Position numbers and translations under genes: made by a program
Shown: positions 1 to 64,000 of the stretch, piece after piece
Position numbering within the stretch: the stretch's first letter is position 1
Layout of the letters: every line of letters starts with the position of its first letter
Source of the DNA: Candidatus Endolissoclinum faulkneri L5
GTDB lineage: Bacteria; Pseudomonadota; Alphaproteobacteria; Thalassobaculales; Thalassobaculaceae
Assembly (NCBI RefSeq): GCF_000510265.1
Contig: NZ_CP006745.1
Span: 951,654-1,015,653, forward strand
Direction of reading: 5' to 3'
Length of the DNA stretch: 64,000 bases
The notes under the pieces: generated by a model
The model's database searches: none
What the model was told of the DNA's origin: nothing
The model's input: only the letters and a program-made list of their open reading frames with translations

Positions 1-123
1 GAGATACACTGCAGTAAGTGTCGAGCTCATCTTGGACATTTATTCTCAGATGGCCCCCCGCCCACAGGGCTACGGTACTGTATAAACTCAACCAGTATAA
101 ATCTAAAAAAATCGAAAATATAA
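1..123 (+). CDS. msrB: Peptide methionine (R)-S-oxide reductase, C-terminal 40 residues
   Basis: The frame is open from base 1 to a TAA at 121-123, and the gene starts outside the window. MsrB reduces methionine-R-sulfoxide in proteins with thioredoxin as electron donor. The fragment has the second zinc CxxC (HCSKC at residues 3-7), the HLGHLF segment, the [11 protein letters not shown] segment and the catalytic cysteine in RYCINS, which are the standard last blocks of MsrB. The GC content is clearly higher than in the sequence that follows, and the end falls where MsrB proteins normally end. It is therefore probably an intact gene cut by the window edge. Identification rests on recognising the family motifs. 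Confidence 0.9.
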
Positions 124-1190
124 TACACAAATTGGCGCACAAATATGCTAATAATTTTATTATTAGTGAGTTGTCTATATGATAAATTTAAAATCTTATT
201 CTAAACTAGCCTTAGATTAACACATCAAATCTATTAATCGAGATGATTAATAGAAATTAGTAATATTTTTGCATTAAAATGAATTAAACTTAATCCTTGA
301 TTAATTTTTGCTTTTCCTTAAAAACACACTCTATTTGATTTAATATTTGTAAAAGATATTTTTTGATATATACAATACGCTTCGGCTATATTTTGAAAAG
401 AAATTATACAATTTTAATGGAACCTAATAAATCTTTTTATTTAAAAGTCCTAGACCTAATATAAGAGTTTAAAATAAACTGTGATTGAAATTATTATTTT
501 AAATGCAGTGCCTATTTTCTCATTTGTATAAAACACCAAGCAACTTAAGAAATATATAAATAAAAAATTTCTTATAATTTGCAATAACCGGATTATTTAG
601 ATAGTTTTTGATATTTCGCTTGAGTAAATAGGATTAATCAAAAGAACTTTATCTAAATAAAAGATTCAGATAGTTGTTTTTATGCTTAATTAAAGGCGCA
701 TGACTGCACTAAGTACCATAATGTACAAATAGTAAATACTAATTTATCTGTTACTAAAACAACCTAACAGTTATACAATTAGCCATAAGTGAATATCTAA
801 ATTCAATAGAGACAATTTGCTATAATCTTAAGTTATAAAAAATCTCTGATAAAACATTACAATAATTAACTTCGTTACGTAATGATATGCGAATGCACTT
901 AAGCTATTGCAAATCATAAAAAGTTAGTTAAATTATTCGTTAATTATTAATTAAAACTCGCTATTCGCGTAAATACCCTATCCAATAAAAGTATAGTTTT
1001 TGTAAAAGATTAAAGAAAATTAAGAAGAAAAATCTTAATTTATCTAGCTAAAAGAAGTATTAATGCCCATAATATCAATTATATCTAACGTACAAAAGTA
1101 TCTGAAAATTATTTTTTACTAATGAATACTTCCGTCGATTATTAAGATTATATGTTCATAAAATCAACTTCTAATACTGATTACTTCTTG

Positions 1191-1227
1191 TTTTAAGTAT
1201 TACTCGTTATATGAGTAATACTTAAAA
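1191..1227. repeat. Perfect inverted repeat, 15-bp arms
   Basis: The arms are 1191-1205 and 1213-1227 (TTTTAAGTATTACTC and its exact reverse complement) around a 7-base loop. The A/T ends give a terminator-like look on both strands, but no gene lies close on either side. Confidence 0.8.
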
Positions 1228-1452
1228 ATATGAATTTATGTGTAGAAGATAATACAATAGTCTAATAAACACAAGAGCTGAGCTAATAAATAATTGGCAT
1301 TATAAATTTATTAAGCCTAACCTTATTAACTACTAAAATTTTTGCCCTTTAGTTAAAGCACGCCATTAACACTCTAATATCAATAATCAAAAATATATCA
1401 ATGATTGACTGTATCAGATATTATAACAGGTCAAAGGCAATCAGAATAACAA

Positions 1453-1483
1453 ACAACTTATTATTAATACAATAATAAGTTGT
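1453..1483. repeat. Perfect inverted repeat, 13-bp arms
   Basis: The arms are 1453-1465 (ACAACTTATTATT) and 1471-1483 around the loop AATAC. There is no adjacent gene and no clear U-tract. Confidence 0.7.
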
Positions 1484-1698
1484 GAAACAAATATAAACAG
1501 CATTATACCAAATAATTTTGATTACTTAATTTGATTGAATACGATCATAGAATTTAGTTAATCTCATTAGTCTAATAAAAAAAAATAATTTTAAAATTTT
1601 AAATTAATTTAAACATAGAATAATCTTTATTTTAGGTTCGAATTATATACAGCTATTTAATAGCTCACTTCTCAAGTTCTATTCTAAATTAGAATATA

Positions 1699-1847
1699 TT
1701 TTTTGCACTGTAATTGCTTGGTGGAGAGGATAATCTAAAAAAAATACAACAATATTTAATCAATCCGATTAAATAAGACTTAATTTTACTTTAACAGCAA
1801 AACTATGCTTTATCTGCTTAGCGCCCAAGCCGTAACAGTGCAAAAAA
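1699..1847. repeat. 149-base element closed by 23-base complementary ends
   Basis: Positions 1699-1721 and 1825-1847 are complementary at 20 of 23 positions, including a perfect 13-bp outer stem TTTTTTGCACTGT. The inner part contains the GC-richer patches GGTGGAGAGG (from 1720) and GCGCCCAAGCC (1821-1831), which stand out from the surrounding AT-rich DNA. The shape could be a small structured RNA with a closing stem or the ends of a decayed element. It does not match a known RNA that I recognise. Confidence 0.45.
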
Positions 1848-1932
1848 AATAAAATAGCTTAAAACATTATTTTAATAAATAAGCAAGTATAAAATAGCTC
1901 AACATATTTTATACTATTTTTAAGAAAAAAAT

Positions 1933-1955
1933 CAAATGTAATTATATTACATTTG
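1933..1955. repeat. Short perfect inverted repeat, 10-bp arms
   Basis: CAAATGTAAT at 1933-1942 and its reverse complement at 1946-1955 flank a 3-base centre. There is no neighbouring gene, so the role is unknown. Confidence 0.6.
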
Positions 1956-3134
1956 GCTATAATTGCTTATAGCTCGCCTAATAAGGGATACTATCCATTT
2001 AGAAAAATAAATAAAAAGTACTTTATAATTGCTTCAAAAATTAAATATTAAAACTGATTGTTGGCTTCAAATAACAAATCAAAAATTTAAAGAGATTGGT
2101 AGGTTATTTGATCTCGTCAAGTTTAAGCAGATAAGATAAATAGTGATCTTCATTACGTATAATAACAGATCCTAAAGGAAATTATAAGTTTATTATATCA
2201 TTAAAGGGTTAAAATATAATGAATAATCATTTTCTATAACTCTACTCCTTTTTTCTAGCGAAAGATTTCATTCAAAATTATTGTTAGTCATGCAAATTAG
2301 CTATCGAATCAATACAAGCGAATAAGTTTATAATTTATGCATATTACGTAAATACAAATGCTAAAAACTAGCTTTAGTCTAGCAAAAGCAAAGCATTGAT
2401 TGATCCGTTAATATAATCTATTTTATAGAATAGTATATTTTAAATAACAACTGTAAAGAAAAAGATTAAGCTCAACATTATATTACTCAATTTTTATTTT
2501 ATATAAATTAATAATTTTATTCGTTTGATCTTTAGCTTAAAAGCTTTTACCTTTGCATTTTCTACTTCCTAGTTGTTTTACTAAGTACTTTTTAAACTAA
2601 AAACACCATATACTAATGAGCAATAGATAGTAGTTAAAAAAAATCACGCTTAGATAAAAGCATTATTTCAGCATAATATAATAACTTGTAGTAATTATGA
2701 ATTTAAATTCATAAAATTTTTTATAGCTAATGAATAACTTAATAATCCACCATTTATTTTTTTAAGTTTACTTTATCTATCGATAGATAGAACTTACTAA
2801 GTATAATATAAAATACTATATTAAATAATATGCGTTGATCGCATGTGCCTTATTCTATCTTTTATTAAAGTACATTAGAAATTTGAAAAACATCTATTAA
2901 GATTTGCATGAACAAGCTATATACAGCAGATTCTAATGCAATAGAAATTTTCTATTACATGGTTAAAATCCAATTAACTACTTTACTTGTTGCGTCTTAA
3001 ACCTTCAAAATAATATTTAAGCAAACAATTTTATCTATTTGTTTTTAGCTAAAATTCAGCTAAGTATCCATCTTCAATCGAAGTTAACAACAACTAGAAT
3101 ATGACAACTAGATAAATAACTTATTCTAAGGCAC

Positions 3135-4340
3135 TCAATGATACGAAACTGTATTCCAGGTGCCATTAATAATAATTTTTTCACTAAAGCTACCAAAGGA
3201 TTCGCCAGGAGCAATCAATTCCACAGCGGTACTGCCAACATAATCAATTTCAGCACCATCAGCAAGAATTTTTAGTGCTTTAGCCAACTCACCAGGATAA
3301 ATCTTCTCGCCCGGAGAGTTGGCAACCTTATTTATATGGTATTTGTATACATTGCTATCGGTAGTACCAGCGGACTGCATAGCAAGCAGCATAATTGCGC
3401 ATGCGTCATATGCTTCCCTAAAATAAGGATCGTTTCCATTAAATCCCTTCCTTTTAGCAAGCTCAACTAACATCTTCGAACCAAGGCTATCATTGCCCTG
3501 TACAATACCAATTGATCCGTCCATAGTTTTACCAAAAGTATTAGTCAAGGAATCACCAACCATACCATCTGGTAACATAAATTTTTCGAAAGCACCGGTA
3601 TCCATAGCAGCCTGGATTACTCTCTTGCCGCCCTGATCTAGATATCCTACTACAATTAATATATCCCCCCCAGCCGAAGCCATAGTAGCGACTTCAGCTG
3701 TATAATCTGCTTTCCCATCTTCATGAGCAACAACAACAGTAATTTTGCCACCATTCTTTTCAAAAGATGCCCGAATAGCTTCAGCAAGACCCTTCCCATA
3801 ATCATTATTTGTGTAAGTAAGAGCCGCAGACTTAATCCCCTTAGCAAATAAAATATCTCCAATAATTTCTCCTTGACGAGCATCAGACGGAGCAGTGCGA
3901 AAAAACAAACCGTCATCCTCAAGGAGGCTTAGTGCTGGGGATGTTGCGGATGGAGAAATCATAACAACGCCATGTGGTCTTACAACGTTATTAAGAACGG
4001 CCGTAGTTGCACCAGAGCAAGTAGTACCGATTATACCTGCTACTCCCTCTAATGTGATTAAACGATCAGCTGTAGCTGTAGCGGCTGCAGTATCTATGCA
4101 AGTAGTATCGCCTCTTACTGAGAGTATCTTCTTTCCGCCAAGAAATAAACCACTGTCAGAAATTTCTTCAATGGCCAATTCACCGCCCGACACTATCGGA
4201 ATAACTAAAGACTCGGTAGGGCCAGTAAATCCTTGAAGCATACCTATTTTGCAGTAATCTTGGATGGGGACAGCAGCTGACAAGAATACAGCAAACAACA
4301 ACAATAATAATAGTTTAGTAAATTGTAAAAATAATTTCAC
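3135..4340 (-). CDS. Branched-chain amino-acid-type ABC transporter substrate-binding protein
   Basis: This is a periplasmic type 1 binding protein of the LivJ/LivK family, 401 residues and full length. Residues 1-23 form a typical signal peptide with a poly-leucine core and LSAA near the cleavage site. The mature part starts with the family pattern IGMLQGFTGP and has the segment TADRLITLEGVAGIIGTTCS, usual for ligand binding lobe 1. The start codon is GTG with no clear Shine-Dalgarno sequence. It stands alone: no LivH/M permease or LivG/F ATPase is near, with 3.0 kb of non-coding DNA on one side and 1.9 kb on the other. The ligand cannot be inferred; amino acids, amides and urea are all possible in this family. 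Confidence 0.88.
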   Translation of the reverse strand: MKLFLQFTKLLLLLLFAVFLSAAVPIQDYCKIGMLQGFTGPTESLVIPIVSGGELAIEEISDSGLFLGGKKILSVRGDTTCIDTAAATATADRLITLEGVAGIIGTTCSGATTAVLNNVVRPHGVVMISPSATSPALSLLEDDGLFFRTAPSDARQGEIIGDILFAKGIKSAALTYTNNDYGKGLAEAIRASFEKNGGKITVVVAHEDGKADYTAEVATMASAGGDILIVVGYLDQGGKRVIQAAMDTGAFEKFMLPDGMVGDSLTNTFGKTMDGSIGIVQGNDSLGSKMLVELAKRKGFNGNDPYFREAYDACAIMLLAMQSAGTTDSNVYKYHINKVANSPGEKIYPGELAKALKILADGAEIDYVGSTAVELIAPGESFGSFSEKIIINGTWNTVSYH

Positions 4341-6255
4341 TTTAAAAAAAATCTTTAACTCATCTGAGATGAATGAGTAGAATTGCGTTTTTATGCAACT
4401 TGTGAATTGTGATGATAATATAATTATATTACAAAAGTATATAATTTTTTACAAAGGTATATAATTTTGCGTAACTTTAATTACAGCATTGTAAGAATAA
4501 AATTATACAAATGTACTTAAGAAGGCTAGAGGCAATACTACTATACATAGTTAGATTTATAACACATCTCTAAAAATAATCAATCACACAAGCTAATAAT
4601 AGCTAACATTTTCCTCAGTCTATAGTTACTATCATCATTGATGAATGATGAACCACAACGCAAAAACGTTAAGATGTTTTATTAATTTTCACCTCTCTCG
4701 CTTCCGGCGATCGCAAAAATTATTAGATATATTATGGTTATACATCAACACAAAAACTGCATCAAACATGTTGAATCAGTCTCTAATATGTCAATAACAA
4801 TGTTCCAATTAATCCGCATTAAATAAGTAAAAATTAAGACTTCAGCATGACCAATTAAAAAACAGAATTAGCAAGCGCATTTCATCGCTGCTTGCAATTA
4901 TTGCTAGTATCATTAAATCCATTAACTAGCTGATAAATTTAATGTTAAATGCATTCTGCATTTTATATCAGTAAGCAGATCCATTAATAGAATAAATTTA
5001 TCACAATACCATACCTACATAATCTAAAAAGAACTATAGACAGAAATTTATAAAAATAACATTTTGTTAGTTATCCCTTGTAATTTTAAAAACTAAACTG
5101 CTTTCTGTCATAGCAATTAAAATATTTCATTAATCATTACTTGTAATACAATAATTATCCAAAGACTAATTTGAGTGGGATAGATTAACTAATTTAAAAT
5201 ATTAATAAATTTTCTCAAACAAAAATCATTAAAAATAAATTATTCATTAAACTAGCTAATGTCTAGCTCTTATCATTTTAATAGTTAATTAAAAACAAAC
5301 AACTAGTATAAAATTAACTATTCAGTACAATAAGATCAAAAATGACCTATAATTAATACTTAAACAAATTATTTAATTACGAACATAAGAGATACAATTA
5401 AAAGATTGTATAATCAAATGCAACAAGCTAAGTTAACAATAATAATCTCTCCTATTATCAATTTCCTAGCCTAGGATTAACTCCGTAAGCAAGTATGAAA
5501 TTATTTTGCGTAGTAATAAATAATCTAACTTATTAGGGAGCCGTAAAAATCTATCCAATATAGTTTAGATTTAATAATCTATACTGTAGCAGTTATTCAA
5601 TTTACTTAGTCATGATATATAAAAACCATCATCCTGTTGACTTACCTGGAATAGGTAAAAATTAAACCTATAATGCTAACCAAGCGACACTTGATTACCT
5701 CTATACAAAATTAAAATAATAAAAAACAAAATTATACAATTACATCTTTATATAAAATTTATCTTAAACTTTAATTTAAAAACATGCAATATGTATGATT
5801 TGCTAAATTAAAGTTTAAATCTATCAAATAGATATACATACTTTTCATCAAAATGCATTGTCACACGTTTAGTCACTCAAGTGAGTTATAAAATAGATGA
5901 AAAGTTAAGTAAATACTTCATCAAAGGAGTAATTTTTTTTACTGCTATAAGCAAAGGCTAGCTTTGAATTAATGTTTTGTTTTAGCTAGATGCAAATAAA
6001 GGGAAAATTTATAATTTTATTAGTTAAGATCCAAGATAGAATAATTTATAATTAAAATATAATAAACTTCTTATTCGCATATGGATCAATAATCTTTTAA
6101 ATAAAAAAATTTAGGAAAGCATTGATAAATTTGCCTTTATATTAAAGTATTACAACTTTAGCGTTATATTCATTTAGCTCATTGATATAAAATTCAAATT
6201 AAAAATTGGCTATTTCTCTAGTTTAGTTATTTTTAGATGAGGGTAAAAACTGGTA
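4341..6255. other. 1.9-kb gene-free AT-rich stretch
   Basis: It lies between the divergent binding-protein gene and metA. Near 4430-4470 there is an imperfect tandem pair of a roughly 20-base unit (TTACAAAAGTATATAATTTT and a near copy). Inverted repeats occur at 5764-5818 and 5840-5905. No coding remnant or RNA gene is recognised. Confidence 0.65.
5764..5818. repeat. Perfect inverted repeat, 15-bp arms, 25-base loop
   Basis: TTAAACTTTAATTTA at 5764-5778 is exactly complementary to 5804-5818. A second inverted pair follows directly: ACTTTTCATC at 5840-5849 with GATGAAAAGT at 5896-5905, with ACTC/GAGT nested inside. Function is unknown. Confidence 0.65.
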
Positions 6256-7170
6256 ATGCCTATCAAGATTTCACGCAACCTACCCGCTCGAACTCAGCTA
6301 GAAGCAGAAGGAGTCATAGTGATCGACGAATCTACTGCAGTTCGTCAGAGTCTACGACCAATTAAAATTGGTTTGTTAAATCTGATGCCAAATAAAATTC
6401 GCACAGAGACTCAGTTTGCTCGTCTTTTAGGAGCAACGCCACTTCAAGTTAATCTCACTTTAGTGAAAATCACGAATCACATCTCCCGTAACACTTCAAA
6501 CAAGCACATCGTCTCCTTTTATCGAAACTGGGAGGATATTCGAAACCAGCAATTCGACGGATTTATTATTACTGGAGCACCGATAGAAAGGCTAAAGTAT
6601 GAGGAAGTTACTTACTGGGAGGAAATGTGTCACATTTTTGACTGGACTCAAACTAATGTGCATGGATGCATTAACATATGCTGGGGAGCACAAGCAGCTC
6701 TTTACCATTTTTACAGGATGCAAAAATACGATTTATCGAAAAAAGCTTTTGGTGTATTCCGTAATTACGCATTAGATCAAACCTCGCAGTATTTGCTTGG
6801 TTTTCCAGATAATTTTGTTATTCCAACTTCCCGTTGGACGGAAGTTCGAGCTGAGGATATCCCAGTCAACAGCGGAATAAAAACCTTAATGGTCTCGAAA
6901 GATACTGGCCTATGCTTACTAGACGACCCGCAACATAAATCACTGCACATGTTTAATCATATTGAATATGATTTGTTTTCTTTAAGTGAGGAGTATTTTC
7001 GCGATTTGGAGCGAGGCGAATCTACAGAAATGCCTCACGATTACTTCCCTAATAATGATACATCCCTACCCCCCAAAAATCGATGGCATAATGAAGCTAA
7101 GTTATTGTTTTGCAACTGGCTTAATGATATTTACCAAACTACACCGTTTGACCTTAAAGAAGGTGAATAG
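6256..7170 (+). CDS. metA: Homoserine O-acyltransferase (MetA family)
   Basis: The protein acylates the hydroxyl of homoserine, the first committed step of methionine synthesis, in the cytoplasm. The 304 residues match the family length. The GLLNLMPNKIRTETQ segment (39-53), catalytic Cys142 (NICWGAQAA) and the HIE pair His235/Glu237 are all present. Residue 111 is glutamate (TGAPIERL). In published work on this family, Glu at 111 favours acetyl-CoA and Gly favours succinyl-CoA, so this enzyme may make O-acetylhomoserine despite the usual succinyltransferase name. GATGAGGG at 6236-6243 is a plausible ribosome binding site. The next-step enzyme, metZ, is far away at 35.2 kb. Confidence 0.95.
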   Translation: MPIKISRNLPARTQLEAEGVIVIDESTAVRQSLRPIKIGLLNLMPNKIRTETQFARLLGATPLQVNLTLVKITNHISRNTSNKHIVSFYRNWEDIRNQQFDGFIITGAPIERLKYEEVTYWEEMCHIFDWTQTNVHGCINICWGAQAALYHFYRMQKYDLSKKAFGVFRNYALDQTSQYLLGFPDNFVIPTSRWTEVRAEDIPVNSGIKTLMVSKDTGLCLLDDPQHKSLHMFNHIEYDLFSLSEEYFRDLERGESTEMPHDYFPNNDTSLPPKNRWHNEAKLLFCNWLNDIYQTTPFDLKEGE

Positions 7171-7961
7171 TTTGGTTCGATCGCATAGTACTTCGTTTAA
7201 TAAAATGCTAAGAAAAATCCTCAATCGGGGGATTGACGGATTATTACCATATTCGCTCAAAGCAAGTTTTCATCACTATCAGGAAAACGTTGTCTTTGCA
7301 TTTTTGCTCACAAATTATATTATCAAATAACCCTTTATACAATCGAAGTCAAATAATCATGTCGATCCACTAATCTCGAAGATACTAAAAAAATTATGTT
7401 ATGTATATAGTAACGTTCCATTAATGTTGATGCAGGATTATTACACCATTATCTCATAAACAAGTAAATAACACCACAACTAAACATCCCAAGTATATTG
7501 TAAAGCCTAATATTAAAAAAAAGCAAGCGACATTTAACAATAAAAGCAAAATAAGTTTTTGCAAAAAAAATACTATTTAATGATTAAAAAAAACTATAAC
7601 AGCCTCCAAAAGTTTAATTGTTAAACTTAACAACAATCTTTTAGATACATTAGCGCTTAGTAAAGAACAAAATAAAAACTCACTTTGAGTGATAAGATCT
7701 TCGTCTAGTGCATTACAGTAAAGATTACTTTTCTACAAAAAGAAATACTTTGTATGCATAATTTTACTAGAATAACATAGATTATTAATTTGTAATTAAA
7801 AACTAAGAAAACGCGTAATATCAATGCATAAGAATAGATTATTAAGTAATGCTAGAACGATTATTTTAAAATTTTAGTTAAAAACAGCCAAAATCAGCGA
7901 CGTAAGATTGTAGCAGATACTATTAATAAAATAATGCATAAATTAGCGAACTTAGCTTTTT

Positions 7962-8014
7962 CAGTAGTATGTTATGCTTTCTTCCCAAAGAGAAGAAAGC
8001 ATAACATACTACTG
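7962..8014. repeat. Long perfect inverted repeat, 23-bp arms
   Basis: The arms 7962-7984 and 7992-8014 are exactly complementary around a 7-base loop (CCAAAGA). The arms have more G/C than the surroundings. The nearest upstream gene end (metA, 7170) is about 790 bases away and no U-tract follows, so it is not an ordinary terminator of metA. Confidence 0.93.
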
Positions 8015-8429
8015 TTTATGCAAAGAATGTAAAGATAAATTGGTGCAATAGGCACAAAAACTAAGCAACGTGAGTAAATCTCTCCAAAAAATTTCAGATT
8101 GAGCTAAATTTAATACATTTAGCAGGTGCAGGGTTATTACCTAGTTTATTCATAATTTTTCTTTCTGCAATCAGCAGAATACATTTTATTACAAATTACT
8201 TAGCTTTATGATAAATTAAAATTATACAAAAACGTAAATCGATTAGCAATTATTAATAAATATTGTTCTACTTTAAAAGTAATACACAATCAAATAACGA
8301 GCATTATATACTATACTTAAGTACTCTATAAGTTATATCGTATGTGTTACCAGAGATACTCTTAATTATCATATGACTAAAAATATGACCACTAAAGTAG
8401 TTTGGGGCAAATCTACTCCGTAGTCTAAG

Positions 8430-8468
8430 ATAATTAATAACCTTCTTGAAGAGAAAGTTATTAATTAT
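8430..8468. repeat. Perfect inverted repeat, 12-bp arms
   Basis: ATAATTAATAAC at 8430-8441 pairs exactly with 8457-8468. The 15-base loop itself contains CTTC/GAAG. There is no U-tract, and the role is unknown. Confidence 0.6.
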
Positions 8469-8884
8469 GCTTCGATAACTTGTATTGTATTAATTCGTAA
8501 AATAATTCTGTTATTCCTTAGTTCTTGAGGAATTTTAAATCATAAAACCAATAATCGAGAGTCACATTATATAATTTTATAAAAGCTATTGCGCAAAAAT
8601 CCTGGAATGGGTTATCAAAATAAATATTAAGCATTTACCTAAAGTTTTTGCAGTAAAACTTGCTAGGATCTATAATGTCACAACCTTTGTAATGCAATTT
8701 ATTTAAAAAATCTAAAATCAGATCGAGGAAAAATCAACTTACAAAATGTATTTTATACACATTGATTAGATTGGTTCTATAGCCCACAGTGTAATGAAGA
8801 AGTATCCAGCTATTTTGCTAAAAAATTTTAATTTTATATGTATACAAAAAAATAATGGAACAACAGCATAAAGGATAGTTAATC

Positions 8885-9889
8885 GTGAATATGGAATGTG
8901 TTGTTGTCGAAGTTGATACTGCTGCATTGGCAACACTACAAACCGATCGTATCGATAGCTGGCTTACTATGGCTTGCAAGCAGCTAAAAAATTTACCTAC
9001 ACAATTATCTCGCTCCCAGCTAAAGTCTTTGATTAAGCAAGGTAAAGTTAGTGACGGAGTAAAAACAATAACCAGTCCATCATCTCGAGTTAAACCAGGC
9101 GCAAAGTATAGAATTTTTTTAAAACCCCTACCGGAAATCTATCATCCCAAAGCTCAGAATCTACCTTTGAACATCTTATTTGAAGATTCAGAGCTAATAG
9201 TTATAGACAAACCTGCTGGTATGTCTATGCACCCAGCCCCTGGGTCGTTAAACAACACCCTAGTAAACGCACTGATCTATCATTATGGAGATCATTTATC
9301 AAGTATAAATGGGGTACACCGTCCAGGAATTGTACATCGAATAGACAAAGACACATCGGGTCTAGTGGTAATAGCTAAAACAGATACGGCACATGCCGCT
9401 TTGGCTACTTGCTTTGCTGCCCATGATATAAAACGAGTATATCAAGCTATTTGTTTCGGGAATCCAATTCCACTAAATGGCACTGTTAATTTGCCTATAG
9501 GACGCGATTCTAAAAATCGTAAGCGTATGGCTGTGGTTGATCGATACAGTGGACGTTATGCTATTACTCATTATCAGTCGTTAAAACGAATGAATGGTGG
9601 TAGTTTACTAGAATGCCAACTAAAAACAGGAAGAACTCACCAGATCCGAGTTCATTTAAGCCATATAGGGCATCCGCTAATTGGTGATCAACTTTATGGT
9701 CGATACCATAAAGTTGAAATATTAGGTAGATCATCTACTGCACACAACATAGCTCGGCATCTTTCACGTCAAGCTCTGCATGCAACTATACTAGGGTTTA
9801 ATCATCCAGCAACTGGCGAGTCATTAACTTTTAAAAGTCAGCTTCCAGAGGACTTAACGAGACTTCTACAGGTACTGGAGACAACTTAA
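8885..9889 (+). CDS. RluA-family rRNA pseudouridine synthase (RluC/RluD-like)
   Basis: It isomerises uridines in 23S rRNA to pseudouridine. An S4-like RNA-binding domain covers about residues 15-75 (DRIDSWL, then SRSQLKSLIKQGKV), followed by the synthase domain with HRIDKDTSGLVVIAKT carrying the catalytic aspartate, and a LKTGRTHQIRVH motif near the C-terminus. Length (334) is normal for RluC/RluD. The GTG start at 8885 is chosen because AAGGAT at 8871-8876 is correctly spaced for it, whereas the ATG at 8891 is further away. rpoH follows 133 bases downstream on the same strand, a neighbour pair common in Rhizobiales. Whether it is the RluC or RluD orthologue cannot be told from motifs alone. 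Confidence 0.93.
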   Translation: MNMECVVVEVDTAALATLQTDRIDSWLTMACKQLKNLPTQLSRSQLKSLIKQGKVSDGVKTITSPSSRVKPGAKYRIFLKPLPEIYHPKAQNLPLNILFEDSELIVIDKPAGMSMHPAPGSLNNTLVNALIYHYGDHLSSINGVHRPGIVHRIDKDTSGLVVIAKTDTAHAALATCFAAHDIKRVYQAICFGNPIPLNGTVNLPIGRDSKNRKRMAVVDRYSGRYAITHYQSLKRMNGGSLLECQLKTGRTHQIRVHLSHIGHPLIGDQLYGRYHKVEILGRSSTAHNIARHLSRQALHATILGFNHPATGESLTFKSQLPEDLTRLLQVLETT

Positions 9890-10022
9890 ATATACAATCA
9901 AATCCCCATTGAATACGCTAAAATCTAAGAATAGACTAATATGATATACTAAAATGACACTTTATCTATCTGCGTATTAAGCTATGCGGCACTATAAAAA
10001 GTTGTAATCGAAAGGAAATCGC

Positions 10023-10910
10023 ATGAAATCAAACGGCAACACATTACCCACGATTAATACAGAAGGTAATCTATCACGATATCTACAAGAGATACGTAAT
10101 TTTCCAATGCTAGAACCGGAGGAAGAGTACATTTTAGCTAAAAACTGGAGAGAGCAAGGAGATACAGATTCAGCTCATAAGTTAGTAACTAGTCACCTCC
10201 GTCTTGTTGCCAAAATTGCTATGGGTTACCGTGGCTATGGACTCCCTGTTGCAGAATTAATTTCAGAAGGTAATGTTGGCATGATGCAAGCGGTAAAGCG
10301 CTTTGATCCAGAGCGAGGATTTCGTTTAGCTACTTATGCAATGTGGTGGATAAGAGCATCTATTCAGGAATACATTTTGCATTCCTGGTCGCTTGTTAAA
10401 ATGGGCACCACAGCAGCTCAAAAAAAGCTTTTTTTCAATTTGCGTAAGCTTAAAGGACAAATGCAAGCTATTGAAGACCGTGATCTGCCACCAGAAAAGG
10501 TTACAGCAATAGCCAAGCGCCTCGATGTTGCAGAGGCAGATGTAATATCTATGAATCGTCGCCTAACGAGCCCAGATCATTCATTAAATGCTCCACTAAG
10601 AATTGATGGAGAAGGTGAATGGTTAGAATGGCTTGTTGATGACGAGCAAATCAACCAGGAAACTCGCTTAGCTGAGGATGAAGATTTAAATAAACGCTTA
10701 TTACTTCTCAACAAAGCAATGGATAGTTTAAAAGATCGTGAGCGACACATATTGACAGAACGTCGCCTAAGAGATAATCCTACTACACTAGAGGATCTAA
10801 GTCAAGAATATAGCATTAGCCGTGAACGAGTACGTCAAATAGAGGTAAGAGCCTTTGAGAAATTACAAAAGTTAATCAGAAATGCAGCAATGGATCAAAA
10901 AATTCCGTAA
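10023..10910 (+). CDS. rpoH: RNA polymerase heat-shock sigma factor (sigma-32)
   Basis: It directs RNA polymerase to heat-shock promoters. The 295 residues have sigma70 region 2 (LRLVAKIAMGYRGYGLP, then FRLATYAMWWIRASIQEYIL), the RpoH-specific segment SLVKMGTTAAQKKLFFNLRK after region 2, and region 4 with the helix-turn-helix ending in YSISRERVRQIEVRAFEKL. AAAGGAA just upstream at about 10012-10018 is a good ribosome binding site for the ATG. It is the only sigma factor in the window and is apparently intact. A terminator-like hairpin lies about 280 bases downstream. Confidence 0.97.
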   Translation: MKSNGNTLPTINTEGNLSRYLQEIRNFPMLEPEEEYILAKNWREQGDTDSAHKLVTSHLRLVAKIAMGYRGYGLPVAELISEGNVGMMQAVKRFDPERGFRLATYAMWWIRASIQEYILHSWSLVKMGTTAAQKKLFFNLRKLKGQMQAIEDRDLPPEKVTAIAKRLDVAEADVISMNRRLTSPDHSLNAPLRIDGEGEWLEWLVDDEQINQETRLAEDEDLNKRLLLLNKAMDSLKDRERHILTERRLRDNPTTLEDLSQEYSISRERVRQIEVRAFEKLQKLIRNAAMDQKIP

Positions 10911-11189
10911 TATGGCTTGCTCAAAGCAATATCGTGTATTGTCAAAATTTTGTACATTTTAGGCCGGAGAAAAATTATTTTAACGTTAGGTCAAGTTAAT
11001 TGTTGCAAATAGTACCAGCACTTATAATTTTTAGATAATTGTCGCTTTTAATCAAAAATAACATAAAGAAAATATAATTAATTGCTTAAAAGTTATGATA
11101 AATTATAATGAAGTGTTTTTCTGTCATTTAGCATTTTAACAAATTTCGATGTATTTTTTAAGAAATCAGCACAGCTCTTTTTAAGAGCC

Positions 11190-11221
11190 ATAAATCTATT
11201 CCGAAGAATAGATTTATTTTT
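11190..11221 (+). terminator. Possible Rho-independent terminator downstream of rpoH
   Basis: ATAAATCTATTC at 11190-11201 and its reverse complement at 11206-11217 enclose a CGAA loop, followed by a T-rich tail (TTTT from 11217). The stem is AT-rich and it lies 280 bases after rpoH, so assignment to rpoH is tentative. Confidence 0.45.
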
Positions 11222-11793
11222 CCGTATAAAAGCTTGTTATTGCTAAAGTGCGATAAAAAATTTGCGTGCGAGAATGAATTTCTTGTACTACAGATATTCA
11301 AACAGCTTAAAAATTAATCATAAACAATTTTATAAATTATTCTAATTTGCTGTTTCATTTAACGTGAAAAAACATAAAAATAAATTAAAAATCGATTATC
11401 AATGAAGCAAAGACAAGCAGTCGAATAGAAATTATTGCGGTAGTAATGTCAGTATATTCTTAGTTCAAATACAATCAGATAAAATATTTCTTATTATATA
11501 ATGTCTTAATGTTGACCCCAATTGAAATTGAGGCCTATCCCTGTAGTTATATCAGATTTTAACCCAAAATAATTTAATTATTTTTTTCAAAATTGTTTAC
11601 AGAGTAATTTTTAAACAAAATATTTACAAAATATAAGTAAAAATACCATGAGCATGGAGTAATAGATAGATTACTGAATAAATCAGATGCTTTTAATTTC
11701 AATGTGAGCTTAAATGTGATACTTTCACTCTATCGTGCACTTGTTTACGATAAAAAATTTTATTATCTTATTCGCTGACAAATTAATAGATGT

Positions 11794-11826
11794 TTTTTCG
11801 ATTAAACTATTTTTCGATTAAACTAT
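11794..11826. repeat. Two-copy 16-bp tandem repeat upstream of thiM
   Basis: The unit TTTTTCGATTAAACTA occurs twice in direct succession, ending about 50 bases before the thiM start. It could be a slippage product; no binding protein can be named. Confidence 0.6.
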
Positions 11827-11878
11827 AAGAGTAACTCTTTTATCCAAAAATTAATTATAATAAAGACCACTATTAGCT

Positions 11879-12664
11879 ATGCTGGCATCGTATATTGAAA
11901 TTCTGCGACATAAGGTACCATTAGTACAAAATATTACTAATTTTGTTGCTATGAATCTGGTTGCCAATACGCAGATTGCGGTTGGCGCTTCGCCAGCCAT
12001 GGTACATTCAATGGAAGAAGTAACTGAGTTTATAGAAATTGCTGATGCACTGACAATAAATATTGGTACCGTTGATACTGACTGGGGAAAATCAATGCTT
12101 GCTGCTGCATCAATCGCTTCAAAAATAAACAAACCTTGGGTGTTAGACCCAGTAGCTTTGGGTACAACTAAATTTCGCCATCAATTAGCATCGCGCTTAC
12201 TTGCAATTAAACCAACAGTGCTGCGAGGTAATGCCTCAGAAATCATAGCGCTAAATGCTAGCTGGAAGCGACGTGGTAAAGGCGTAGATTCTATTGATAC
12301 CGTGACAGATGCTGAAAATGCTGCTAAGCAGCTAGCAAGATGTATTGCTGGAGTAGTTGCAGTCAGTGGATCAGTTGATTTTATAACCAATGGTGAGCAC
12401 TCAATGCGAGTCTTTGGCGGTAGTGAAATGATGAGTAAGGTAACTGCTATAGGATGCGCACTAACCGGCGTAATCGGTGCATTTATAGTTGATCAACAAC
12501 CTTTTGGTGCTACGATTGCGGCTCACGCTTGCTTTAACTACGCTGGTAGTATTGCTGCTCAATATGCAGCTGGACCCGCTACTTTCAATTCCGCCATGAT
12601 TGACGCGCTATATAGCATAAAACCATCTGCGATTAATAATGAAATTAAAATTGAAGAGGCCTGA
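11879..12664 (+). CDS. thiM: Hydroxyethylthiazole kinase
   Basis: It phosphorylates the thiazole alcohol (4-methyl-5-hydroxyethylthiazole), a salvage step in thiamine synthesis. The 261 residues are full length. Diagnostic segments are VPLVQNITNFVAMNLVAN and GASPAMVHS near the N-terminus, KPWVLDPVALG in the middle and TVLRGNASEI, the usual ThiM blocks, plus the late glycine-rich KVTAIGCALTGVIGAF with the catalytic-region cysteine. No thiE or thiD follows, although thiM is often paired with them. No strong ribosome binding site precedes the ATG. The gene implies use of host-supplied or recycled thiazole. Confidence 0.95.
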   Translation: MLASYIEILRHKVPLVQNITNFVAMNLVANTQIAVGASPAMVHSMEEVTEFIEIADALTINIGTVDTDWGKSMLAAASIASKINKPWVLDPVALGTTKFRHQLASRLLAIKPTVLRGNASEIIALNASWKRRGKGVDSIDTVTDAENAAKQLARCIAGVVAVSGSVDFITNGEHSMRVFGGSEMMSKVTAIGCALTGVIGAFIVDQQPFGATIAAHACFNYAGSIAAQYAAGPATFNSAMIDALYSIKPSAINNEIKIEEA

Positions 12665-13911
12665 TTGCCAAACAATTAATTTAATTGTACTCCATATTTT
12701 TAAAATAAGCAACATTTGCAAACTGCACAGCTCAATCAAAAACCCGACGTCGCCTAAAACCATCCATTTCACAGTTTTACTTTAATTTTATCACAAAGGT
12801 AATCAAAACAAGCAACATTACAACGTATACTACTAACGACCAGCGTACCACGTTATCTGCATCAAATTAAATAAAAAAAGCAACATCATTTTAAGTTAAT
12901 TACCTTAGATAAAATCTATAGCAAATCTAAGACTAAATAGTCAATTAATAATTTGATCCAAAACTTAATTAGTCTTATTAAACCAATAATCAAAGTCAAA
13001 TAGTAATTTTCTGCTCTTTTATCTTCTTCAAAAACGATGCTAACGTGTTAAATTATTTACTTTTAGTCGAGCTATTGTGTTAAAATATCTTAATTAGTCT
13101 ACGCAACAGCAAGTTAATTTTGTAACATTATCCCAGTAAAACTATAATAATAAAAACAGTACTATAATAGTAATATACGTGCTATTTAATGCAGATTAAA
13201 AATAAATATACCAATTTATCATGATTTTGAGGATAACCGCAAGCCAACTACTTGTTACATATCCACTAACACTAAAAAATAAGCTACAATTTGTCGTACA
13301 TTAGTCTAATAATTTAAAATATTTTAATTTAAAGATAATTCTAGGTACTTAAATAATGTCCCTTTATATCAATGCCGCTTATAAGATACCTTCGATTAAG
13401 CTACTGATCTTTATCTTGGTAAACAAAATCACTAAAAACTTAATCATCGATTAAATTATAATGAAAAATTAGCTAATGCTAGATAAAGTTAAGAGCGAAT
13501 GTAAGTTATACATTGATATGTCAAACAATCATTAATCTAAATTGACTACTTCAATAAAATCTAGCTCTATAAGAAAATTATATACTTACGACTATAACTA
13601 TCAAACAGCTAGTGCAGCAGACGCATCAATGTACTACAAATTTTAAATTAAAAAATAATTTAATACTCTCATCAGCTTTCTCTATTATCCAACACAAGAA
13701 CAGTATAATCAAATTAACGATATTTAATCTTTTATTTCAGTTTGATATTACCATATATTTTCGATATGCGGTAGTGTAGTTTCAGTTATCAATACCAACA
13801 AACCATTCTTATCGAAATAATTAGAAACATTGAAGTCAAGTATAAAAAGCCCCACCAAGTTTTAATTAGCGAGGCTTTTTTTATATTCTATCTCTGCTAA
13901 AGCCTAAAGGC
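12665..13911. other. 1.25-kb gene-free stretch
   Basis: The first 200 bases after thiM have slightly GC-richer patches (around 12720-12770 and 12835-12865) where a second thiamine gene might once have been, but no frame or motif survives. The only functional element seen is the terminator at 13844-13880. Confidence 0.6.
13844..13880 (-). terminator. Rho-independent terminator of the cold-shock gene
   Basis: Read on the minus strand, AAAAAGCCTCGC and GTGGGGCTTTTT form a 12-bp stem with two G-U pairs around a 13-base loop, ending in a T-run. It begins about 31 bases after the stop codon of the cold-shock gene. On the plus strand the two wobble positions become mismatches, so the orientation is minus. 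Confidence 0.85.
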
Positions 13912-14121
13912 CTAAGTAGTTGACAAATTACCCGCAAAAACCTTATTCCGACGCGGATCCGATTGTAACTCGTATGAGATTTTTTGGCCCTCATTCAGGC
14001 TATGCATTCCGGACTGCTCAACAGCACTGATATGCACAAAAACATCCGCACCGCCATCTTCCGGCTGAATGAATCCATAACCCTTGGTGGTGTTGAACCA
14101 CTTCACCGTACCAGTGGCCAT
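13912..14121 (-). CDS. Cold-shock domain protein (CspA family)
   Basis: This is a single cold-shock domain of 69 residues that binds single-stranded RNA or DNA and melts RNA structure. RNP1 (KGYGFIQ) and RNP2 (DVFVHIS) are present, and the protein begins MATGTVKWFN as in most alphaproteobacterial Csp proteins. A longer frame exists upstream to 14256, but the start at 14121 is chosen because AAAGGAG lies 9 bases before it and because the extra 45 residues have no relation to the family and overlap the helicase end. It follows the helicase gene by 49 bases, so the two probably share a transcript that ends at 13844-13880. Confidence 0.95.
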   Translation of the reverse strand: MATGTVKWFNTTKGYGFIQPEDGGADVFVHISAVEQSGMHSLNEGQKISYELQSDPRRNKVFAGNLSTT

Positions 14122-14170
14122 AACTGTAGCTCCTTTCATATTAACGTTGATTGGTATCCAATCCGCCAGC

Positions 14171-15631
14171 TCAGGTTCCGGAGAATGGAATCCCTGTCCT
14201 TTGCCGCTGCGGTGGTTTGCGATCAGCAAATCGAACAATCTCAGAATTAAGTTCATTGCTGTTCAAGCATTCCGTTCTCTGGAGATTTTTGTTATTTAGC
14301 TTCTTCTGCCGCTTCCCGTTTTTAAGCGCGTATTTCGATCGATTGACGCCTCTATTTTTAATCTGTTTTTGATAATTTCCAGCAAAAATTTGTTGTTTTA
14401 GATCATTCTTATCATTAACTTGTCGCACATTAGTAACAGAGCGATGACGATCGCAATTTACTTCTTTTTTAGTTAATCTGCCCAAACGTGATCTATGTCT
14501 GCAAAAGTCAACAGCTTTATCAGTTAACAGAGATCGACCAATAAGACGCTCTATGGCAGTAAGCAACTCCATTTCTTGATTATCTACCAAAGATATAGCT
14601 ACACCCCCCGCGCCAGCTCGCCCTGTGCGGCCGATTCGATGAATATAACTCTCTGGGACAACAGGTAATTCATAGTTAACCACATGAGTTACGCCGATAA
14701 CATCAATACCACGAGCAGCAACATCCGTTGCAACTAATATTCTAAATTTACCGGCTTTAAAATTCTTCAATACGCGCTCTCTCTGAGCATGACTCCTGTT
14801 ACCATGAATAGCGTCACTTTCAAAGCCAGCATTGCTCAAGTATCGAGCGATATGATCAGCGGCTCGCTTAGTTCGTGTGAAAACAATGGCACGTTTAACA
14901 GCAACATCCGACAATATTTTAATTAACGTTTTGCCTTTATTGGAGCGAGACGCTTGCACGATACTCTGTCTGATTAAATCAATCGGCACAGCATCCGGTA
15001 ACAGTTCTATCTCAAAAGTATTGGTCAAAAATTCCTTGGCCAGAGCACGGATCTGATAAGGCATAGTCGCAGAGAATAAGAGCGTTTGCCTTTTTCCCGG
15101 TATCATCGATAATATACTGCGTATTGCTGGCATAAAACCTAAATCTAACATTTGATCAGCTTCATCCAACACAACAATCCTAGTACTAGTCAAATCTATA
15201 GTACCTGACCTAATATGATCAAGCAATCGACCTGGAGTAGCTACCAAAAAGTCAACGCCTGGGGCACATTTGCGAATTTGTACACAAGATTTTGCACCAC
15301 CAATAATAACGGCTGAGCGTAGACGTAAATTTTTACCATAGATCAAAATAGCTTGATGGATCTGAGTCGCTAGTTCGCGAGTTGGAGAAAGCACTAATAC
15401 ACTAGTACAATTTGGTCTTGATATACCACCAATTTGATCCAAACGACTGAGCAAAGGTAAAAGAAAAGCAGCAGTCTTACCAGTCCCTGTCTGTGCAACA
15501 GCAACAACATCACGTCCTTCAATAATGAAGGGTATAGCCTTAACTTGTATGGGGGTTGGTGCGTCATATCCTTCGGACAAAACAGCCTGAACTACAGCCT
15601 TAGCCAAACCAAGAGCATTAAAATTGGTCAA
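14171..15631 (-). CDS. DEAD-box ATP-dependent RNA helicase (RhlE-like)
   Basis: This helicase of 486 residues unwinds RNA during ribosome assembly or RNA decay. All core motifs are present in order: Q motif with TPIQ, AQTGTGKT (I), PTRELA (Ia), TPGRLLD (Ib), DEAD (II), SAT (III), and HRIGRTGRAG (VI). The last 100 or so residues are a basic, low-complexity tail as in RhlE proteins. The start is TTG at 15631; upstream in-frame codons run to a stop without ATG or GTG, and a GAAAGA stretch sits about 10 bases before it. The cold-shock gene follows closely, an association that fits a shared role in handling structured RNA in the cold. Confidence 0.93.
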   Translation of the reverse strand: MTNFNALGLAKAVVQAVLSEGYDAPTPIQVKAIPFIIEGRDVVAVAQTGTGKTAAFLLPLLSRLDQIGGISRPNCTSVLVLSPTRELATQIHQAILIYGKNLRLRSAVIIGGAKSCVQIRKCAPGVDFLVATPGRLLDHIRSGTIDLTSTRIVVLDEADQMLDLGFMPAIRSILSMIPGKRQTLLFSATMPYQIRALAKEFLTNTFEIELLPDAVPIDLIRQSIVQASRSNKGKTLIKILSDVAVKRAIVFTRTKRAADHIARYLSNAGFESDAIHGNRSHAQRERVLKNFKAGKFRILVATDVAARGIDVIGVTHVVNYELPVVPESYIHRIGRTGRAGAGGVAISLVDNQEMELLTAIERLIGRSLLTDKAVDFCRHRSRLGRLTKKEVNCDRHRSVTNVRQVNDKNDLKQQIFAGNYQKQIKNRGVNRSKYALKNGKRQKKLNNKNLQRTECLNSNELNSEIVRFADRKPPQRQRTGIPFSGT

Positions 15632-15814
15632 ATGATATCTTTCACTCTACATTAATCCCGTCACAGCAGACGGTATCCAAAAACTTTTTAATTGAGCACG
15701 CCAAACACTTGCTATAATAAACCTATAATGGCACAAAGGCTCAGTAATAAATTTGCAGATTATAATAGCAATATGCTGGCTTCACATTATAAGGTTATAT
15801 TACTGAATTCGCGT

Positions 15815-15935
15815 TACAGCCTCCCTTTATAGATAATCCACTCGTTTAGGGCAACATGGGCCTTGCAGCCAGGATTGCAAGGTAATTCGTAAATCTTGTG
15901 ATTTACTGCACATCATTATATAGTTCTAGAAGAAG
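15815..15935 (-). pseudogene. Possible remnant of a small gene upstream of the helicase
   Basis: This short stretch is much richer in G and C than its surroundings. On the minus strand one frame reads about 25 codons of ordinary composition with two cysteines (PCNPGCKAHVALNEW) to a TAA near 15815, but it has no start codon. A second frame has ATG ATG and 29 codons. Overlapping plausible frames suggest a frameshifted remnant. I do not recognise the family. Confidence 0.25.
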
Positions 15936-16602
15936 CTTTCTTAATTAGGTTTATTCTAAAATAATTAGTATTTACAGCACTTTAGTTGTAGTACTTAATA
16001 TTATTTTAGTGGTTGGTCTGATTTACCAAAATTTTAAAAGTAGATAAAAATTATCAAAATTTAATCATCTAATTCTAATAGAGGGTTTTGGTATCTCATG
16101 CTTTGAAAATAACAAACGTTAGGGTATTTATATTAGATATCATCGAACCTGCTATACTCTAAATATTTGCGATAAAGTACTGTTATAATGCTCAATTTTA
16201 TTTAAGATTTAGCTTGAAAAACAGTCTATTCTGCTATCTTTGTTTATTCTTCAGATTTTTAGAAAATCAGTATTACAACTACAAAAGTTTAGTTTCTAAA
16301 TTATAAAAGTTGATAATTCCAGGAATAGACTAAAATGTTAGTTTTCCTGATAAAGTTTATCCCTGTTCCTACTCAGGAAGAGGGTTGATTGTTCTGAGCC
16401 CATGCGTTTTTAAAATACCAATCTAAGAAGCAATTAGACGGATGCAACTCACATAACAACAAGCAATTAAATTTTCTTAATTTACTAAAATATCTAAACA
16501 ATAACATTTCTCTTCTTATTAAAACAAGGATATTAAGAAGTCTGCTTAAAGTTGTCCAAGATTACAAAACAATTAATTTTTCTAGTCGAAATATCTTATT
16601 AG

Positions 16603-16624
16603 CTAATTTAATTAATTAAATTAG
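16603..16624. repeat. Perfect 22-base palindrome
   Basis: CTAATTTAATT followed by its exact reverse complement, with no loop. It is all A/T apart from the ends, so chance is more plausible than for the longer examples. Confidence 0.5.
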
Positions 16625-16693
16625 GGTTCATAATGAAATAAATATTCAAAGTTTATCATACTTAATACTAATGTACACTTTTAAAGTAAAAAA

Positions 16694-16759
16694 TTTATAC
16701 TAGATATACTTAATAACTAGATATAATTTATACTAGATATACTTAATAACTAGATATAC
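16694..16759. repeat. Two-copy 33-bp tandem repeat
   Basis: The 33-base unit starting TTTATACTAGATATACTTAA occurs at 16694-16726 and again at 16727-16759, differing only at its last base. It is probably recent slippage in non-coding DNA. Confidence 0.85.
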
Positions 16760-17458
16760 TTAATATAAAATATTATTACGAAGTAAGTTTCACTTTAAGT
16801 AATAAATAATAATTTTTTCATAAGTAGAATAATGAATAATTCAAAATAATTAAGGTAGTTAATTTGGCTATATATTTATTTTTTTAATAAACGCATAAAT
16901 TTTATCTACATTACAATTATGTGCTTTTAAATATAATTTTATCGGATCTATAATCCTCATATATTCGATAAACTCATAGGGATTAAACTAAAGTTTAAGC
17001 TAGCGCAGAACTTAGTAGACAAGCAGAATTTTAATATTCTACTAGAATAGCTATCCTCCCTACAAGTAATAAACTGAAGCTTGCAGCAACACAGCTTGCA
17101 TAGAAAATTAATAAACATTGTATGTTATAAATCGAGCAAGTGTCTGATTCATTAACATTCACAAAACCAATAATTAATCCTTTAAAACTCAAAGATACAG
17201 ATTATGCTCTATATTGCTTAAATAAAAAAGTACGATTTAGTAGAGATATTGTAGAAAATAATTTAGACAATCAAATAGAAATAATAATTTTTTGAAAAAA
17301 ATTATACAAAAGTAAGCAATCGTTCCTTGAAAAGGGGCGGAATAATAAGAAGAAAGTTAATATTAACATATATTTCAATAAAATATTATTAAAATATGAT
17401 CCATATACAATCAACATGGCTAGCTTTTTTTAAAAAGATATTATTAGTTTTTTTAATT

Positions 17459-18271
17459 ATGAAGCGATTGCCAATTGTATTAGTAGCTATTATAAGCTGG
17501 ACTAGACCAGCTGCTTCGATGCTATCTGCTACCACCGTAGTATCTTTAGATTATTGTTCAGACCAATACGTCCTAGAAATAGCTGATCAAACGCAAATTC
17601 GCGGAGTATCGCACGAAGCTAGCAAACCTTTCTCTTATCATCAAAAACTAGCTATTGGCTTACCGACAATTAGGCCAACAGCCGAAGCTATATTAGCAAT
17701 ATCTCCAGAAATTGTCGTATACTCTTGGGCAGGAAACCAATACCTTGTCTCTATCCTGACGCGTGCCGGCATCAAGACGATTAATATTTCAAACTGTCAG
17801 AATTACAAGACAATCTTTACCAATTTTACTAAGGTTGCTGAAGCACTTAATCGACCGATAACCTCAATAATTACGGAACAACAATCCCGTATTTCCACTT
17901 TAAAATCCCAACCAAAGTTGAGTATGAGAGCTCTTTACATCACACCTAGCGGCACTACTGGCGGTATCGGTAGCGATATAGATGCAATGATTAGACTGGC
18001 AGGACTAGAAAACATGGCTGCCAGTTTAGGTTATTTGGGTTGGCGTACAATTCCTATAGAACAAATAATTACTAACCCACCTGATTTATATATCGTAAGT
18101 TTCTTTAACGCTCACGAAGTGTCTCTCTCTTATTGGTCATCAACACGAAACCCATACATCGCAAGATCTATGGGTGAAATTAAAACGGTATCAATACCAA
18201 GCCGATTTTTGTCTTGTAACGGAATGTTTTCTGTCAAAGCAGCAGAATACCTCCGCGCATCCCTAGATTAG
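17459..18271 (+). CDS. BtuF/FecB-type ABC transporter substrate-binding protein
   Basis: This is a periplasmic type 3 (helical-backbone) binding protein for a corrinoid, haem or ferric siderophore. Starting at the ATG at 17459 the protein has 270 residues and opens with MKRLPIVLVAIISW...AAS, a good signal peptide. The upstream ATG at 17396 would add 21 unlikely residues. The body has VVSLDYCSDQYVLEI, the LPTIRPTAEAILAISPEIVV block and GTTGGIGSDIDAMIRLAGLEN, as in BtuF-like proteins. The permease gene starts 10 bases after the stop. Ligand choice cannot be made from sequence. Confidence 0.85.
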   Translation: MKRLPIVLVAIISWTRPAASMLSATTVVSLDYCSDQYVLEIADQTQIRGVSHEASKPFSYHQKLAIGLPTIRPTAEAILAISPEIVVYSWAGNQYLVSILTRAGIKTINISNCQNYKTIFTNFTKVAEALNRPITSIITEQQSRISTLKSQPKLSMRALYITPSGTTGGIGSDIDAMIRLAGLENMAASLGYLGWRTIPIEQIITNPPDLYIVSFFNAHEVSLSYWSSTRNPYIARSMGEIKTVSIPSRFLSCNGMFSVKAAEYLRASLD

Positions 18272-18281
18272 GTAATGTAGA

Positions 18282-19289
18282 ATGATCCAGTTAGTAGAGA
18301 TTAGTGATCGTGTATTACTAAGCATTCTAGCAATCACACTCGCAGTAGTAGCACTAATTTCATTATACTTAGGTCCCGCGCAGCTAACAATATTGGAGAT
18401 AATATCTGCACTATTTGGCAAGGGGACTAATGTACAGCGTATTATTGTCATTGAATTAAGATTTCCCAGAGTAATACTGGGTATTATGCTTGGTGGAATG
18501 CTAGGATTTTCCGGTGCAGCATTGCAAGGACTTTTGCGCAATCCACTGGCAGACCCCGGTATTATAGGTGTAACGGCGGCAGCTGGTATGGGTGCTGTGA
18601 TTGCTATCGGTTTTGGTATGGCGGCTATCTCATTAATAATGATACCATTGGCGGCAATTATCAGCGCTGCATTAGCTACTATGCTACTTTGTATTATCGC
18701 TATACGCAACGACAATATGTTAGTGCTTATCTTAACCGGTATTAGCATTTCTAGTTTATCTACGGCACTAACTTCGCTTGCATTTAATTTAGCACCAGAT
18801 CCAATTACTTTACGCGATATGATTTTATGGTTACTTGGTTCGCTTGAAAATCGTACTACCACAGACCTTGCAATTTCTGCTCCATTCGTATTGCTAGGTT
18901 GGCTTATTATGGCAAATATTGGACGCAGTTTAGATGCAATGAGCCTGGGTGAAGAAACCGCCAAATCACTTGGTATCAATGTAAAATTGCTGCGTTGGCG
19001 AATAATATTAGGCGTATCGACTTCGGTAGGAGCAATTGTATCAGTATGTGGCGCGGTTGGCTTTGTCGGTCTTGTAATACCGCATATGGTCAGGCCATTC
19101 GTAGGATATCAACCAAGACGCTTACTTTTGGCTAGCGCACTGGGCGGGGCTATTCTGATAACCCTAGCTGATTTGGTTACCCGTATACCTACTGAAGGTA
19201 TTCCAATTCAACTTGGTGTAGTAACTGCATTAATTGGCTCACCTATGTTTATTTGGATAATTCAACGATATCAGATAAACAACAGATAA
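18282..19289 (+). CDS. FecCD/BtuC-family ABC transporter permease
   Basis: This inner-membrane permease of 335 residues has about ten hydrophobic segments. The family blocks LRFPRVILGIMLGGMLGFSG, LLRNPLADPGIIGV and, near the end, GLVIPHMVRPFVG are present. It pairs with the binding protein just upstream, 10 bases apart. No ATPase follows: the next 2.1 kb are non-coding and the next gene is unrelated and on the other strand. The transporter must borrow an ATPase encoded elsewhere, or be non-functional. The reading frame itself is intact. Confidence 0.93.
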   Translation: MIQLVEISDRVLLSILAITLAVVALISLYLGPAQLTILEIISALFGKGTNVQRIIVIELRFPRVILGIMLGGMLGFSGAALQGLLRNPLADPGIIGVTAAAGMGAVIAIGFGMAAISLIMIPLAAIISAALATMLLCIIAIRNDNMLVLILTGISISSLSTALTSLAFNLAPDPITLRDMILWLLGSLENRTTTDLAISAPFVLLGWLIMANIGRSLDAMSLGEETAKSLGINVKLLRWRIILGVSTSVGAIVSVCGAVGFVGLVIPHMVRPFVGYQPRRLLLASALGGAILITLADLVTRIPTEGIPIQLGVVTALIGSPMFIWIIQRYQINNR

Positions 19290-19382
19290 ATAGCCAGTTA
19301 GTTACTTAACTATTTAAATTACTATTATAAATTATGTAACTTATTCGTTAAAATTCGTATTATATATTAATTCATCTAACAA

Positions 19383-19429
19383 TAGTTTATATTTTTAACT
19401 TAAAATAAATAAGATAAAAATATAAACTA
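19383..19429. repeat. Perfect inverted repeat, 15-bp arms
   Basis: TAGTTTATATTTTTA at 19383-19397 pairs exactly with 19415-19429 around a 17-base A-rich loop. It lies about 95 bases after the permease stop, so a role at the transcript end is possible, but no U-tract follows. Confidence 0.7.
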
Positions 19430-20072
19430 GAGAAAATATAATACAGGATAGACCTAATGTATATTTTATGCATTAAAGTTATGATAGTTTCCTGAACTAT
19501 TTAATTCCATTCTCAATTATAGTAAATATTACATAACAGATCATTGATTATTATAAAATAAAATTTGTTATTAAATAAGAAAATACATTTAAAAAACAAA
19601 GTATATCAATATCCTGCGATAATTCAAAAATTATCCGAGACATAAATAGAATATGCATATTAGCATAATAATCAAACAATAATGTAAAAGCGATTTGCTC
19701 AGATTATACTAAGCAATGAGATAAAACATTCTAATTTCAGAAATTAATATTATAATGCTAGTACAAATAATAAGGAAAATTTTCTAAATAACAATCTAAC
19801 CATTTGTGCTATAATACTCTCTCGAACTAGGAAGCTACTAAGAAAAAACCATCAATTTTTTAACTGAATAAAAAATGCTAATTTTTAAAATTAATAATTA
19901 AAACTTGCTTAAAATGGAATATAGCAATAATTACCAATAAACTTTGAAATAATGTTATTGTCTCAAATAAACTACTGCTTGGATTATAAACTTAACTGTT
20001 CTTTGATTAGCGACAATTTAATTGTCGAAGTTCACGCGAGAAAATTAAACCAATTGTAAGATCATATATAAA

Positions 20073-20088
20073 ACAGCAAATTTGCTGT
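20073..20088. repeat. Perfect 16-base palindrome
   Basis: ACAGCAAATTTGCTGT is self-complementary. A smaller pair, CGACAATT/AATTGTCG, lies just upstream at 20011-20027. No gene is adjacent. Confidence 0.55.
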
Positions 20089-20600
20089 AGTAATATTATA
20101 AAATTGATAACTAAAATATTAATCTTGATCTAAAATAGATTAATTATTATGCTTAGCCGATTAATTTTTAGTTTAAATATTTCTTAAACTTTGCCCTAGG
20201 CAATTTTATTGGTAAAGTATAGAAGTAAATTTTACAATAAGATTTCTTGTAGATAATGCTGTGTTGCTCTTCGCTGTAATTTTTAATACCTAATAGTGGT
20301 CTAGTTATTTTTCTGTAATAAAAATATTATGGTAAAAGCGATGCTGCAAATCTATTAACCTTATATCATTTGCTAAATTTATTGAATGATGATATACATT
20401 ATAAAATATAGCAAGGATATTAATAATTAAAAAAATCTTTTCATTGGAATCCTAACAAGGAATTCTGTGGTAATACTTCAAAAAAAATTCTTTCATAAGA
20501 GAATCATGCTAATTTTAAATTCCATACTTGTATTAAAAAAATAATTATAGAATATGAATCCGTTCTAAAACTTTAGCTGGGTAAAATAGCTCTCGCCTTA

Positions 20601-20633
20601 TATAGATTAATAATCTATAATTATTAATCTATA
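20601..20633. repeat. Perfect inverted repeat, 14-bp arms
   Basis: TATAGATTAATAAT at 20601-20614 and its reverse complement at 20620-20633 flank the 5-base loop CTATA. Function is unknown. Confidence 0.7.
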
Positions 20634-21446
20634 ATTAAACTTGAATTGAAATTTGAATAAAAATTTACTTTAGGAGTAATCAACAAGTTACCGATTGTTT
20701 AATATAATTCTTAATATGCAATGACTTTATTTAATAAATATTAAAATTTAATTTCAGCACCAGTCCAGCAATCCTAAATTATTACCCCAATTATCTTCTT
20801 GCTATATAAAATATATAAGCTAGTTCGTTATTTTTACTTCAAAAATATTTAGGATAATTTTTAAATTAGAATTGTATATTTAAACTACCCAAAAGCTTAA
20901 TATAACTTAGTCAACAATAATTACTAATTGTTGTGTTAAAGAAAGTTAAAGCAAAAAATCATTATGCTATTAATAAATTTTAAAATTATTTTAAGTCAGT
21001 AAACTACTATGTGAATTATTTTAGCTAGATAATTTCACAAAAGATAACTCTATGACTGAGTCAAGCAACAATTAACAGATAAAATAAAAACAATAGCCAT
21101 CGTTGTTATATGGAAAGTGTAATCTATATTTCCCAATAGTAAATTTCTTTACTCAATACAATTGGTACATGATATTTAATCTAAATTAGCTAGGTAGTTA
21201 AAAAATTATTATTTAAACGTTAACTGATCACGCTAAAAAACGAATGCGTTCTTTCTTAAAGAACAACCACTGACAAGCTGCGTAAACTTACTAGCATATA
21301 TAAAGCCAAGTTAAAATTTAGTTAATAATCAGCATCAAAAAGCTTTATTGAAAATATAATACCTATTAAAAGTAATAAAGTATAAACAATTAGGCAAAGA
21401 TAATATTTAGATAAAGATAATATTTTTTTAAATAATCTATAAGGCA

Positions 21447-22016
21447 TTAAGCAGCGTTAAGATCTTTCTTGTCATAAGCATCCACTATAGTGACAAAAAC
21501 CTTCATCGCATCGCGAACACCTTCGATACCATTAACAGTAACCAAAGCATCTTCAACGACAAAAGGCGCAGCTTTCCATATAGCTCCATTAGCCTCAAGC
21601 TCCTCTCGCACATTTACGGATGAAGTTACAGTAAGGCCATGCACTATTTCTGTTCGAGCTAACAATCTGCCTGCATCACCTACAATAATAGTCGGCATGG
21701 AGGCGCGCATAAAAGCCTTTAGGATGCGTTGGCTATGCGGATCATCTATCATTTTATCTATTGCATGCATGCCACCGGGAATAATTAAACCGTCATAATC
21801 AACCGATAATGTTTCTGCTAGATCAACGTCAACCGGGAAAAAATGACCCCAGGAATCTTCATACCAACCATTAACCAAGCCATTTGCACGCGATACCACT
21901 TTAGTAGTAGCACCAGCTTCTATTAAGCTCTTCTGAGGTTCAGTAAACTCAATTTCATTAAATCCATTAGCGAGCATAACTGCAACAATACGGCCGCTTA
22001 AAAGCTTATCTGCCAT
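21447..22016 (-). CDS. DJ-1/PfpI-family protein lacking the usual nucleophilic cysteine
   Basis: This 189-residue protein has the PfpI fold pattern: VAVMLANGFNEIEFTEP at the N-terminus with the conserved glutamate, DYDGLIIPGG at 73-82, and the strand before the nucleophile elbow. At the elbow, where active members have a cysteine (commonly AxCHG), this protein reads TIIVGDAGRLL with Asp114. The frame and the rest of the fold are intact, so it is probably a cysteine-less subfamily and not a broken gene. Substrate and role are unknown; relatives act in stress or glyoxal detoxification. A GAGG ribosome binding site (GAAGAGGAAGAT) precedes the ATG. Confidence 0.88.
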   Translation of the reverse strand: MADKLLSGRIVAVMLANGFNEIEFTEPQKSLIEAGATTKVVSRANGLVNGWYEDSWGHFFPVDVDLAETLSVDYDGLIIPGGMHAIDKMIDDPHSQRILKAFMRASMPTIIVGDAGRLLARTEIVHGLTVTSSVNVREELEANGAIWKAAPFVVEDALVTVNGIEGVRDAMKVFVTIVDAYDKKDLNAA

Positions 22017-22836
22017 ATCTTCCTCTTCATTAATAATTTTATTGCTTCTCGATCAAACTATCCAAGGGTGCTAAATGATAATACTCGAAATACCAAAAGA
22101 AAACAATTAAAAATTGTCGAAATATAGTAGTAGATGCAATTCAACTAGATAAATCTCTGAACAGAGAGGTACTTTAGCTACTTATTTCAACAATAAACAA
22201 CAAATGGCAAGCAAAATATATTATATCGCGTTAAATAAACTTTAAATTATTCTTTTTTATTCTAGGCTAAGCTTAAGTAATTCCCCACTAACGTTAGTCA
22301 TCTACCGACTAAATAAAATGCTCTAAGCTTTATCAAAAAATTAAAATTATTGGAATTAATTCTTAGCATACAGGTTTTGTAACAGGCAAGGTAAATAAAT
22401 AAAAAAATACGCAAACATCCTTACTTAATTATAATACTGCAGTAAATAAGAAATAATTCATTATTAGTTTATAATAAATATAAAAAATATCTGATCCTAA
22501 TGACTTAATTATCACTATGGTAAAAATATGAAGGATAACAAAAAATCTTAGTTAGATGCTTTGAGTTAGTCAAATGACATTTCTCGTAGCATATTTTGAT
22601 TATCTCAGTAACAGTTAACTTAGAGAAAAAAATAATTTACTAAAAATAAATTCAACGATGTGTTTAATTTATAAAGAATAAATGTAATATTTGTGGCATT
22701 TTTCGTTTTAATAAGAAGTATGTTGATTAACATGATATCTTTTGATAAAGAATGCACTATTAATAATAAACTACAACTAAATAATATTTTTGTGCATTAA
22801 AGTAAAAGCTATAGAATAAACAGCTAATGATTAAGC

Positions 22837-22874
22837 TATGTTAATGGATCACATATTGTTATTCCATTAACATA
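22837..22874. repeat. Perfect inverted repeat, 12-bp arms
   Basis: TATGTTAATGGA at 22837-22848 pairs exactly with 22863-22874 around a 14-base loop. There is no nearby gene, and the role is unknown. Confidence 0.6.
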
Positions 22875-23397
22875 TTAGATAATAGCCGATTATAGCATAT
22901 CCACTGATTGCCCTACCCTCTTTTAAGGAAACTTAGTTAAGTTTAATTATTGTTTAACGTTAAATCTATAGCATACTGTTAAAAGTATGACTAACTATTA
23001 TGGCTTGATATAATATTGTATTTATTAATCATTAAACATGCATATATATAAAGTCTTTAACAAAGATATTTATTATTAAACAATAAATATAAGGATTTAT
23101 GAATTAGCTTGATTGTCGATAAATAATAAAAACAGAAATTTACCTATTGTTAAAGTACATTCGACACCTTACTAATCTTACCAATCTATAGACAATGTAT
23201 AAGTAATTTATATTAAGCTAAACTATACTTCCAATACAAGCTTATTTGTAAGTATTAGACTATATTTCAATATTATCAGTCTTGATAAAAATAATAAATT
23301 GATAACTATCCAGTAAATCAGTACCTTTTCGGTTTAACTATTTTATTAATTCTAGTCTACAAAATTCATTTTTATTCTTGGTCCGCTAAGCGAATTA

Positions 23398-23450
23398 TAC
23401 CAATCGCCATTGCGCGCAATGCTGTGAATTACATGCAATGGCGATTGGTA
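23398..23450. repeat. GC-rich perfect inverted repeat, 16-bp arms
   Basis: TACCAATCGCCATTGC at 23398-23413 and its exact reverse complement at 23435-23450 flank a 21-base loop that starts GCGCAATGC. The arms are half G/C in a region that is mostly A/T. It is about 630 bases from the nearest gene end. Confidence 0.85.
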
Positions 23451-23890
23451 AATAGTAGTACATATTTACTTGTTATTCAAAATTTTTTATTTTATCAATG
23501 ATAAGATCACTTTAATAGCTACAACAACTAACCAAAAATTGAATTATTATACCCAATCTGCTTAAGAAAAAGGGATTTCTATAATAATTTATTGATATTA
23601 AACAAATAATAATTATAATCAACTATAACTTTACAAAAAACAATTACTCTATTATAAAAGTAACCAATTTATTAGAATAATCAAAATAAATATTTTATAT
23701 AATATTTCAGTATTTTTAACGATCATATAATAAAAGAAGAAGATTTGACCAAAAGCACTCGAATATTTTTGATAAGGACAATTGCGCTAAACGCTATTCC
23801 TTCAATAGGAAGGCGGAATTTAGTATATAATCCAACATTGAAATGGTTTTAATTTACTCAGATTGACATTAAAGAATGTTAATCTTTAAA

Positions 23891-23942
23891 CATAAGGTCA
23901 TCATAACTAATATCAATTGATATTAGTTATGATGACCTTATG
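23891..23942. repeat. Perfect 52-base palindrome
   Basis: Bases 23891-23916 are followed with no loop by their exact reverse complement at 23917-23942 (outer ends CATAAGGTCATC and GATGACCTTATG, centre TCAATTGA). It lies about 140 bases beyond the stop codon of rfbC. No T-run follows on the minus strand, so it is not a standard terminator. Confidence 0.93.
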
Positions 23943-24083
23943 TAATAACATTATTAATAAGTTTTGAAATAGGTCAATCATCCTTTTGCGTTACACACGC
24001 TATCAAGTAGACAAACACGATGACCAAGCAATTTAAGCATCAAAATTACGCGATTTAACTATTAACTAATGGTTATTCAAGAG

Positions 24084-24641
24084 TCAAATCGAGAAATAAG
24101 CTGGTAAATCGGCTAATGATGGATGTGTTTTATCCTTCTCAGAAATAGTTAACTTAACGCCTGTCAGCGGCCATTCAATACCTATCGCTGGATCATTCCA
24201 AGCAATTCCCCTCTCGTTTTCCGGAGAATAAGGGGAAGTAACCTTATAGATAACCTCTGTATCTGGTTCCATCGTAATAAATCCGTGAGCAAAACCAATG
24301 GGCACTAAAATTTGATTTCGAGCTACGGATGATATCTCTACACCAACCCACATACCATAGGTGTGCGAGCCTTGGCGGATATCAACTGCTACATCGAAAA
24401 TCCTACCTTTAATGACACGTAATAGCTTGTCTTGAGCAAATCGCGAAATTTGGAAATGCAACCCACGTAGGACACCTGCTGATCTTGAAATGGAATGATT
24501 ATCTTGAACAAAATCAAGATTTATTCCATGATTAGCCAGAGTTATCTTGCTGTAAGTCTCCGATAAATTACCACGAGCATCTATAAATTGCTTTGGTGTC
24601 ATAACCTTAACATCCGTAATGGATAACGATTTTATTTGCAT
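24084..24641 (-). CDS. rfbC: dTDP-4-dehydrorhamnose 3,5-epimerase
   Basis: It converts dTDP-4-keto-6-deoxyglucose to the rhamnose precursor for surface polysaccharide. The cupin protein has FIDARGNLSETY, the QDNHSISRSAGVLRGLHFQ block with the catalytic-base histidine, KGRIFDVAVDIRQGSHTYG, and the late tyrosine in SPYSPENERGI. The ATG at 24641 (185 residues) is preferred over that at 24650: AAAGGAA ends 9 bases before the former but touches the latter. rfbA, rfbB and rfbD are not in the window. It occupies the position downstream of nadD where rsfS and rlmH usually sit in Rhizobiales. Confidence 0.94.
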   Translation of the reverse strand: MQIKSLSITDVKVMTPKQFIDARGNLSETYSKITLANHGINLDFVQDNHSISRSAGVLRGLHFQISRFAQDKLLRVIKGRIFDVAVDIRQGSHTYGMWVGVEISSVARNQILVPIGFAHGFITMEPDTEVIYKVTSPYSPENERGIAWNDPAIGIEWPLTGVKLTISEKDKTHPSLADLPAYFSI

Positions 24642-24747
24642 GGCGCACATTTCCTTTGATACAGTCCAAGCATTAATTAAGATAGTCTAATTTTGCAGAT
24701 CGCAAAATATTACGATCTCTATCGTTGTTGTTCTTCGGTGGTTTTAA

Positions 24748-25317
24748 TTAAGTAAGAAAATTTTTAATTATAGCGCTTTTAGCTCGTATTCGTGTTGACG
24801 ATTCTTCGCATTGTGAAGTATGTAAAAATGCCCAAGCTGGAGGTTTCTTTCGCGCTAATATTTGTAAATTGCTATTTAAAATTCTTACCTTAGCAAATCG
24901 CTTAGCTGTTTGACTTGCTAAAGAACATAAAGAATATGTAGGGCGATCAAAAACTGCAATCACAACCATATGAAATATATGCAACCATCGCTCCCAACGA
25001 TGAAATATCACTAAATTATCTGCACCCATAATCCATACAAATGACATATTAGGGCAAAGGAGACGCAAAGCAGCAAGAGTATCTGCGGTATAATAGGTAC
25101 CAAGGTGCGATTCAATGTCCTTAATCTTGATACGCGGATGAAGAGCCATTTTCCTAGCGCACTCCAGGCGCGCAGAAAAGGGCGCCATGTCTGTTCGTGA
25201 TTTCAGGGGGTTTTGTAGACTTACCAACCACCAAACCTCCTTCACTCCTAGCCGTTTCATAGCGGTTTTAGCAACATAGCGATGACCCTCATGGGCTGGA
25301 TTAAAAGATCCACCCAT
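24748..25317 (-). CDS. nadD: Nicotinate-nucleotide adenylyltransferase, start uncertain
   Basis: It transfers AMP to nicotinate mononucleotide in NAD synthesis. The nucleotidyltransferase signature GGSFNPAHEGH and the C-terminal ESSTRIR motif (usually ISSTxIR) are present. The first AUG at 25317 is immediately before GGSFNPAH, which would remove the first beta-strand. In the same frame upstream, with no stop until TGA at about 25384-25386, the sequence reads ITVGLMGGSFNPAH, matching the family N-terminus. No ATG, GTG or TTG occurs in that extension; an ATT at 25371 preceded by a purine-rich GAGAAGAG could start translation. It follows proA by 182 bases in the conserved obgE-proB-proA-nadD order. 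Confidence 0.9.
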   Translation of the reverse strand: MGGSFNPAHEGHRYVAKTAMKRLGVKEVWWLVSLQNPLKSRTDMAPFSARLECARKMALHPRIKIKDIESHLGTYYTADTLAALRLLCPNMSFVWIMGADNLVIFHRWERWLHIFHMVVIAVFDRPTYSLCSLASQTAKRFAKVRILNSNLQILARKKPPAWAFLHTSQCEESSTRIRAKSAIIKNFLT

Positions 25318-25499
25318 TAGTCCGACCGTGATTCGCCTTCTATCTGCTAAAGTATAAGGTAATTCAGTAATCTCTTCTCAGCCTTATATGGTATAATCGG
25401 TGATCCGGAACAGAACAAACAAGACAATAGCTTTTTATAAGAATCATCAATAAATTTATAAAAAGAATAATTATCTGAATAGTACTGTTGTTAGCAAAG

Positions 25500-26810
25500 C
25501 TAATGCCGAATCTGACCACTTCCGCGTACTAAATATTTAAAACTGGTTAAATGTTCAGCGCTGATCGGGCCTCGAGCATGTATGCGCCCAGTAGAGATTC
25601 CGATCTCAGCACCAAATCCGAACTCTCCGCCGTCGGCAAACTGAGTGGAAGCATTGTGCAAAACGATAGCGCTATCTACCTCAAGCAAAAACTTCTCTGC
25701 AACTATTTTATTCTCAGTAACAATGCTATCTGTATGATGAGATCCGTGCGAGTTAATATGAGCAATGGCACCAGACACACCATCAACTAATGAAACCGAC
25801 ATAATGGCGTCAAGATACTCAGTATCCCAATCGCTATCACTAGCAATTTCCATATTATCACCTACAATGGACCGTGCATTTTTATCACCACGTAATATAC
25901 AGCCAGCCATAGTAAGAGCTTCGGCCACCGGAGGTAATAACTTGGAAGCTACGCTCCGATCAATCAGTAAGACCTCAGCTGCATTGCATACCGAAGTACG
26001 GCGCATTTTAGCATTCAGCGTTATAGCTATAGCTTTTTCTGGATCAGCCCCAGAGTCAAGATATACATGACAAAGTCCGTTCAAATGAGCAAACAGTGGT
26101 ACACGGCTCTCATTATGCACGCGCTCAATTAACGATCGTCCACCGCGAGGTACTATTACGTCGACATATTGTGGCATAGTAATCAACTTACTTACAGCAG
26201 TTCGATCGTTAGTCGGAACTAATTGGATTGCATCTTTAGGTAATCCAGCGGATATCAAGCCGTAATGCATTGCTGCGGTAATGGCTTTAGCAGAATTATA
26301 ACTTTCCGATCCACAACGCAAAATCACTGCGTTGCCCGCCTTCAAGCATAAAGCACCAGCATCAGCGGTTACATTTGGCCGGCTTTCGTATATAACACCG
26401 ATCACGCCTAATGGTACGCGACGACACTCGAAATAAAGGCCGTTCGGTCGAGTCCATTTTTTTATAATTAGGCCCACCGGATCAGATAGCCGTGCTACAA
26501 CATTCAACCCAGCAGACATATCTCTTATACGACTATCAGTTAGCAATAGTCTATCGATCATCGATTCCCTAAGTCCATTTTTTTTAGCTAAAGAAACGTC
26601 TCGGGAATTAGCATCAAGAATCTTCGACATTTCCTTCAACAGAGCAGTAGCAGCGTTACGTAAAGCCTGATCCTTTTGTTCGGAATAAGCATGAGCTAAG
26701 ACCACAGAAGCAATACGAGCACGCTTGCCTATATCCAACATAATTGCTTCTATTTCGTTTTCGGAAAAATCTACTGAATCCTTAACAAGGAAATCTTTTA
26801 CAAAATCCAT
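25500..26810 (-). CDS. proA: Gamma-glutamyl phosphate reductase
   Basis: It makes glutamate-5-semialdehyde from gamma-glutamyl phosphate with NADPH, the second step of proline synthesis. The 436 residues cover the full aldehyde-dehydrogenase-like fold, with the conserved VPLGVIGVIYESRPNVT block and catalytic Cys275 in RRTSVCNAAE. The C-terminus FGFGAEIGISTGRIHARGP is intact. It lies 15 bases after proB, in the same transcript as obgE and proB, so the two proline enzymes are co-expressed. No SD-like sequence better than GGGCTTAA is visible; translational coupling to proB is likely. Confidence 0.97.
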   Translation of the reverse strand: MDFVKDFLVKDSVDFSENEIEAIMLDIGKRARIASVVLAHAYSEQKDQALRNAATALLKEMSKILDANSRDVSLAKKNGLRESMIDRLLLTDSRIRDMSAGLNVVARLSDPVGLIIKKWTRPNGLYFECRRVPLGVIGVIYESRPNVTADAGALCLKAGNAVILRCGSESYNSAKAITAAMHYGLISAGLPKDAIQLVPTNDRTAVSKLITMPQYVDVIVPRGGRSLIERVHNESRVPLFAHLNGLCHVYLDSGADPEKAIAITLNAKMRRTSVCNAAEVLLIDRSVASKLLPPVAEALTMAGCILRGDKNARSIVGDNMEIASDSDWDTEYLDAIMSVSLVDGVSGAIAHINSHGSHHTDSIVTENKIVAEKFLLEVDSAIVLHNASTQFADGGEFGFGAEIGISTGRIHARGPISAEHLTSFKYLVRGSGQIRH

Positions 26811-26825
26811 TATATTTTAAGCCCA

Positions 26826-27992
26826 CTATTTAGGAATACTACATGCAATTAACACAAGATCGTTCCGATGAACAATTTCATCGGAACTACAGTAACCAAG
26901 AATAGTTTCTATTTCACAAGACTTTAGTCCAGCAATTTGTCGTGCATCATGAGAAGCATAAGAGATTAGACCTCGACCACATAATGCACCATCAGGAGCA
27001 TGTAATGTTACTACGTCACCTCTTTCAAAAGTACCAACTACTTCGATTACTCCTGCAGGTAATAAGCTCTTGCCGGCAATCAATGCATCCAGTGCCCCAG
27101 CATCGAGAATAAGCTGACCACGAGGATCAAGCGAGCTAGCAATCCAGCGTTTACGAGTAGTTAAAGATGAAGCAAACTCATGAAACCAAGTACAACGTGC
27201 CCCATTATCAATACGATAAATTGGGTTTGGTTCCAATCCATTAGAAATAACCGTTCGGCAGCCTATCGTAGCGGCTATTTTAGCGGCAGCAAGCTTAGTG
27301 ATCATACCACCGGATGTGTAGTTACTACCGGCATCACCAGCCATTGCTTCAATCTCAGAGGTTATACACTTGACCTCAGGTATATGATGGGCAGTTGAAT
27401 TAGATCGAGGATCAGCGGTATATAAGCCATCTATATCTGATAAAATAATTAGAGTATCAGCGTTTGCTAGCTGAGCTAGCCTTGCACCAAGCCTATCGTT
27501 GTCGCCAAAGCGGAAACCAGTAGTCGAAACTGTATCGTTTTCATTGATCACTGGCACTACACCAAGTGCTAGCAAATCATTTATAGTAGAGCGAAGATAT
27601 AAATGAAGCTTCCTCTGTTCGGTATTGTCCGTTGAAAGCAAGATCTGCGCTGTAGTTATGTCGTGACGAAACATTACCTCTTGATAGGCATGAGCTAGTA
27701 TAATTTGGCCAATGGCAGCAGTGGGTTGCCTTGCCTTAATCTTTGATCGAATATGATTAATGCCTAATCGCCGGCAGCCAAGCGCAATAGCTCCGGAGGA
27801 GACAATCAAGACTTCTACCCCCGCGTGTCGTAGACAATTAAGGTCAACTGCTAAGGATTCCATCCAGCCTGTACGCACTAAGCCACTTTTCTTATCTACT
27901 AGTAGAGCTGAGCCAATCTTGATCACTACCCGACGAGACCCATAAATCCGATGAGGAGAGGAAGCAAACTTTATGACAGGAACAGTGCTCAT
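26826..27992 (-). CDS. proB: Glutamate 5-kinase
   Basis: It phosphorylates glutamate in the first step of proline synthesis. The amino-acid kinase domain ([32 protein letters not shown] and [27 protein letters not shown]) covers about residues 20-270. A PUA domain follows (about 290-388), as in most bacterial ProB; its role is not settled, though it can affect proline feedback. The start codon overlaps the obgE stop by 4 bases (ATGA), so translation is probably coupled. The frame is complete. Confidence 0.97.
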
Positions 27993-29044
27993 GGTATCAA
28001 TGCATGATTCTTTTTTTGATCTTTAGCTTTCTTATTGTTCACCTCTTGCCCATCGCGGCTCAGACGAATTCGATCAATTAATTTTTTTAAAACGTATCGT
28101 ACTCCTTGACCAGAAGCACTAGATAAAGCGATGGGACGCTCACAAATTTCTTCTTCAAATAGGTCTTGTAACGCCTTGACATCGTACGCAGCAAGAGTAT
28201 CAGTTTTGCTAAACACTAAAATTTCTGATTTGCTTTCTAATTGTGACCCATAGGATTTAATTTCTTCTCGCACAATCTTCCAAGCTGTCAGTGGATCTTC
28301 GCCATTAACATCAATTAAATGAAGCAAAACACTACAACGCTCAATATGCGCTAAAAAGCGATCACCAAGTCCTGCCCCCATATGAGCATCATGAATCAAT
28401 CCTGGAATATCAGCCAAAACAAACTCCTCGTCAGCGATATTAACAACACCGAGACTAGGATGGATAGTAGTAAATGGATAACTTGCAATCTTCGGATTAG
28501 CAGCACTAACAGATGATAAAAAAGTAGATTTACCGGCATTAGGCAAACCGATTAGTCCAGCATCAGCAATTAATTTTAAGCGTAACCAGATCCACATTTC
28601 TTTGCCTGGCCAACCTAACGTTGTTTTGCGTGGAGTTCGGTTAATAGATGATTTAAAGTGTGCGTTTCCTAACCCACCATCTCCGCCACGGGCAAGGACT
28701 ATTTGCTGACCTATCTTAGTCATATCAGCCAATAAAAATTTATTTTTTTCATCCCAAATTTGAGTGCCGAGCGGAATAGACAATGTAACATCTTTACCAG
28801 ATTCACCCGTCATATCTTTACCCATACCGTGATGACCGTTCATGGCTTTAAAATGCTGCTGATAGCGAAAACTAATTAATGTATTCAAAGCAGCCACGCA
28901 TTCCAGTATTACATCACCGCCTCGGCCCCCATTACCGCCGTTTGGTCCTCCAAACTCCAGATTAGGCTCACGTCTAAAGCTTAAACACCCATTCCCTCCA
29001 TTACCGCTACGGATAAAAACCTTAGCTTGATCAAGGAATTTCAT
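27989..29044 (-). CDS. obgE: Obg GTPase (ribosome assembly)
   Basis: This GTPase acts in 50S subunit maturation and stress control. The N-terminal Obg fold has the glycine-rich repeats ([13 protein letters not shown]). The G domain begins near residue 160 with GLPNAGKST (G1), [27 protein letters not shown] (G3 and following), FSKTD (the NKxD position) and SSASGQG (G5). Length 351 is normal and no large C-terminal extension is present. AAAGGAG lies 6 bases before the ATG. It follows rpmA by 118 bases in the conserved rplU-rpmA-obgE order. Confidence 0.97.
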
Positions 29045-29162
29045 ACAAACTCCTTTGTATAATCTATAAAGGCAAACGGAAAACTATAAGCGGGGGTGGC
29101 AATAACAGCGACGCATTCCATGAAGATAGAAATATAGAGCTTTTGTGAGTTATTTTTGCTAA

Positions 29163-29417
29163 CTAATTTAGTATTACAACATCAATATAGGAACGACTAC
29201 GCGTATGACGAAACTCAACCTTGCCCTTAGCTTTCGCAAAAATCGTGTGATCTTTTCCTATGCCCACATTATTACCTGGGTGAAACTTAGTACCTCTCTG
29301 ACGAACCAAAATATTACCAGGAATAACTAACTCACCGCCAAACTTTTTAACCCCCAAGCGACGACCTTCAGAGTCGCGACCATTACGAGAACTACCACCT
29401 GCCTTTTTATGAGCCAT
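29163..29417 (-). CDS. rpmA: 50S ribosomal protein L27
   Basis: L27 reaches into the peptidyl-transferase centre with its N-terminal tail. The protein of 84 residues begins [20 protein letters not shown], the standard L27 start, with no processed leader. A GTG three codons upstream (29426) is possible, but GGAAGG is only one base from it and correctly spaced, about 10 bases, for the ATG at 29417. It follows rplU by 23 bases. Confidence 0.97.
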
Positions 29418-29440
29418 CGCTGCCACACCTTCCGATTTGA

Positions 29441-29758
29441 CTAAGCAGCATCATTGATAGCTATCACACGCAAAACAGTAATATTTTGTCGATGCCCGCT
29501 TATACGTCGATGGTTTTTCCGACGCTTTTTCTTAAAAATTATAATTTTTGGACCCTTACGCTGATCTAAAACTTCAAAAGCAACTGAAGCGCCAAACACT
29601 AATGGGGAACCAATGGTTAGCTTAGTGTCGCTGCTAATCAACATAATCTCATCAATCTCAAACTTTGTTCCAATAACAGCGTCAATACGTTCAACTTTAA
29701 TAACATCTCCAGAGGCAACTCTATACTGCTTGCCGCCCGTTTTAACGACAGCTAACAT
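29441..29758 (-). CDS. rplU: 50S ribosomal protein L21
   Basis: L21 binds 23S rRNA early in 50S assembly. It has 105 residues with the family start [14 protein letters not shown] and the basic motif [14 protein letters not shown] with RVIAI at the C-terminus. TTAGGAT is 9 bases before the ATG. This is the first gene of the minus-strand run ending at nadD or rfbC. I cannot place a promoter with confidence in the AT-rich sequence upstream. Confidence 0.97.
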
Positions 29759-30601
29759 TAGCTAAGATCCTAACACAAAATTTAATATCCGCCTGTTTTA
29801 TAAAATTATTGACTTAGGGTACATTGCACCAAGATATCAACATAAGAACAAGTTCAGGTATAATCTGAATAAATTTTTTAGATACACAATATATCTTAAA
29901 TTACATAATATCATTAGTCAGTCTTTTAGTAATCAAAACGAAAGATTGCGACCTTAAACAAACAAATATTTCATAGCTGTACCTCAAACTTCAGAATGAA
30001 GTATATATTTCGATGAATCTTCATTGCAACTCAATTGTTACTGAATAAGATTACATTTATTGTATTAAAATGATAAAAGTACATTTTATTATATAAAACT
30101 GAGAGTAAAAAGCTTGTAAAGTGGAGTACACCTAGCAAGCTCATTGAAAGGAATTGAGCTGTTTTCACGTGCGCTATTAAATATAAACAACAAACAATCT
30201 TATATCAATGTAGTTATTTTATATCAATGAATGTAGTTATTTTAAATAATATCTTTTATATCTCTTTTAAATAAAATCTTTTAAAATAAATTTTTCTCCT
30301 ATCAGGACGCTCTATGGCAATAAATTAATTAACTCTAAAAAATAATTAGTTTTTTATAACTTTATTAAACATCTATTATATAGATACATTAATCGTATAA
30401 TTTTAAGATACATTATGTATAATTATAGATACATTATTTATATTAATTCATATTATATTCATTAATTTTTTTATAGTGTTCTTAGTTACTTAAAACAATA
30501 ATGCATTATTGTTTTAATAAGTTACTTGAATTCAAAATACACTGGATCGCAGCACGGCCTTTATTAATTTATCAACCATACTTATAACATTAGTGATTTG
30601 C
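29759..30601. other. 0.84-kb gene-free stretch
   Basis: It lies between the divergent rplU and tRNA-Ser genes and must contain the rplU promoter, not resolvable by eye. Several imperfect AT-rich direct repeats occur at 30195-30430 (for example near copies of AGATACATTA). The palindrome at 30490-30517 is listed separately. Confidence 0.6.
30490..30517. repeat. Perfect 28-base palindrome
   Basis: TTAAAACAATAATG at 30490-30503 is followed by its exact reverse complement to 30517. It is flanked by copies of AGTTACTT. It lies about 85 bases upstream of tRNA-Ser. Confidence 0.7.
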
Positions 30602-30691
30602 GGAGAGGTGCCGGAGTGGTTGAACGGGGCGGTCTCGAAAACCGTTGTGGGTGTGAACTCACCGAGGGTTCAAATCCCTCTCTCTCCGCCA
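30602..30691 (+). tRNA. tRNA-Ser (anticodon CGA)
   Basis: It is 90 bases including an encoded CCA. The acceptor stem is GGAGAGG with TCTCTCC (one G-U pair), with D stem CCG/CGG, anticodon loop CTCGAAA with CGA at 30636-30638, a long variable arm typical of serine tRNAs, and T arm GAGGG-TTCAAAT-CCCTC. It reads UCG codons. It is the only tRNA found in the window. Confidence 0.97.
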
Positions 30692-31736
30692 AAAATGTTC
30701 TTTCTAAGCAGTGATATTAAAACACAAGCGGCAGAGATAAAATACTATAAATGATTTAAATTTAGGATTGATGGTTCAATTCTCTGAGTGTATTATTTTA
30801 TAACTTTTGTTGCTCATTTTAGTTGAAAATTAATCAAATATTAAGCTAATATGTGAGTTGGCATCTACTCATTGAATAGCAACGTTATACTAAATAAAAG
30901 GCGTTTTAAGTTAATTAACTAATTTCCTCAATCAAGTCAAAAAAATGCTTAGTTTAAGGAATCGTTGACATATCTTTGCAATAAATTTAGCAAAGTCATT
31001 AAATCTTTAATTTACATTTAGCTTCACTTTAACTACAAATGTAATGATCTGATTTTATAATATTATAATAACATTATAACTTAAACTTTATTGTTATAAA
31101 GTAACATGATCTATTTTCTAGATTAGTATTTTATTTAGTTGTCAGATTGACAAAACAGATTTAATGATCAGCCTGGAAGGACAATAAATCATGCATAAAC
31201 AAAAACTGCATTACTTTGGAATATAAGCTTCAACCATTAACATTAAGTAAAAACCGTGCTATTAAAACATTAGTTTTTAAAGTATTATTCAAAATTAAAA
31301 TCTAATAACGCTAGAGATTGAATTACTTTTTAAAAATATATAACAAGAATATAAGCGCAATAAAATACAATATTTTATGTTAATTAGCTTTTGCTAGCAG
31401 TTGCCTAGCTTTTTAATATTTAGTATATCAGATCATTGATCCTTATCCGAAAAAATAACCAATATAGCATTTTAGCAAAGTTTAGTGTATTGAGGAGTGA
31501 TTTAGTTGAATCAGTCATTACTAGAGCATCAAACGAAATAAATGCTACTTTCTTGCTTAATCTCTCTGTCTTAAACTTCAGATTGTATTATAGTGATTGC
31601 TCTTAAGTGATTGCTCTTAATTTTGATTATTCTAATATAAAATGCCGCAGAATTTTTATTAGATACTAACCACTTGCTAACTTTAAATCCTACGTTATAA
31701 TCTAATTTGGTAGATATATTGCGCTGAGTACATTTA
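30692..31736. other. 1.0-kb gene-free stretch
   Basis: No coding remnant is seen between tRNA-Ser and guaA. There is a two-copy 14-bp direct repeat (AGTGATTGCTCTTA) at about 31592-31619. The guaA promoter must lie at the right end but has no clear consensus boxes. Confidence 0.6.
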
Positions 31737-33284
31737 ATGATTACTCGAATTATTATTATGGATTTTGGAAGCCAAGTAACCGAACTGATTGCCCGCCGGA
31801 TACGAAAGTCTGGTGTTTATTGTGAAATTTTTCCATTTAATATTAACCTTAAGGTAATTAAGAATTTTGGTGCTTCTGGTGTTATTTTATCAGGAGGGCC
31901 TTATTCAGTTTACGACAAGAATGCACCCAGAGTACCAAACTCTGTATTTGACATGAAAGTTCCAATCCTTGGCATCTGCTATGGCGCCCAGCTACTATGC
32001 CACCAGCTTGGTGGCATAGTAGCGCAAAGTAAAGAGCAGGAATTTGGTCGAGCCGAAATTACTATCAAGAATAGTTGTCTACTATTCGATAAATTATTGC
32101 CACTCGGTACGATTCAAACAGTTTGGATGAGTCATAAAGATCGTATCACCTCAGTTCCTCCCGGTTTTAAAGCTGTTGCAACCACCCCTTCATCACCGTT
32201 TGCCTCTTTTGCTAACGATCAAAGAAGAATATATGGATTACTTTTTCATCCAGAAGTAGCGCATACGCCTTGTGGAAGTCAGCTTTTGCATAACTTTACC
32301 TATAAGGTTGTTGGGGGAAGAGCTAACTGGAATATGACTAACTATAAAGATCAGGTAATCGCAAAAATCCGTAAGCAAGTCGGAAATGATAAGGTAATAT
32401 GTGGATTATCAGGCGGTGTTGATAGCTTGGTAGCAGCCTTGTTAATTCATAAGGCGATTGACAATCAATTAACCTGCATTTTTGTCGACAACGGTTTGAT
32501 GCGTTCTGGAGAGGCAGAAGAATTCAATCGTTTATTTCGCAAACAATACAATATCCCCCTAATTACCCTTAACGCAAGCGATGAATTTCTGAATGAGCTA
32601 GAAGGAATTGATAACCCAGAAGTTAAGCGAAAAATTATTGGTAAATTATTTATTAAAATCTTTGATTCGGAAGCTAAAAAAATTGGAGGAGCGAAATTTC
32701 TAGCCCAGGGCACTTTGTACACAGACGTGATCGAGAGCGTGTCTAACATTAACGGACCTTTAGTCTCTATCAAGTCTCACCACAATGTGGGTGGTTTACC
32801 CAATGTAATGAAGATGGAACTTGTAGAACCATTGAGAAAGCTTTTTAAAGATGAAGTCCGAGCGTTAGGTCGTGAATTAGGCATACCAGATAATTTAATC
32901 AATCGTCATCCATTTCCTGGGCCAGGCCTCGCTATTCGCTTGATTGGTACTATTACCAAAGAAAAGCTCAGTATATTAATTAGTGCTGACTCGATTTATC
33001 TTGACGAGATCCGTAAAGCTGGACTGTACGATGAAATCTGGCAAGCTTTTGTAGTATTATTACCGATGCGTACAGTTGGTGTGATGGGAGATTCTCGTAC
33101 TTATGATTATGCTTGTGTGCTCCGTGCGGTGACTGCGAGCGATGGTATGACAGCAGATTACTATCAATTTTCACATGACTTTCTCGGCCGCACTGCTACT
33201 CGTATAGTTAACGAGGTACGTGGTATTAATCGAGTAACCTACGACATTACAAGTAAACCACCTAGCACAATTGAATGGGAATAA
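31737..33284 (+). CDS. guaA: GMP synthase (glutamine-hydrolysing)
   Basis: It converts XMP to GMP using glutamine and ATP. Residues 1-195 or so form the class I amidotransferase with catalytic Cys81 in GICYGAQ and the LFHPEVAHT histidine/glutamate. An ATP-pyrophosphatase domain follows with the PP-loop [15 protein letters not shown]. The GMPS dimerisation domain ends in the invariant [15 protein letters not shown]. Length 515 is normal and all parts are intact. With purF at 42.5 kb it indicates that at least part of purine synthesis is kept. The gene stands alone. Confidence 0.98.
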
Positions 33285-33867
33285 TTTTTTAAAAATCCAA
33301 TAATATTGGATATTATAATAGATTAATTGTAATAATACTTAAAGTTAAGATGAGCATAAGTAATATTTATGAAATTTTTTGTAAATTACAAAAATAATTT
33401 GTTGTTGATTTTATATATCAATCTTTGATTTGATGTATAATTTTTTTTATTTAATCGTAATTAAATAATCATCGTATTATTAGATATTAAACAACAAAAT
33501 TTGCAACTTGCTCAATAAAAGGTCAAAAGTTATAAACACTTTTAATAATTTGTACAATGAATTAACAAGATGTGTTAAGTTTTTCGTGAGATTTTATTTT
33601 TAATCTAATATTATTTTTAATCTAATATTGTTTAAAATGCAAGCATGGGCAGAAGGATAATGACTATCTTAGTTGCACTCTAATTAAAACATTTACAATT
33701 CCTAATATTTATAACGACTGTGATATAGTTATATATTATTTAATAAAAACGGAATAAGAATAGCACAATACTGAAGCATCATAGCGCCAGGGTAAAATCA
33801 ACTTTCCTAGCTCTGCAGCTTACTCAAAAAAGACCAAGTAGTATAACAATTTTAAAAAAATATTGTA
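33285..33867. other. 0.58-kb gene-free stretch
   Basis: A short hairpin (ATCCAATA/TATTGGAT, 33295-33311) sits about 10 bases after guaA and could mark the transcript end, although no T-run follows. A two-copy 17-bp tandem repeat (ATTTTTAATCTAATATT) lies at about 33595-33628. Nothing else is recognised. Confidence 0.55.
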
Positions 33868-34083
33868 TTAATCTAAGTTAATATCGATATCAAGCATTGT
33901 CATATTAAACTGATAACAAATATCACCATCCTCATCGTCTCGAAAGATAACGCCAAGAAACTCTTCATCAAGCATTACTTCAGCAGAATCATTTTTGTTA
34001 GTTCGCGGAATAATAATAATTTTTTTGTTAGAAAATCGATTACGCAAGTATGCCTGTACTTGAGCAATTTCTTTGGGCGTCAT
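33868..34083 (-). CDS. DUF3126 family protein
   Basis: This small cytoplasmic protein of 71 residues belongs to a family confined to Alphaproteobacteria, with no assigned function. The recognisable blocks are MTPKEIAQVQAYLRNRF at the start, DSAEVMLDEEFLGVIFRDDEDGD in the middle (residues 32-54) and an acidic end (MLDIDINLD). AAGGAGATCGAG directly precedes the ATG, giving a good ribosome binding site. No gene is nearby to suggest a role. That it survives in such a reduced setting suggests it matters. Confidence 0.85.
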   Translation of the reverse strand: MTPKEIAQVQAYLRNRFSNKKIIIIPRTNKNDSAEVMLDEEFLGVIFRDDEDGDICYQFNMTMLDIDINLD

Positions 34084-35214
34084 CTCGATCTCCTTCCTTC
34101 ATAGACATTCCCGCGCGCTGCCATTACTTAATCCATTAGAATAGAATCTTTTATAGCCAATCATTGATTGTTCTACAATATAATTAAAAATTGATTAATT
34201 AGCATTGATAGTTTTACTATCTCACAATTATGTTAATTGTAAAAAACTATTTCAGATAAATAAATTTCCCCACGGTTGGGGACAGTAATATGATATTAAT
34301 CCAATTATTACGAATCATGAAAATACTGCCAATGATTTTACTCAAAAATGGATAAAATAAATCATATTTGCTAAGCTCTACCCTTTGTAATAAAGCAAAT
34401 TATTATAACTTCAAGTAAATCAATATAAAATAACTGATTAACATTAAACGAGCATCAATAAGTAATATATTTAACAAATAGCATATGATTTAAAGTCAAA
34501 TATTAATCAGATATATTGATATCTACTAACTTGATCACATAGATTTACTAATCAGCTTATAATAAGCCAAGATAATCTTGGCTACTTTAAATAGAATTTA
34601 ACAGATAAAAAATTTGATCCGAAAAGCTATAATACTAACCTAATCTTTATTCTTAAACATAACGATAAAACAATAAATAGTACCAAAAACAAAAAAAGTT
34701 TTATTGTTTAACTAATTAGTAAAACTTAATTTCATATTAATACTTTCTTCTTTTAGAGCAAATTAACATTTGATATTAACTTCAATTGTCCAAAAAACTA
34801 TATTTTTCACAGTAAAGATATGCTTAATCATCCTTAAGGATTATACCCCAAAATTAAAATTTTTTATGCGCTCGCTAATGAATCTTAATATATTATGCTG
34901 TACTAATAGCTTGTTTATATTGGCAAAAACTTTGCGCCAATTTATTATCTTATGATATGATACACACATCATGCCAAAATATTAAATATTTATACGAATG
35001 TAATTAGCTATCTAAAGTAATACAGTATAAGTCTATGCGATTTGCTATCTATTGCATAAAATATTTTAATCATAACCATAAAAGATCTTTATCTACTTTC
35101 TCATTCGCTCTTGGATTAATATTTAAAACTTAAATACGTGATAGTATTTTCTTGCTAATTACTTAATTTAGAAGTAGTATAAAAGATGCTGTCTTTCCCC
35201 AGGAGCGGTTTAGA
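34084..35214. other. 1.1-kb gene-free stretch
   Basis: Small hairpins occur at 34267-34282 (TCCCCA/TGGGGA) and 34565-34583 (AGCCAAGAT/ATCTTGGCT). The short open frame at 34770-34955 is AT-rich with no features and is not annotated. No gene remnant is recognised. Confidence 0.6.
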
Positions 35215-36405
35215 GTGACTTCCAAAATTTACGGCTGGCGCCGTGCAACTAACCTTGTCCGCGCTGGCCTGGCTCGTACTTTAAACAATGAAACTACTGA
35301 AACACTCTACCTCAACTCAGGATTTGTCTTTAATTCCGCAGCCGAAGCCGAAGCAGCATTCAAGGGTGAAAATGACGTTTATATATATTCGCGCTACGGT
35401 AATCCTACTGTTAACGTCTTTGAACAACGCTTGGCTGCAATAGAAGGGGCAGAAATGTGTAGAGCTACTGCAACTGGAATGGCAGCTGTTTTCTCTGCAT
35501 TATCCTGCCAACTAAAAAGCGGTGACCGCATTGTAGCAGCACGCGAGCTATTTGGATCCTGCCATCATATTCTTTCAGAGATCTTGCCAAGATGGGGTAT
35601 AGAAACTGCATTCGTGAACGGTTCTAACTTAGATTCTTGGAGAATTGCACTATCGAAACCAGCTAACGCTGTCTTCTTAGAAAGCCCCTCAAACCCGATG
35701 CTTGACCTAGTAGATATAGCAGCTGTAGCTGAATTAGCTCATAGTGCCGGTGCTAAAGTTATTGTTGATAATGTCTTAGCCACACCACTTTTTCAAAACC
35801 CACTAGCGCTTGGCGCAGATATAGTTGTCTATTCCTCCACTAAGCACATCGATGGTCATGGTCGATGTCTTGGTGGAGCAGTCTTAAGCTCAGCTGCCTG
35901 GATGAATGAGCATTTTATTCCTTTTTATCGGAATACTGGACCTTCTATTAGTTCATTCAACGCTTGGATTATGGCAAAATCCCTAGAAACTATGGAATTA
36001 CGCGTTGAACGTATGACGTCAACAGCTAGTAAAATTGCTAGTTGGCTAAGTGGTCATGAAAAAGTTTTACAGGTTCGCTATCCTGGTCTAGCTAACCATC
36101 CTCAGCATTACTTAGCAAGAAGGCAAATGATTGACTATAGCAACATAGTTACTATAGAAGTAGCTGGAGGTAAGAGGGGTGCATTTAATGTACTTGACTC
36201 CTTTAGTTTAATTGATTTATCTAATAATCTTGGCGATGCGAAATCACTTGCTTGTCATCCAGCGACCACAACCCATGCAAGAATTCCAGCAGATGAACGA
36301 ATTGATTGTGGTATAACTGACGGGATACTAAGAATATCTGTAGGTCTTGAACACATTGACGACTTAATGGAAGATCTACTGCAAGCGCTAGCAAAAGCCT
36401 GCTGA
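35215..36405 (+). CDS. metZ: O-succinylhomoserine (or O-acetylhomoserine) sulfhydrylase
   Basis: This PLP enzyme of the cystathionine gamma-synthase family makes homocysteine directly from acylated homoserine and sulfide. Of its 396 residues, YSRYGNPTV near residue 61 and the PLP lysine Lys210 in VVYSSTKHIDGHGRC are diagnostic. The N-terminal GWRRATNLVRAGLARTLNNET and overall length favour MetZ over MetB or MetY. The start is GTG, with AGGAG at 35201-35205, 9 bases upstream. Together with metA it forms a two-step route that bypasses cystathionine. The Glu111 of MetA raises the possibility that its substrate here is O-acetylhomoserine. Confidence 0.93.
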   Translation: MTSKIYGWRRATNLVRAGLARTLNNETTETLYLNSGFVFNSAAEAEAAFKGENDVYIYSRYGNPTVNVFEQRLAAIEGAEMCRATATGMAAVFSALSCQLKSGDRIVAARELFGSCHHILSEILPRWGIETAFVNGSNLDSWRIALSKPANAVFLESPSNPMLDLVDIAAVAELAHSAGAKVIVDNVLATPLFQNPLALGADIVVYSSTKHIDGHGRCLGGAVLSSAAWMNEHFIPFYRNTGPSISSFNAWIMAKSLETMELRVERMTSTASKIASWLSGHEKVLQVRYPGLANHPQHYLARRQMIDYSNIVTIEVAGGKRGAFNVLDSFSLIDLSNNLGDAKSLACHPATTTHARIPADERIDCGITDGILRISVGLEHIDDLMEDLLQALAKAC

Positions 36406-38488
36406 TTATTTTTCACTCACATCTTATAGCATTATTAATAATTTTATTAAATAATTTGAAGTTTGATACTATTCATATTAACAATTTACAAGCTAGCTTT
36501 ATCAAAAGCTAAATACTACTTAAGGTAATTGCAATGCTATTTAATAAGACAATTATGCTATAATTAACATATAATCAAATGAATATCTAGATTACCCTAA
36601 TCGCTTAACCTCTTAATTTTATGTTACGGTACATTACCGCAATAGTGCATCAACAGTAATAATAAGTTAACCTTTATTAGGTTCCTATACCCATCTTAAA
36701 TTAAAGAACCATGTTTACTGCGACCTTGTCCGCATGGTAAACTAAAGAAGCTATTCTAGTATTAGATAATTTTTTTACGAAATAAAAAATTAAATTGTAT
36801 AAAAGTTATGAGAAAATAATCAGGTCAACGAATGTATGTTTTTTCTTGTAAATCAAAAACTTATACCGTCGATTTGAACACATCCATCGATTAGGAGATC
36901 GACTACTTAAACGTCTATTGATTAGGGCAATCAGGCGATAATAACCTCAATATCAACGGCAGAATAAAAATAATCTATAAAAAAGCAAATTTTTGCGTAT
37001 TTGCAAGACAAATATAGTGAATAAGTTAAAGAAAATTTATGGCTATAAATCCTTTTGGCATCAAATGTACTATTACTAAAGATATTTCTTTTCGTGTATT
37101 TCTATAATTGCCTATAAGGCTAACAAAAGTTACAAAGCGATCATTAAACTATCAGCATTTACTATTAATTTCACGCTAACAGGATAATATTTTATATATC
37201 TAATATAACAAAATATAGATATAGATATAGATATAGATGAATTGCAGAAAGAATGTTTTTATTTTTTTTAAAATTTTTTAATTACAATCAAATTAAGTTA
37301 ATACAACTTAATAAAACTGACCATTAAACAGTATAGTATATTACAATAGTAATAAATGTTATGATACACTAAGCGATGGTTTATTAATAGTATGCTGGCA
37401 TCTTACTGTTACTAAAAATTGCTACTGCAATAAACTATTATTATAATTAAATCGAAAAAGGCACCTTAAAATTGCAATTCATCCCTAAAATGGACACATA
37501 TTAAATATAAAGCTTTAGAATCTGAAAGACCTAAATTTATCACTGATTAGTTAAAACCACTCAATCTGTGGACATTAGTAAAAATAACCTAAAGAACAAT
37601 AATTTCCCACTTGTAATTTACAGCTGCTGTTGTATAGATCACATGCTCTTCAAAGCTTGATAGCCTGTGATATCTTATCCGCTGATATTTTTTAATTCTA
37701 CACTAATTGCTCTTAACAGCTAATGATCATAAGTGAAAATATATTAACAAATCATACTTCGAATGAGTATCAAATTCATGTGTACCATCTAAGACTAAAA
37801 GCTAAATCGGTATTTTAAATTTAAAAGTTAAGGCACGCTAAAACGTTTTTCATCGCAGCATCCCCACAACTTTTCCAGTATATAATACAGCATTGCGTTT
37901 AATAAGGCCATTATTACTGCTATAGTAACATACTTTAAAAAAAAGAAAATTATAGTAAAAGATAACTTGTATGTTACACGAGCGACTAAATTATACTACT
38001 TCTAATTAAAAAATTAAATTGAATTGACCCTAGTTTTAGCCAAAGAAGGATATCGACAATATGGAATAGTCGGTAGTAGATTATAAGTATAATCTTTAAA
38101 ACGTAACCGATGCTTATCTTTATCCTCAAGAATCATTTTTGATGTTTTGTAGTATTCTGATATACAAAATTAATCAAGTAATTAAGTGCACGTGTGCATT
38201 TTAGGCAAAGCAACCAATAATTTAAATTAAAACATTAAATTATATTGCAGCATCTTAGTTTTAAGATAATGATAATAAGTAATAGTCATATTGTTTCTTA
38301 GGATTATCCGGTAGAGCTTGCATTACAAATTATATTCAATGCGGATAGCATAGTATAAAATATAATGTATCCCTTTGAAAGAATCTTAAAAACATTATGG
38401 GATACAATCCCATGCACTATAATCTTTGCTTTCAATATTATAATATGCGATAGTGCAATGAGCTTTTAATATTAATTTCATTTTACGA
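36406..38488. other. 2.1-kb gene-free stretch
   Basis: It contains a hexanucleotide tandem repeat (37212-37238), a weak hairpin near 36710-36735, and overlapping 8-bp inverted pairs TGTATCCC/GGGATACA (38367-38406) and TGCACTAT/ATAGTGCA (38413-38457) just ahead of mlaE. No coding remnant is recognised. Confidence 0.6.
37212..37238. repeat. Hexanucleotide tandem repeat (ATATAG)
   Basis: About four copies of ATATAG/ATAGAT in a row. Simple-sequence repeats like this vary by slippage. No gene is in position to be controlled by it. Confidence 0.7.
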
Positions 38489-39283
38489 ATGATTCAAAAC
38501 GGCTCAAGGATGAATCCCCTCGCAGCAATTGGTCGAAGTACTATCACTTTTCTTATTAATATTGGTAGAGTCGTGCTATTTGCTTTATCGACAATCTGCC
38601 ATTGCTTACAACCACCGTTCTATTTTCGGTTAATATTGCGACAATTTATCGAAATTGGATATAATTCTTTACCGATAGTCGGAATGACTACTTTATGCTC
38701 AGGCATGGTAGTAGCATTACAAAGCTATACAGGATTCGCTAAATTTTTTGCCGAAGAAGCGGTAGCAACAGTTGTTGTGATATCTATGCTTCGTGAACTT
38801 TCTCCAATACTCACAGGATTGATGGTTGCCGGAAGAGTCGGAGCTACAATGGCTGCAGAAATAGGCGCAATGCAAGTAGCCGAACAAATAGATGCGCTAA
38901 CAACATTGTCAACAAACCCTTATAAATATCTAATTGTCCCTCGGGTCATTGCATCCATCATCATCCTACCATTTTTGGTGTTGATAGGTGACATAACAGG
39001 TGTTTTTGGCGGATTTATAATCGGTATTTACAAATTAAATTTTAACCCTGCTAGCTACATTTTTTTTATTGTACAGTATCTGGAAAAAATCGACGTAATT
39101 ACCGGCATGATAAAAGCATCAATATTTGGATTTTTGATTACAATAATGGGTTGTTACCAAGGATTCAATGCTCGTAAAGGAGCAAGAGGAGTTGGCGTCG
39201 CTACTACTAATGCTGTAGTAACCGCTTCAATAATGATCTTGCTAACAAATTACATTATTACTGAGATTTTTTTTATTAATTAA
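38489..39283 (+). CDS. mlaE: MlaE-family ABC transporter permease
   Basis: This inner-membrane permease belongs to the system that moves phospholipid between the inner and outer membranes. Its 264 residues have five or six hydrophobic segments and the family block LRELSPILTGLMVAGRVGATMAAEIGAM (about residues 100-127), followed by VAEQIDALTTLSTNPYKYLIVPRV. The ATG at 38510 (MNPLAAIGR) is an alternative start that fits related N-termini, but neither start has a well-spaced ribosome binding site. mlaF starts 11 bases after the stop. The MlaD substrate-binding partner is not in the window. Confidence 0.92.
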   Translation: MIQNGSRMNPLAAIGRSTITFLINIGRVVLFALSTICHCLQPPFYFRLILRQFIEIGYNSLPIVGMTTLCSGMVVALQSYTGFAKFFAEEAVATVVVISMLRELSPILTGLMVAGRVGATMAAEIGAMQVAEQIDALTTLSTNPYKYLIVPRVIASIIILPFLVLIGDITGVFGGFIIGIYKLNFNPASYIFFIVQYLEKIDVITGMIKASIFGFLITIMGCYQGFNARKGARGVGVATTNAVVTASIMILLTNYIITEIFFIN

Positions 39284-39294
39284 GGGCGAAGCAG

Positions 39295-40047
39295 ATGACT
39301 AATATAATTAAGCTGCGCATACGCAACTTAAAGAAAAGCTTTGGCTCCAAGGTAGTGCTAGACGGTGTTAATCTAGATATATACGAAGGTAAAAGCTTAG
39401 TAGTAATTGGTGCTTCCGGCACTGGCAAATCAGTATTATTAAAATGCATTATTGGTTTACTCAAGCCTGATTCCGGTGTTGTTGAAATTGACGGTAAAAA
39501 TGTAATTAGCTTACCGAGTTATGAGCGCGAAGCTTGTATGCGCAAATTTGGTGTACTATTTCAGGGCGGTGCTTTGTTCGATAGTCTTTCAGTTTGGGAA
39601 AACGTTGCGTTTGGATTAATAGCAGATAGAGATATAAATCGATCTACTGCCCGCAGTATCGCTTTAAAAAAGCTTGCTCAGGTTGGTCTTAATGAAGATG
39701 TAGCTAATTTATCAATTTCGGATCTTTCCGGCGGTATGCAAAAGCGTGTATCGTTAGCTCGCTCCATAGCAAACGATCCGAAATTTATCTTCTTTGATGA
39801 ACCAACTACTGGACTAGACCCAATTATGACTAACATCATCAATAAACTAATCGTTAAATGCACACGCGATCTAGGGATAACAGGCTTATTGATAACCCAT
39901 GACATAGGAAGTGCACGTAAAATTGCCGACAGGATAGCTATGCTCTATCATGGTAAGATCATTTGGGAAGGAGCTGTTAATAAGATAGACACTTCAGGAA
40001 ACAAATATGTCAATCAATTTATCAATGGAGAAGCTGAATTAAGGTAG
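39295..40047 (+). CDS. mlaF: MlaF-family ABC transporter ATPase
   Basis: This cytoplasmic ATPase of 250 residues partners the MlaE permease. It has Walker A GASGTGKS (about 41-48), the signature DLSGGMQKRVSLARSIA, Walker B FIFFDEPTTGLDP, and the H-loop histidine in LLITHDI. FQGGALFDSLSVWENVAF is typical for the Mla/Ttg2 ATPase subgroup. AAGGG 9-13 bases before the ATG serves as ribosome binding site. The frame is intact. It could energise only this transporter; a role with the ATPase-less transporter at 17.5 kb is not suggested by similarity. Confidence 0.94.
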   Translation: MTNIIKLRIRNLKKSFGSKVVLDGVNLDIYEGKSLVVIGASGTGKSVLLKCIIGLLKPDSGVVEIDGKNVISLPSYEREACMRKFGVLFQGGALFDSLSVWENVAFGLIADRDINRSTARSIALKKLAQVGLNEDVANLSISDLSGGMQKRVSLARSIANDPKFIFFDEPTTGLDPIMTNIINKLIVKCTRDLGITGLLITHDIGSARKIADRIAMLYHGKIIWEGAVNKIDTSGNKYVNQFINGEAELR

Positions 40048-41788
40048 CAATCTAAAGCTAAGAAGTGCACTAGAATTTATAGAATAAATTAAACTATTCT
40101 AGTCGTTTATTTGAAATGCTCATTCATTTAGAATGAATTAACTGCCAATTACAATTTCTATCTCTAAAAATCTAATTTTGATTAAAAATTGTTACCAAGA
40201 CTGCTCTAAAAAGCATGAAACTGTAAATAAAGTTATTGCTAGTAGTATTATTTAACGAAGCAATCGCGATTAATAACTTCTCCAGGTTAGTTATATCAAT
40301 TGTCAATCTAAGGAATATTAATGATAATTAGCTGAAGGGTTATAAAATACGCAGACGTATAGCCTAAGGTTAATGTTAAGCAGAAGGTTATTCTTTGAGA
40401 CATATTTATCTAATTATACAAACCTATCATTAACACACTCGATTCTCATTAGTCTAATATATAAGTTCCTATAAAATCATTTAGCTATTTAGCAAACTTA
40501 CAAACTTATTTGACTCAATAAACAAAGATACTACATGATTGGCAGTAGCTGATTAACCAACCAAGCAAAATGTAATTATCAATACCGTTGCGCAGGAGCA
40601 GACATAGAAATAAAACTCTATAATATTATTTCGGATGCTTTGCAGAACAGAATGGTACATGAAATGTAGCTTTCATCCAACATCGACAACTCAATAATTA
40701 GCTAAAAGCTGAGAAAATACAACGCTTTCCTAGACAAGAAAAGCAAATTAAGCAAAATAATTATTTACTGAAGTTATTCATGATCCTGTTCAATAACAAT
40801 CCATCGTAAACACTCGCAGCCATTACTGCCACAATCGGATCATTCTCTTTTGTTAATTGCATTAAGCTAGTAAGTTTAGCAGTACTTTGACATGTTTGCG
40901 AAACATGCGCTGTTACTAAAGTAAAGTACAATGAACAATATTCCACACACAACCTACCAACATATCGTCAATGCCAAGCCAGCCGAAGGAATAGATTACA
41001 ACCAAAACTTGCACTACAATAAGTTCAACAATTGTATTCACTATTACATTTTTATTATTTCAAACAAACATGATTAATAACTAGCAGATGAATTTTAGTC
41101 CCTTTAAGTACTTTTATTAAATAAAATAAAACAATCAATATAGCTGAGACTATAATTAGCATCTTATGAAATAAAAGTTGACCAACAGTTTAGGCATAAC
41201 ACTAGTTAAGCAATATATCAGCAAGTAATTAATTTCCTTAGCAAAAAAAATGTTTAACTATAGCAACTTTATATTGAATAAGTTTTATTCATACCAATCG
41301 CTACAGAAACAAATAAAGATACATCTCATCAAGATTAAAATAGTATTTTTGAGCATTATTTCACTAGTTAGTATCTGTCTGTTTTGTATAGCAAAAACTG
41401 TAGTCTTCATGCACGGCGTTCTAAACAAAATACTGATCACTCAACATCTACAAGAGCTTTCACCAATGTAGCATAAGATCGAGAACATGTAAATAATTTT
41501 AATTTTGCTATAAAAACATAATCAATAAACTTGATTTAGCAAATAACTGTATTTATAGTTTCAAAAATAATTAAGATTAAAATATTAAGATTAAAATTCG
41601 GAAATTACTTGGATAAAATCTAAGTAAAATATCATTTATTATAATCTTTAGCAAATCAATTAAACCAATATTATTTTTAAAAATATGCTAATGTGACTAT
41701 TAGGCTTTGATTTACACAATTTACTCTAGTAAAAAGTAATTATTTTTTAATTAATTTCAACACACCGGCATCAGTCATAAGAGATATT
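40048..41788. other. 1.7-kb stretch without an intact gene
   Basis: Related genomes often have radA ahead of cvpA; no radA remnant is seen here. A possible decayed regulator end at 40761-40952 is listed separately. The 73-codon frame at 41250-41471 is AT-rich, has no ribosome binding site and is not annotated. Confidence 0.55.
40761..40952 (-). pseudogene. Possible decayed C-terminal end of a TetR-like regulator
   Basis: A 63-codon frame from a TTG reads LTKENDPIVAVMAASVYDGL followed by LLNRIM, with normal codon composition, unlike its AT-rich surroundings. The segment resembles the last helices of TetR-type regulators. There is no DNA-binding part: five codons upstream of the TTG the frame hits a stop, and other frames there read a few plausible residues. 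I regard it as a remnant; the family call is weak. Confidence 0.3.
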
Positions 41789-42304
41789 ATGATCAATATT
41801 ATTGATATAGCAATAATTACCATTATAATTTTTTCTACCTTGCCAGCCCTCATTAGAGGTTTTATTTATGAAATATCCTATGTATTTGCCTGGATTAGCG
41901 CTTTATTAGTATTAATTTATGCTTACAACCTTATCACTGTATATCTAGCAAACTTTATAGCAATAGACGCTTCACTCGAAATATTGATCGCCGGCAGTAT
42001 TTTTTTTCTGTTATTCTTAATAGTGTTTATAAATCTTGGAAAGTCAGCTAATACAATGATGCCTATGATAAAATTCAATTTGGTAAATCGAATACTAGGC
42101 TTCATTTTTGGAATAGTTCGTGGATTAGTGATTATCTATCTTATCTACTCTCTAGTTTCATGGATCGAGCCTAACTCTGAAAATTATCCAACATTTTTGA
42201 AAGAAGCGCAATTACTGCCGATAATTGTAGCAGGATCAGATAGACTAAACGCCCTAGTTCCTCAATCTCTAAAAACCAAGTTAGTCGAAAAGCAAAACAT
42301 TTAA
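41789..42304 (+). CDS. cvpA: CvpA family membrane protein
   Basis: This inner-membrane protein has 171 residues and four hydrophobic segments. The family pattern is seen in NIIDIAIITIIIFSTLPALIRGFIYE (start), the third helix and RILGFIFGIVRGLVIIYLIYS. CvpA is linked to colicin V production and envelope maintenance in enterobacteria; its biochemical role is unknown. It precedes purF by 235 bases, the conserved cvpA-purF order. A hairpin at 42406-42435 lies between them. No strong ribosome binding site is visible. Confidence 0.9.
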   Translation: MINIIDIAIITIIIFSTLPALIRGFIYEISYVFAWISALLVLIYAYNLITVYLANFIAIDASLEILIAGSIFFLLFLIVFINLGKSANTMMPMIKFNLVNRILGFIFGIVRGLVIIYLIYSLVSWIEPNSENYPTFLKEAQLLPIIVAGSDRLNALVPQSLKTKLVEKQNI

Positions 42305-42405
42305 AAAAGCATTAGAAAATAAAAACGCTATCTAGATAAAAACAATTATTTGAATTATTACCAAAATATAGAAACTATGAATTATGCTATATTGGGGAAA
42401 TGTAA

Positions 42406-42435
42406 TATTCACTTTACTAGACAGTAAAGTGAATA
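42406..42435. repeat. Perfect inverted repeat between cvpA and purF, 13-bp arms
   Basis: TATTCACTTTACT at 42406-42418 pairs exactly with 42423-42435 around the loop AGAC. It is a compact stable hairpin 100 bases upstream of purF and 100 bases after cvpA. No T-run follows, so it could be a processing site or attenuator-like element as easily as a terminator. Confidence 0.75.
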
Positions 42436-42539
42436 AATTAACCGCATGAGCTTTAGAATTATCTAAATATCTTGATAGGCAATTTATTTAAGAAATTGCT
42501 GTCCGTCGAATGTAACTGTGGTTTTGCTTTAGTCATTAT

Positions 42540-44012
42540 ATGCTGACAAAGCAAAGAATGGATGTTAACATGACAATCATAAATTCATCATCTAACGATG
42601 ATCATTTTCACGAAGAATGTGCGATTTACGGAATTTTTGGTACATCTGAAGCGGCTGCACACACCGCTTTAGGGTTACACGCTCTACAACATCGTGGTCA
42701 AGAAGCTGCCGGAATCGTAGCTACTGACGGTCAATCCTTCAACATACATAGAGGTCTTGGTCATGTTAGTGAAAATTTTGGCGAAAAAAGACAGTCTTTC
42801 CTAGCTCAGTTAGTTGGGCATTTAGCGATTGGCCATACTCGCTACTCTACTACTGGCGAAACAGCTTTACGCAATGTTCAGCCGCTATTTGCTGATCTAG
42901 AATTCGGTGGCTTCGCGCTTTGTCATAATGGTAATCTAACTAATGCGTTACAAATACGAGAAAACTTGGTTAGCAATGGCTCAATTTTCCATTCTACAAT
43001 TGATACTGAAGTTATTATCCACTTAATAGCGCGATCTCGAAATGCATCACTAGTTGATCGACTAATCGAAGCTATACGTCAAATTGATGGTGGCTATTCT
43101 CTGATTTGCATGAGTAAAGATATACTTATTGGAGTGCGTGATCCATTCGGGGTGCGTCCACTCGTACTTGGTAATGTTGATGGAGCGTATATTCTGTGCT
43201 CAGAAACTTGTGGATTAGACATTATCGGGGCTGATTTCATACGTGATATCCATAGAGGAGAGTTAATAATTATCGATAACAAAGGAATTCAATCCTTGTT
43301 TCCATTCCCTACTCGTCCTAGTAGATTTTGTCTCTTTGAGTATATTTACTTTGCTCGCCCTGATAGTTTTGTGGAAGGTAATAGTGTCTATACAGCTCGC
43401 AAAAACATAGGCAAGTACCTCGCTTATGAAAGCGGTGTGGATGCTGATGTAGTTGTTCCAGTACCAGATTCTGGTGTACCTGCAGCTATTGGATATTCCG
43501 AAGCCTCAAATCTCCCCTTTGATTTAGGTATTATACGTAACCACTATGTTGGTCGTACATTTATTCAACCGAATGACAAGGTACGCCACCTTGGCGTAAA
43601 ACTAAAACATAACGCTAACCGCAAGCAGCTTGAAGGCAAGCGGGTTATTTTAGTGGATGATTCTATTGTACGCGGCACTACTTCAAGCAAGATTGTTGCA
43701 ATGGTTCGAGGAGCAGGAGCTACCGAGTTACATTTACGTATCGCCAGCCCACCAACTACCCATTCGTGTTTTTACGGTGTCAACACGCCAAAACGAGAAG
43801 AACTATTAGCCGCACAGCTTGATGTCCAAGATATGGCTAGTAAGATTGGTGTCGACAGTCTTGCCTTTATATCAATTGATGGTTTATACAACGCTATGGG
43901 AAAAACTTCACGAAAAAGTGATAATCCGCAATTCTGTGATGCCTGTTTTACCGGCGAATATCCAATCTCACTAACCGATTACGACAGTGGAAGAATAAGA
44001 CATAACGTTTGA
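42540..44012 (+). CDS. purF: Amidophosphoribosyltransferase
   Basis: This is the first step of de novo purine synthesis: PRPP plus glutamine gives phosphoribosylamine. The N-terminal nucleophile cysteine is Cys27 in HEECAIYGIFG, so a short propeptide is removed. HRGQEAAGI and the GHTRYSTTGE block follow; the C-terminal phosphoribosyltransferase domain has VILVDDSIVRGTTSSKI. Length 490 is normal. ATG codons at 42558 and 42570 are alternative starts; all give a propeptide of plausible size and none has a clear ribosome binding site. Confidence 0.97.
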   Translation: MLTKQRMDVNMTIINSSSNDDHFHEECAIYGIFGTSEAAAHTALGLHALQHRGQEAAGIVATDGQSFNIHRGLGHVSENFGEKRQSFLAQLVGHLAIGHTRYSTTGETALRNVQPLFADLEFGGFALCHNGNLTNALQIRENLVSNGSIFHSTIDTEVIIHLIARSRNASLVDRLIEAIRQIDGGYSLICMSKDILIGVRDPFGVRPLVLGNVDGAYILCSETCGLDIIGADFIRDIHRGELIIIDNKGIQSLFPFPTRPSRFCLFEYIYFARPDSFVEGNSVYTARKNIGKYLAYESGVDADVVVPVPDSGVPAAIGYSEASNLPFDLGIIRNHYVGRTFIQPNDKVRHLGVKLKHNANRKQLEGKRVILVDDSIVRGTTSSKIVAMVRGAGATELHLRIASPPTTHSCFYGVNTPKREELLAAQLDVQDMASKIGVDSLAFISIDGLYNAMGKTSRKSDNPQFCDACFTGEYPISLTDYDSGRIRHNV

Positions 44013-44881
44013 TAATAAACATAGTTAGTTATATTTTTATTTTGCAAAACGCGACTAATGAAAAATTCAATTTCCTTTAAGGAATTTGCTGTACATAAAT
44101 GCTGATTGCTAAAACCACATTGCCTAAGTTTTTGTAATTGCGTTGACCACTTCAGTTATCTATTCTAACAAATAAGTATGAGTTGCAACATTATAAAATT
44201 GAGAATGTCATTTAACTAATAACATTAGACAATAAATTATATTGTGTGCTTTACTATCTATGGATTAATATTCAGTTAATTTTATGAGAATTTTACTATT
44301 GAAATAAGGTTATTAACTAAATAATTAGTATACTCTAATCGGCCAATGATTGACTAATGTTTGCACCAAATTTCATGGTAAAAATATTTTATTATAGATA
44401 CTTTGCCGTAAAATTTGATAGGTTAAAGAAAGTATCTATTTTATTATTTTAGTTAATCAATTTAATAAAAATATTTCACTAATACGAGTAGAAGTTAGGC
44501 ATAATCCGAACTGTTAGCAAATTTTATTTATATTTAACCCATTTAATTACATAAATAAAAATATTATCTTGCAATAATTTTAGTATAAAACATCCTTACT
44601 GCAGTAAGCTAACAATAAAGATGATAAAATACTCGCCATTTTTCTTTTTTAAGATATTCAACATATAAACTAACATTTATATTGTAAAAATACTCTATAT
44701 TAAATAATCCAACGTTCATAATTAGTATGAGTATAACAGCTGTCAAAATAAATAAATCATATTGTCGTGGATTATTGTATCAACAATCCGAGCAAAAATT
44801 ACAAAACGATATATTAATGATATCGACTAATAAAGCATATTTAATTGATAAATTGCAAATAGCATAAATTTTTAATGATTA

Positions 44882-44928
44882 TACCATCAGTAAGTTAGCA
44901 AGTATGATACTGCTAAGTACTGATGGTA
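44882..44928. repeat. Imperfect hairpin with three paired blocks
   Basis: TACCATCAGTA (44882-44892) pairs with 44918-44928, TTAGCA with TGCTAA, and GTA with TAC, giving a 20-bp interrupted stem. A smaller GC-richer hairpin around GGATGGTAAGTAACCATTC (about 44941-44965) follows at once. The pair of stems suggests a structured RNA, but I recognise no known family. Confidence 0.55.
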
Positions 44929-45246
44929 CTGTTCGAGTAGGATGGTAAGTAACCATTCTCCTATCGCGATGGCAGCTAGATAAAGAAGATGTAATGTTCT
45001 ATTATCGCTTAATTTTATTATACTTTCATACTAACAATAGAAAGATGCAGGCAAAAGAATAAAAATTCTGTAATTCTATACTGTCTAATGTATTTTTCAG
45101 ATATATTTTCTCAATACTCTAGCATAACAACACAATTTTACGTTTTCCTAAAACCAACTATAAACATCGATCAAGAAGGATAAAAATTGCTTACTGAGTG
45201 TCAGTTACCCCAGGTTACTTATTCACTATCTATATGTTTTTACCTT

Positions 45247-45289
45247 ATTTACTTACAATATTATTTATTAAATAATATTGTAAGTAAAT
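45247..45289. repeat. Long perfect inverted repeat, 19-bp arms
   Basis: Arms 45247-45265 and 45271-45289 (outer ends ATTTACTTACAAT and ATTGTAAGTAAAT) surround a 5-base centre. It lies about 210 bases beyond the pstB stop, in the position of a transcript end, but no T-run follows on the minus strand. Confidence 0.88.
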
Positions 45290-45498
45290 GTTGCAGGTAG
45301 ACAATACAGATTATTAATCACATAATCATGAAAAAATATATCCTAGCCATACAATCAACCAAATTGCGCAAAAAAAAGCTTTGCAGATTGTAGTAATAAA
45401 TTAAATAAAAGTACAATAGCATTTAACTTAGAATGTAGACATAGTAATTATACTATGCTAGTAACTAGCCCTATGCCTTATACATTAGTATTATATTC

Positions 45499-46332
45499 CT
45501 AACCAAAACGCCCAGTGATATATCCCTGGGTGCAGCTATTAATAGGATTAGTGAAAATTGTCTTAGTATCTCCAACCTCGAGTAACTCTCCAAGGTGGAA
45601 AAAAGCGGTACGCTGCGATACACGAGCTGCTTGTTGCATTGAATGAGTAACGATAATAATAGTGAAATTCTCACGCAACTCCTCGATTAACTCCTCAATG
45701 CGAGCAGTAGCAATAGGATCAAGTGCTGAACATGGCTCATCCATCAAAATTACTTCTGGATTTACTGCTATGGCTCTAGCAATGCAGAGGCGTTGCTGCT
45801 GTCCACCTGACAAGTTGGTACCAGGCTGCTCAAGACGATCACTGACTTCTTTCCATAATCCAGCACGATCCAAGCAGTTCTGCACAATCTCATCTAGCTC
45901 GGCTTTACCATAAGCGATACCATGTATACGAGGACCATAGGCGATGTTATCATATATCGATTTTGGAAAAGGATTTGGTTTCTGAAAAACCATACCAACT
46001 CGCGCTCTAAGCTGTACTACGTCAAGAGATGAGTTGTAAATATCATAATCATCTAGCGTAATTTTGCCAGTAACTTTACAAATATCGATTACATCATTCA
46101 TCCGATTTAGACAGCGCAAAAAAGTAGACTTACCGCATCCAGAGGGACCAATTAGTGCGGTTACCTCATTCTTATAGACACTTAAATTAACATGCTTCAA
46201 AGCATGTTTATTTCCATAATAAACGTTGACATCTCGTGATTCAATTTTAGTGAAACGCTTAGCTGACTGTTTTGAGCTCGATAATTTTAGCGCTAAATTA
46301 TTATTGGCTGCTTGCATAGCTATGTTAATCAT
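45499..46332 (-). CDS. pstB: Phosphate ABC transporter ATPase
   Basis: This ATPase drives high-affinity phosphate import through PstCA. It has Walker [30 protein letters not shown] (Q-loop region typical of PstB), the signature [14 protein letters not shown], Walker [14 protein letters not shown] and the H-loop IIIVTHSM. The ATG at 46332 (277 residues) is chosen over that at 46350 because AGAGAG sits 6 bases before it. The start codon then lies 9 bases beyond the pstA stop. No phoU follows. Confidence 0.97.
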
Positions 46333-46343
46333 TTTATATCTCT

Positions 46344-47675
46344 CTACCATCGAAACTCAAATCGTTTGCGCAACAATATAGCGGCTGCGTTCATTAAAAC
46401 TAAAAAACCAAGCAAAACCATAATACCTGCTGATGTCCGTTCAACAAAAGCTCGCTCTGGACTATCGGACCAGATATAAACCTGAACCGACATAACAGTA
46501 GCTGGATCGGTGAAAGTTCGCGGAATATCTACGATAAAAGCGACCATGCCAATCATTAACAATGGAGCGGTTTCTCCCAAAGCTTGTGCCATACCGATAA
46601 TTGTACCACTAAGTATCCCAGGCATCGCCATAGGCAGCACGTGATGAGTAACAACCTGCAGAGGCGAAGCACCAAGGCTAAGAGCGGCTTCACGAATTGA
46701 GGGTGATACAGCCTTCAAAGCAGATCTGGCTGCAATAATTATAGTAGGCAATGTCATCAATGCTAAAACTAAACCACCAACTAACGGGGCCGATCGTGGT
46801 AAACCAAAAAAGTTTAGAAAAACAGCTAGACCTAACACACCAAATACAACAGAAGGAACGGCCGCTAAGTTGTTAATATTAATCTCAATAAAATCAATAA
46901 ATCTATTATTTGGGGCAAATTCCTCCAAATAAATAGCAGACATTACTCCAAGTGGAAAAGAAATTAATAAGGTAACAGTCAAAGTTAAAATTGAACCAAT
47001 TAATGAACTATAAATACCGGCTTCTTCAGGATTTCTACTGTCACCAGTAGTAAAAAAGTCAGCATTAAATACCGAATGAATATGACCTTCTGATTGTAAT
47101 TGATCATGCCAGTTGATTTCAAGATCCTTTATTCTGCGATCACTTTCCGGTAAATCGCGATTAATAAAACCCTTAGATAAGCTATCCCAATCATCAGAAA
47201 GTTTTAACAAAACCTTCTTGGTTGTTCCAATTAGAGAAGGATTGCTCAATACCATGTCACGCAAAACCAAGTCAGCTTTTGGTGCAATCATCCCGTAAAG
47301 CATACGAATTTTACGACGATTTCCAACAGCTGCGGGAAACTTTTCTTTTAGAGCATTATGAATCAATGCTAAATAATTTGCTTGTTTTAACTTTACCTCT
47401 TCAAGTGTACTCCCATCGGGATTTAACACTTCAGCACTAAATGTTATATTTAGCTCAACTTTGTGTAACCAAAAGGCTGAATAGCCTTTAGATACAATAC
47501 TGCTCAACAAAATGAGCAAAATTATCCCAGCGACTCCCACGCTAGCAATGCCTAAAATACGAAAACGTCGTTCGCTAGCATAACGTTTAGCAAGATGTGA
47601 ACCGCTGAAATCTGGTAAACGAATAGTTTGACTAGATGCAGATTTATTTAAAGAAGTAGAAAGTGTATTATTCAT
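46344..47675 (-). CDS. pstA: Phosphate ABC transporter permease PstA
   Basis: This is one of the two inner-membrane permeases of the Pst system. The ATG at 47675 gives 443 residues; it overlaps the pstC stop by 8 bases and has CAGAGAG upstream, whereas the upstream frame to 47726 lies inside pstC. After the first membrane helix there is a periplasmic region of about 170 residues before the permease core, the DUF3333-type extension seen in alphaproteobacterial PstA. The core has the permease loop [20 protein letters not shown] and six predicted helices. Confidence 0.95.
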
Positions 47676-49056
47676 AATGCTCTCTGTACTTGCGTACCAC
47701 TCTGAGGGCAAGGAGATTAAGGGCAAACGTGATCAAGAATAGTATCATACCTAAAGCAAATGCTGACAAGGTTTTAGCACTGTCAAATTCTTGATCGCCA
47801 GCTAACAAAGTAACAATTTGTACCGTGACAGTAGTTACTGCCTCAAACGGATTAAATGTTAAATTAGAAGTTAGGCCAGCAGCCATAACCACAATCATCG
47901 TTTCACCAATTGCTCTACTAACAGCAAGAAGAAGAGCGCCCACGATACCAGGCAAGGCAGCAGGCATAACAACCAAACGAATTGTCTCCGATTTAGTAGC
48001 ACCAAGACCGTAGGATCCATCACGTAGAGAATGAGGAACAGCTTTAATCACATCATCTGATAAGGATGAAACGAATGGGATGATCATAATTCCCATTACT
48101 ACTCCAGCAGCTAATGCACTTTCAGATGAAGTGTTAAGCCCAACACTTTCTTGTACTGCTATCCGAAAGGCTGGCGCAACGGTCGTAGCTGCAAAAAAAC
48201 CATAAACCACCGTCGGTATACCAGCCAGCACCTCCAGCATAGGTTTGGCAAATGCCCGAAATCTCGGTTTTGCATATTCAGCCATGTAAATTGCCGACAT
48301 CAGACCAATTGGTACCGCCACTAACATGGCTATAAAAGTAATCAGCAAGGTGCCAGCAAATAGTGGCACTGCACCAAAAGCACCAGAAGCGCCAACTTGC
48401 TCGGCGTGAATAGCAATTTGTGGACTCCAATTCAAACCAAACAAGAATTCATGGAGTGGAATCTTAGTGAAGAAAATAACGCTTTCAAACATCAACGAAA
48501 CAACAATGCCCAACGTGGTCAAAATGGCAATTAATGAGCTTATTATTAATATAAAATTAATTATCTTTTCCACGATGTTGCGCGCTCTCATAACTGGGCT
48601 AATACGATTACGAGCGAATATTAAACCGCTGACGCCTACACAAAAAACTGTGCTCGCCATCAGCATAAAACTTATTTGACGCAAACTGTTAACTTGTTTG
48701 GCTGCAGCGATAATGTTTGGATCATTTCTTCTTGAAAAAATACTTCCATTGGCAGTATTGTGTATATTATTGAGTAACAGGCTATATTCGGAGGTAGAAA
48801 GGTTTTGAGTTATACTTACCGGCAAGTCGCTCATAACAACTTCATCAATGACATGAGGTTGCACGATGAGCCAAATAACAAGCATAACTAATGAAGGAAC
48901 TCCGATCCATATAGCAGTATAATAGCCATAATAACTTGGTATGGAATGCAAATCCTTCACAATACCGCCCACAGTCATAATTGCTCGGGCGCGTCCTATG
49001 GTATATCCGATGGTAGCGAAGCCAATCAGTCCAATCACCACAATAGAAGTATGCAT
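47668..49056 (-). CDS. pstC: Phosphate ABC transporter permease PstC
   Basis: This is the second inner-membrane permease of the Pst system, 462 residues. It has an N-terminal extra membrane region (about 1-150, with a periplasmic loop) before the permease core, as in Rhizobiales PstC. The core contains GASGAFGAVPLFAGTLLITF, the LAGIPTVVYGFFA block and the permease loop GSYGLGATKSETIRLVVMPAALPG. A CCAGGATCA ribosome-binding-like sequence precedes the ATG. The GC-rich sequence just upstream (49057-49095) can form a small hairpin (CCAGAGC/GCTCTTGG). I see no convincing Pho box. Confidence 0.95.
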   Translation of the reverse strand: MHTSIVVIGLIGFATIGYTIGRARAIMTVGGIVKDLHSIPSYYGYYTAIWIGVPSLVMLVIWLIVQPHVIDEVVMSDLPVSITQNLSTSEYSLLLNNIHNTANGSIFSRRNDPNIIAAAKQVNSLRQISFMLMASTVFCVGVSGLIFARNRISPVMRARNIVEKIINFILIISSLIAILTTLGIVVSLMFESVIFFTKIPLHEFLFGLNWSPQIAIHAEQVGASGAFGAVPLFAGTLLITFIAMLVAVPIGLMSAIYMAEYAKPRFRAFAKPMLEVLAGIPTVVYGFFAATTVAPAFRIAVQESVGLNTSSESALAAGVVMGIMIIPFVSSLSDDVIKAVPHSLRDGSYGLGATKSETIRLVVMPAALPGIVGALLLAVSRAIGETMIVVMAAGLTSNLTFNPFEAVTTVTVQIVTLLAGDQEFDSAKTLSAFALGMILFLITFALNLLALRVVRKYREHYE

Positions 49057-50051
49057 TGATCCTGGCCCCCCAAGAGCTATCCCGCTCTGGCACTATAGTC
49101 AGTGTTGGATAAAGGGTCTAAAGAAAAGATATTTTAATAATATTATAGCGGGATCAAAGAACTGGATACAAAGATTCTTGATAAACAATAAACAGTAATA
49201 AACGATTAAACAAAAATTTGTAACTGTAAACAGCATGTAATCAAGTCAAGTAATTCCATACTACAAATGTAATAAAAATTAAATTTTTAAGATAAAAATT
49301 TTTATGAGTATAATGTCATTTTGACAAGACCTAGTATTGACATATATCCATTTAAAAAAGTTTGGCATTGGCGTAACCCACTGCTGAAGGATAGGAATTC
49401 TTTAACTATTTAGTATCTACTTACATGAATCCAAATCCGGCCAAATACTAAGTTAGCAATCATTACTTAGCTGTTGCGTAGTAATAAATGCCTAAGGATA
49501 CCAACAAAATCTACGCATCGATTAAATTGCTAAGCAAATCAATGATTAACTCTTGAATTCATTGGAATTAATCTTTACTCAACAGCATAATAATCCAGCT
49601 AATTTTTGAGATTAATCACACTTAGATGAATAGGTTTCAGGCAGCACAACTAAGATATTTCAAACAAAGAAACATGATATGCCTACGCTTAAGAAGGTCT
49701 CCGAAAAGTTTACTTAAGTCTCTAATTCCTATACCATTAGGACACCTTGAGAAATAGGCAACAACCAAATTTCATAATCTCCTCTAATAAGATACAAATA
49801 TTTAATTTATCAAAAGCCTCCTGACTAACACTTTACAGCAATATATTGCTGTAAAGTGTTAGTCAGGAGGCAGATTAAGCAAAAATTCATTATAATCAGT
49901 ATCATTATAACAAAGTCAACCGGTTAAAATTAACTGTAAGTTTCTTCAAAAGAACTTATCATAAACATCTAATCTCAATTCATAACATAAACACTTCAGT
50001 GCAAGATAATATACAAATCCTAAATCAAAATACCTGCTAGTACGATTTACT
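49057..50051. other. 1.0-kb gap inside the pst cluster
   Basis: Between pstS and pstC, both on the minus strand. It is gene-free, contains the 56-base perfect palindrome at 49816-49871 and an inverted TGTCA/TGACA pair near 49313-49325. Whether the pst genes share one transcript across this gap is unclear. Confidence 0.6.
49816..49871. repeat. Perfect 56-base palindrome in the pstS-pstC gap
   Basis: Bases 49816-49843 are followed directly by their exact reverse complement 49844-49871 (outer GCCTCCTGAC and GTCAGGAGGC). It is nearly half G/C within AT-rich DNA. It begins about 180 bases past the pstS stop. In RNA it would fold into a very stable hairpin that could separate pstS expression from pstCAB, but no T-run follows. 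Confidence 0.93.
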
Positions 50052-51086
50052 TTATGATTCTTTCGAATCTATGCTTGATTCAATTGTTTTAAACCTATGA
50101 GCTAATTCTGATAGCGGAATTAGACCATTAATAGTTAGATATCCTTCCTTGCCAACGGCTTCATCACTAATAAACTCAGATACATATTCTTTTATACCAG
50201 GTATAAAATCGATATGGGCATTTTTTATGTACAAAAATAGAGAGCGTACAATGGGGTAAGAACCGTTAGCGATCGAATCAAATGTTGGAGCAATACCTTC
50301 GATAAAAGAACCATGTATCTTATCAGTATTTTGATCAAGAAAAGAAAAGCTAAAGATTCCTATTGCAGACGGGTTTGATTCTAGCTTACGAACAATTAGA
50401 TTATCATTCTCACCGACTTCGATAAACTTACCATCTTCACGCATAGAGGCAAAGACCTGCTTAAACTTACTCTGATCATCATTAGACAATTTATCCAAAA
50501 ATTCGAACTTTTTAGCGCCTATTTTCATTACCTGTTCAACGAAGGCATCGCGAGTGCCGGAAGTTGGCGCAGGACCAAGCACCTCAATTTTGATATCAGG
50601 CAAATTTGTGTTGATCTGCGACCATTTAGTATATGGATTAATGACTAATTTATCATTAAGTGGTATTTTCTTCGCTAAAGCTAAGAAAATATCCTTATAA
50701 CTGAGATTAAATATCTCAGCTTGTTTAGAATTAGCTAATACAATACCATCAAAGCCAATCTTGATTTCGTTAATTTTCCTTACGCCATTTTTGCCACACA
50801 AAGTAATCTCTGTATTCTTGATCTGACGAGATGAGTTAGTTATATCTGGATATTTAACACCAATACCTTGACAAAAAAGTTTTATGCCAGCACCTGAGCC
50901 GGTTGATTCAATCACTGGAGTTTTAAAGTCCGTCTTTTTAGCAAAATTCTCAGCAACTAGCGTAGCAAATGGAAACACCGTCGAAGAACCAACTATGCGA
51001 ATTTGATCACGAGCCTGAACAGGAGTCGTGATCGTAGTAAGAAATAATCCAATAATCACTGATAACTTGCTCAATGATAGAATCAT
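50052..51086 (-). CDS. pstS: Phosphate-binding periplasmic protein PstS
   Basis: This is the periplasmic phosphate receptor of the Pst system. The mature protein starts near RDQIRIVGSSTVFPFATLVAENF and has IESTGSGAGIKLFCQG for phosphate binding and TSGTRDAFVE in the second lobe. The ATG at 51086 gives 344 residues with a clear signal peptide ending VQA. The longer frame to 51146 adds 20 residues that do not look like a signal, and it has no ribosome binding site. It is separated from pstC by 1.0 kb. Confidence 0.95.
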   Translation of the reverse strand: MILSLSKLSVIIGLFLTTITTPVQARDQIRIVGSSTVFPFATLVAENFAKKTDFKTPVIESTGSGAGIKLFCQGIGVKYPDITNSSRQIKNTEITLCGKNGVRKINEIKIGFDGIVLANSKQAEIFNLSYKDIFLALAKKIPLNDKLVINPYTKWSQINTNLPDIKIEVLGPAPTSGTRDAFVEQVMKIGAKKFEFLDKLSNDDQSKFKQVFASMREDGKFIEVGENDNLIVRKLESNPSAIGIFSFSFLDQNTDKIHGSFIEGIAPTFDSIANGSYPIVRSLFLYIKNAHIDFIPGIKEYVSEFISDEAVGKEGYLTINGLIPLSELAHRFKTIESSIDSKES

Positions 51087-51837
51087 TATATAATCCAACT
51101 TAAAATTTGCAAAACACAATGGCATAAATTGCTTGCCAAATAGCATACAATTAGCAGTTTACTCAAGAAGTAATCGTAATGTATTATTCAGAATCTTTTC
51201 ACGAGTGGCGTTTTATAATCTAAATCATGCTAGCTGTCAAACAGCAGATTTTTAAAGATATACTTAAAACAAATTCTTCATAATGGCAGCTCAGAAATCA
51301 GTATGCATTATGTAAAACATTTTTATAATTTTAGCTTATCCCCCAAGCATTTATTATAACATTAATCGAGCAAAATTAAGCTAATGGAGCTTGTGGAAAA
51401 TAGACTACTTTGTCGACTTATAGAATTTAGTTTATTTACTGAGAAATGTATTAATCATAAAATTAATATTCGTATTCGAGATAAAATGAATTAATTTTTA
51501 AAAGCCTAGAATGTTTTTCTAATAGCAATAACAAGTTATTTTTAATAGCAATCTTGAACATGGTGCGCAGTATTAATATAAAATACTACTAACTTAGTAT
51601 AAAATACTACTAACTTAGTAGTTGCTACAAAGAAGGAGGATAAATTAGCGACACTACGAAAATATCTATAAGACCCTTACTAACGTAATCCTGCACTCTC
51701 ATTTAAAGCTTATCCAATTTACCATATCATTAGGCGTAAGATTTACAACTAATCGACTGATTAAAGTATTTCAACAAGTACTGTAAATCGCGCTATACTA
51801 TCAGTCATTATCCCAACTACAACAAACTATTAAGATT
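51087..51837. other. 0.75-kb gene-free stretch
   Basis: It lies between pstS and the metal-binding protein gene. A two-copy 21-bp tandem repeat is at 51577-51618. The pstS promoter should be at the left end but is not resolvable; no Pho-box pair is evident. Confidence 0.55.
51577..51618. repeat. Two-copy 21-bp tandem repeat
   Basis: The unit TATAAAATACTACTAACTTA plus G occurs at 51577-51597 and 51598-51618, followed by TAGT, which pairs with ACTA of the unit. It is probably recent slippage. Confidence 0.8.
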
Positions 51838-52734
51838 TCATTTAGAAATAGCCTGTAGGATCCTGTCAGTATTGTACGACATCATCTCTACATAAGTTGA
51901 AGCATTACCATTACTTTCTGACAGTGCTTCAGAATACAGCTCACCGCCAAATTTCGCTCCGGTAGCATTAGCTACCTGTATTAGCAAGCGAGAATTGCTA
52001 GAACGCTCAAAAAAATATACTTTAACATGATTGCTCTTAACTCGTTCAATCAATTCAGCGATATCGGCGGCAGAAGCTTCATTATCGTTCGAAGGACTTA
52101 GTGGCGCAAGAAAAGTTACGCCATATTCACTACCATAATAACCAAAAGCTTTGTGACTAGTTAAAATCACGCGCTGTTCTTTCGGTATCTGAAGCATCCT
52201 AGCTTTGATGCTAAAATGAAGTTGCTTAAGCTGCTGACGATATGCTGTAGCGTTAGCCTTAATAGCTATTGCATCCTGCGGATCAGCTTTAATCAAAGCT
52301 GATTCAATATTATCAACCCAAACCAATACATTAGCTACACTATTCCATACATGTGGATCATTTATAATCCTACCTTTTTTCTCAAAAGACTGAATATTTA
52401 TTCCACGAGATACAATAACTGGCTTCCTATTAATACCTGTTGCTGCAACTAAACGCTTAAACCAAACCTCAAAATCATCCAAATTCATAAAAGTAACAAC
52501 AGAGTTTTCAACATACTTAGCGTCTTCAGGAGATGGTTCAAAATTATGCGGATCACCGTTAGCCGGCACTAAACTCTTCACACAAACATGATTACCTCCG
52601 ACATTACGGACTACATCGGCAATAATCGTAAAGCTAGCAACAACGTCAATAACTTTTGCTGACGCTGAGGAAGAAAAATATAAAATGAGTGAGATAAATA
52701 TGACAGGAAATATGAATACTTTTTTATATACCAT
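51838..52734 (-). CDS. Zinc/manganese ABC transporter substrate-binding protein (ZnuA/TroA type)
   Basis: This periplasmic receptor for a divalent metal has 298 residues and a signal peptide ending near SSASA (residue 26). Likely metal ligands by position in the TroA/ZnuA family are His63 (DPHNFEPSPED), His128 (NDPHVW), His194 (LTSHKAFGYY) and, where the family has an aspartate, Glu269 (LYSEALSE). Three histidines point to zinc more than manganese, and the His-rich loop of typical ZnuA is absent. It is the third gene of a minus-strand operon (ATPase, permease, binding protein); 27 bases separate it from the permease. Confidence 0.9.
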   Translation of the reverse strand: MVYKKVFIFPVIFISLILYFSSSASAKVIDVVASFTIIADVVRNVGGNHVCVKSLVPANGDPHNFEPSPEDAKYVENSVVTFMNLDDFEVWFKRLVAATGINRKPVIVSRGINIQSFEKKGRIINDPHVWNSVANVLVWVDNIESALIKADPQDAIAIKANATAYRQQLKQLHFSIKARMLQIPKEQRVILTSHKAFGYYGSEYGVTFLAPLSPSNDNEASAADIAELIERVKSNHVKVYFFERSSNSRLLIQVANATGAKFGGELYSEALSESNGNASTYVEMMSYNTDRILQAISK

Positions 52735-52761
52735 TTACTTTTTGTAACTAAGATAACATCT

Positions 52762-53625
52762 CTAGAGAGATCGATTATAAATACTAGTGCGGGCGCCGTA
52801 CGGTGCAAAAATTAGAGAAAGAATGTAAATCAAGCTTGCAGATATAATAATAGATGGGCCAGAAGCAAACCCTAAATGATAGGAGGCAAGCAATCCAAAA
52901 AAACCAGAAGTAACTGCGCTTACAGCAGCGATTAATGTCATCGCAGGTAGAGTACGCGCCCAAAGCTTAGCAATTACCGCGGGTAGTATCATCATGCCAA
53001 CAGCCATTAAGCTGCCTAGGGCCTGGAAACCGGCTACTAAGTTAATCACAACGAGAAACAAAAACAATAGATGATAGATAGACCCACGCTCACCTACGGA
53101 ACGCAAAAAGCTTGGATCATAGCACTGCACAACCAAAGGTCGATAAATTAACGCCAAAGTAATCAAAGTAAAAGAAGCTATTCCGCCAACCAAAAAAATA
53201 TCCTGCGTATTAACGGCAAGAATCGTGCCGAATAGTACATGTAACAATTCAATATTAGATCCATTTAAAGAAAGGATTAGTACACCCAGAGCTAAAGACA
53301 TTAAATAAAAACTAGCAAAACTGGCATCCTCCTTTAGGATAGTTGTTTGACTAACAATGCCAGCAAAAAAAGCTACGATGAGACTTGCTATAAGACTTCC
53401 CAACCACATTGCAAACATGGAAATACTACCTACAACCAAAAAAGCTATAGCAGCACCTGGTAACACTGCGTGACTTATAGCATCGCCAATCATACTCATA
53501 CGACGCAGCATCAACAAAACACCCAAAGGGCCGAAGCCCAAACCCAATGCTACAGAAGAAACTAACGCACGCCGCATAAACCCATAATGAACAAATGGCT
53601 CGATTAGTATAGCTGACATAGTCAT
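52762..53625 (-). CDS. Zinc/manganese ABC transporter permease (ZnuB/MntB type)
   Basis: This inner-membrane permease of 287 residues has about eight hydrophobic segments. Family blocks: FMRRALVSSVALGLGFGPLG, LLMLRRMSMIGDAISHAVLPG (about 37-57) and the FQALGSLMAVGMMILPAVIAKLW segment. GGAGA lies 9 bases before the ATG. It follows the ATPase by 23 bases. It would carry the metal bound by the downstream receptor. Confidence 0.93.
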   Translation of the reverse strand: MTMSAILIEPFVHYGFMRRALVSSVALGLGFGPLGVLLMLRRMSMIGDAISHAVLPGAAIAFLVVGSISMFAMWLGSLIASLIVAFFAGIVSQTTILKEDASFASFYLMSLALGVLILSLNGSNIELLHVLFGTILAVNTQDIFLVGGIASFTLITLALIYRPLVVQCYDPSFLRSVGERGSIYHLLFLFLVVINLVAGFQALGSLMAVGMMILPAVIAKLWARTLPAMTLIAAVSAVTSGFFGLLASYHLGFASGPSIIISASLIYILSLIFAPYGARTSIYNRSL

Positions 53626-53648
53626 CTTTTAAATCTCCAGCAAACTTA

Positions 53649-54413
53649 CTAGTAAAGCTCGGGTTCTTTGAACCAGCTATCAGCAATAGATTGTGCGGTA
53701 AGCAAATTGGCAGATGATAAGGTATTGTCCGTTGGTCCCCATGCAATTGGCTTACGCGCAAGCAGCAAAGTATTGGGGAAATGCGCACGAATCTGCTCAA
53801 AATTGTGTAGAATTATTATAATCGTACGCCTTTCATCACGCCAACGCGTAATAATATGTAATAGATCTCCAGTAGTTCGAGTATCAATTAAATTAAATGG
53901 TTCATCGAGAAGGATTACTTTAGGATCCTGGAGCAACAACCTAGCGAAAAGAACTCTCTGAAATTGTCCGGCAGACAAAGTGCAAATTGATCGTCTATCA
54001 AAACCGTTCAAGCCAACTGCTGATAGCGCATCAGCCGCCTCGTATTCCATCTTCGAAGTTACTCCGCCAAACGGGCCGATTCTTTGCCATGCTCCTAAGA
54101 TAACAGTGTCGATAACACTGACCGGAAAACTACGATCAATTGTAAGTGATTGCGGTAAATATCCCAAAGCGCTAATGGATATTCCACCTCGGTCAATTTT
54201 TCCAGTATTCGGCAAAAGTTCACCCATAATAGTTTTGATCAGTGTTGATTTGCCAGCTCCATTAGGGCCAGTAATTGCAGTCATGGTGCCAAATTTAAAT
54301 ATCCCAGACAGATCATCGATAACGCGCTGTCTATTATAATAAACAGATACATTCTGAAAACAAATACCAGAATGAGTCACGGCAAAGAAACTGCCCAGAG
54401 TATGGCTATCCAC
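53649..54413 (-). CDS. Zinc/manganese ABC transporter ATPase (ZnuC/MntA type)
   Basis: This ATPase of 254 residues has Walker A GPNGAGKS, GYLPQSLTIDRSFPVSV (Q-loop typical of the metal-transporter group), signature TLSAGQFQRVLFARLLLQ and Walker B VILLDEPF. The H-loop reads IILHNFEQI, with His followed by Asn where Asp is common. The start is a GTG at 54413 without a visible ribosome binding site; the first 10 residues are uncertain. It is the first gene of the three-gene metal operon. No Zur/Fur-type regulator is in the window. Confidence 0.92.
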   Translation of the reverse strand: MDSHTLGSFFAVTHSGICFQNVSVYYNRQRVIDDLSGIFKFGTMTAITGPNGAGKSTLIKTIMGELLPNTGKIDRGGISISALGYLPQSLTIDRSFPVSVIDTVILGAWQRIGPFGGVTSKMEYEAADALSAVGLNGFDRRSICTLSAGQFQRVLFARLLLQDPKVILLDEPFNLIDTRTTGDLLHIITRWRDERRTIIIILHNFEQIRAHFPNTLLLARKPIAWGPTDNTLSSANLLTAQSIADSWFKEPELY

Positions 54414-55819
54414 AAAGCAACGATGACAATAAACACATTTAACAATCTAATATATGCTGAGCTTGAAATCAAAGAATTAAAAAATGAACAAATCTGCGGC
54501 ATTATTTCACCTAAAATAAGGCTAAAGCCTTAATGATAGTAAAATCCTCCAACAAGTAATAACTTAGGAAGCAAGATTACTATACATTAGGAAGTTAAGA
54601 TCATCACTAGATGTTATAACATAACAATATAATATGTCAAATGACATGCAGTTAATTCCTGCTTCATAATCAATCAAAGTTAACGCAAAAATTATTGTAT
54701 ATAATCAGACGTATAGTAATTGAACTAAACTTATTTGAAAAAACGCTAGTTAATTAGATTGTTGTTTTACTAGAAGAATTTTAAACGCTGGAGTAAATAG
54801 AATAGAATCAATTAATTAGCTTATTTAATAATCATTTTTAGTAAAACTAGAAAGTTTTCATGCTTCTGTAAGAATTTAGTTTATTATAGTCTGATTATAG
54901 CCTAAGTTATCTACGCTACAAGTTTTCTTTAATGAAAAACGGTCTATGCTTGCGTCAATCCATTAAAAATTAATATTAATTATCTAAGATAAAACAAGCC
55001 CATTCTTGACGTATTTAAAATATTAGCATTGGCCGAAGTATTTATTTTTGTAAAAAATCACTCCTTCTGCTAAATTGTATAGTATTCCGATTGTTATACA
55101 AAATTTAATTACCTCTTAAATATTAGCCAATTTTTAAAGCAATAGTAGCAAAAAAGCTTTTAAGTGTTATAAGTAATGTTGCTAATTAGCTGTTAAATAA
55201 TATTGCATAACAGATTATTGATCTCAACTACTTAGATTTTTACGTATTAATCCTAGACACTTTCGAAGTTGTGAAGTGAAACAATGATAATTAATTATCA
55301 GCAATAATAATTATCTAAGCTAATTTATAAATGCTAGTGTTGTGTTTGTCTTCTTGAAGGTTGTCTGTGACAATAAAGAGTTAATTTGTAAAATAAAAAT
55401 AATAAATTAACAAATTACCAGCATATTAATTTTAATTGAATTTTTAATTAGCTAATTTTCAGCTTAACTCAATACAAATTATTTTTTACATCACAAATGT
55501 AATCAATAAAATACATCAAAGTAAGACAAAAATAAACCTTTAAGAGTTAATTTTTTTATAAATAAAAATTACTCTTTAATAAGACAGGCTTTTGCTTTAA
55601 TGAAAATTAAAGCAAATTTATTTGCAAGATTACAAAAATAATTTTAGTCGTACATTTTACAACGAAAATTAGTAATATTTTTTAAAGATATAAACACAGA
55701 ATATCAAATATATTTTATACCAGTATTTGCGAATACATAAATAAAACTACGCCATAAACAAAGACTTGCCTCAAGTGCTACTTTGATTAATACAAAGCTA
55801 ATGGATTAGGATAAATAGC
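54414..55819. other. 1.4-kb gene-free stretch between divergent genes
   Basis: It must contain the promoters of the metal operon (left) and of the efflux pair (right). Hairpins: TTTGCTTTAAT/ATTAAAGCAAA at 55591-55616, and an imperfect pair AAGAGTTAATTTTT with AAAAATTACTCTT at about 55541-55575. No known operator or coding remnant is recognised. Confidence 0.6.
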
Positions 55820-56911
55820 ATGCATATCAATAAGTCCATTGCTATGGCAATCATTTTAGTAGTTATCGCGATTGCCTGGATCATTTCTGGTCAAATATTC
55901 AATATAAGAACAACGATAACTCACCACGATGATAAGATCTCTGATTCGTTCACAAATACTTTAATGCGCGTTGGTATCAGTAAAACATCTGCCAGTGCAT
56001 TTATTCCTTCCATAATAATATCTGGACATACTGAAGCTGCGCGAATCATTACTCTGAAGGCTGAAACTGCTGGTCGAGTCGTAGCCACTCCAATATCAAA
56101 AGGATCAAAAGTCTTAAAAGGAGCAGAAATAGTACATATCGATGTATCTGATCGTAATGCATTAATGGATAAAGCTAATTCTCGCATTAGCCATCGTCAA
56201 ATAGAATACAACGTAACTTCTAACTTAGTAGCTAAAGGATTTAAAGCAAAAACAGCCCTGGTCGCTATTAAAGCTGAGCTAGATGCAGCAAAATCTGAAC
56301 GCCGAACGATTGAAATTGATCTTGAACGTACACGAGTACGTGCCCCAATTCGCGGCGTACTTAACGACCTTATGGTTGGAGTAGGAGACTATTTGACTGT
56401 GGGAGATGCTGTCGCAAAAATAATAGATCTTAATCCGCTACTTGTAGTAGCGCAGATCTCCGAACGTCAAGCGGCACTGATTGAAATCGGTATGTCAGCC
56501 CGTGTTCATCTGTCTACCGGAGCAAAGCTTACTGGCATAGTAAGCTATATCTCAAACGTTGCGGATGAGAAAACTAGAACTTTCCGTATTGAAATCAATG
56601 TTGATAATCCTGCCAGTAAATTTGGCCATGGCTTCACAGCAGAAATAAATATTGATTTACCATCAAAAAACAGTCATCGAATAAGTCCATCGATATTCCG
56701 ACGAGAAAAATTAGGACAATTGGGGGTGATGATCGTCGACAAAAATAATCAAGCTCACTTCATTCCAATCACAATTATAGGAACTGATGATAAGGGAACT
56801 TGGGTTAGTGGTCTGCCCAACAATACAAGAGTTATCGTCGTCGGGCAAGATATGGTCAAAGAAGGCGAGATCGTAGAACCAGTAGAAACCAGCAATGGAA
56901 CGATTTCATGA
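55820..56911 (+). CDS. RND efflux periplasmic adaptor (HlyD/MFP family)
   Basis: This membrane-fusion protein of 363 residues links the RND pump to an outer-membrane channel. There is an N-terminal membrane anchor at about 10-27. The lipoyl-like half-motifs are LKAETAGRVVATPISKGSKV (about residue 74 on) and VRAPIRGVLNDLMVGVGDYL; between them is a short helical hairpin of about 60 residues. The beta-barrel part contains RVHLSTGAKLTGIVSYIS and DEKTRTFRIEI. AGGA sits 9 bases before the ATG. The RND gene starts inside the last codons (ATGA overlap), so the two are coupled. No TolC-like gene is in the window. Confidence 0.93.
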   Translation: MHINKSIAMAIILVVIAIAWIISGQIFNIRTTITHHDDKISDSFTNTLMRVGISKTSASAFIPSIIISGHTEAARIITLKAETAGRVVATPISKGSKVLKGAEIVHIDVSDRNALMDKANSRISHRQIEYNVTSNLVAKGFKAKTALVAIKAELDAAKSERRTIEIDLERTRVRAPIRGVLNDLMVGVGDYLTVGDAVAKIIDLNPLLVVAQISERQAALIEIGMSARVHLSTGAKLTGIVSYISNVADEKTRTFRIEINVDNPASKFGHGFTAEINIDLPSKNSHRISPSIFRREKLGQLGVMIVDKNNQAHFIPITIIGTDDKGTWVSGLPNNTRVIVVGQDMVKEGEIVEPVETSNGTIS

Positions 56912-59900
56912 AAGCCTTAATTTCCTATGCTTTATTGCACAACAGAACCATATTATCTCTTCTTTTGCTAATCTTAATTGCTGGCAGCGCTTCTTATATA
57001 GCAATTCCGAAAGAGTCTGATCCTGACATCAATATACCAATAATTTATGTATCCATCACACTCGAAGGCATAGCGCCGGAAGATTCAGAGCGTCTTTTAT
57101 TACAACCTATGGAAGAAGAGCTTCGTGCTATCGCTAGCATAGAAGAAATGCGGTCAACTGCTTATGAAGGTGGTGCTAATATTACATTAAAATTCAATGC
57201 AGGTTTTGATCCTGTCCAGGCTATAAATGATGTCAGAGAGAAAGTTGATATTGCTAAGCTAGATTTGCCTAAAAATGCAGATGAACCGAGAGTGCATGAA
57301 GTCAACTTCTCACTCTTTCCAGTCTTAATTGTTACTTTATCTGGTAATGTTGATGAGCATATACTCCTGCAAACATCACGCAAACTGCAAAAGCTGGTGG
57401 AAGAGATTCCTTCAGTTCTTGCAGTCCATCTTGTCGGTTATCGTGAAGAAGCAATTGAAGTTTTGATTAATCCACTAGAACTAGAAAGCTACAATTTGCA
57501 AGCAAATGACCTGCTGGAAATCTTTCAGCGTTCAAACAACTTAATTACTAGCGCAGCTCTAGACAATGGTACCGGCCGCTTCCCTATTAAAATGCCAGGC
57601 CTATACCAGAATATAACAGATATTCTTAATCAGCCGATTAAAGCTAACGGAGATGCAATTGTTCGAATTCGCGATATCGGTACAGTTCATCGTAGCTTTA
57701 GGGATCGCCAAACCTATGCGCGTTTTAACGGACAACCAACAATTGCTCTCGAAATCTCCAAACGCTCAGGGCAAAACATCATTGATGCTACAGAGAATAT
57801 TCGTGCTGTAGTAAATAATGCAGAAAAAGATTTCCCGGCAGGGATCAGATTAAATTTTAGCCAAGACAAATCTAACAACATTCAAAATATGCTGAACGAC
57901 CTGCAAAATAATGTTATAACTGCCACTTTGCTAGTAATAACCGTTATTATAGGAGCCTTGGGTATTCGTAGCGCCTGGCTAATTGGCATGGCGATTCCTG
58001 GTTCATTATTGTTAAGTATCTTAGTGCTGTCTTCTCTGGGTATTACTATCAATATCGTTGTCTTGTTCAGCCTAATTCTAGCAGTTGGTATGATGGTTGA
58101 CGGTGCGATTGTAGTTACTGAATTTGCCGAACGCAAAATAATATCGGGTGTTAGTAGACCAAAGGCTTATCTTCTGGCTAGTCAGCGGATGGCCTGGCCA
58201 ATAATAACTTCTACTGCAACAACTATAGCTGCTTTTTTCCCATTGCTATTTTGGCCTGGTCTAGTCGGAGAATTCATGAAATTTTTGCCAATCACACTAT
58301 TAACAACATTGCTAGCTTCACTGCTAATGGCGTTAATATTTATACCAGCTTTAGGTGCACAAATTGGAGGAACGATTACCCTAAACAGTTCTTATAGTCT
58401 ACAGATTGCTGCTTCTGAAACTGGCGATCTAAATAATATCAAAGGCTTAACTGCTTGTTATTTAAAATTACTCAAAACTGCCTTACGCATACCTAAAATA
58501 GTTTTACTAATATCAATTGCAACTTTGATTGCAATTCAATATTATTATATCAGCTACGGTAAAGGAATAGAGTTCTTTCCTAATGTTGAGCCTGACAATG
58601 CTCAAATATATGTACATGCCAGAGGTAACCTTTCAATAGAAGAAAAACTTAGTCTTGTCCTGCCCGTCGAGCAGATAATTATGAAGTTAGGAGGGCTTAA
58701 ATCAATTTATACCTGTATAGGAGCAACTAAACAAAGTGAAGAAGGGGAGTTGTCTAACGACATAATTGGCAGCATCCAAGTAGAATTTATTGATTGGCAA
58801 CAAAGACTACCAGCTAAACAGATTTTAGCTAAGATTGCCAGACAGACTTCTAGTCTGCCTGGCATTGTTGTCGAGACGCGCACAGAGGGTAATGTGCTAA
58901 CAACAGGTAGTCCGGTGCAAATACAGCTTTATTCTAGAAATCGCGAAGCATTGGAAGAAGCAGCAAACGATATGCTAGCAAAGCTTCATACAATACCCGG
59001 TCTGCTAGCTCTGGAAGATACTCGTGATTTTCCAGGTATCGAATGGGAAATTAGCATTAATCGAGAAAAAGCCGCAATATATGCAGCTGATATGATGCTA
59101 ACTGGTCAGTACGTACAGCTGATTACCAAAGGATTAAAAATTAGCGACTATCGTCCAAAAGATAGTGATAAAGAGATCGATGTTATCTTGCGTTATCCAG
59201 ATTACTACAGGACTTTTGAGCAGCTCGATCAAACTCGCATGAAAACTTTAAATGGTCTAGTCCCAATCTCAAACTTTGTAGAACGTAGGGCTAAAGCAAA
59301 AATCGGTAAAGTACGTCGTATCGATACTTACCGAGCAATTACAATTAAGGCGGATGTACTAGATGGTGTACTGCCAAACGACAAAGTGATGGAAATACGT
59401 GATTGGCTTGTTAGCAAGCCGCTACCACAGAGTGTAAAAGTAGTCTTCAAAGGCGAAGAGAAGAAACAAAAAGAAGCACATAATTTTTTGATAAAATCAT
59501 TTGGAATTTCCATATTTGTCATGGCTATCATTTTGGTTACTCAATTTAATAGTTTTTATTCTGTCCTAGTAACTCTATCGGCAGTAGTTATGTCAACTAT
59601 TGGGGTAATGTTTGGATTAATAATTACCAAATCCCCATTCAGTATTGTCATGAATGGTATTGGGATTATAGCGTTATCTGGAATAGTAGTGAATAACAAT
59701 ATTGTGTTAATCGATACTTTTGACAAAATTAAGTCAAATTGCTCAGATACCAGAGAGGCGATCCTACGCACCGGAGCTCAAAGACTACGCCCAGTATTAC
59801 TTACTACTCTTACCACAATTTTAGGGCTGCTGCCGATGGTTATGCGTACTAATATAGACTTTATGTCACGCCACATAAATATCGGTGCACCATCCACTCA

Positions 59901-60021
59901 GATATGGGTATCATTAGCTAATGCTATTGTCTACGGACTGGCTTTTTCTACAGTGCTGACTCTATTAGTTACTCCATGTGCTTTGATCTTCAAAACTAGC
60001 ATAGATAAAAATATGCCATAA
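56908..60021 (+). CDS. RND-family efflux transporter (AcrB-type)
   Basis: This inner-membrane proton-driven exporter of 1037 residues has the usual duplicated topology: one helix, a large periplasmic loop, a helix bundle, then the same again. Landmarks are IPKESDPDINIPIIYVSITL near residue 34 and the helix 4 region AVGMMVDGAIVVTEFAER. Asp398 is kept at the first proton-relay position while the second position, Asp in AcrB, is Gly399; this is common in a widespread alphaproteobacterial RND subgroup. The gene is full length and one of the longest in the window. Substrates cannot be predicted: drugs, bile salts, lipids or host compounds are possible. Confidence 0.95.
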   Translation: MKALISYALLHNRTILSLLLLILIAGSASYIAIPKESDPDINIPIIYVSITLEGIAPEDSERLLLQPMEEELRAIASIEEMRSTAYEGGANITLKFNAGFDPVQAINDVREKVDIAKLDLPKNADEPRVHEVNFSLFPVLIVTLSGNVDEHILLQTSRKLQKLVEEIPSVLAVHLVGYREEAIEVLINPLELESYNLQANDLLEIFQRSNNLITSAALDNGTGRFPIKMPGLYQNITDILNQPIKANGDAIVRIRDIGTVHRSFRDRQTYARFNGQPTIALEISKRSGQNIIDATENIRAVVNNAEKDFPAGIRLNFSQDKSNNIQNMLNDLQNNVITATLLVITVIIGALGIRSAWLIGMAIPGSLLLSILVLSSLGITINIVVLFSLILAVGMMVDGAIVVTEFAERKIISGVSRPKAYLLASQRMAWPIITSTATTIAAFFPLLFWPGLVGEFMKFLPITLLTTLLASLLMALIFIPALGAQIGGTITLNSSYSLQIAASETGDLNNIKGLTACYLKLLKTALRIPKIVLLISIATLIAIQYYYISYGKGIEFFPNVEPDNAQIYVHARGNLSIEEKLSLVLPVEQIIMKLGGLKSIYTCIGATKQSEEGELSNDIIGSIQVEFIDWQQRLPAKQILAKIARQTSSLPGIVVETRTEGNVLTTGSPVQIQLYSRNREALEEAANDMLAKLHTIPGLLALEDTRDFPGIEWEISINREKAAIYAADMMLTGQYVQLITKGLKISDYRPKDSDKEIDVILRYPDYYRTFEQLDQTRMKTLNGLVPISNFVERRAKAKIGKVRRIDTYRAITIKADVLDGVLPNDKVMEIRDWLVSKPLPQSVKVVFKGEEKKQKEAHNFLIKSFGISIFVMAIILVTQFNSFYSVLVTLSAVVMSTIGVMFGLIITKSPFSIVMNGIGIIALSGIVVNNNIVLIDTFDKIKSNCSDTREAILRTGAQRLRPVLLTTLTTILGLLPMVMRTNIDFMSRHINIGAPSTQIWVSLANAIVYGLAFSTVLTLLVTPCALIFKTSIDKNMP

Positions 60022-61497
60022 AATACAGATTTGCCTATCTAAGCTAGATTAAGTATTACATTAATTATGGTACACTCGATAAGTTGATTAAAATCATAAT
60101 CGTATTCTGACTATAAGCTTCTATAGCTTGTTACAAGTATAATGCAATAAAGTATTAAATACAATCAGCAAAAGTCTTTAGTTGTGATGCGATATTTTCA
60201 GAGTAATTGTACCTAAGTCAGTTAAAGTATAGCTATATTGCAATTAATTACGGCTTAACGTTTATAGTTTGTATTATAAAATAAGAATATAATCATAATT
60301 TATTTTATTAAAACAACTTTTAGAACACTAATTGTATCTATCTTAACACTGAAGATAAAGAATCAGGCAGTATATTCATTTTTAGTGTATGAACTATAAT
60401 TCATTTTCAACATTAACCTGTTATCTAAAGAATAATAGATTCAATCTATTTGAAATATTAGAATAAAATAGCTAGTAGTTAAACTAGTAGTTAGTTTAAT
60501 TAAAGCATTTAATCAAGCTAACTGTCATTCTAATAACAATTTAGATTCATTTTATTTATCAAATAATCTTCCAGCTAAACCCCAAGGCTATGAGCAAATG
60601 TAATTTCGCGATTATAGTTGTAAAAAACAGCGTCAATTAACTTTATGACATACATTGCTAACTTTAAATCGCCTACAATATAATCAAAAGCAGATTCAAC
60701 TATTAATTGAATCTGCTTTTGATTATATTGTAGGCGATTTAAACAGCTAGATTCTAGCTAAAAATAATCTATATCTATAAGATTATGTAATTATCATAAT
60801 TAAAACAAGTAATTAAGATCCATAATAAAAGAAAATAATAGTGCTACTAATTATAGAGTAAAAACATAACACTACAAATTCGGTGCATAGAAAAACAAAA
60901 AATCAATAAAATTAACCAACTTTTTTATAAAAAATGATAATTTAAAAAAATTTTTAATGAATTATTCTTAACCTAAGAATAAAATGTAGATTGGCATTTT
61001 GCTAATTTATAATAAAATAATAAGTTAAAATTTATTAGACAAGTATTCCATTTAACGGAAATGCCCAGTATTTATTTTTACCAGAAAAGAAATAAGATTT
61101 GCCTCTTCACCAAGAGTTCATATAATTTTTTAGTGTCTTAAAAGAGTAAGCGATATAATCTAAGCAGATTAATTTTTTAAAAATATATTTTTTACTTAAA
61201 AAGTAACTATAATAGTGTATTATAAATTAAGTTGTTTTACTAAAAATTAGTAATTATTTATTCAGATAATATATCAAGGTACATGACCTAATATTCCTGC
61301 AATAACAAAACAATCATATACTACAAATTATTTTTAGTGATAACCCGTATTGACTTACATTATATTTCTATTAACACGATTATTAATTCCGAACTACTTA
61401 ATTCCAAGTAAAATTAGGGATATTCATCTTTACAAGATAGTGCTAGAAAAGTAGCTACTCACTTCATTATGTAGATTGCTAAATTATTGAGATTAAA
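60022..61497. other. 1.5-kb gene-free stretch between convergent genes
   Basis: It contains the longest inverted repeat of the window (60663-60743) and a small hairpin at 60962-60982 (TTATTCTTA/TAAGAATAA). No coding remnant is recognised. Confidence 0.65.
60663..60743. repeat. Very long perfect inverted repeat, 37-bp arms
   Basis: Arms 60663-60699 and 60707-60743 are exactly complementary over 37 bp around the 7-base loop CTATTAA (outer ends TTTAAATCGCC and GGCGATTTAAA). It lies between convergent genes, about 640 bases past the RND stop and 755 bases past the phhB stop, too far for an ordinary shared terminator. No protein-coding content. Confidence 0.95.
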
Positions 61498-61803
61498 TTA
61501 AGCTAATTTGATGTGAAATGCTATTAAATCCATGTAATTAGCCAATTCGATATCCAGATCTGTTACTCCGCCAATAGTATGCGTACTAAGTTCAACCACA
61601 ACCTTATTATAAGAATTTGACCAATTTGGATGATGATTCATACTACAGACTTTAATAGTTACCTTAGTCATAAACCTCCATGCATCATCAAAGCTATTAA
61701 ATTTAAAGGTCTTGATGATCGCACTAGCATCATTCTCTTTAATCCACCCATCCATGGATGCAAGGTAGTTATTAATCTCTTTAACACTGAGTTTCTCTAG
61801 CAT
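61498..61803 (-). CDS. phhB: Pterin-4a-carbinolamine dehydratase
   Basis: It dehydrates 4a-hydroxytetrahydrobiopterin or a related pterin. This small enzyme of 101 residues has the diagnostic block NHHPNWSNSYNKVVVELSTH with the catalytic histidines His57, His58 and His75, then GGVTDLDIELA. AAAGGGAAT lies about 11-12 bases before the ATG. No phenylalanine hydroxylase is near. In many bacteria this protein has other roles, for example in molybdopterin or folate metabolism, so the pathway here is open. Confidence 0.95.
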   Translation of the reverse strand: MLEKLSVKEINNYLASMDGWIKENDASAIIKTFKFNSFDDAWRFMTKVTIKVCSMNHHPNWSNSYNKVVVELSTHTIGGVTDLDIELANYMDLIAFHIKLA

Positions 61804-62891
61804 TATAGGATTATTCCCTTTTTAAATTTTACTATTTTAAACGTAAAGGCTAAAATTCTTTTTAAATTTGTTAAAGTAATAAGATAAAATAATATCACTC
61901 GCTACGGTAATGTCTTTATTATTTTGATTGAAATAATGGCTAGTTGAATAAACAAAATGCTTGATTTTATTTATTCATAATAGAGTGTTAGAAATTTAAC
62001 CAATGAATATGATGTTTTATATCATAGCCTGACTTATAAAAGTTCATTAATCGATAATGTTTTACAAACAAGTAATGCGCTATTTGTTACTAAAAATCAA
62101 AGATAAATTAACAATTTATTAAAAAACTAATAGTTATAGTCAAACGATTTAATTGGCAATGTTATTATAAAAATAATTTTAAATATAGCCTTTATGTTAC
62201 TATAAAGGTAACAATTTCTTTCAGAAAGCCAATATTCTTGTTAATATCAATAGTTTAATTAATAGTTAACAATTAATAAATAAAGGCTTTTTAGCTTTTT
62301 ATATAATAGTAACGCTGATACTAGAGTATAACAGTAAAAGTAAATACTAGAAAAACAGCAAAGTTTTGCGGCTTACACTTTTGCTATTGTACTTAAAAAT
62401 TATTTAAGTTATTTGCCTAGATTACTAATTATGATTTCAAGCGATATCTTGATGCTTAAGAAAGCAAGATATTAAGCAATATGGTTGCAAGCATCTAAAA
62501 TGCTTGCTAACTTTTAAATAATTAAAATGCTTCGGTAATAACAGCAATATTAATGTGTAATAATTATACTATTTATTTTTGATATTATTATCAATTAGCA
62601 TAAATTTATTATTGATTTTTATTAACTAAATCCATCAAAGAATGTTTAGTGCTAACGATAAGATTCTTTCTAAGAATGCTAAAACTTTATTACTGACAAA
62701 CAATATTGACTATGATACGTTAGGAATTGATAATTGTTTTGTTTTTGTAGTTAGTTGATTATTCATAGCAACTAAATGACAGTTTTCTGCTATTTAAAAT
62801 TAACTACGCAACATGTCGTGCGTGGTTTTTTATGTTGTCCCTTTAGGCAGCAAACTTTCTCCTTAAAGAGAAAGGGGTTATAGCTGCGCTT
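61804..62891. other. 1.1-kb stretch with two hairpins at its right end
   Basis: Mostly featureless AT-rich DNA, with a hairpin at 62487-62507 (GCAAGCAT/ATGCTTGC) and the terminator-like structure at 62802-62832 just before the next gene. No coding remnant is recognised. Confidence 0.6.
62802..62832 (+). terminator. Rho-independent terminator or attenuator ahead of the zincin gene
   Basis: AACTACGCA at 62802-62810 pairs with TGCGTGGTT at 62819-62827 (one G-U pair) around ACATGTCG and is followed by a run of T to 62831. It is a classical terminator, yet 60 bases ahead of a gene on the same strand and with no gene upstream for a kilobase. A second short hairpin (CTTTCTC/GAGAAAG, about 62856-62874) follows before the ribosome binding site. 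It is either a leftover from a lost upstream gene or a leader that controls the downstream gene. Confidence 0.7.
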
Positions 62892-63338
62892 ATGTGCGCG
62901 CAGAAAGCTCGTCCAGAAATCCTTGCCCCAACCATCGAACAGATGGCTGCTTTGGCGGAGGATGCTTTATCAAATATCCCTCAAAAACTCCTTAAACCAC
63001 TCTCTGGTCTTGCTATTTTAGTAGAAGATTTCCCCGATGAGGAGATGTGTGAAACAATGAACCTTGAAACACCGTTTGATTTGCTCAGCTTCTATCAAGG
63101 ATTATCACTTGACTATCATTCTACAAAAGATGGATTATCAAAATTTGATAGGTTATTTTTGTTTCGTCGATCAATCCTCAATTATTGGATCGATAGCGGC
63201 GATGATCTTTACACGGTAGTGCGTCACGTCTTAATCTATGAGATTGGTCATCATTACGGATACAGCGATAGTGAAATGGAAGAAATAGAACGTCTTGCGA
63301 ACGAGGAAGAAGCCAATGCTCCAGCAGGACGAGCCTAA
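62892..63338 (+). CDS. Zincin-like metallopeptidase family protein with altered HExxH
   Basis: This 148-residue protein belongs to the small zincin family (DUF1025/Zincin_1) common in Alphaproteobacteria. The family C-terminal motif is HEIGHHFGLSD; here it is Y116-E-I-G-H-H-Y-G-Y-S-D, so the first zinc-binding histidine is tyrosine (codon TAT at 63237-63239). The glutamate and the second histidine remain. The flanking VRHVL and SDSEMEEIERL are standard and the frame is intact, so the change is one codon. Purine-rich AGAAAGGGG lies about 14 bases before the ATG. The natural substrate of this family is unknown. Confidence 0.85.
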   Translation: MCAQKARPEILAPTIEQMAALAEDALSNIPQKLLKPLSGLAILVEDFPDEEMCETMNLETPFDLLSFYQGLSLDYHSTKDGLSKFDRLFLFRRSILNYWIDSGDDLYTVVRHVLIYEIGHHYGYSDSEMEEIERLANEEEANAPAGRA

Positions 63339-63469
63339 AACCTAAATTATTCTCAGGAAATTTATTCTAAAAGTATCTCTAAAATTATTTTTACAGCGCG
63401 AATAAATGGATTACTAGTAATCAGAACAGCAAGTAAAATTGTTACTATTAAAGCTAGTACAGTATAAAA

Positions 63470-63508
63470 AGATAATTTTTACATGTAAATACACTATAAA
63501 AATTATCT
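63470..63508. repeat. Perfect inverted repeat, 12-bp arms
   Basis: AGATAATTTTTA at 63470-63481 pairs exactly with 63497-63508 around a 15-base loop. It lies about 130 bases past the zincin-like gene. Confidence 0.6.
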
Positions 63509-63803
63509 AGCAAAGAACACTTTAAGGTTTACGCTTATATCAAAAAACCTCGCTAACTTATGTAATCATAATGTTTAATATTGGCATACCTAACAAAGAT
63601 TAATATATAATTTAAGTTGGATTGATTTACTTACTGAAGTAAAAGATTCAAATATGCTTATTATTGCTAACTTAAGTCATTTAATCTTTTTAACGATAAT
63701 TATTAATATCAATTAATCTAGTAAATAAAAATCATAAAATAATTACATATATTTTAGCTGGCCGAATATTATCATTCGATATAAATTATAATGAACTACT
63801 ATA

Positions 63804-63848
63804 ACCAAGCATAATTAAATATTTTATTTAAAATTAATTATGCTTGGT
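63804..63848. repeat. Perfect inverted repeat, 15-bp arms
   Basis: ACCAAGCATAATTAA at 63804-63818 pairs exactly with 63834-63848 around a 15-base AT loop. No gene is near and no T-run follows. Confidence 0.75.
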
Positions 63849-64000
63849 ATATAAAGTCATATGCAGAAACTTACCTATTTAAAGACCTAGACTAGTTAAC
63901 AATTAAAGTAAATTACATAATTATCTAATGCATTAATAAGCTAACATAATAAAGTATTTTTACAAAATACAACATTATACATATGCTAAAGATACCAAAC

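Follow-up and report, generated by a model that had tools for sequence, protein, structure and literature searches.

Long perfect palindromes in the non-coding DNA of Candidatus Endolissoclinum faulkneri as probable products of quasipalindrome template switching

The question raised by this locus is how long, perfect and mutually unrelated inverted repeats come to stand in the non-coding DNA of a decaying genome, and whether they are made by mutation or kept as RNA hairpins. The stretch analysed (64 kb, referred to here as the window) is located on the single 1,518,636-bp contig of Candidatus Endolissoclinum faulkneri L5, whose sister strain L2 has 1,481,191 bp; both belong to a genus that also includes free-living relatives of 5 Mb. 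According to the available part of the genome paper (PMC3851785), this alphaproteobacterium lives as an intracellular symbiont in the tunicate Lissoclinum patella, the two genomes (1.51 and 1.48 Mb) have a coding density of 57% and heavily degraded intergenic DNA, the strains split 6-31 million years ago, and mutSLH has been lost.

A sequence-only reading of the window had pointed to five intergenic sites with arms of 37, 28, 26, 23 and 19 bp. Three of these lengths (37, 28 and 23 bp) stood, and the other two had to be corrected, from 26 to 27 and from 19 to 21 bp. Six further repeats have arms of 15-16 bp. The features, to none of which a strand applies, are as follows:

60663-60699/60707-60743, perfect inverted repeat, arms 37 bp, loop 7
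49816-49843/49844-49871, perfect palindrome, arms 28 bp, loop 0
23890-23916/23917-23943, perfect palindrome, arms 27 bp, loop 0
7962-7984/7992-8014, perfect inverted repeat, arms 23 bp, loop 7
45247-45267/45269-45289, perfect inverted repeat, arms 21 bp, loop 1
23398-23450, perfect inverted repeat, arms 16 bp, loop 21; L2 site imperfect
63804-63848, perfect inverted repeat, arms 15 bp, loop 15; L2 site imperfect
19383-19429, inverted repeat, perfect arms 15 bp, loop 17 (alternatively 20 bp at 95%, loop 7)
5764-5818, perfect inverted repeat, arms 15 bp, loop 25; L2 site imperfect
1191-1227, perfect inverted repeat, arms 15 bp, loop 7; L2 site imperfect
31991-32023, perfect inverted repeat, arms 15 bp, loop 3; within ORF 31737-33284

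All five longest palindromes fall outside ORFs of at least 90 aa, as their description as intergenic implied, and the G+C content of their arms ranges from 10 to 43%. With loops of up to 30 nt, the window holds 11 repeats with arms of at least 15 bp and 20 with arms of at least 12 bp, which bears out the mention of further, shorter-armed repeats. Twenty dinucleotide shuffles in 1-kb blocks produced none with arms of at least 15 bp and 0.65 with arms of at least 12 bp, arms of at least 14 bp being absent from every replicate; the long arms are thus indeed beyond chance. The longest structure spans 81 bp (60663-60743) and follows an AcrB-type transporter gene (56908-60021), whose 3' end is 642 bp away; it matches only itself in a whole-genome search, and its flanks align poorly to L2. 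This transporter gene is a single ORF of 1037 aa in L5 and is split by a frameshift into 221 + 831 aa in L2, the same split being given in the available part of the genome paper (P856_600 versus A1OE_1073/1074; PMC3851785). The palindrome at 49816-49871, downstream of a phosphate-binding-protein-like gene (50052-51146, minus strand) and 181 bp from its 3' end, likewise has itself as sole match in its own genome, and at its aligned L2 site the palindrome is absent. That at 23890-23943 is found 141 bp past the 3' end of an rfbC-like gene (24084-24650, minus strand), its left arm aligning with L2 and its right arm largely missing there, and that at 45247-45289 lies downstream of an ABC-transporter ATPase gene (45499-46350, minus strand), 210 bp from its 3' end, with 8 of 21 positions pairing at the L2 site. 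For the repeat within an ORF (31991-32023), 13 of 15 positions pair in L2. The claim that the arms are not copies of one element agrees with the self-matches of the two of five loci searched genome-wide and with the listed arms sharing no sequence. An Rfam search of the window returned one tRNA and nothing else.

Is this a peculiarity of the window? Statistics were obtained from evenly spaced samples: sixteen 20-kb stretches were taken from each strain, to which the window and the corresponding sister region were added. In the 384 kb of L5 thus covered, 25 perfect inverted repeats have arms of at least 20 bp, and in the 400 kb of L2 there are 19, with 0 expected; every one of them lay outside ORFs of at least 100 aa, which occupy 53% of the DNA; DNA without coding constraint makes up about 46% of the sequence. 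The loops of the sampled palindromes are nearly all of 0-13 nt, and very few exceed 40. The excess over chance therefore runs, in these samples, throughout both genomes, and extrapolation gives ~70-100 long palindromes per genome.

A separate observation concerns perfect short direct duplications (16-45 bp), of which there are 36 in 384 kb of L5 versus 5 in 400 kb of L2. Those of L5 are all outside ORFs and mostly head to tail with 0-3 bp of extra match (for instance L013 9601, 45 bp; L018 2893, 30 bp; window 51577, 23 bp), and they may reflect either a strain-specific mutational process or an artefact of joined overlapping contig ends.

In the comparison of both strains, palindrome positions are mostly not conserved. 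Of the L5 palindromes with arms of at least 14 bp, 44 map to L2, and for two of these the centre of an L2 palindrome in the same size range is no more than 25 bp away, with 0.76 expected. In one of these, a perfect palindrome is present in both strains (L018 14044-14083 in L5, L034 16918-16951 in L2) with two base pairs changed on both sides; it is situated upstream of a mutM/fpg-like gene (start MPELPEVE) and may be either a conserved regulatory hairpin or a core rewritten repeatedly, and an Rfam search of L018 12000-18000 found nothing. In the other, each strain has a palindrome at the 3' end of the same gene (L011 19522-19567 and L027 18954-18999), the core stem TAAAATA/TATTTTA being common and the perfect outer arms different; in L5 the outer arm appears to extend into the last codons of the gene. 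A third shared site, outside the mapping filter of the 44-palindrome count, is that at 7962-8014, where the core stem TTTCTTC/GAAGAAA is again common and the perfect outer arms differ (L5 CAGTAGTATGTTATGC-TTTCTTC; L2 TTACTTG-TTTCTTC(T)). At the sister sites one finds either imperfect hairpins or a shared core flanked by different outer arms.

This pattern could be quantified in 48 alignable intergenic palindromes of both strains. At the sister site, the fraction of positions able to pair was 0.55 for pairs 1-4, 0.50 for pairs 5-8 and 0.40-0.41 beyond, and the inner minus outer difference was 0.125 (bootstrap 95% 0.054-0.195, n=48). When simulations were run on the real L5/L2 alignments, a seed of 6-8 bp followed by overwriting of one arm gave 0.53-0.57, 0.48-0.49, 0.39-0.45 and 0.41-0.42 from the loop outward, the gradient being absent from overwriting without a seed; a second, outer seed was not seen. 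Pure insertion was discarded as the main route, as simulated insertion left a largely gapped arm in 41-57% of cases versus 10% observed and 9-11% for seed plus overwrite; a few loci do resemble insertions. Length-neutral overwriting of one arm fits on average, not at each locus, and with arms of at least 17 bp alone the difference between inner and middle pairs is weaker (one-sided bootstrap 0.035). The fit of the overwrite model to the pairing profile, a statistical one on alignments at ~69% identity for which several arm and flank cut-offs were tried, may be called good but not final. Coding palindromes did not clearly show one arm with more differences than the flanks, so these cases are not decisive, and no trend for the leading or lagging strand appeared among 26 cases. 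Three marks of quasipalindrome template switching were found: short-looped inverted repeats in numbers far above chance, an imperfect hairpin in the relative with the inner stem already there, and, on average, one arm overwritten without change of length. Sister-strain comparison and simulations hence support the idea, already raised for the window, that template switching turns imperfect palindromes into perfect ones.

All these observations (the excess over chance, the near-confinement of long palindromes to non-ORF DNA, the short loops, the non-conservation, the seed-plus-overwrite footprint and the absence of certain genes in profile searches) can be integrated in a model that we regard as probably correct, in which the palindromes are mutational products of DNA replication by quasipalindrome template switching, and gene losses probably allow their number. 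In this model, the process would start from a short chance inverted repeat, with ~6-8 bp on each side of a loop usually of 0-13 nt, lying in single-stranded DNA at the replication fork. The nascent 3' end would fold back, pair on its own strand and be extended outward, one arm being written as the inverted complement of its partner, after which the nascent strand would go back to the proper template with net length unchanged, an imperfect hairpin thereby becoming a long perfect palindrome in a single step. The products would persist only in DNA free of coding constraint and would be removed by mutation or deletion, leaving a stock mostly young and strain-specific. The loss of ExoVII, MutS and RecA, which may ordinarily hold back such events or mend the mismatches they leave, with no detectable SbcCD hairpin nuclease, probably permits the number observed.

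The evidence on these genes is the following. In profile searches, xseA (encoding ExoVII), recA and mutS had no match in L5 or L2, apart from a short mutS-like remnant with stops in L2, and were present in four of four congeners. Since xseA scored above the cut-off in 273 of 289 sampled alphaproteobacteria, its loss is unusual. The genes recJ and addA are intact in both symbionts, and the combination of missing recA and xseA with intact addA and recJ is an unusual repair state for a 1.5-Mb genome. For sbcC and sbcD, nothing above the cut-off was found in six genomes (both symbionts and the four congeners); SbcCD loss was consequently rejected as a derived cause, the free-living congeners also being without a match. 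In E. coli, ExoI and ExoVII limit quasipalindrome template-switch mutations. There, recA loss alone leaves template switching unraised (PMC6357072). Long palindromes were absent from the sampled stretches of other xseA-negative alphaproteobacteria, which have little non-coding DNA, and ExoVII loss alone as a sufficient cause is thus not supported. A causal role of the ExoVII, MutS and RecA losses in palindrome number is put forward as a hypothesis only, because recA loss alone is ineffective in E. coli and because other xseA-negative genomes, as sampled, do not show the palindromes.

It could well be, although on balance we lean against it, that template switching proceeds here at ordinary rates and is seen only since nearly half of the genome is unconstrained. 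This alternative bears on the cause of the palindrome number and not on the mechanism. The density of arms of at least 15 bp, 2.6-2.8 per 10 kb of non-coding DNA in these symbionts, is only about twice the ~1.4 of G210, the best-sampled control, which has a small genome, is xseA-positive and carries 5 such palindromes in 34.6 kb of non-coding DNA. Against ordinary rates, arms of at least 20 bp number 42 in ~359 kb of non-coding DNA in the symbionts versus 0 in that of every control, a weak contrast given that the control regions are short and probably constrained. The sampled stretches that yielded none came from free-living congeners and other small alphaproteobacteria. Because control genomes hold little non-coding DNA, the contrast is in part one of the amount of unconstrained sequence.

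A second possibility, which we hold to be unlikely, is that the palindromes are old, were inherited from the common ancestor and have been kept perfect in one strain while decaying in the other. Sister pairing, at 0.40-0.55, does lie above the ~0.3 of unrelated sequence, and mismatch-free stems could also come from continual correction. However, pairing drops outward from the loop, whereas shared decay would be expected, by reasoning rather than by simulation, to leave an even profile, and the outer arms agree with the overwrite simulation. As to stem age, constant birth with slow neutral decay would lead to roughly equal mismatch classes. Stems of at least 20 bp with 0, 1, 2 and 3 mismatches numbered 35, 13, 4 and 7 (both samples pooled), and because most long stems are without mismatch, they must be young or repeatedly corrected; the proposal of recent origin or active correction fits this surplus. 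From ~0.7 mismatches per 44 bp versus ~0.2 substitutions per site and lineage (flank identity 0.69), mean stem age can be roughly placed near 8% of the strain split, repeated correction giving the same pattern.

The third alternative, that the palindromes are selected RNA hairpins (terminators or 3'-end protectors) substituting for ordinary intrinsic terminators, had been proposed in the sequence-only reading and now appears distinctly improbable. Three of the five longest window palindromes sit 141-210 bp past a gene 3' end, and at two L5 sites L2 has a palindrome in the corresponding position; the first of these is at the 3' end of a gene, and the second shows two paired compensatory changes. 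Nevertheless, with gene 3' ends defined by ORFs rather than annotation, arms of at least 15 bp fell within 60 bp of a 3' end in 4% and 8% of cases (two strains) versus 6% of random non-coding positions, and the shared sites are not significantly above chance (2 of 44, against 0.76). U-tracts accompany 2 of 49 and 2 of 48 palindromes in the two strains, against a background of 5-6%, so that the lack of a U-tract first remarked for most window sites extends to the entire set. The arms are A+T-rich, and the G+C-rich stem of an intrinsic terminator was not found among the five longest window arms. A general terminator role for the set is therefore not supported; individual palindromes near gene ends could act on transcripts.

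Lastly, that the repeats belong to a family of mobile palindromic elements or are artefacts of assembly is hardly credible: palindromic repeat families are known in bacteria (PMC3733652, available part) and L5 was assembled from 101-bp reads (PMC3851785, available part), but the arms are unrelated and both loci tested are single copy, without the sequence common to copies that defines REP, RPE or MITE families, the arms overwrite homologous sequence rather than adding to it, two separately assembled strains show equal density, and at 81 bp even the longest structure would fit within a single read, which makes an artefact look unlikely from the sequence.

Quasipalindrome template switching thus appears to have left a real genome-wide footprint of a known mechanism (PMC8794818, PMC7202029), apparently mostly non-functional. 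More tentatively, and with considerable doubt, we suggest that with ExoVII, MutS and RecA gone and no SbcCD, hairpin-primed switching is now a leading mutational force, by which palindromes are continually born, rewritten on the same cores and lost, so that neutral DNA mimics selected RNA structure in its long stems and paired compensatory changes. No description of a comparable genome-wide natural case was found in the literature searched. The genome paper (PMC3851785) deals with the same genomes, their degraded intergenic DNA and the mutSLH loss, and palindromes are not mentioned in its available part. A survey of bacterial inverted repeats (PMC10434271) reports that high-frequency bacteria are more often endosymbionts; it counts all inverted repeats, and its available part contains no sister-genome test of origin. 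The coding palindromes of Nematomorpha mitochondria (PMC6649704) are similar in that many unrelated long perfect inverted repeats occupy one small genome, but they lie inside conserved protein genes and reach 284 bp, whereas those of the symbionts are almost only outside ORFs and reach 37 bp.

The closest parallels come from template switching itself, whose palindromes have so far been known from reporters and single loci. In E. coli quasipalindrome reporters (PMC7202029, PMC6357072), as here, one arm is rewritten from the other to perfection, loops are short, and switching is independent of RecA, the symbionts being without recA; those reporters were designed, in contrast to the natural long palindromes spread over two genomes and known here from sequence alone. 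Two sister genomes, each with about a hundred or fewer long palindromes and with candidate suppressor genes missing, could yield rates, seed lengths and turnover in nature. In the template switching described for RNA hairpins (PMC8794818), also as here, one event makes a long perfect stem or several paired changes, and the core is kept while the stem changes; those cases are mainly RNA genes and microRNAs, and those of the symbionts are in DNA without apparent function. The symbiont genomes also caution that in A+T-rich degraded genomes covariation alone is no evidence of functional RNA.

Follow-up and report, generated by a model that had tools for sequence, protein, structure and literature searches.

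Introduction

Among the closest described counterparts of the hairpin analysed here is quasipalindrome mutation in Escherichia coli, which proceeds by template switching (PMC7202029) and in which an imperfect inverted repeat is made perfect by copying of an arm (PMC7202029, PMC6357072). A change of the same kind is seen below in the gcvP gene of a sister strain, but the E. coli cases were recorded with reporters in a host proficient in repair, whereas ours are dozens of hairpins along two chromosomes, among which the focal event is one that we infer. At genome scale, the nearest parallel is in the mitochondrial genes of Nematomorpha (hairworms), which likewise hold many perfect and few imperfect inverted repeats, gained and lost between relatives (PMC6649704). 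From this ‘binary’ identity the hairworm paper argues for arm conversion, and it refers to previous studies of quasipalindrome correction (PMC6649704). Those repeats, however, are found inside coding genes and can be as long as 284 bp (PMC6649704), whereas 16 of the 158 hairpins described here are centred in open reading frames (ORFs), the arms extend up to 41 bp, and the setting is a bacterial chromosome. Template switching has also been described as creating and maintaining RNA hairpins (PMC8794818) and, in yeast genes, as leaving homogenised arms (PMC8604942); as here, one event can give a perfect stem or compensatory changes. Both studies draw on ancestral reconstruction from many sequences, whereas our comparison uses two strains, with free-living outgroups for coding sites.

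Candidatus Endolissoclinum faulkneri L5 is an intracellular symbiont of a tunicate, with a genome of 1,518,636 bases that is 55.6% coding and has noncoding DNA of 25.9% GC (PMC3851785). Of the 27 primers published for strain L5, six were placed on this genome, and each of them sits exactly at its published position (PMC3851785). The paper on the strains reports that recA is lost and mobile elements are absent, and mutSLH is also reported lost (PMC3851785); its main text contains no occurrence of ‘palindrom-’, ‘inverted repeat’ or ‘hairpin’. By the protein of the RND pump gene described below, the closest named relative is Thalassobaculum litoreum (69%). A sister strain (G005), the second small genome of the genus at 1,481,191 bases, is colinear with L5 across 25 aligned blocks (plus strand only). 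The mechanism that we propose is already known; what is new is a genome-wide hairpin load as its variant in this symbiont. Searches of open-licence papers turned up no description of a load of this kind, whether in Ca. E. faulkneri or in another reduced bacterial genome.

Results

The focal hairpin lies between convergent genes near the end of the window, by which we mean the whole 64,000-nucleotide stretch of L5 DNA that was analysed. Its setting is as follows.

56908..60021, + strand: RND pump gene (Pfam ACR_tran), ending 641 bases short of the hairpin
60022..61497: noncoding gap of 1,476 bases between the convergent genes, holding the hairpin
60663..60699, + strand: left arm, 37 bp
60700..60706: loop CTATTAA, 7 bases
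60707..60743, + strand: right arm, the exact reverse complement of the left arm
61498..61803, - strand: phhB (Pfam Pterin_4a), with its 3′ end 754 bases past the hairpin

The original prediction of 37-bp perfect arms around a 7-base loop at 60663-60743 is exact in coordinates and sequence. The 640 and 755 bases that it gave as distances to the gene ends measure 641 (RND pump ORF) and 754 (phhB ORF), and its names for the flanking, convergent genes are those indicated by the Pfam matches. It further called the hairpin the longest example, which is true of the window as far as perfect arms are concerned. Across 904 kb sampled from the L5 genome, its arms rank second in length, behind those of the hairpin at 871528, where 41-bp arms enclose a 28-nt loop. 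When one mismatch is tolerated, the focal arms become 40 nt and the loop 1 nt.

Folded as RNA, the focal hairpin has a free energy of -59.8 kcal/mol (z = -14.9), and 0 of 200 shuffles were equally stable. It has no T-run, and terminator-like sites numbered zero in 59900-61900. Rfam gave no match at the hairpin, the sole gathering match in the window being a tRNA. A whole-genome search placed the sequence at a single site in L5 (on both strands, as a palindrome requires), and no match was found in the 40 other genomes searched as relatives. Perfect, closely spaced inverted arms built from local, non-repeated sequence are among the features expected of a template-switch product, and the focal hairpin has them. 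Taken alone, it is ordinary.

Hairpins like the focal one, perfect, with short loops and unrelated in sequence, form a class that extends across the genome. We surveyed this class, defined by perfect arms and a loop of at most 30 nt, in samples of 904 kb from L5 and 825 kb from the sister. Arms of at least 16 bp occur in 88 hairpins in L5 and 70 in the sister, and arms of at least 20 bp in 47 and 33, respectively. Four further members in the window are listed here.

7962..8014: class hairpin, 23-bp arms, loop of 7
23890..23943: class hairpin, 27-bp arms, no loop
45247..45289: class hairpin, 21-bp arms, loop of 1
49816..49871: class hairpin, 28-bp arms, no loop

For arms of at least 16 bp, the density is 97.3 per Mb in L5 and 84.8 per Mb in the sister versus 8.6 per Mb in the controls, which include no decaying genome equally rich in noncoding DNA, so that noncoding DNA in general is only partly controlled for. 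The eight control genomes (1,051,786 bp) hold 9 such hairpins: three AT-rich genomes have none (G032, 29% GC, 240 kb; G026, 32% GC, 36 kb; G030, 36% GC, 39 kb), the free-living G003 has 4 in 400 kb, and the highest, G029, has 5 in 140 kb, or about 36 per Mb. Nine loci from named free-living relatives (135,750 bp) contained one hairpin. Order-3 Markov shuffles of the 904-kb L5 sample (n = 5) gave 23 hairpins with arms of at least 12 bp, 2 with at least 14 bp and 0 with at least 16 bp. The arms are local sequence and unrelated to one another, the best similarity among the 158 being 11-15 nt, and in 36 of the 158 hairpins the loop is 0-1 nt long.

The class avoids coding DNA: 8 of 88 hairpins in L5 (48.6 expected) and 8 of 70 in the sister (41.8 expected) are centred in ORFs of at least 100 aa. 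Median distances to the nearest gene 3′ end are 550 and 470 bases, those of points drawn at random from the same gaps are 628 and 507, and we found no excess of class hairpins within 60 or 100 bases of gene 3′ ends. Gap type does matter. Among the 134 of 158 hairpins that could be classified, observed versus length-expected counts are 70 versus 66.0 in tandem gaps, 46 versus 31.4 in convergent gaps and 18 versus 36.6 in divergent gaps (p = 0.00026). The class is therefore not neutrally spread, being short in divergent gaps and in surplus in convergent ones, which counts against a simple template-switch view. We read the divergent deficit as probable selection against hairpins near promoters and leaders.

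Perfect arms far outnumber mismatched ones. Among hairpins with arms of at least 20 bp, those with 0, 1, 2, 3 and 4 mismatches number 44, 14, 4, 1 and 2 in L5 and 32, 5, 5, 1 and 0 in the sister, whereas perfect birth followed by neutral decay would, by our reasoning, give roughly equal counts in each mismatch class. Because of this excess of perfect arms, class hairpins appear to be young, quickly removed or renewed. G-T pairs make up 8 of 41 mismatches in L5 and 2 of 28 in the sister, counted on the + strand with gene orientation unused, and these counts give no sign of selection on RNA pairing. The focal hairpin would be young. Noncoding identity of mapped columns between L5 and the sister is 0.765, and the chance that all 74 focal arm sites stayed unchanged since the strains split is about 3e-5 by a Jukes-Cantor estimate with equal branches and aligned columns only; the same estimate dates the making or last renewal of the hairpin to the latest 29% of the branch, at 95%.

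At the focal locus, the alignment of L5 with the sister ends at the left edge of the hairpin, and neither focal arm matches the sister’s gap above shuffles. Loss in a related strain had been named as part of what would refute the original prediction; the sister indeed lacks the hairpin, and may either have lost it or never have had it.

Clearer histories are visible at other loci. Within gcvP (NCBIfam gcvP, a 278-residue piece), the sister carries a 16-bp perfect hairpin (L115:7826-7863). L5 and the sister differ at three arm sites, every one in the same arm, and in the sister’s hairpin all three are the complement of the opposite arm. One of these differences changes Ser to Thr; because L5 and all three matching free-living genomes (G004 had no match) have Ser, at least one change occurred in the sister. 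The hairpin at 7962-8014 of the window and its counterpart in the sister (G005:C1:938337-938374) have in common a 7-bp core, TTTCTTC/GAAGAAA, and have outer arms that differ by strain, as expected if each strain extended the core outward by copying a flank. The longest hairpin in the L5 sample (871528-871637; L194:11528-11637) and a hairpin in the sister (854375-854426) both start in the 3′ end of the same 378-aa ORF, presumably holB by its resemblance; the former has 41-bp arms and a 28-nt loop, and the latter has 26-bp arms and no loop.

Across the genome, a perfect hairpin occurs at the same place in both strains in 9 of 93 cases (L5 arms of at least 14 bp with a mapped centre, sister arms of at least 12 bp), whereas 100 shifted controls averaged 2.07 such cases and never exceeded 6. 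Among the nine is a perfect palindrome of 30 nt with the same sequence in each strain (L099:5113-5142 and G005:C1:287052-287081), inside a 313-aa ORF that we take to encode an ABC permease; it may simply be conserved coding sequence. Elsewhere, a hairpin at G000:C1:734044-734083 in L5 (L192) and G005:C1:719118-719151 in the sister is perfect in both, with paired changes on both arms. It lies just upstream of the MPELPEV start of an ORF that is presumably mutM-like.

Other comparisons with the sister bear against the simplest model. Because a single one-way copying event predicts differences in one arm, we compared both arms of hairpins in aligned blocks; in the 57 of 118 hairpins whose two arms could both be aligned, the sites that differed from the other strain were not one-sided, chi2/df being 0.77 and 0.81 versus control means of 0.95 and 0.84. 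The hairpins that qualified were 27 of 60 and 30 of 58, the rest being dropped for arm coverage under 0.9 or for having no differences. For the class as a whole, a history of one-way copying is thus not upheld. Gap-filled noncoding alignments are, however, weak evidence either way, because gap extension is cheap in the aligner and several alignments are scattered islands. Compensatory pairs were few (25 of 821 and 22 of 818). Pairing in the sister reached 64.4% and 62.5% versus 28.7% and 29.4% at shifted spots, which we estimate to be roughly what arm identity alone would give, and we therefore do not take it as a sign that structure is conserved.

The two symbionts share a set of missing repair genes. 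For each of xseA (ExoVII), mutS and recA, a match over the cut-off was found in neither of the two symbionts but in all four of the other genomes of the genus. The sister retains a mutS remnant (G005:C1:1004828-1004968; 47 positions, four stops), and no match at the same threshold was found in L5 (G000). Matches to recJ and addA exceed the cut-off in all six genomes, which rules out loss of RecJ or AddA as a cause of the hairpins. Loss of SbcCD is unusable as a cause, since a match over the cut-off was missing from every genome of the genus, also from those of free-living members.

Discussion

We consider it likely that the focal hairpin was left behind by template switching as the DNA was replicated, in a region under little constraint. 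Templated arm change is observed elsewhere in both strains, and by analogy with those loci the focal hairpin would have the same origin. In the proposed sequence of events, the growing strand would stall at a short or imperfect inverted repeat and copy a nearby strand over a few dozen bases, leaving a perfect mirror copy beside the first arm; the route could be quasipalindrome correction or inverted copying from scratch. Such a hairpin could then persist, as the symbiont’s intergenic gaps appear to be under little constraint, and loss of ExoVII and mismatch repair may have raised the rate. That the hairpin could be a product of replication was part of the original prediction, and both the survey and the sister-strain comparisons support it. 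We retain template switching despite the lack of arm asymmetry because single, well-aligned cases show templated change and because the noncoding alignments are weak.

The other half of the original prediction, that transcripts running this far would fold into a very stable structure in either direction, finds little support. The folding energy agrees with it, as does the excess of the class in convergent gaps, whereas the lack of a terminator-like site, of proximity to 3′ ends and of a G-T excess does not. A bidirectional terminator, an RNA-stabilising 3′ structure or an insulator separating the convergent transcripts of RND and phhB would account for a fold that is very stable on either strand and for the surplus of the class in convergent gaps and its deficit in divergent ones (p = 0.00026). 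Yet the focal hairpin stands 641 and 754 bases from the genes, has no T-run and lies in a region (59900-61900) with 0 terminator-like sites; the class shows no tendency to lie near gene 3′ ends beyond that of random points, and the focal hairpin is missing in the sister. Function of this kind is thus unlikely, and for a terminator or 3′-end element specifically we regard distance, the missing T-run and the lack of 3′-end clustering as decisive. Selection on pairing itself, as in a small RNA or a cruciform site, could explain the few places with perfect hairpins in both strains, one of which (at the mutM-like ORF) has paired changes. We nevertheless find this very unlikely, given that the focal counterpart is missing in the sister, that Rfam has no match, that G-T is not favoured among mismatches (8/41 and 2/28, + strand only, gene orientation unused) and that loops of 0-1 nt are found in 36 of the 158 hairpins.

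An inserted palindromic mobile element (of the MITE, REP/BIME or Rickettsia palindromic element type) would fit the sharp boundary at which the sister alignment stops, namely the left edge of the hairpin. It is highly improbable for a sequence that has a single genomic copy, no match in 40 relatives and no flanking direct repeat beside its arms; the 158 arms form no families, and the strains’ paper reports no mobile elements (PMC3851785). Single copy and the lack of an arm family together lead us to discard a repeated or mobile element. Assembly is a further concern, as L5 was assembled from short reads with Velvet at k 61 and 67 (PMC3851785). However, the same class is present in the sister’s assembly, partly at shared places, the arms are shorter than k, and when the authors mapped reads they called 96 variant sites over the whole L5 genome (PMC3851785), all of which leaves an artefact with scarcely any probability.

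Template switching thus being the preferred reading, the genes lost by both strains suggest what could have favoured it. In E. coli, ExoI and ExoVII limit quasipalindrome template-switch events, and ExoVII is the most suggestive absence among the lost genes. Constitutive template switching in E. coli is high when recB is mutated but not when recA is, and SOS inducibility is anti-mutagenic (PMC6357072). Because recA mutants there lack high constitutive template switching, recA loss alone is no obvious cause. It is conceivable, although we hold the idea tentatively and with less than even confidence, that hairpins have become a self-renewing feature of the chromosome after loss of ExoVII, mismatch repair and RecA, with replication repeatedly copying one arm anew from the other and hairpins being born, renewed and lost at a rate like that of substitutions.

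More broadly, perfect, stable and even compensated intergenic stems in a reduced genome need not be functional RNA, a caution for the reading of such structures. Template switching is usually observed singly, in reporters or by ancestral reconstruction. The two colinear strains, which carry about 85-97 perfect hairpins per Mb (arms of at least 16 bp), constitute a data set on how hairpins start, grow, stay perfect and are lost, and the same data set bears on whether loss of ExoVII, MutS and RecA allows hairpins to build up. If self-renewal is correct, the Ca. E. faulkneri hairpins would be the bacterial equivalent of the hairworm mitochondrial palindromes, themselves unexplained, and would document in nature how template switching proceeds when its usual checks are gone.
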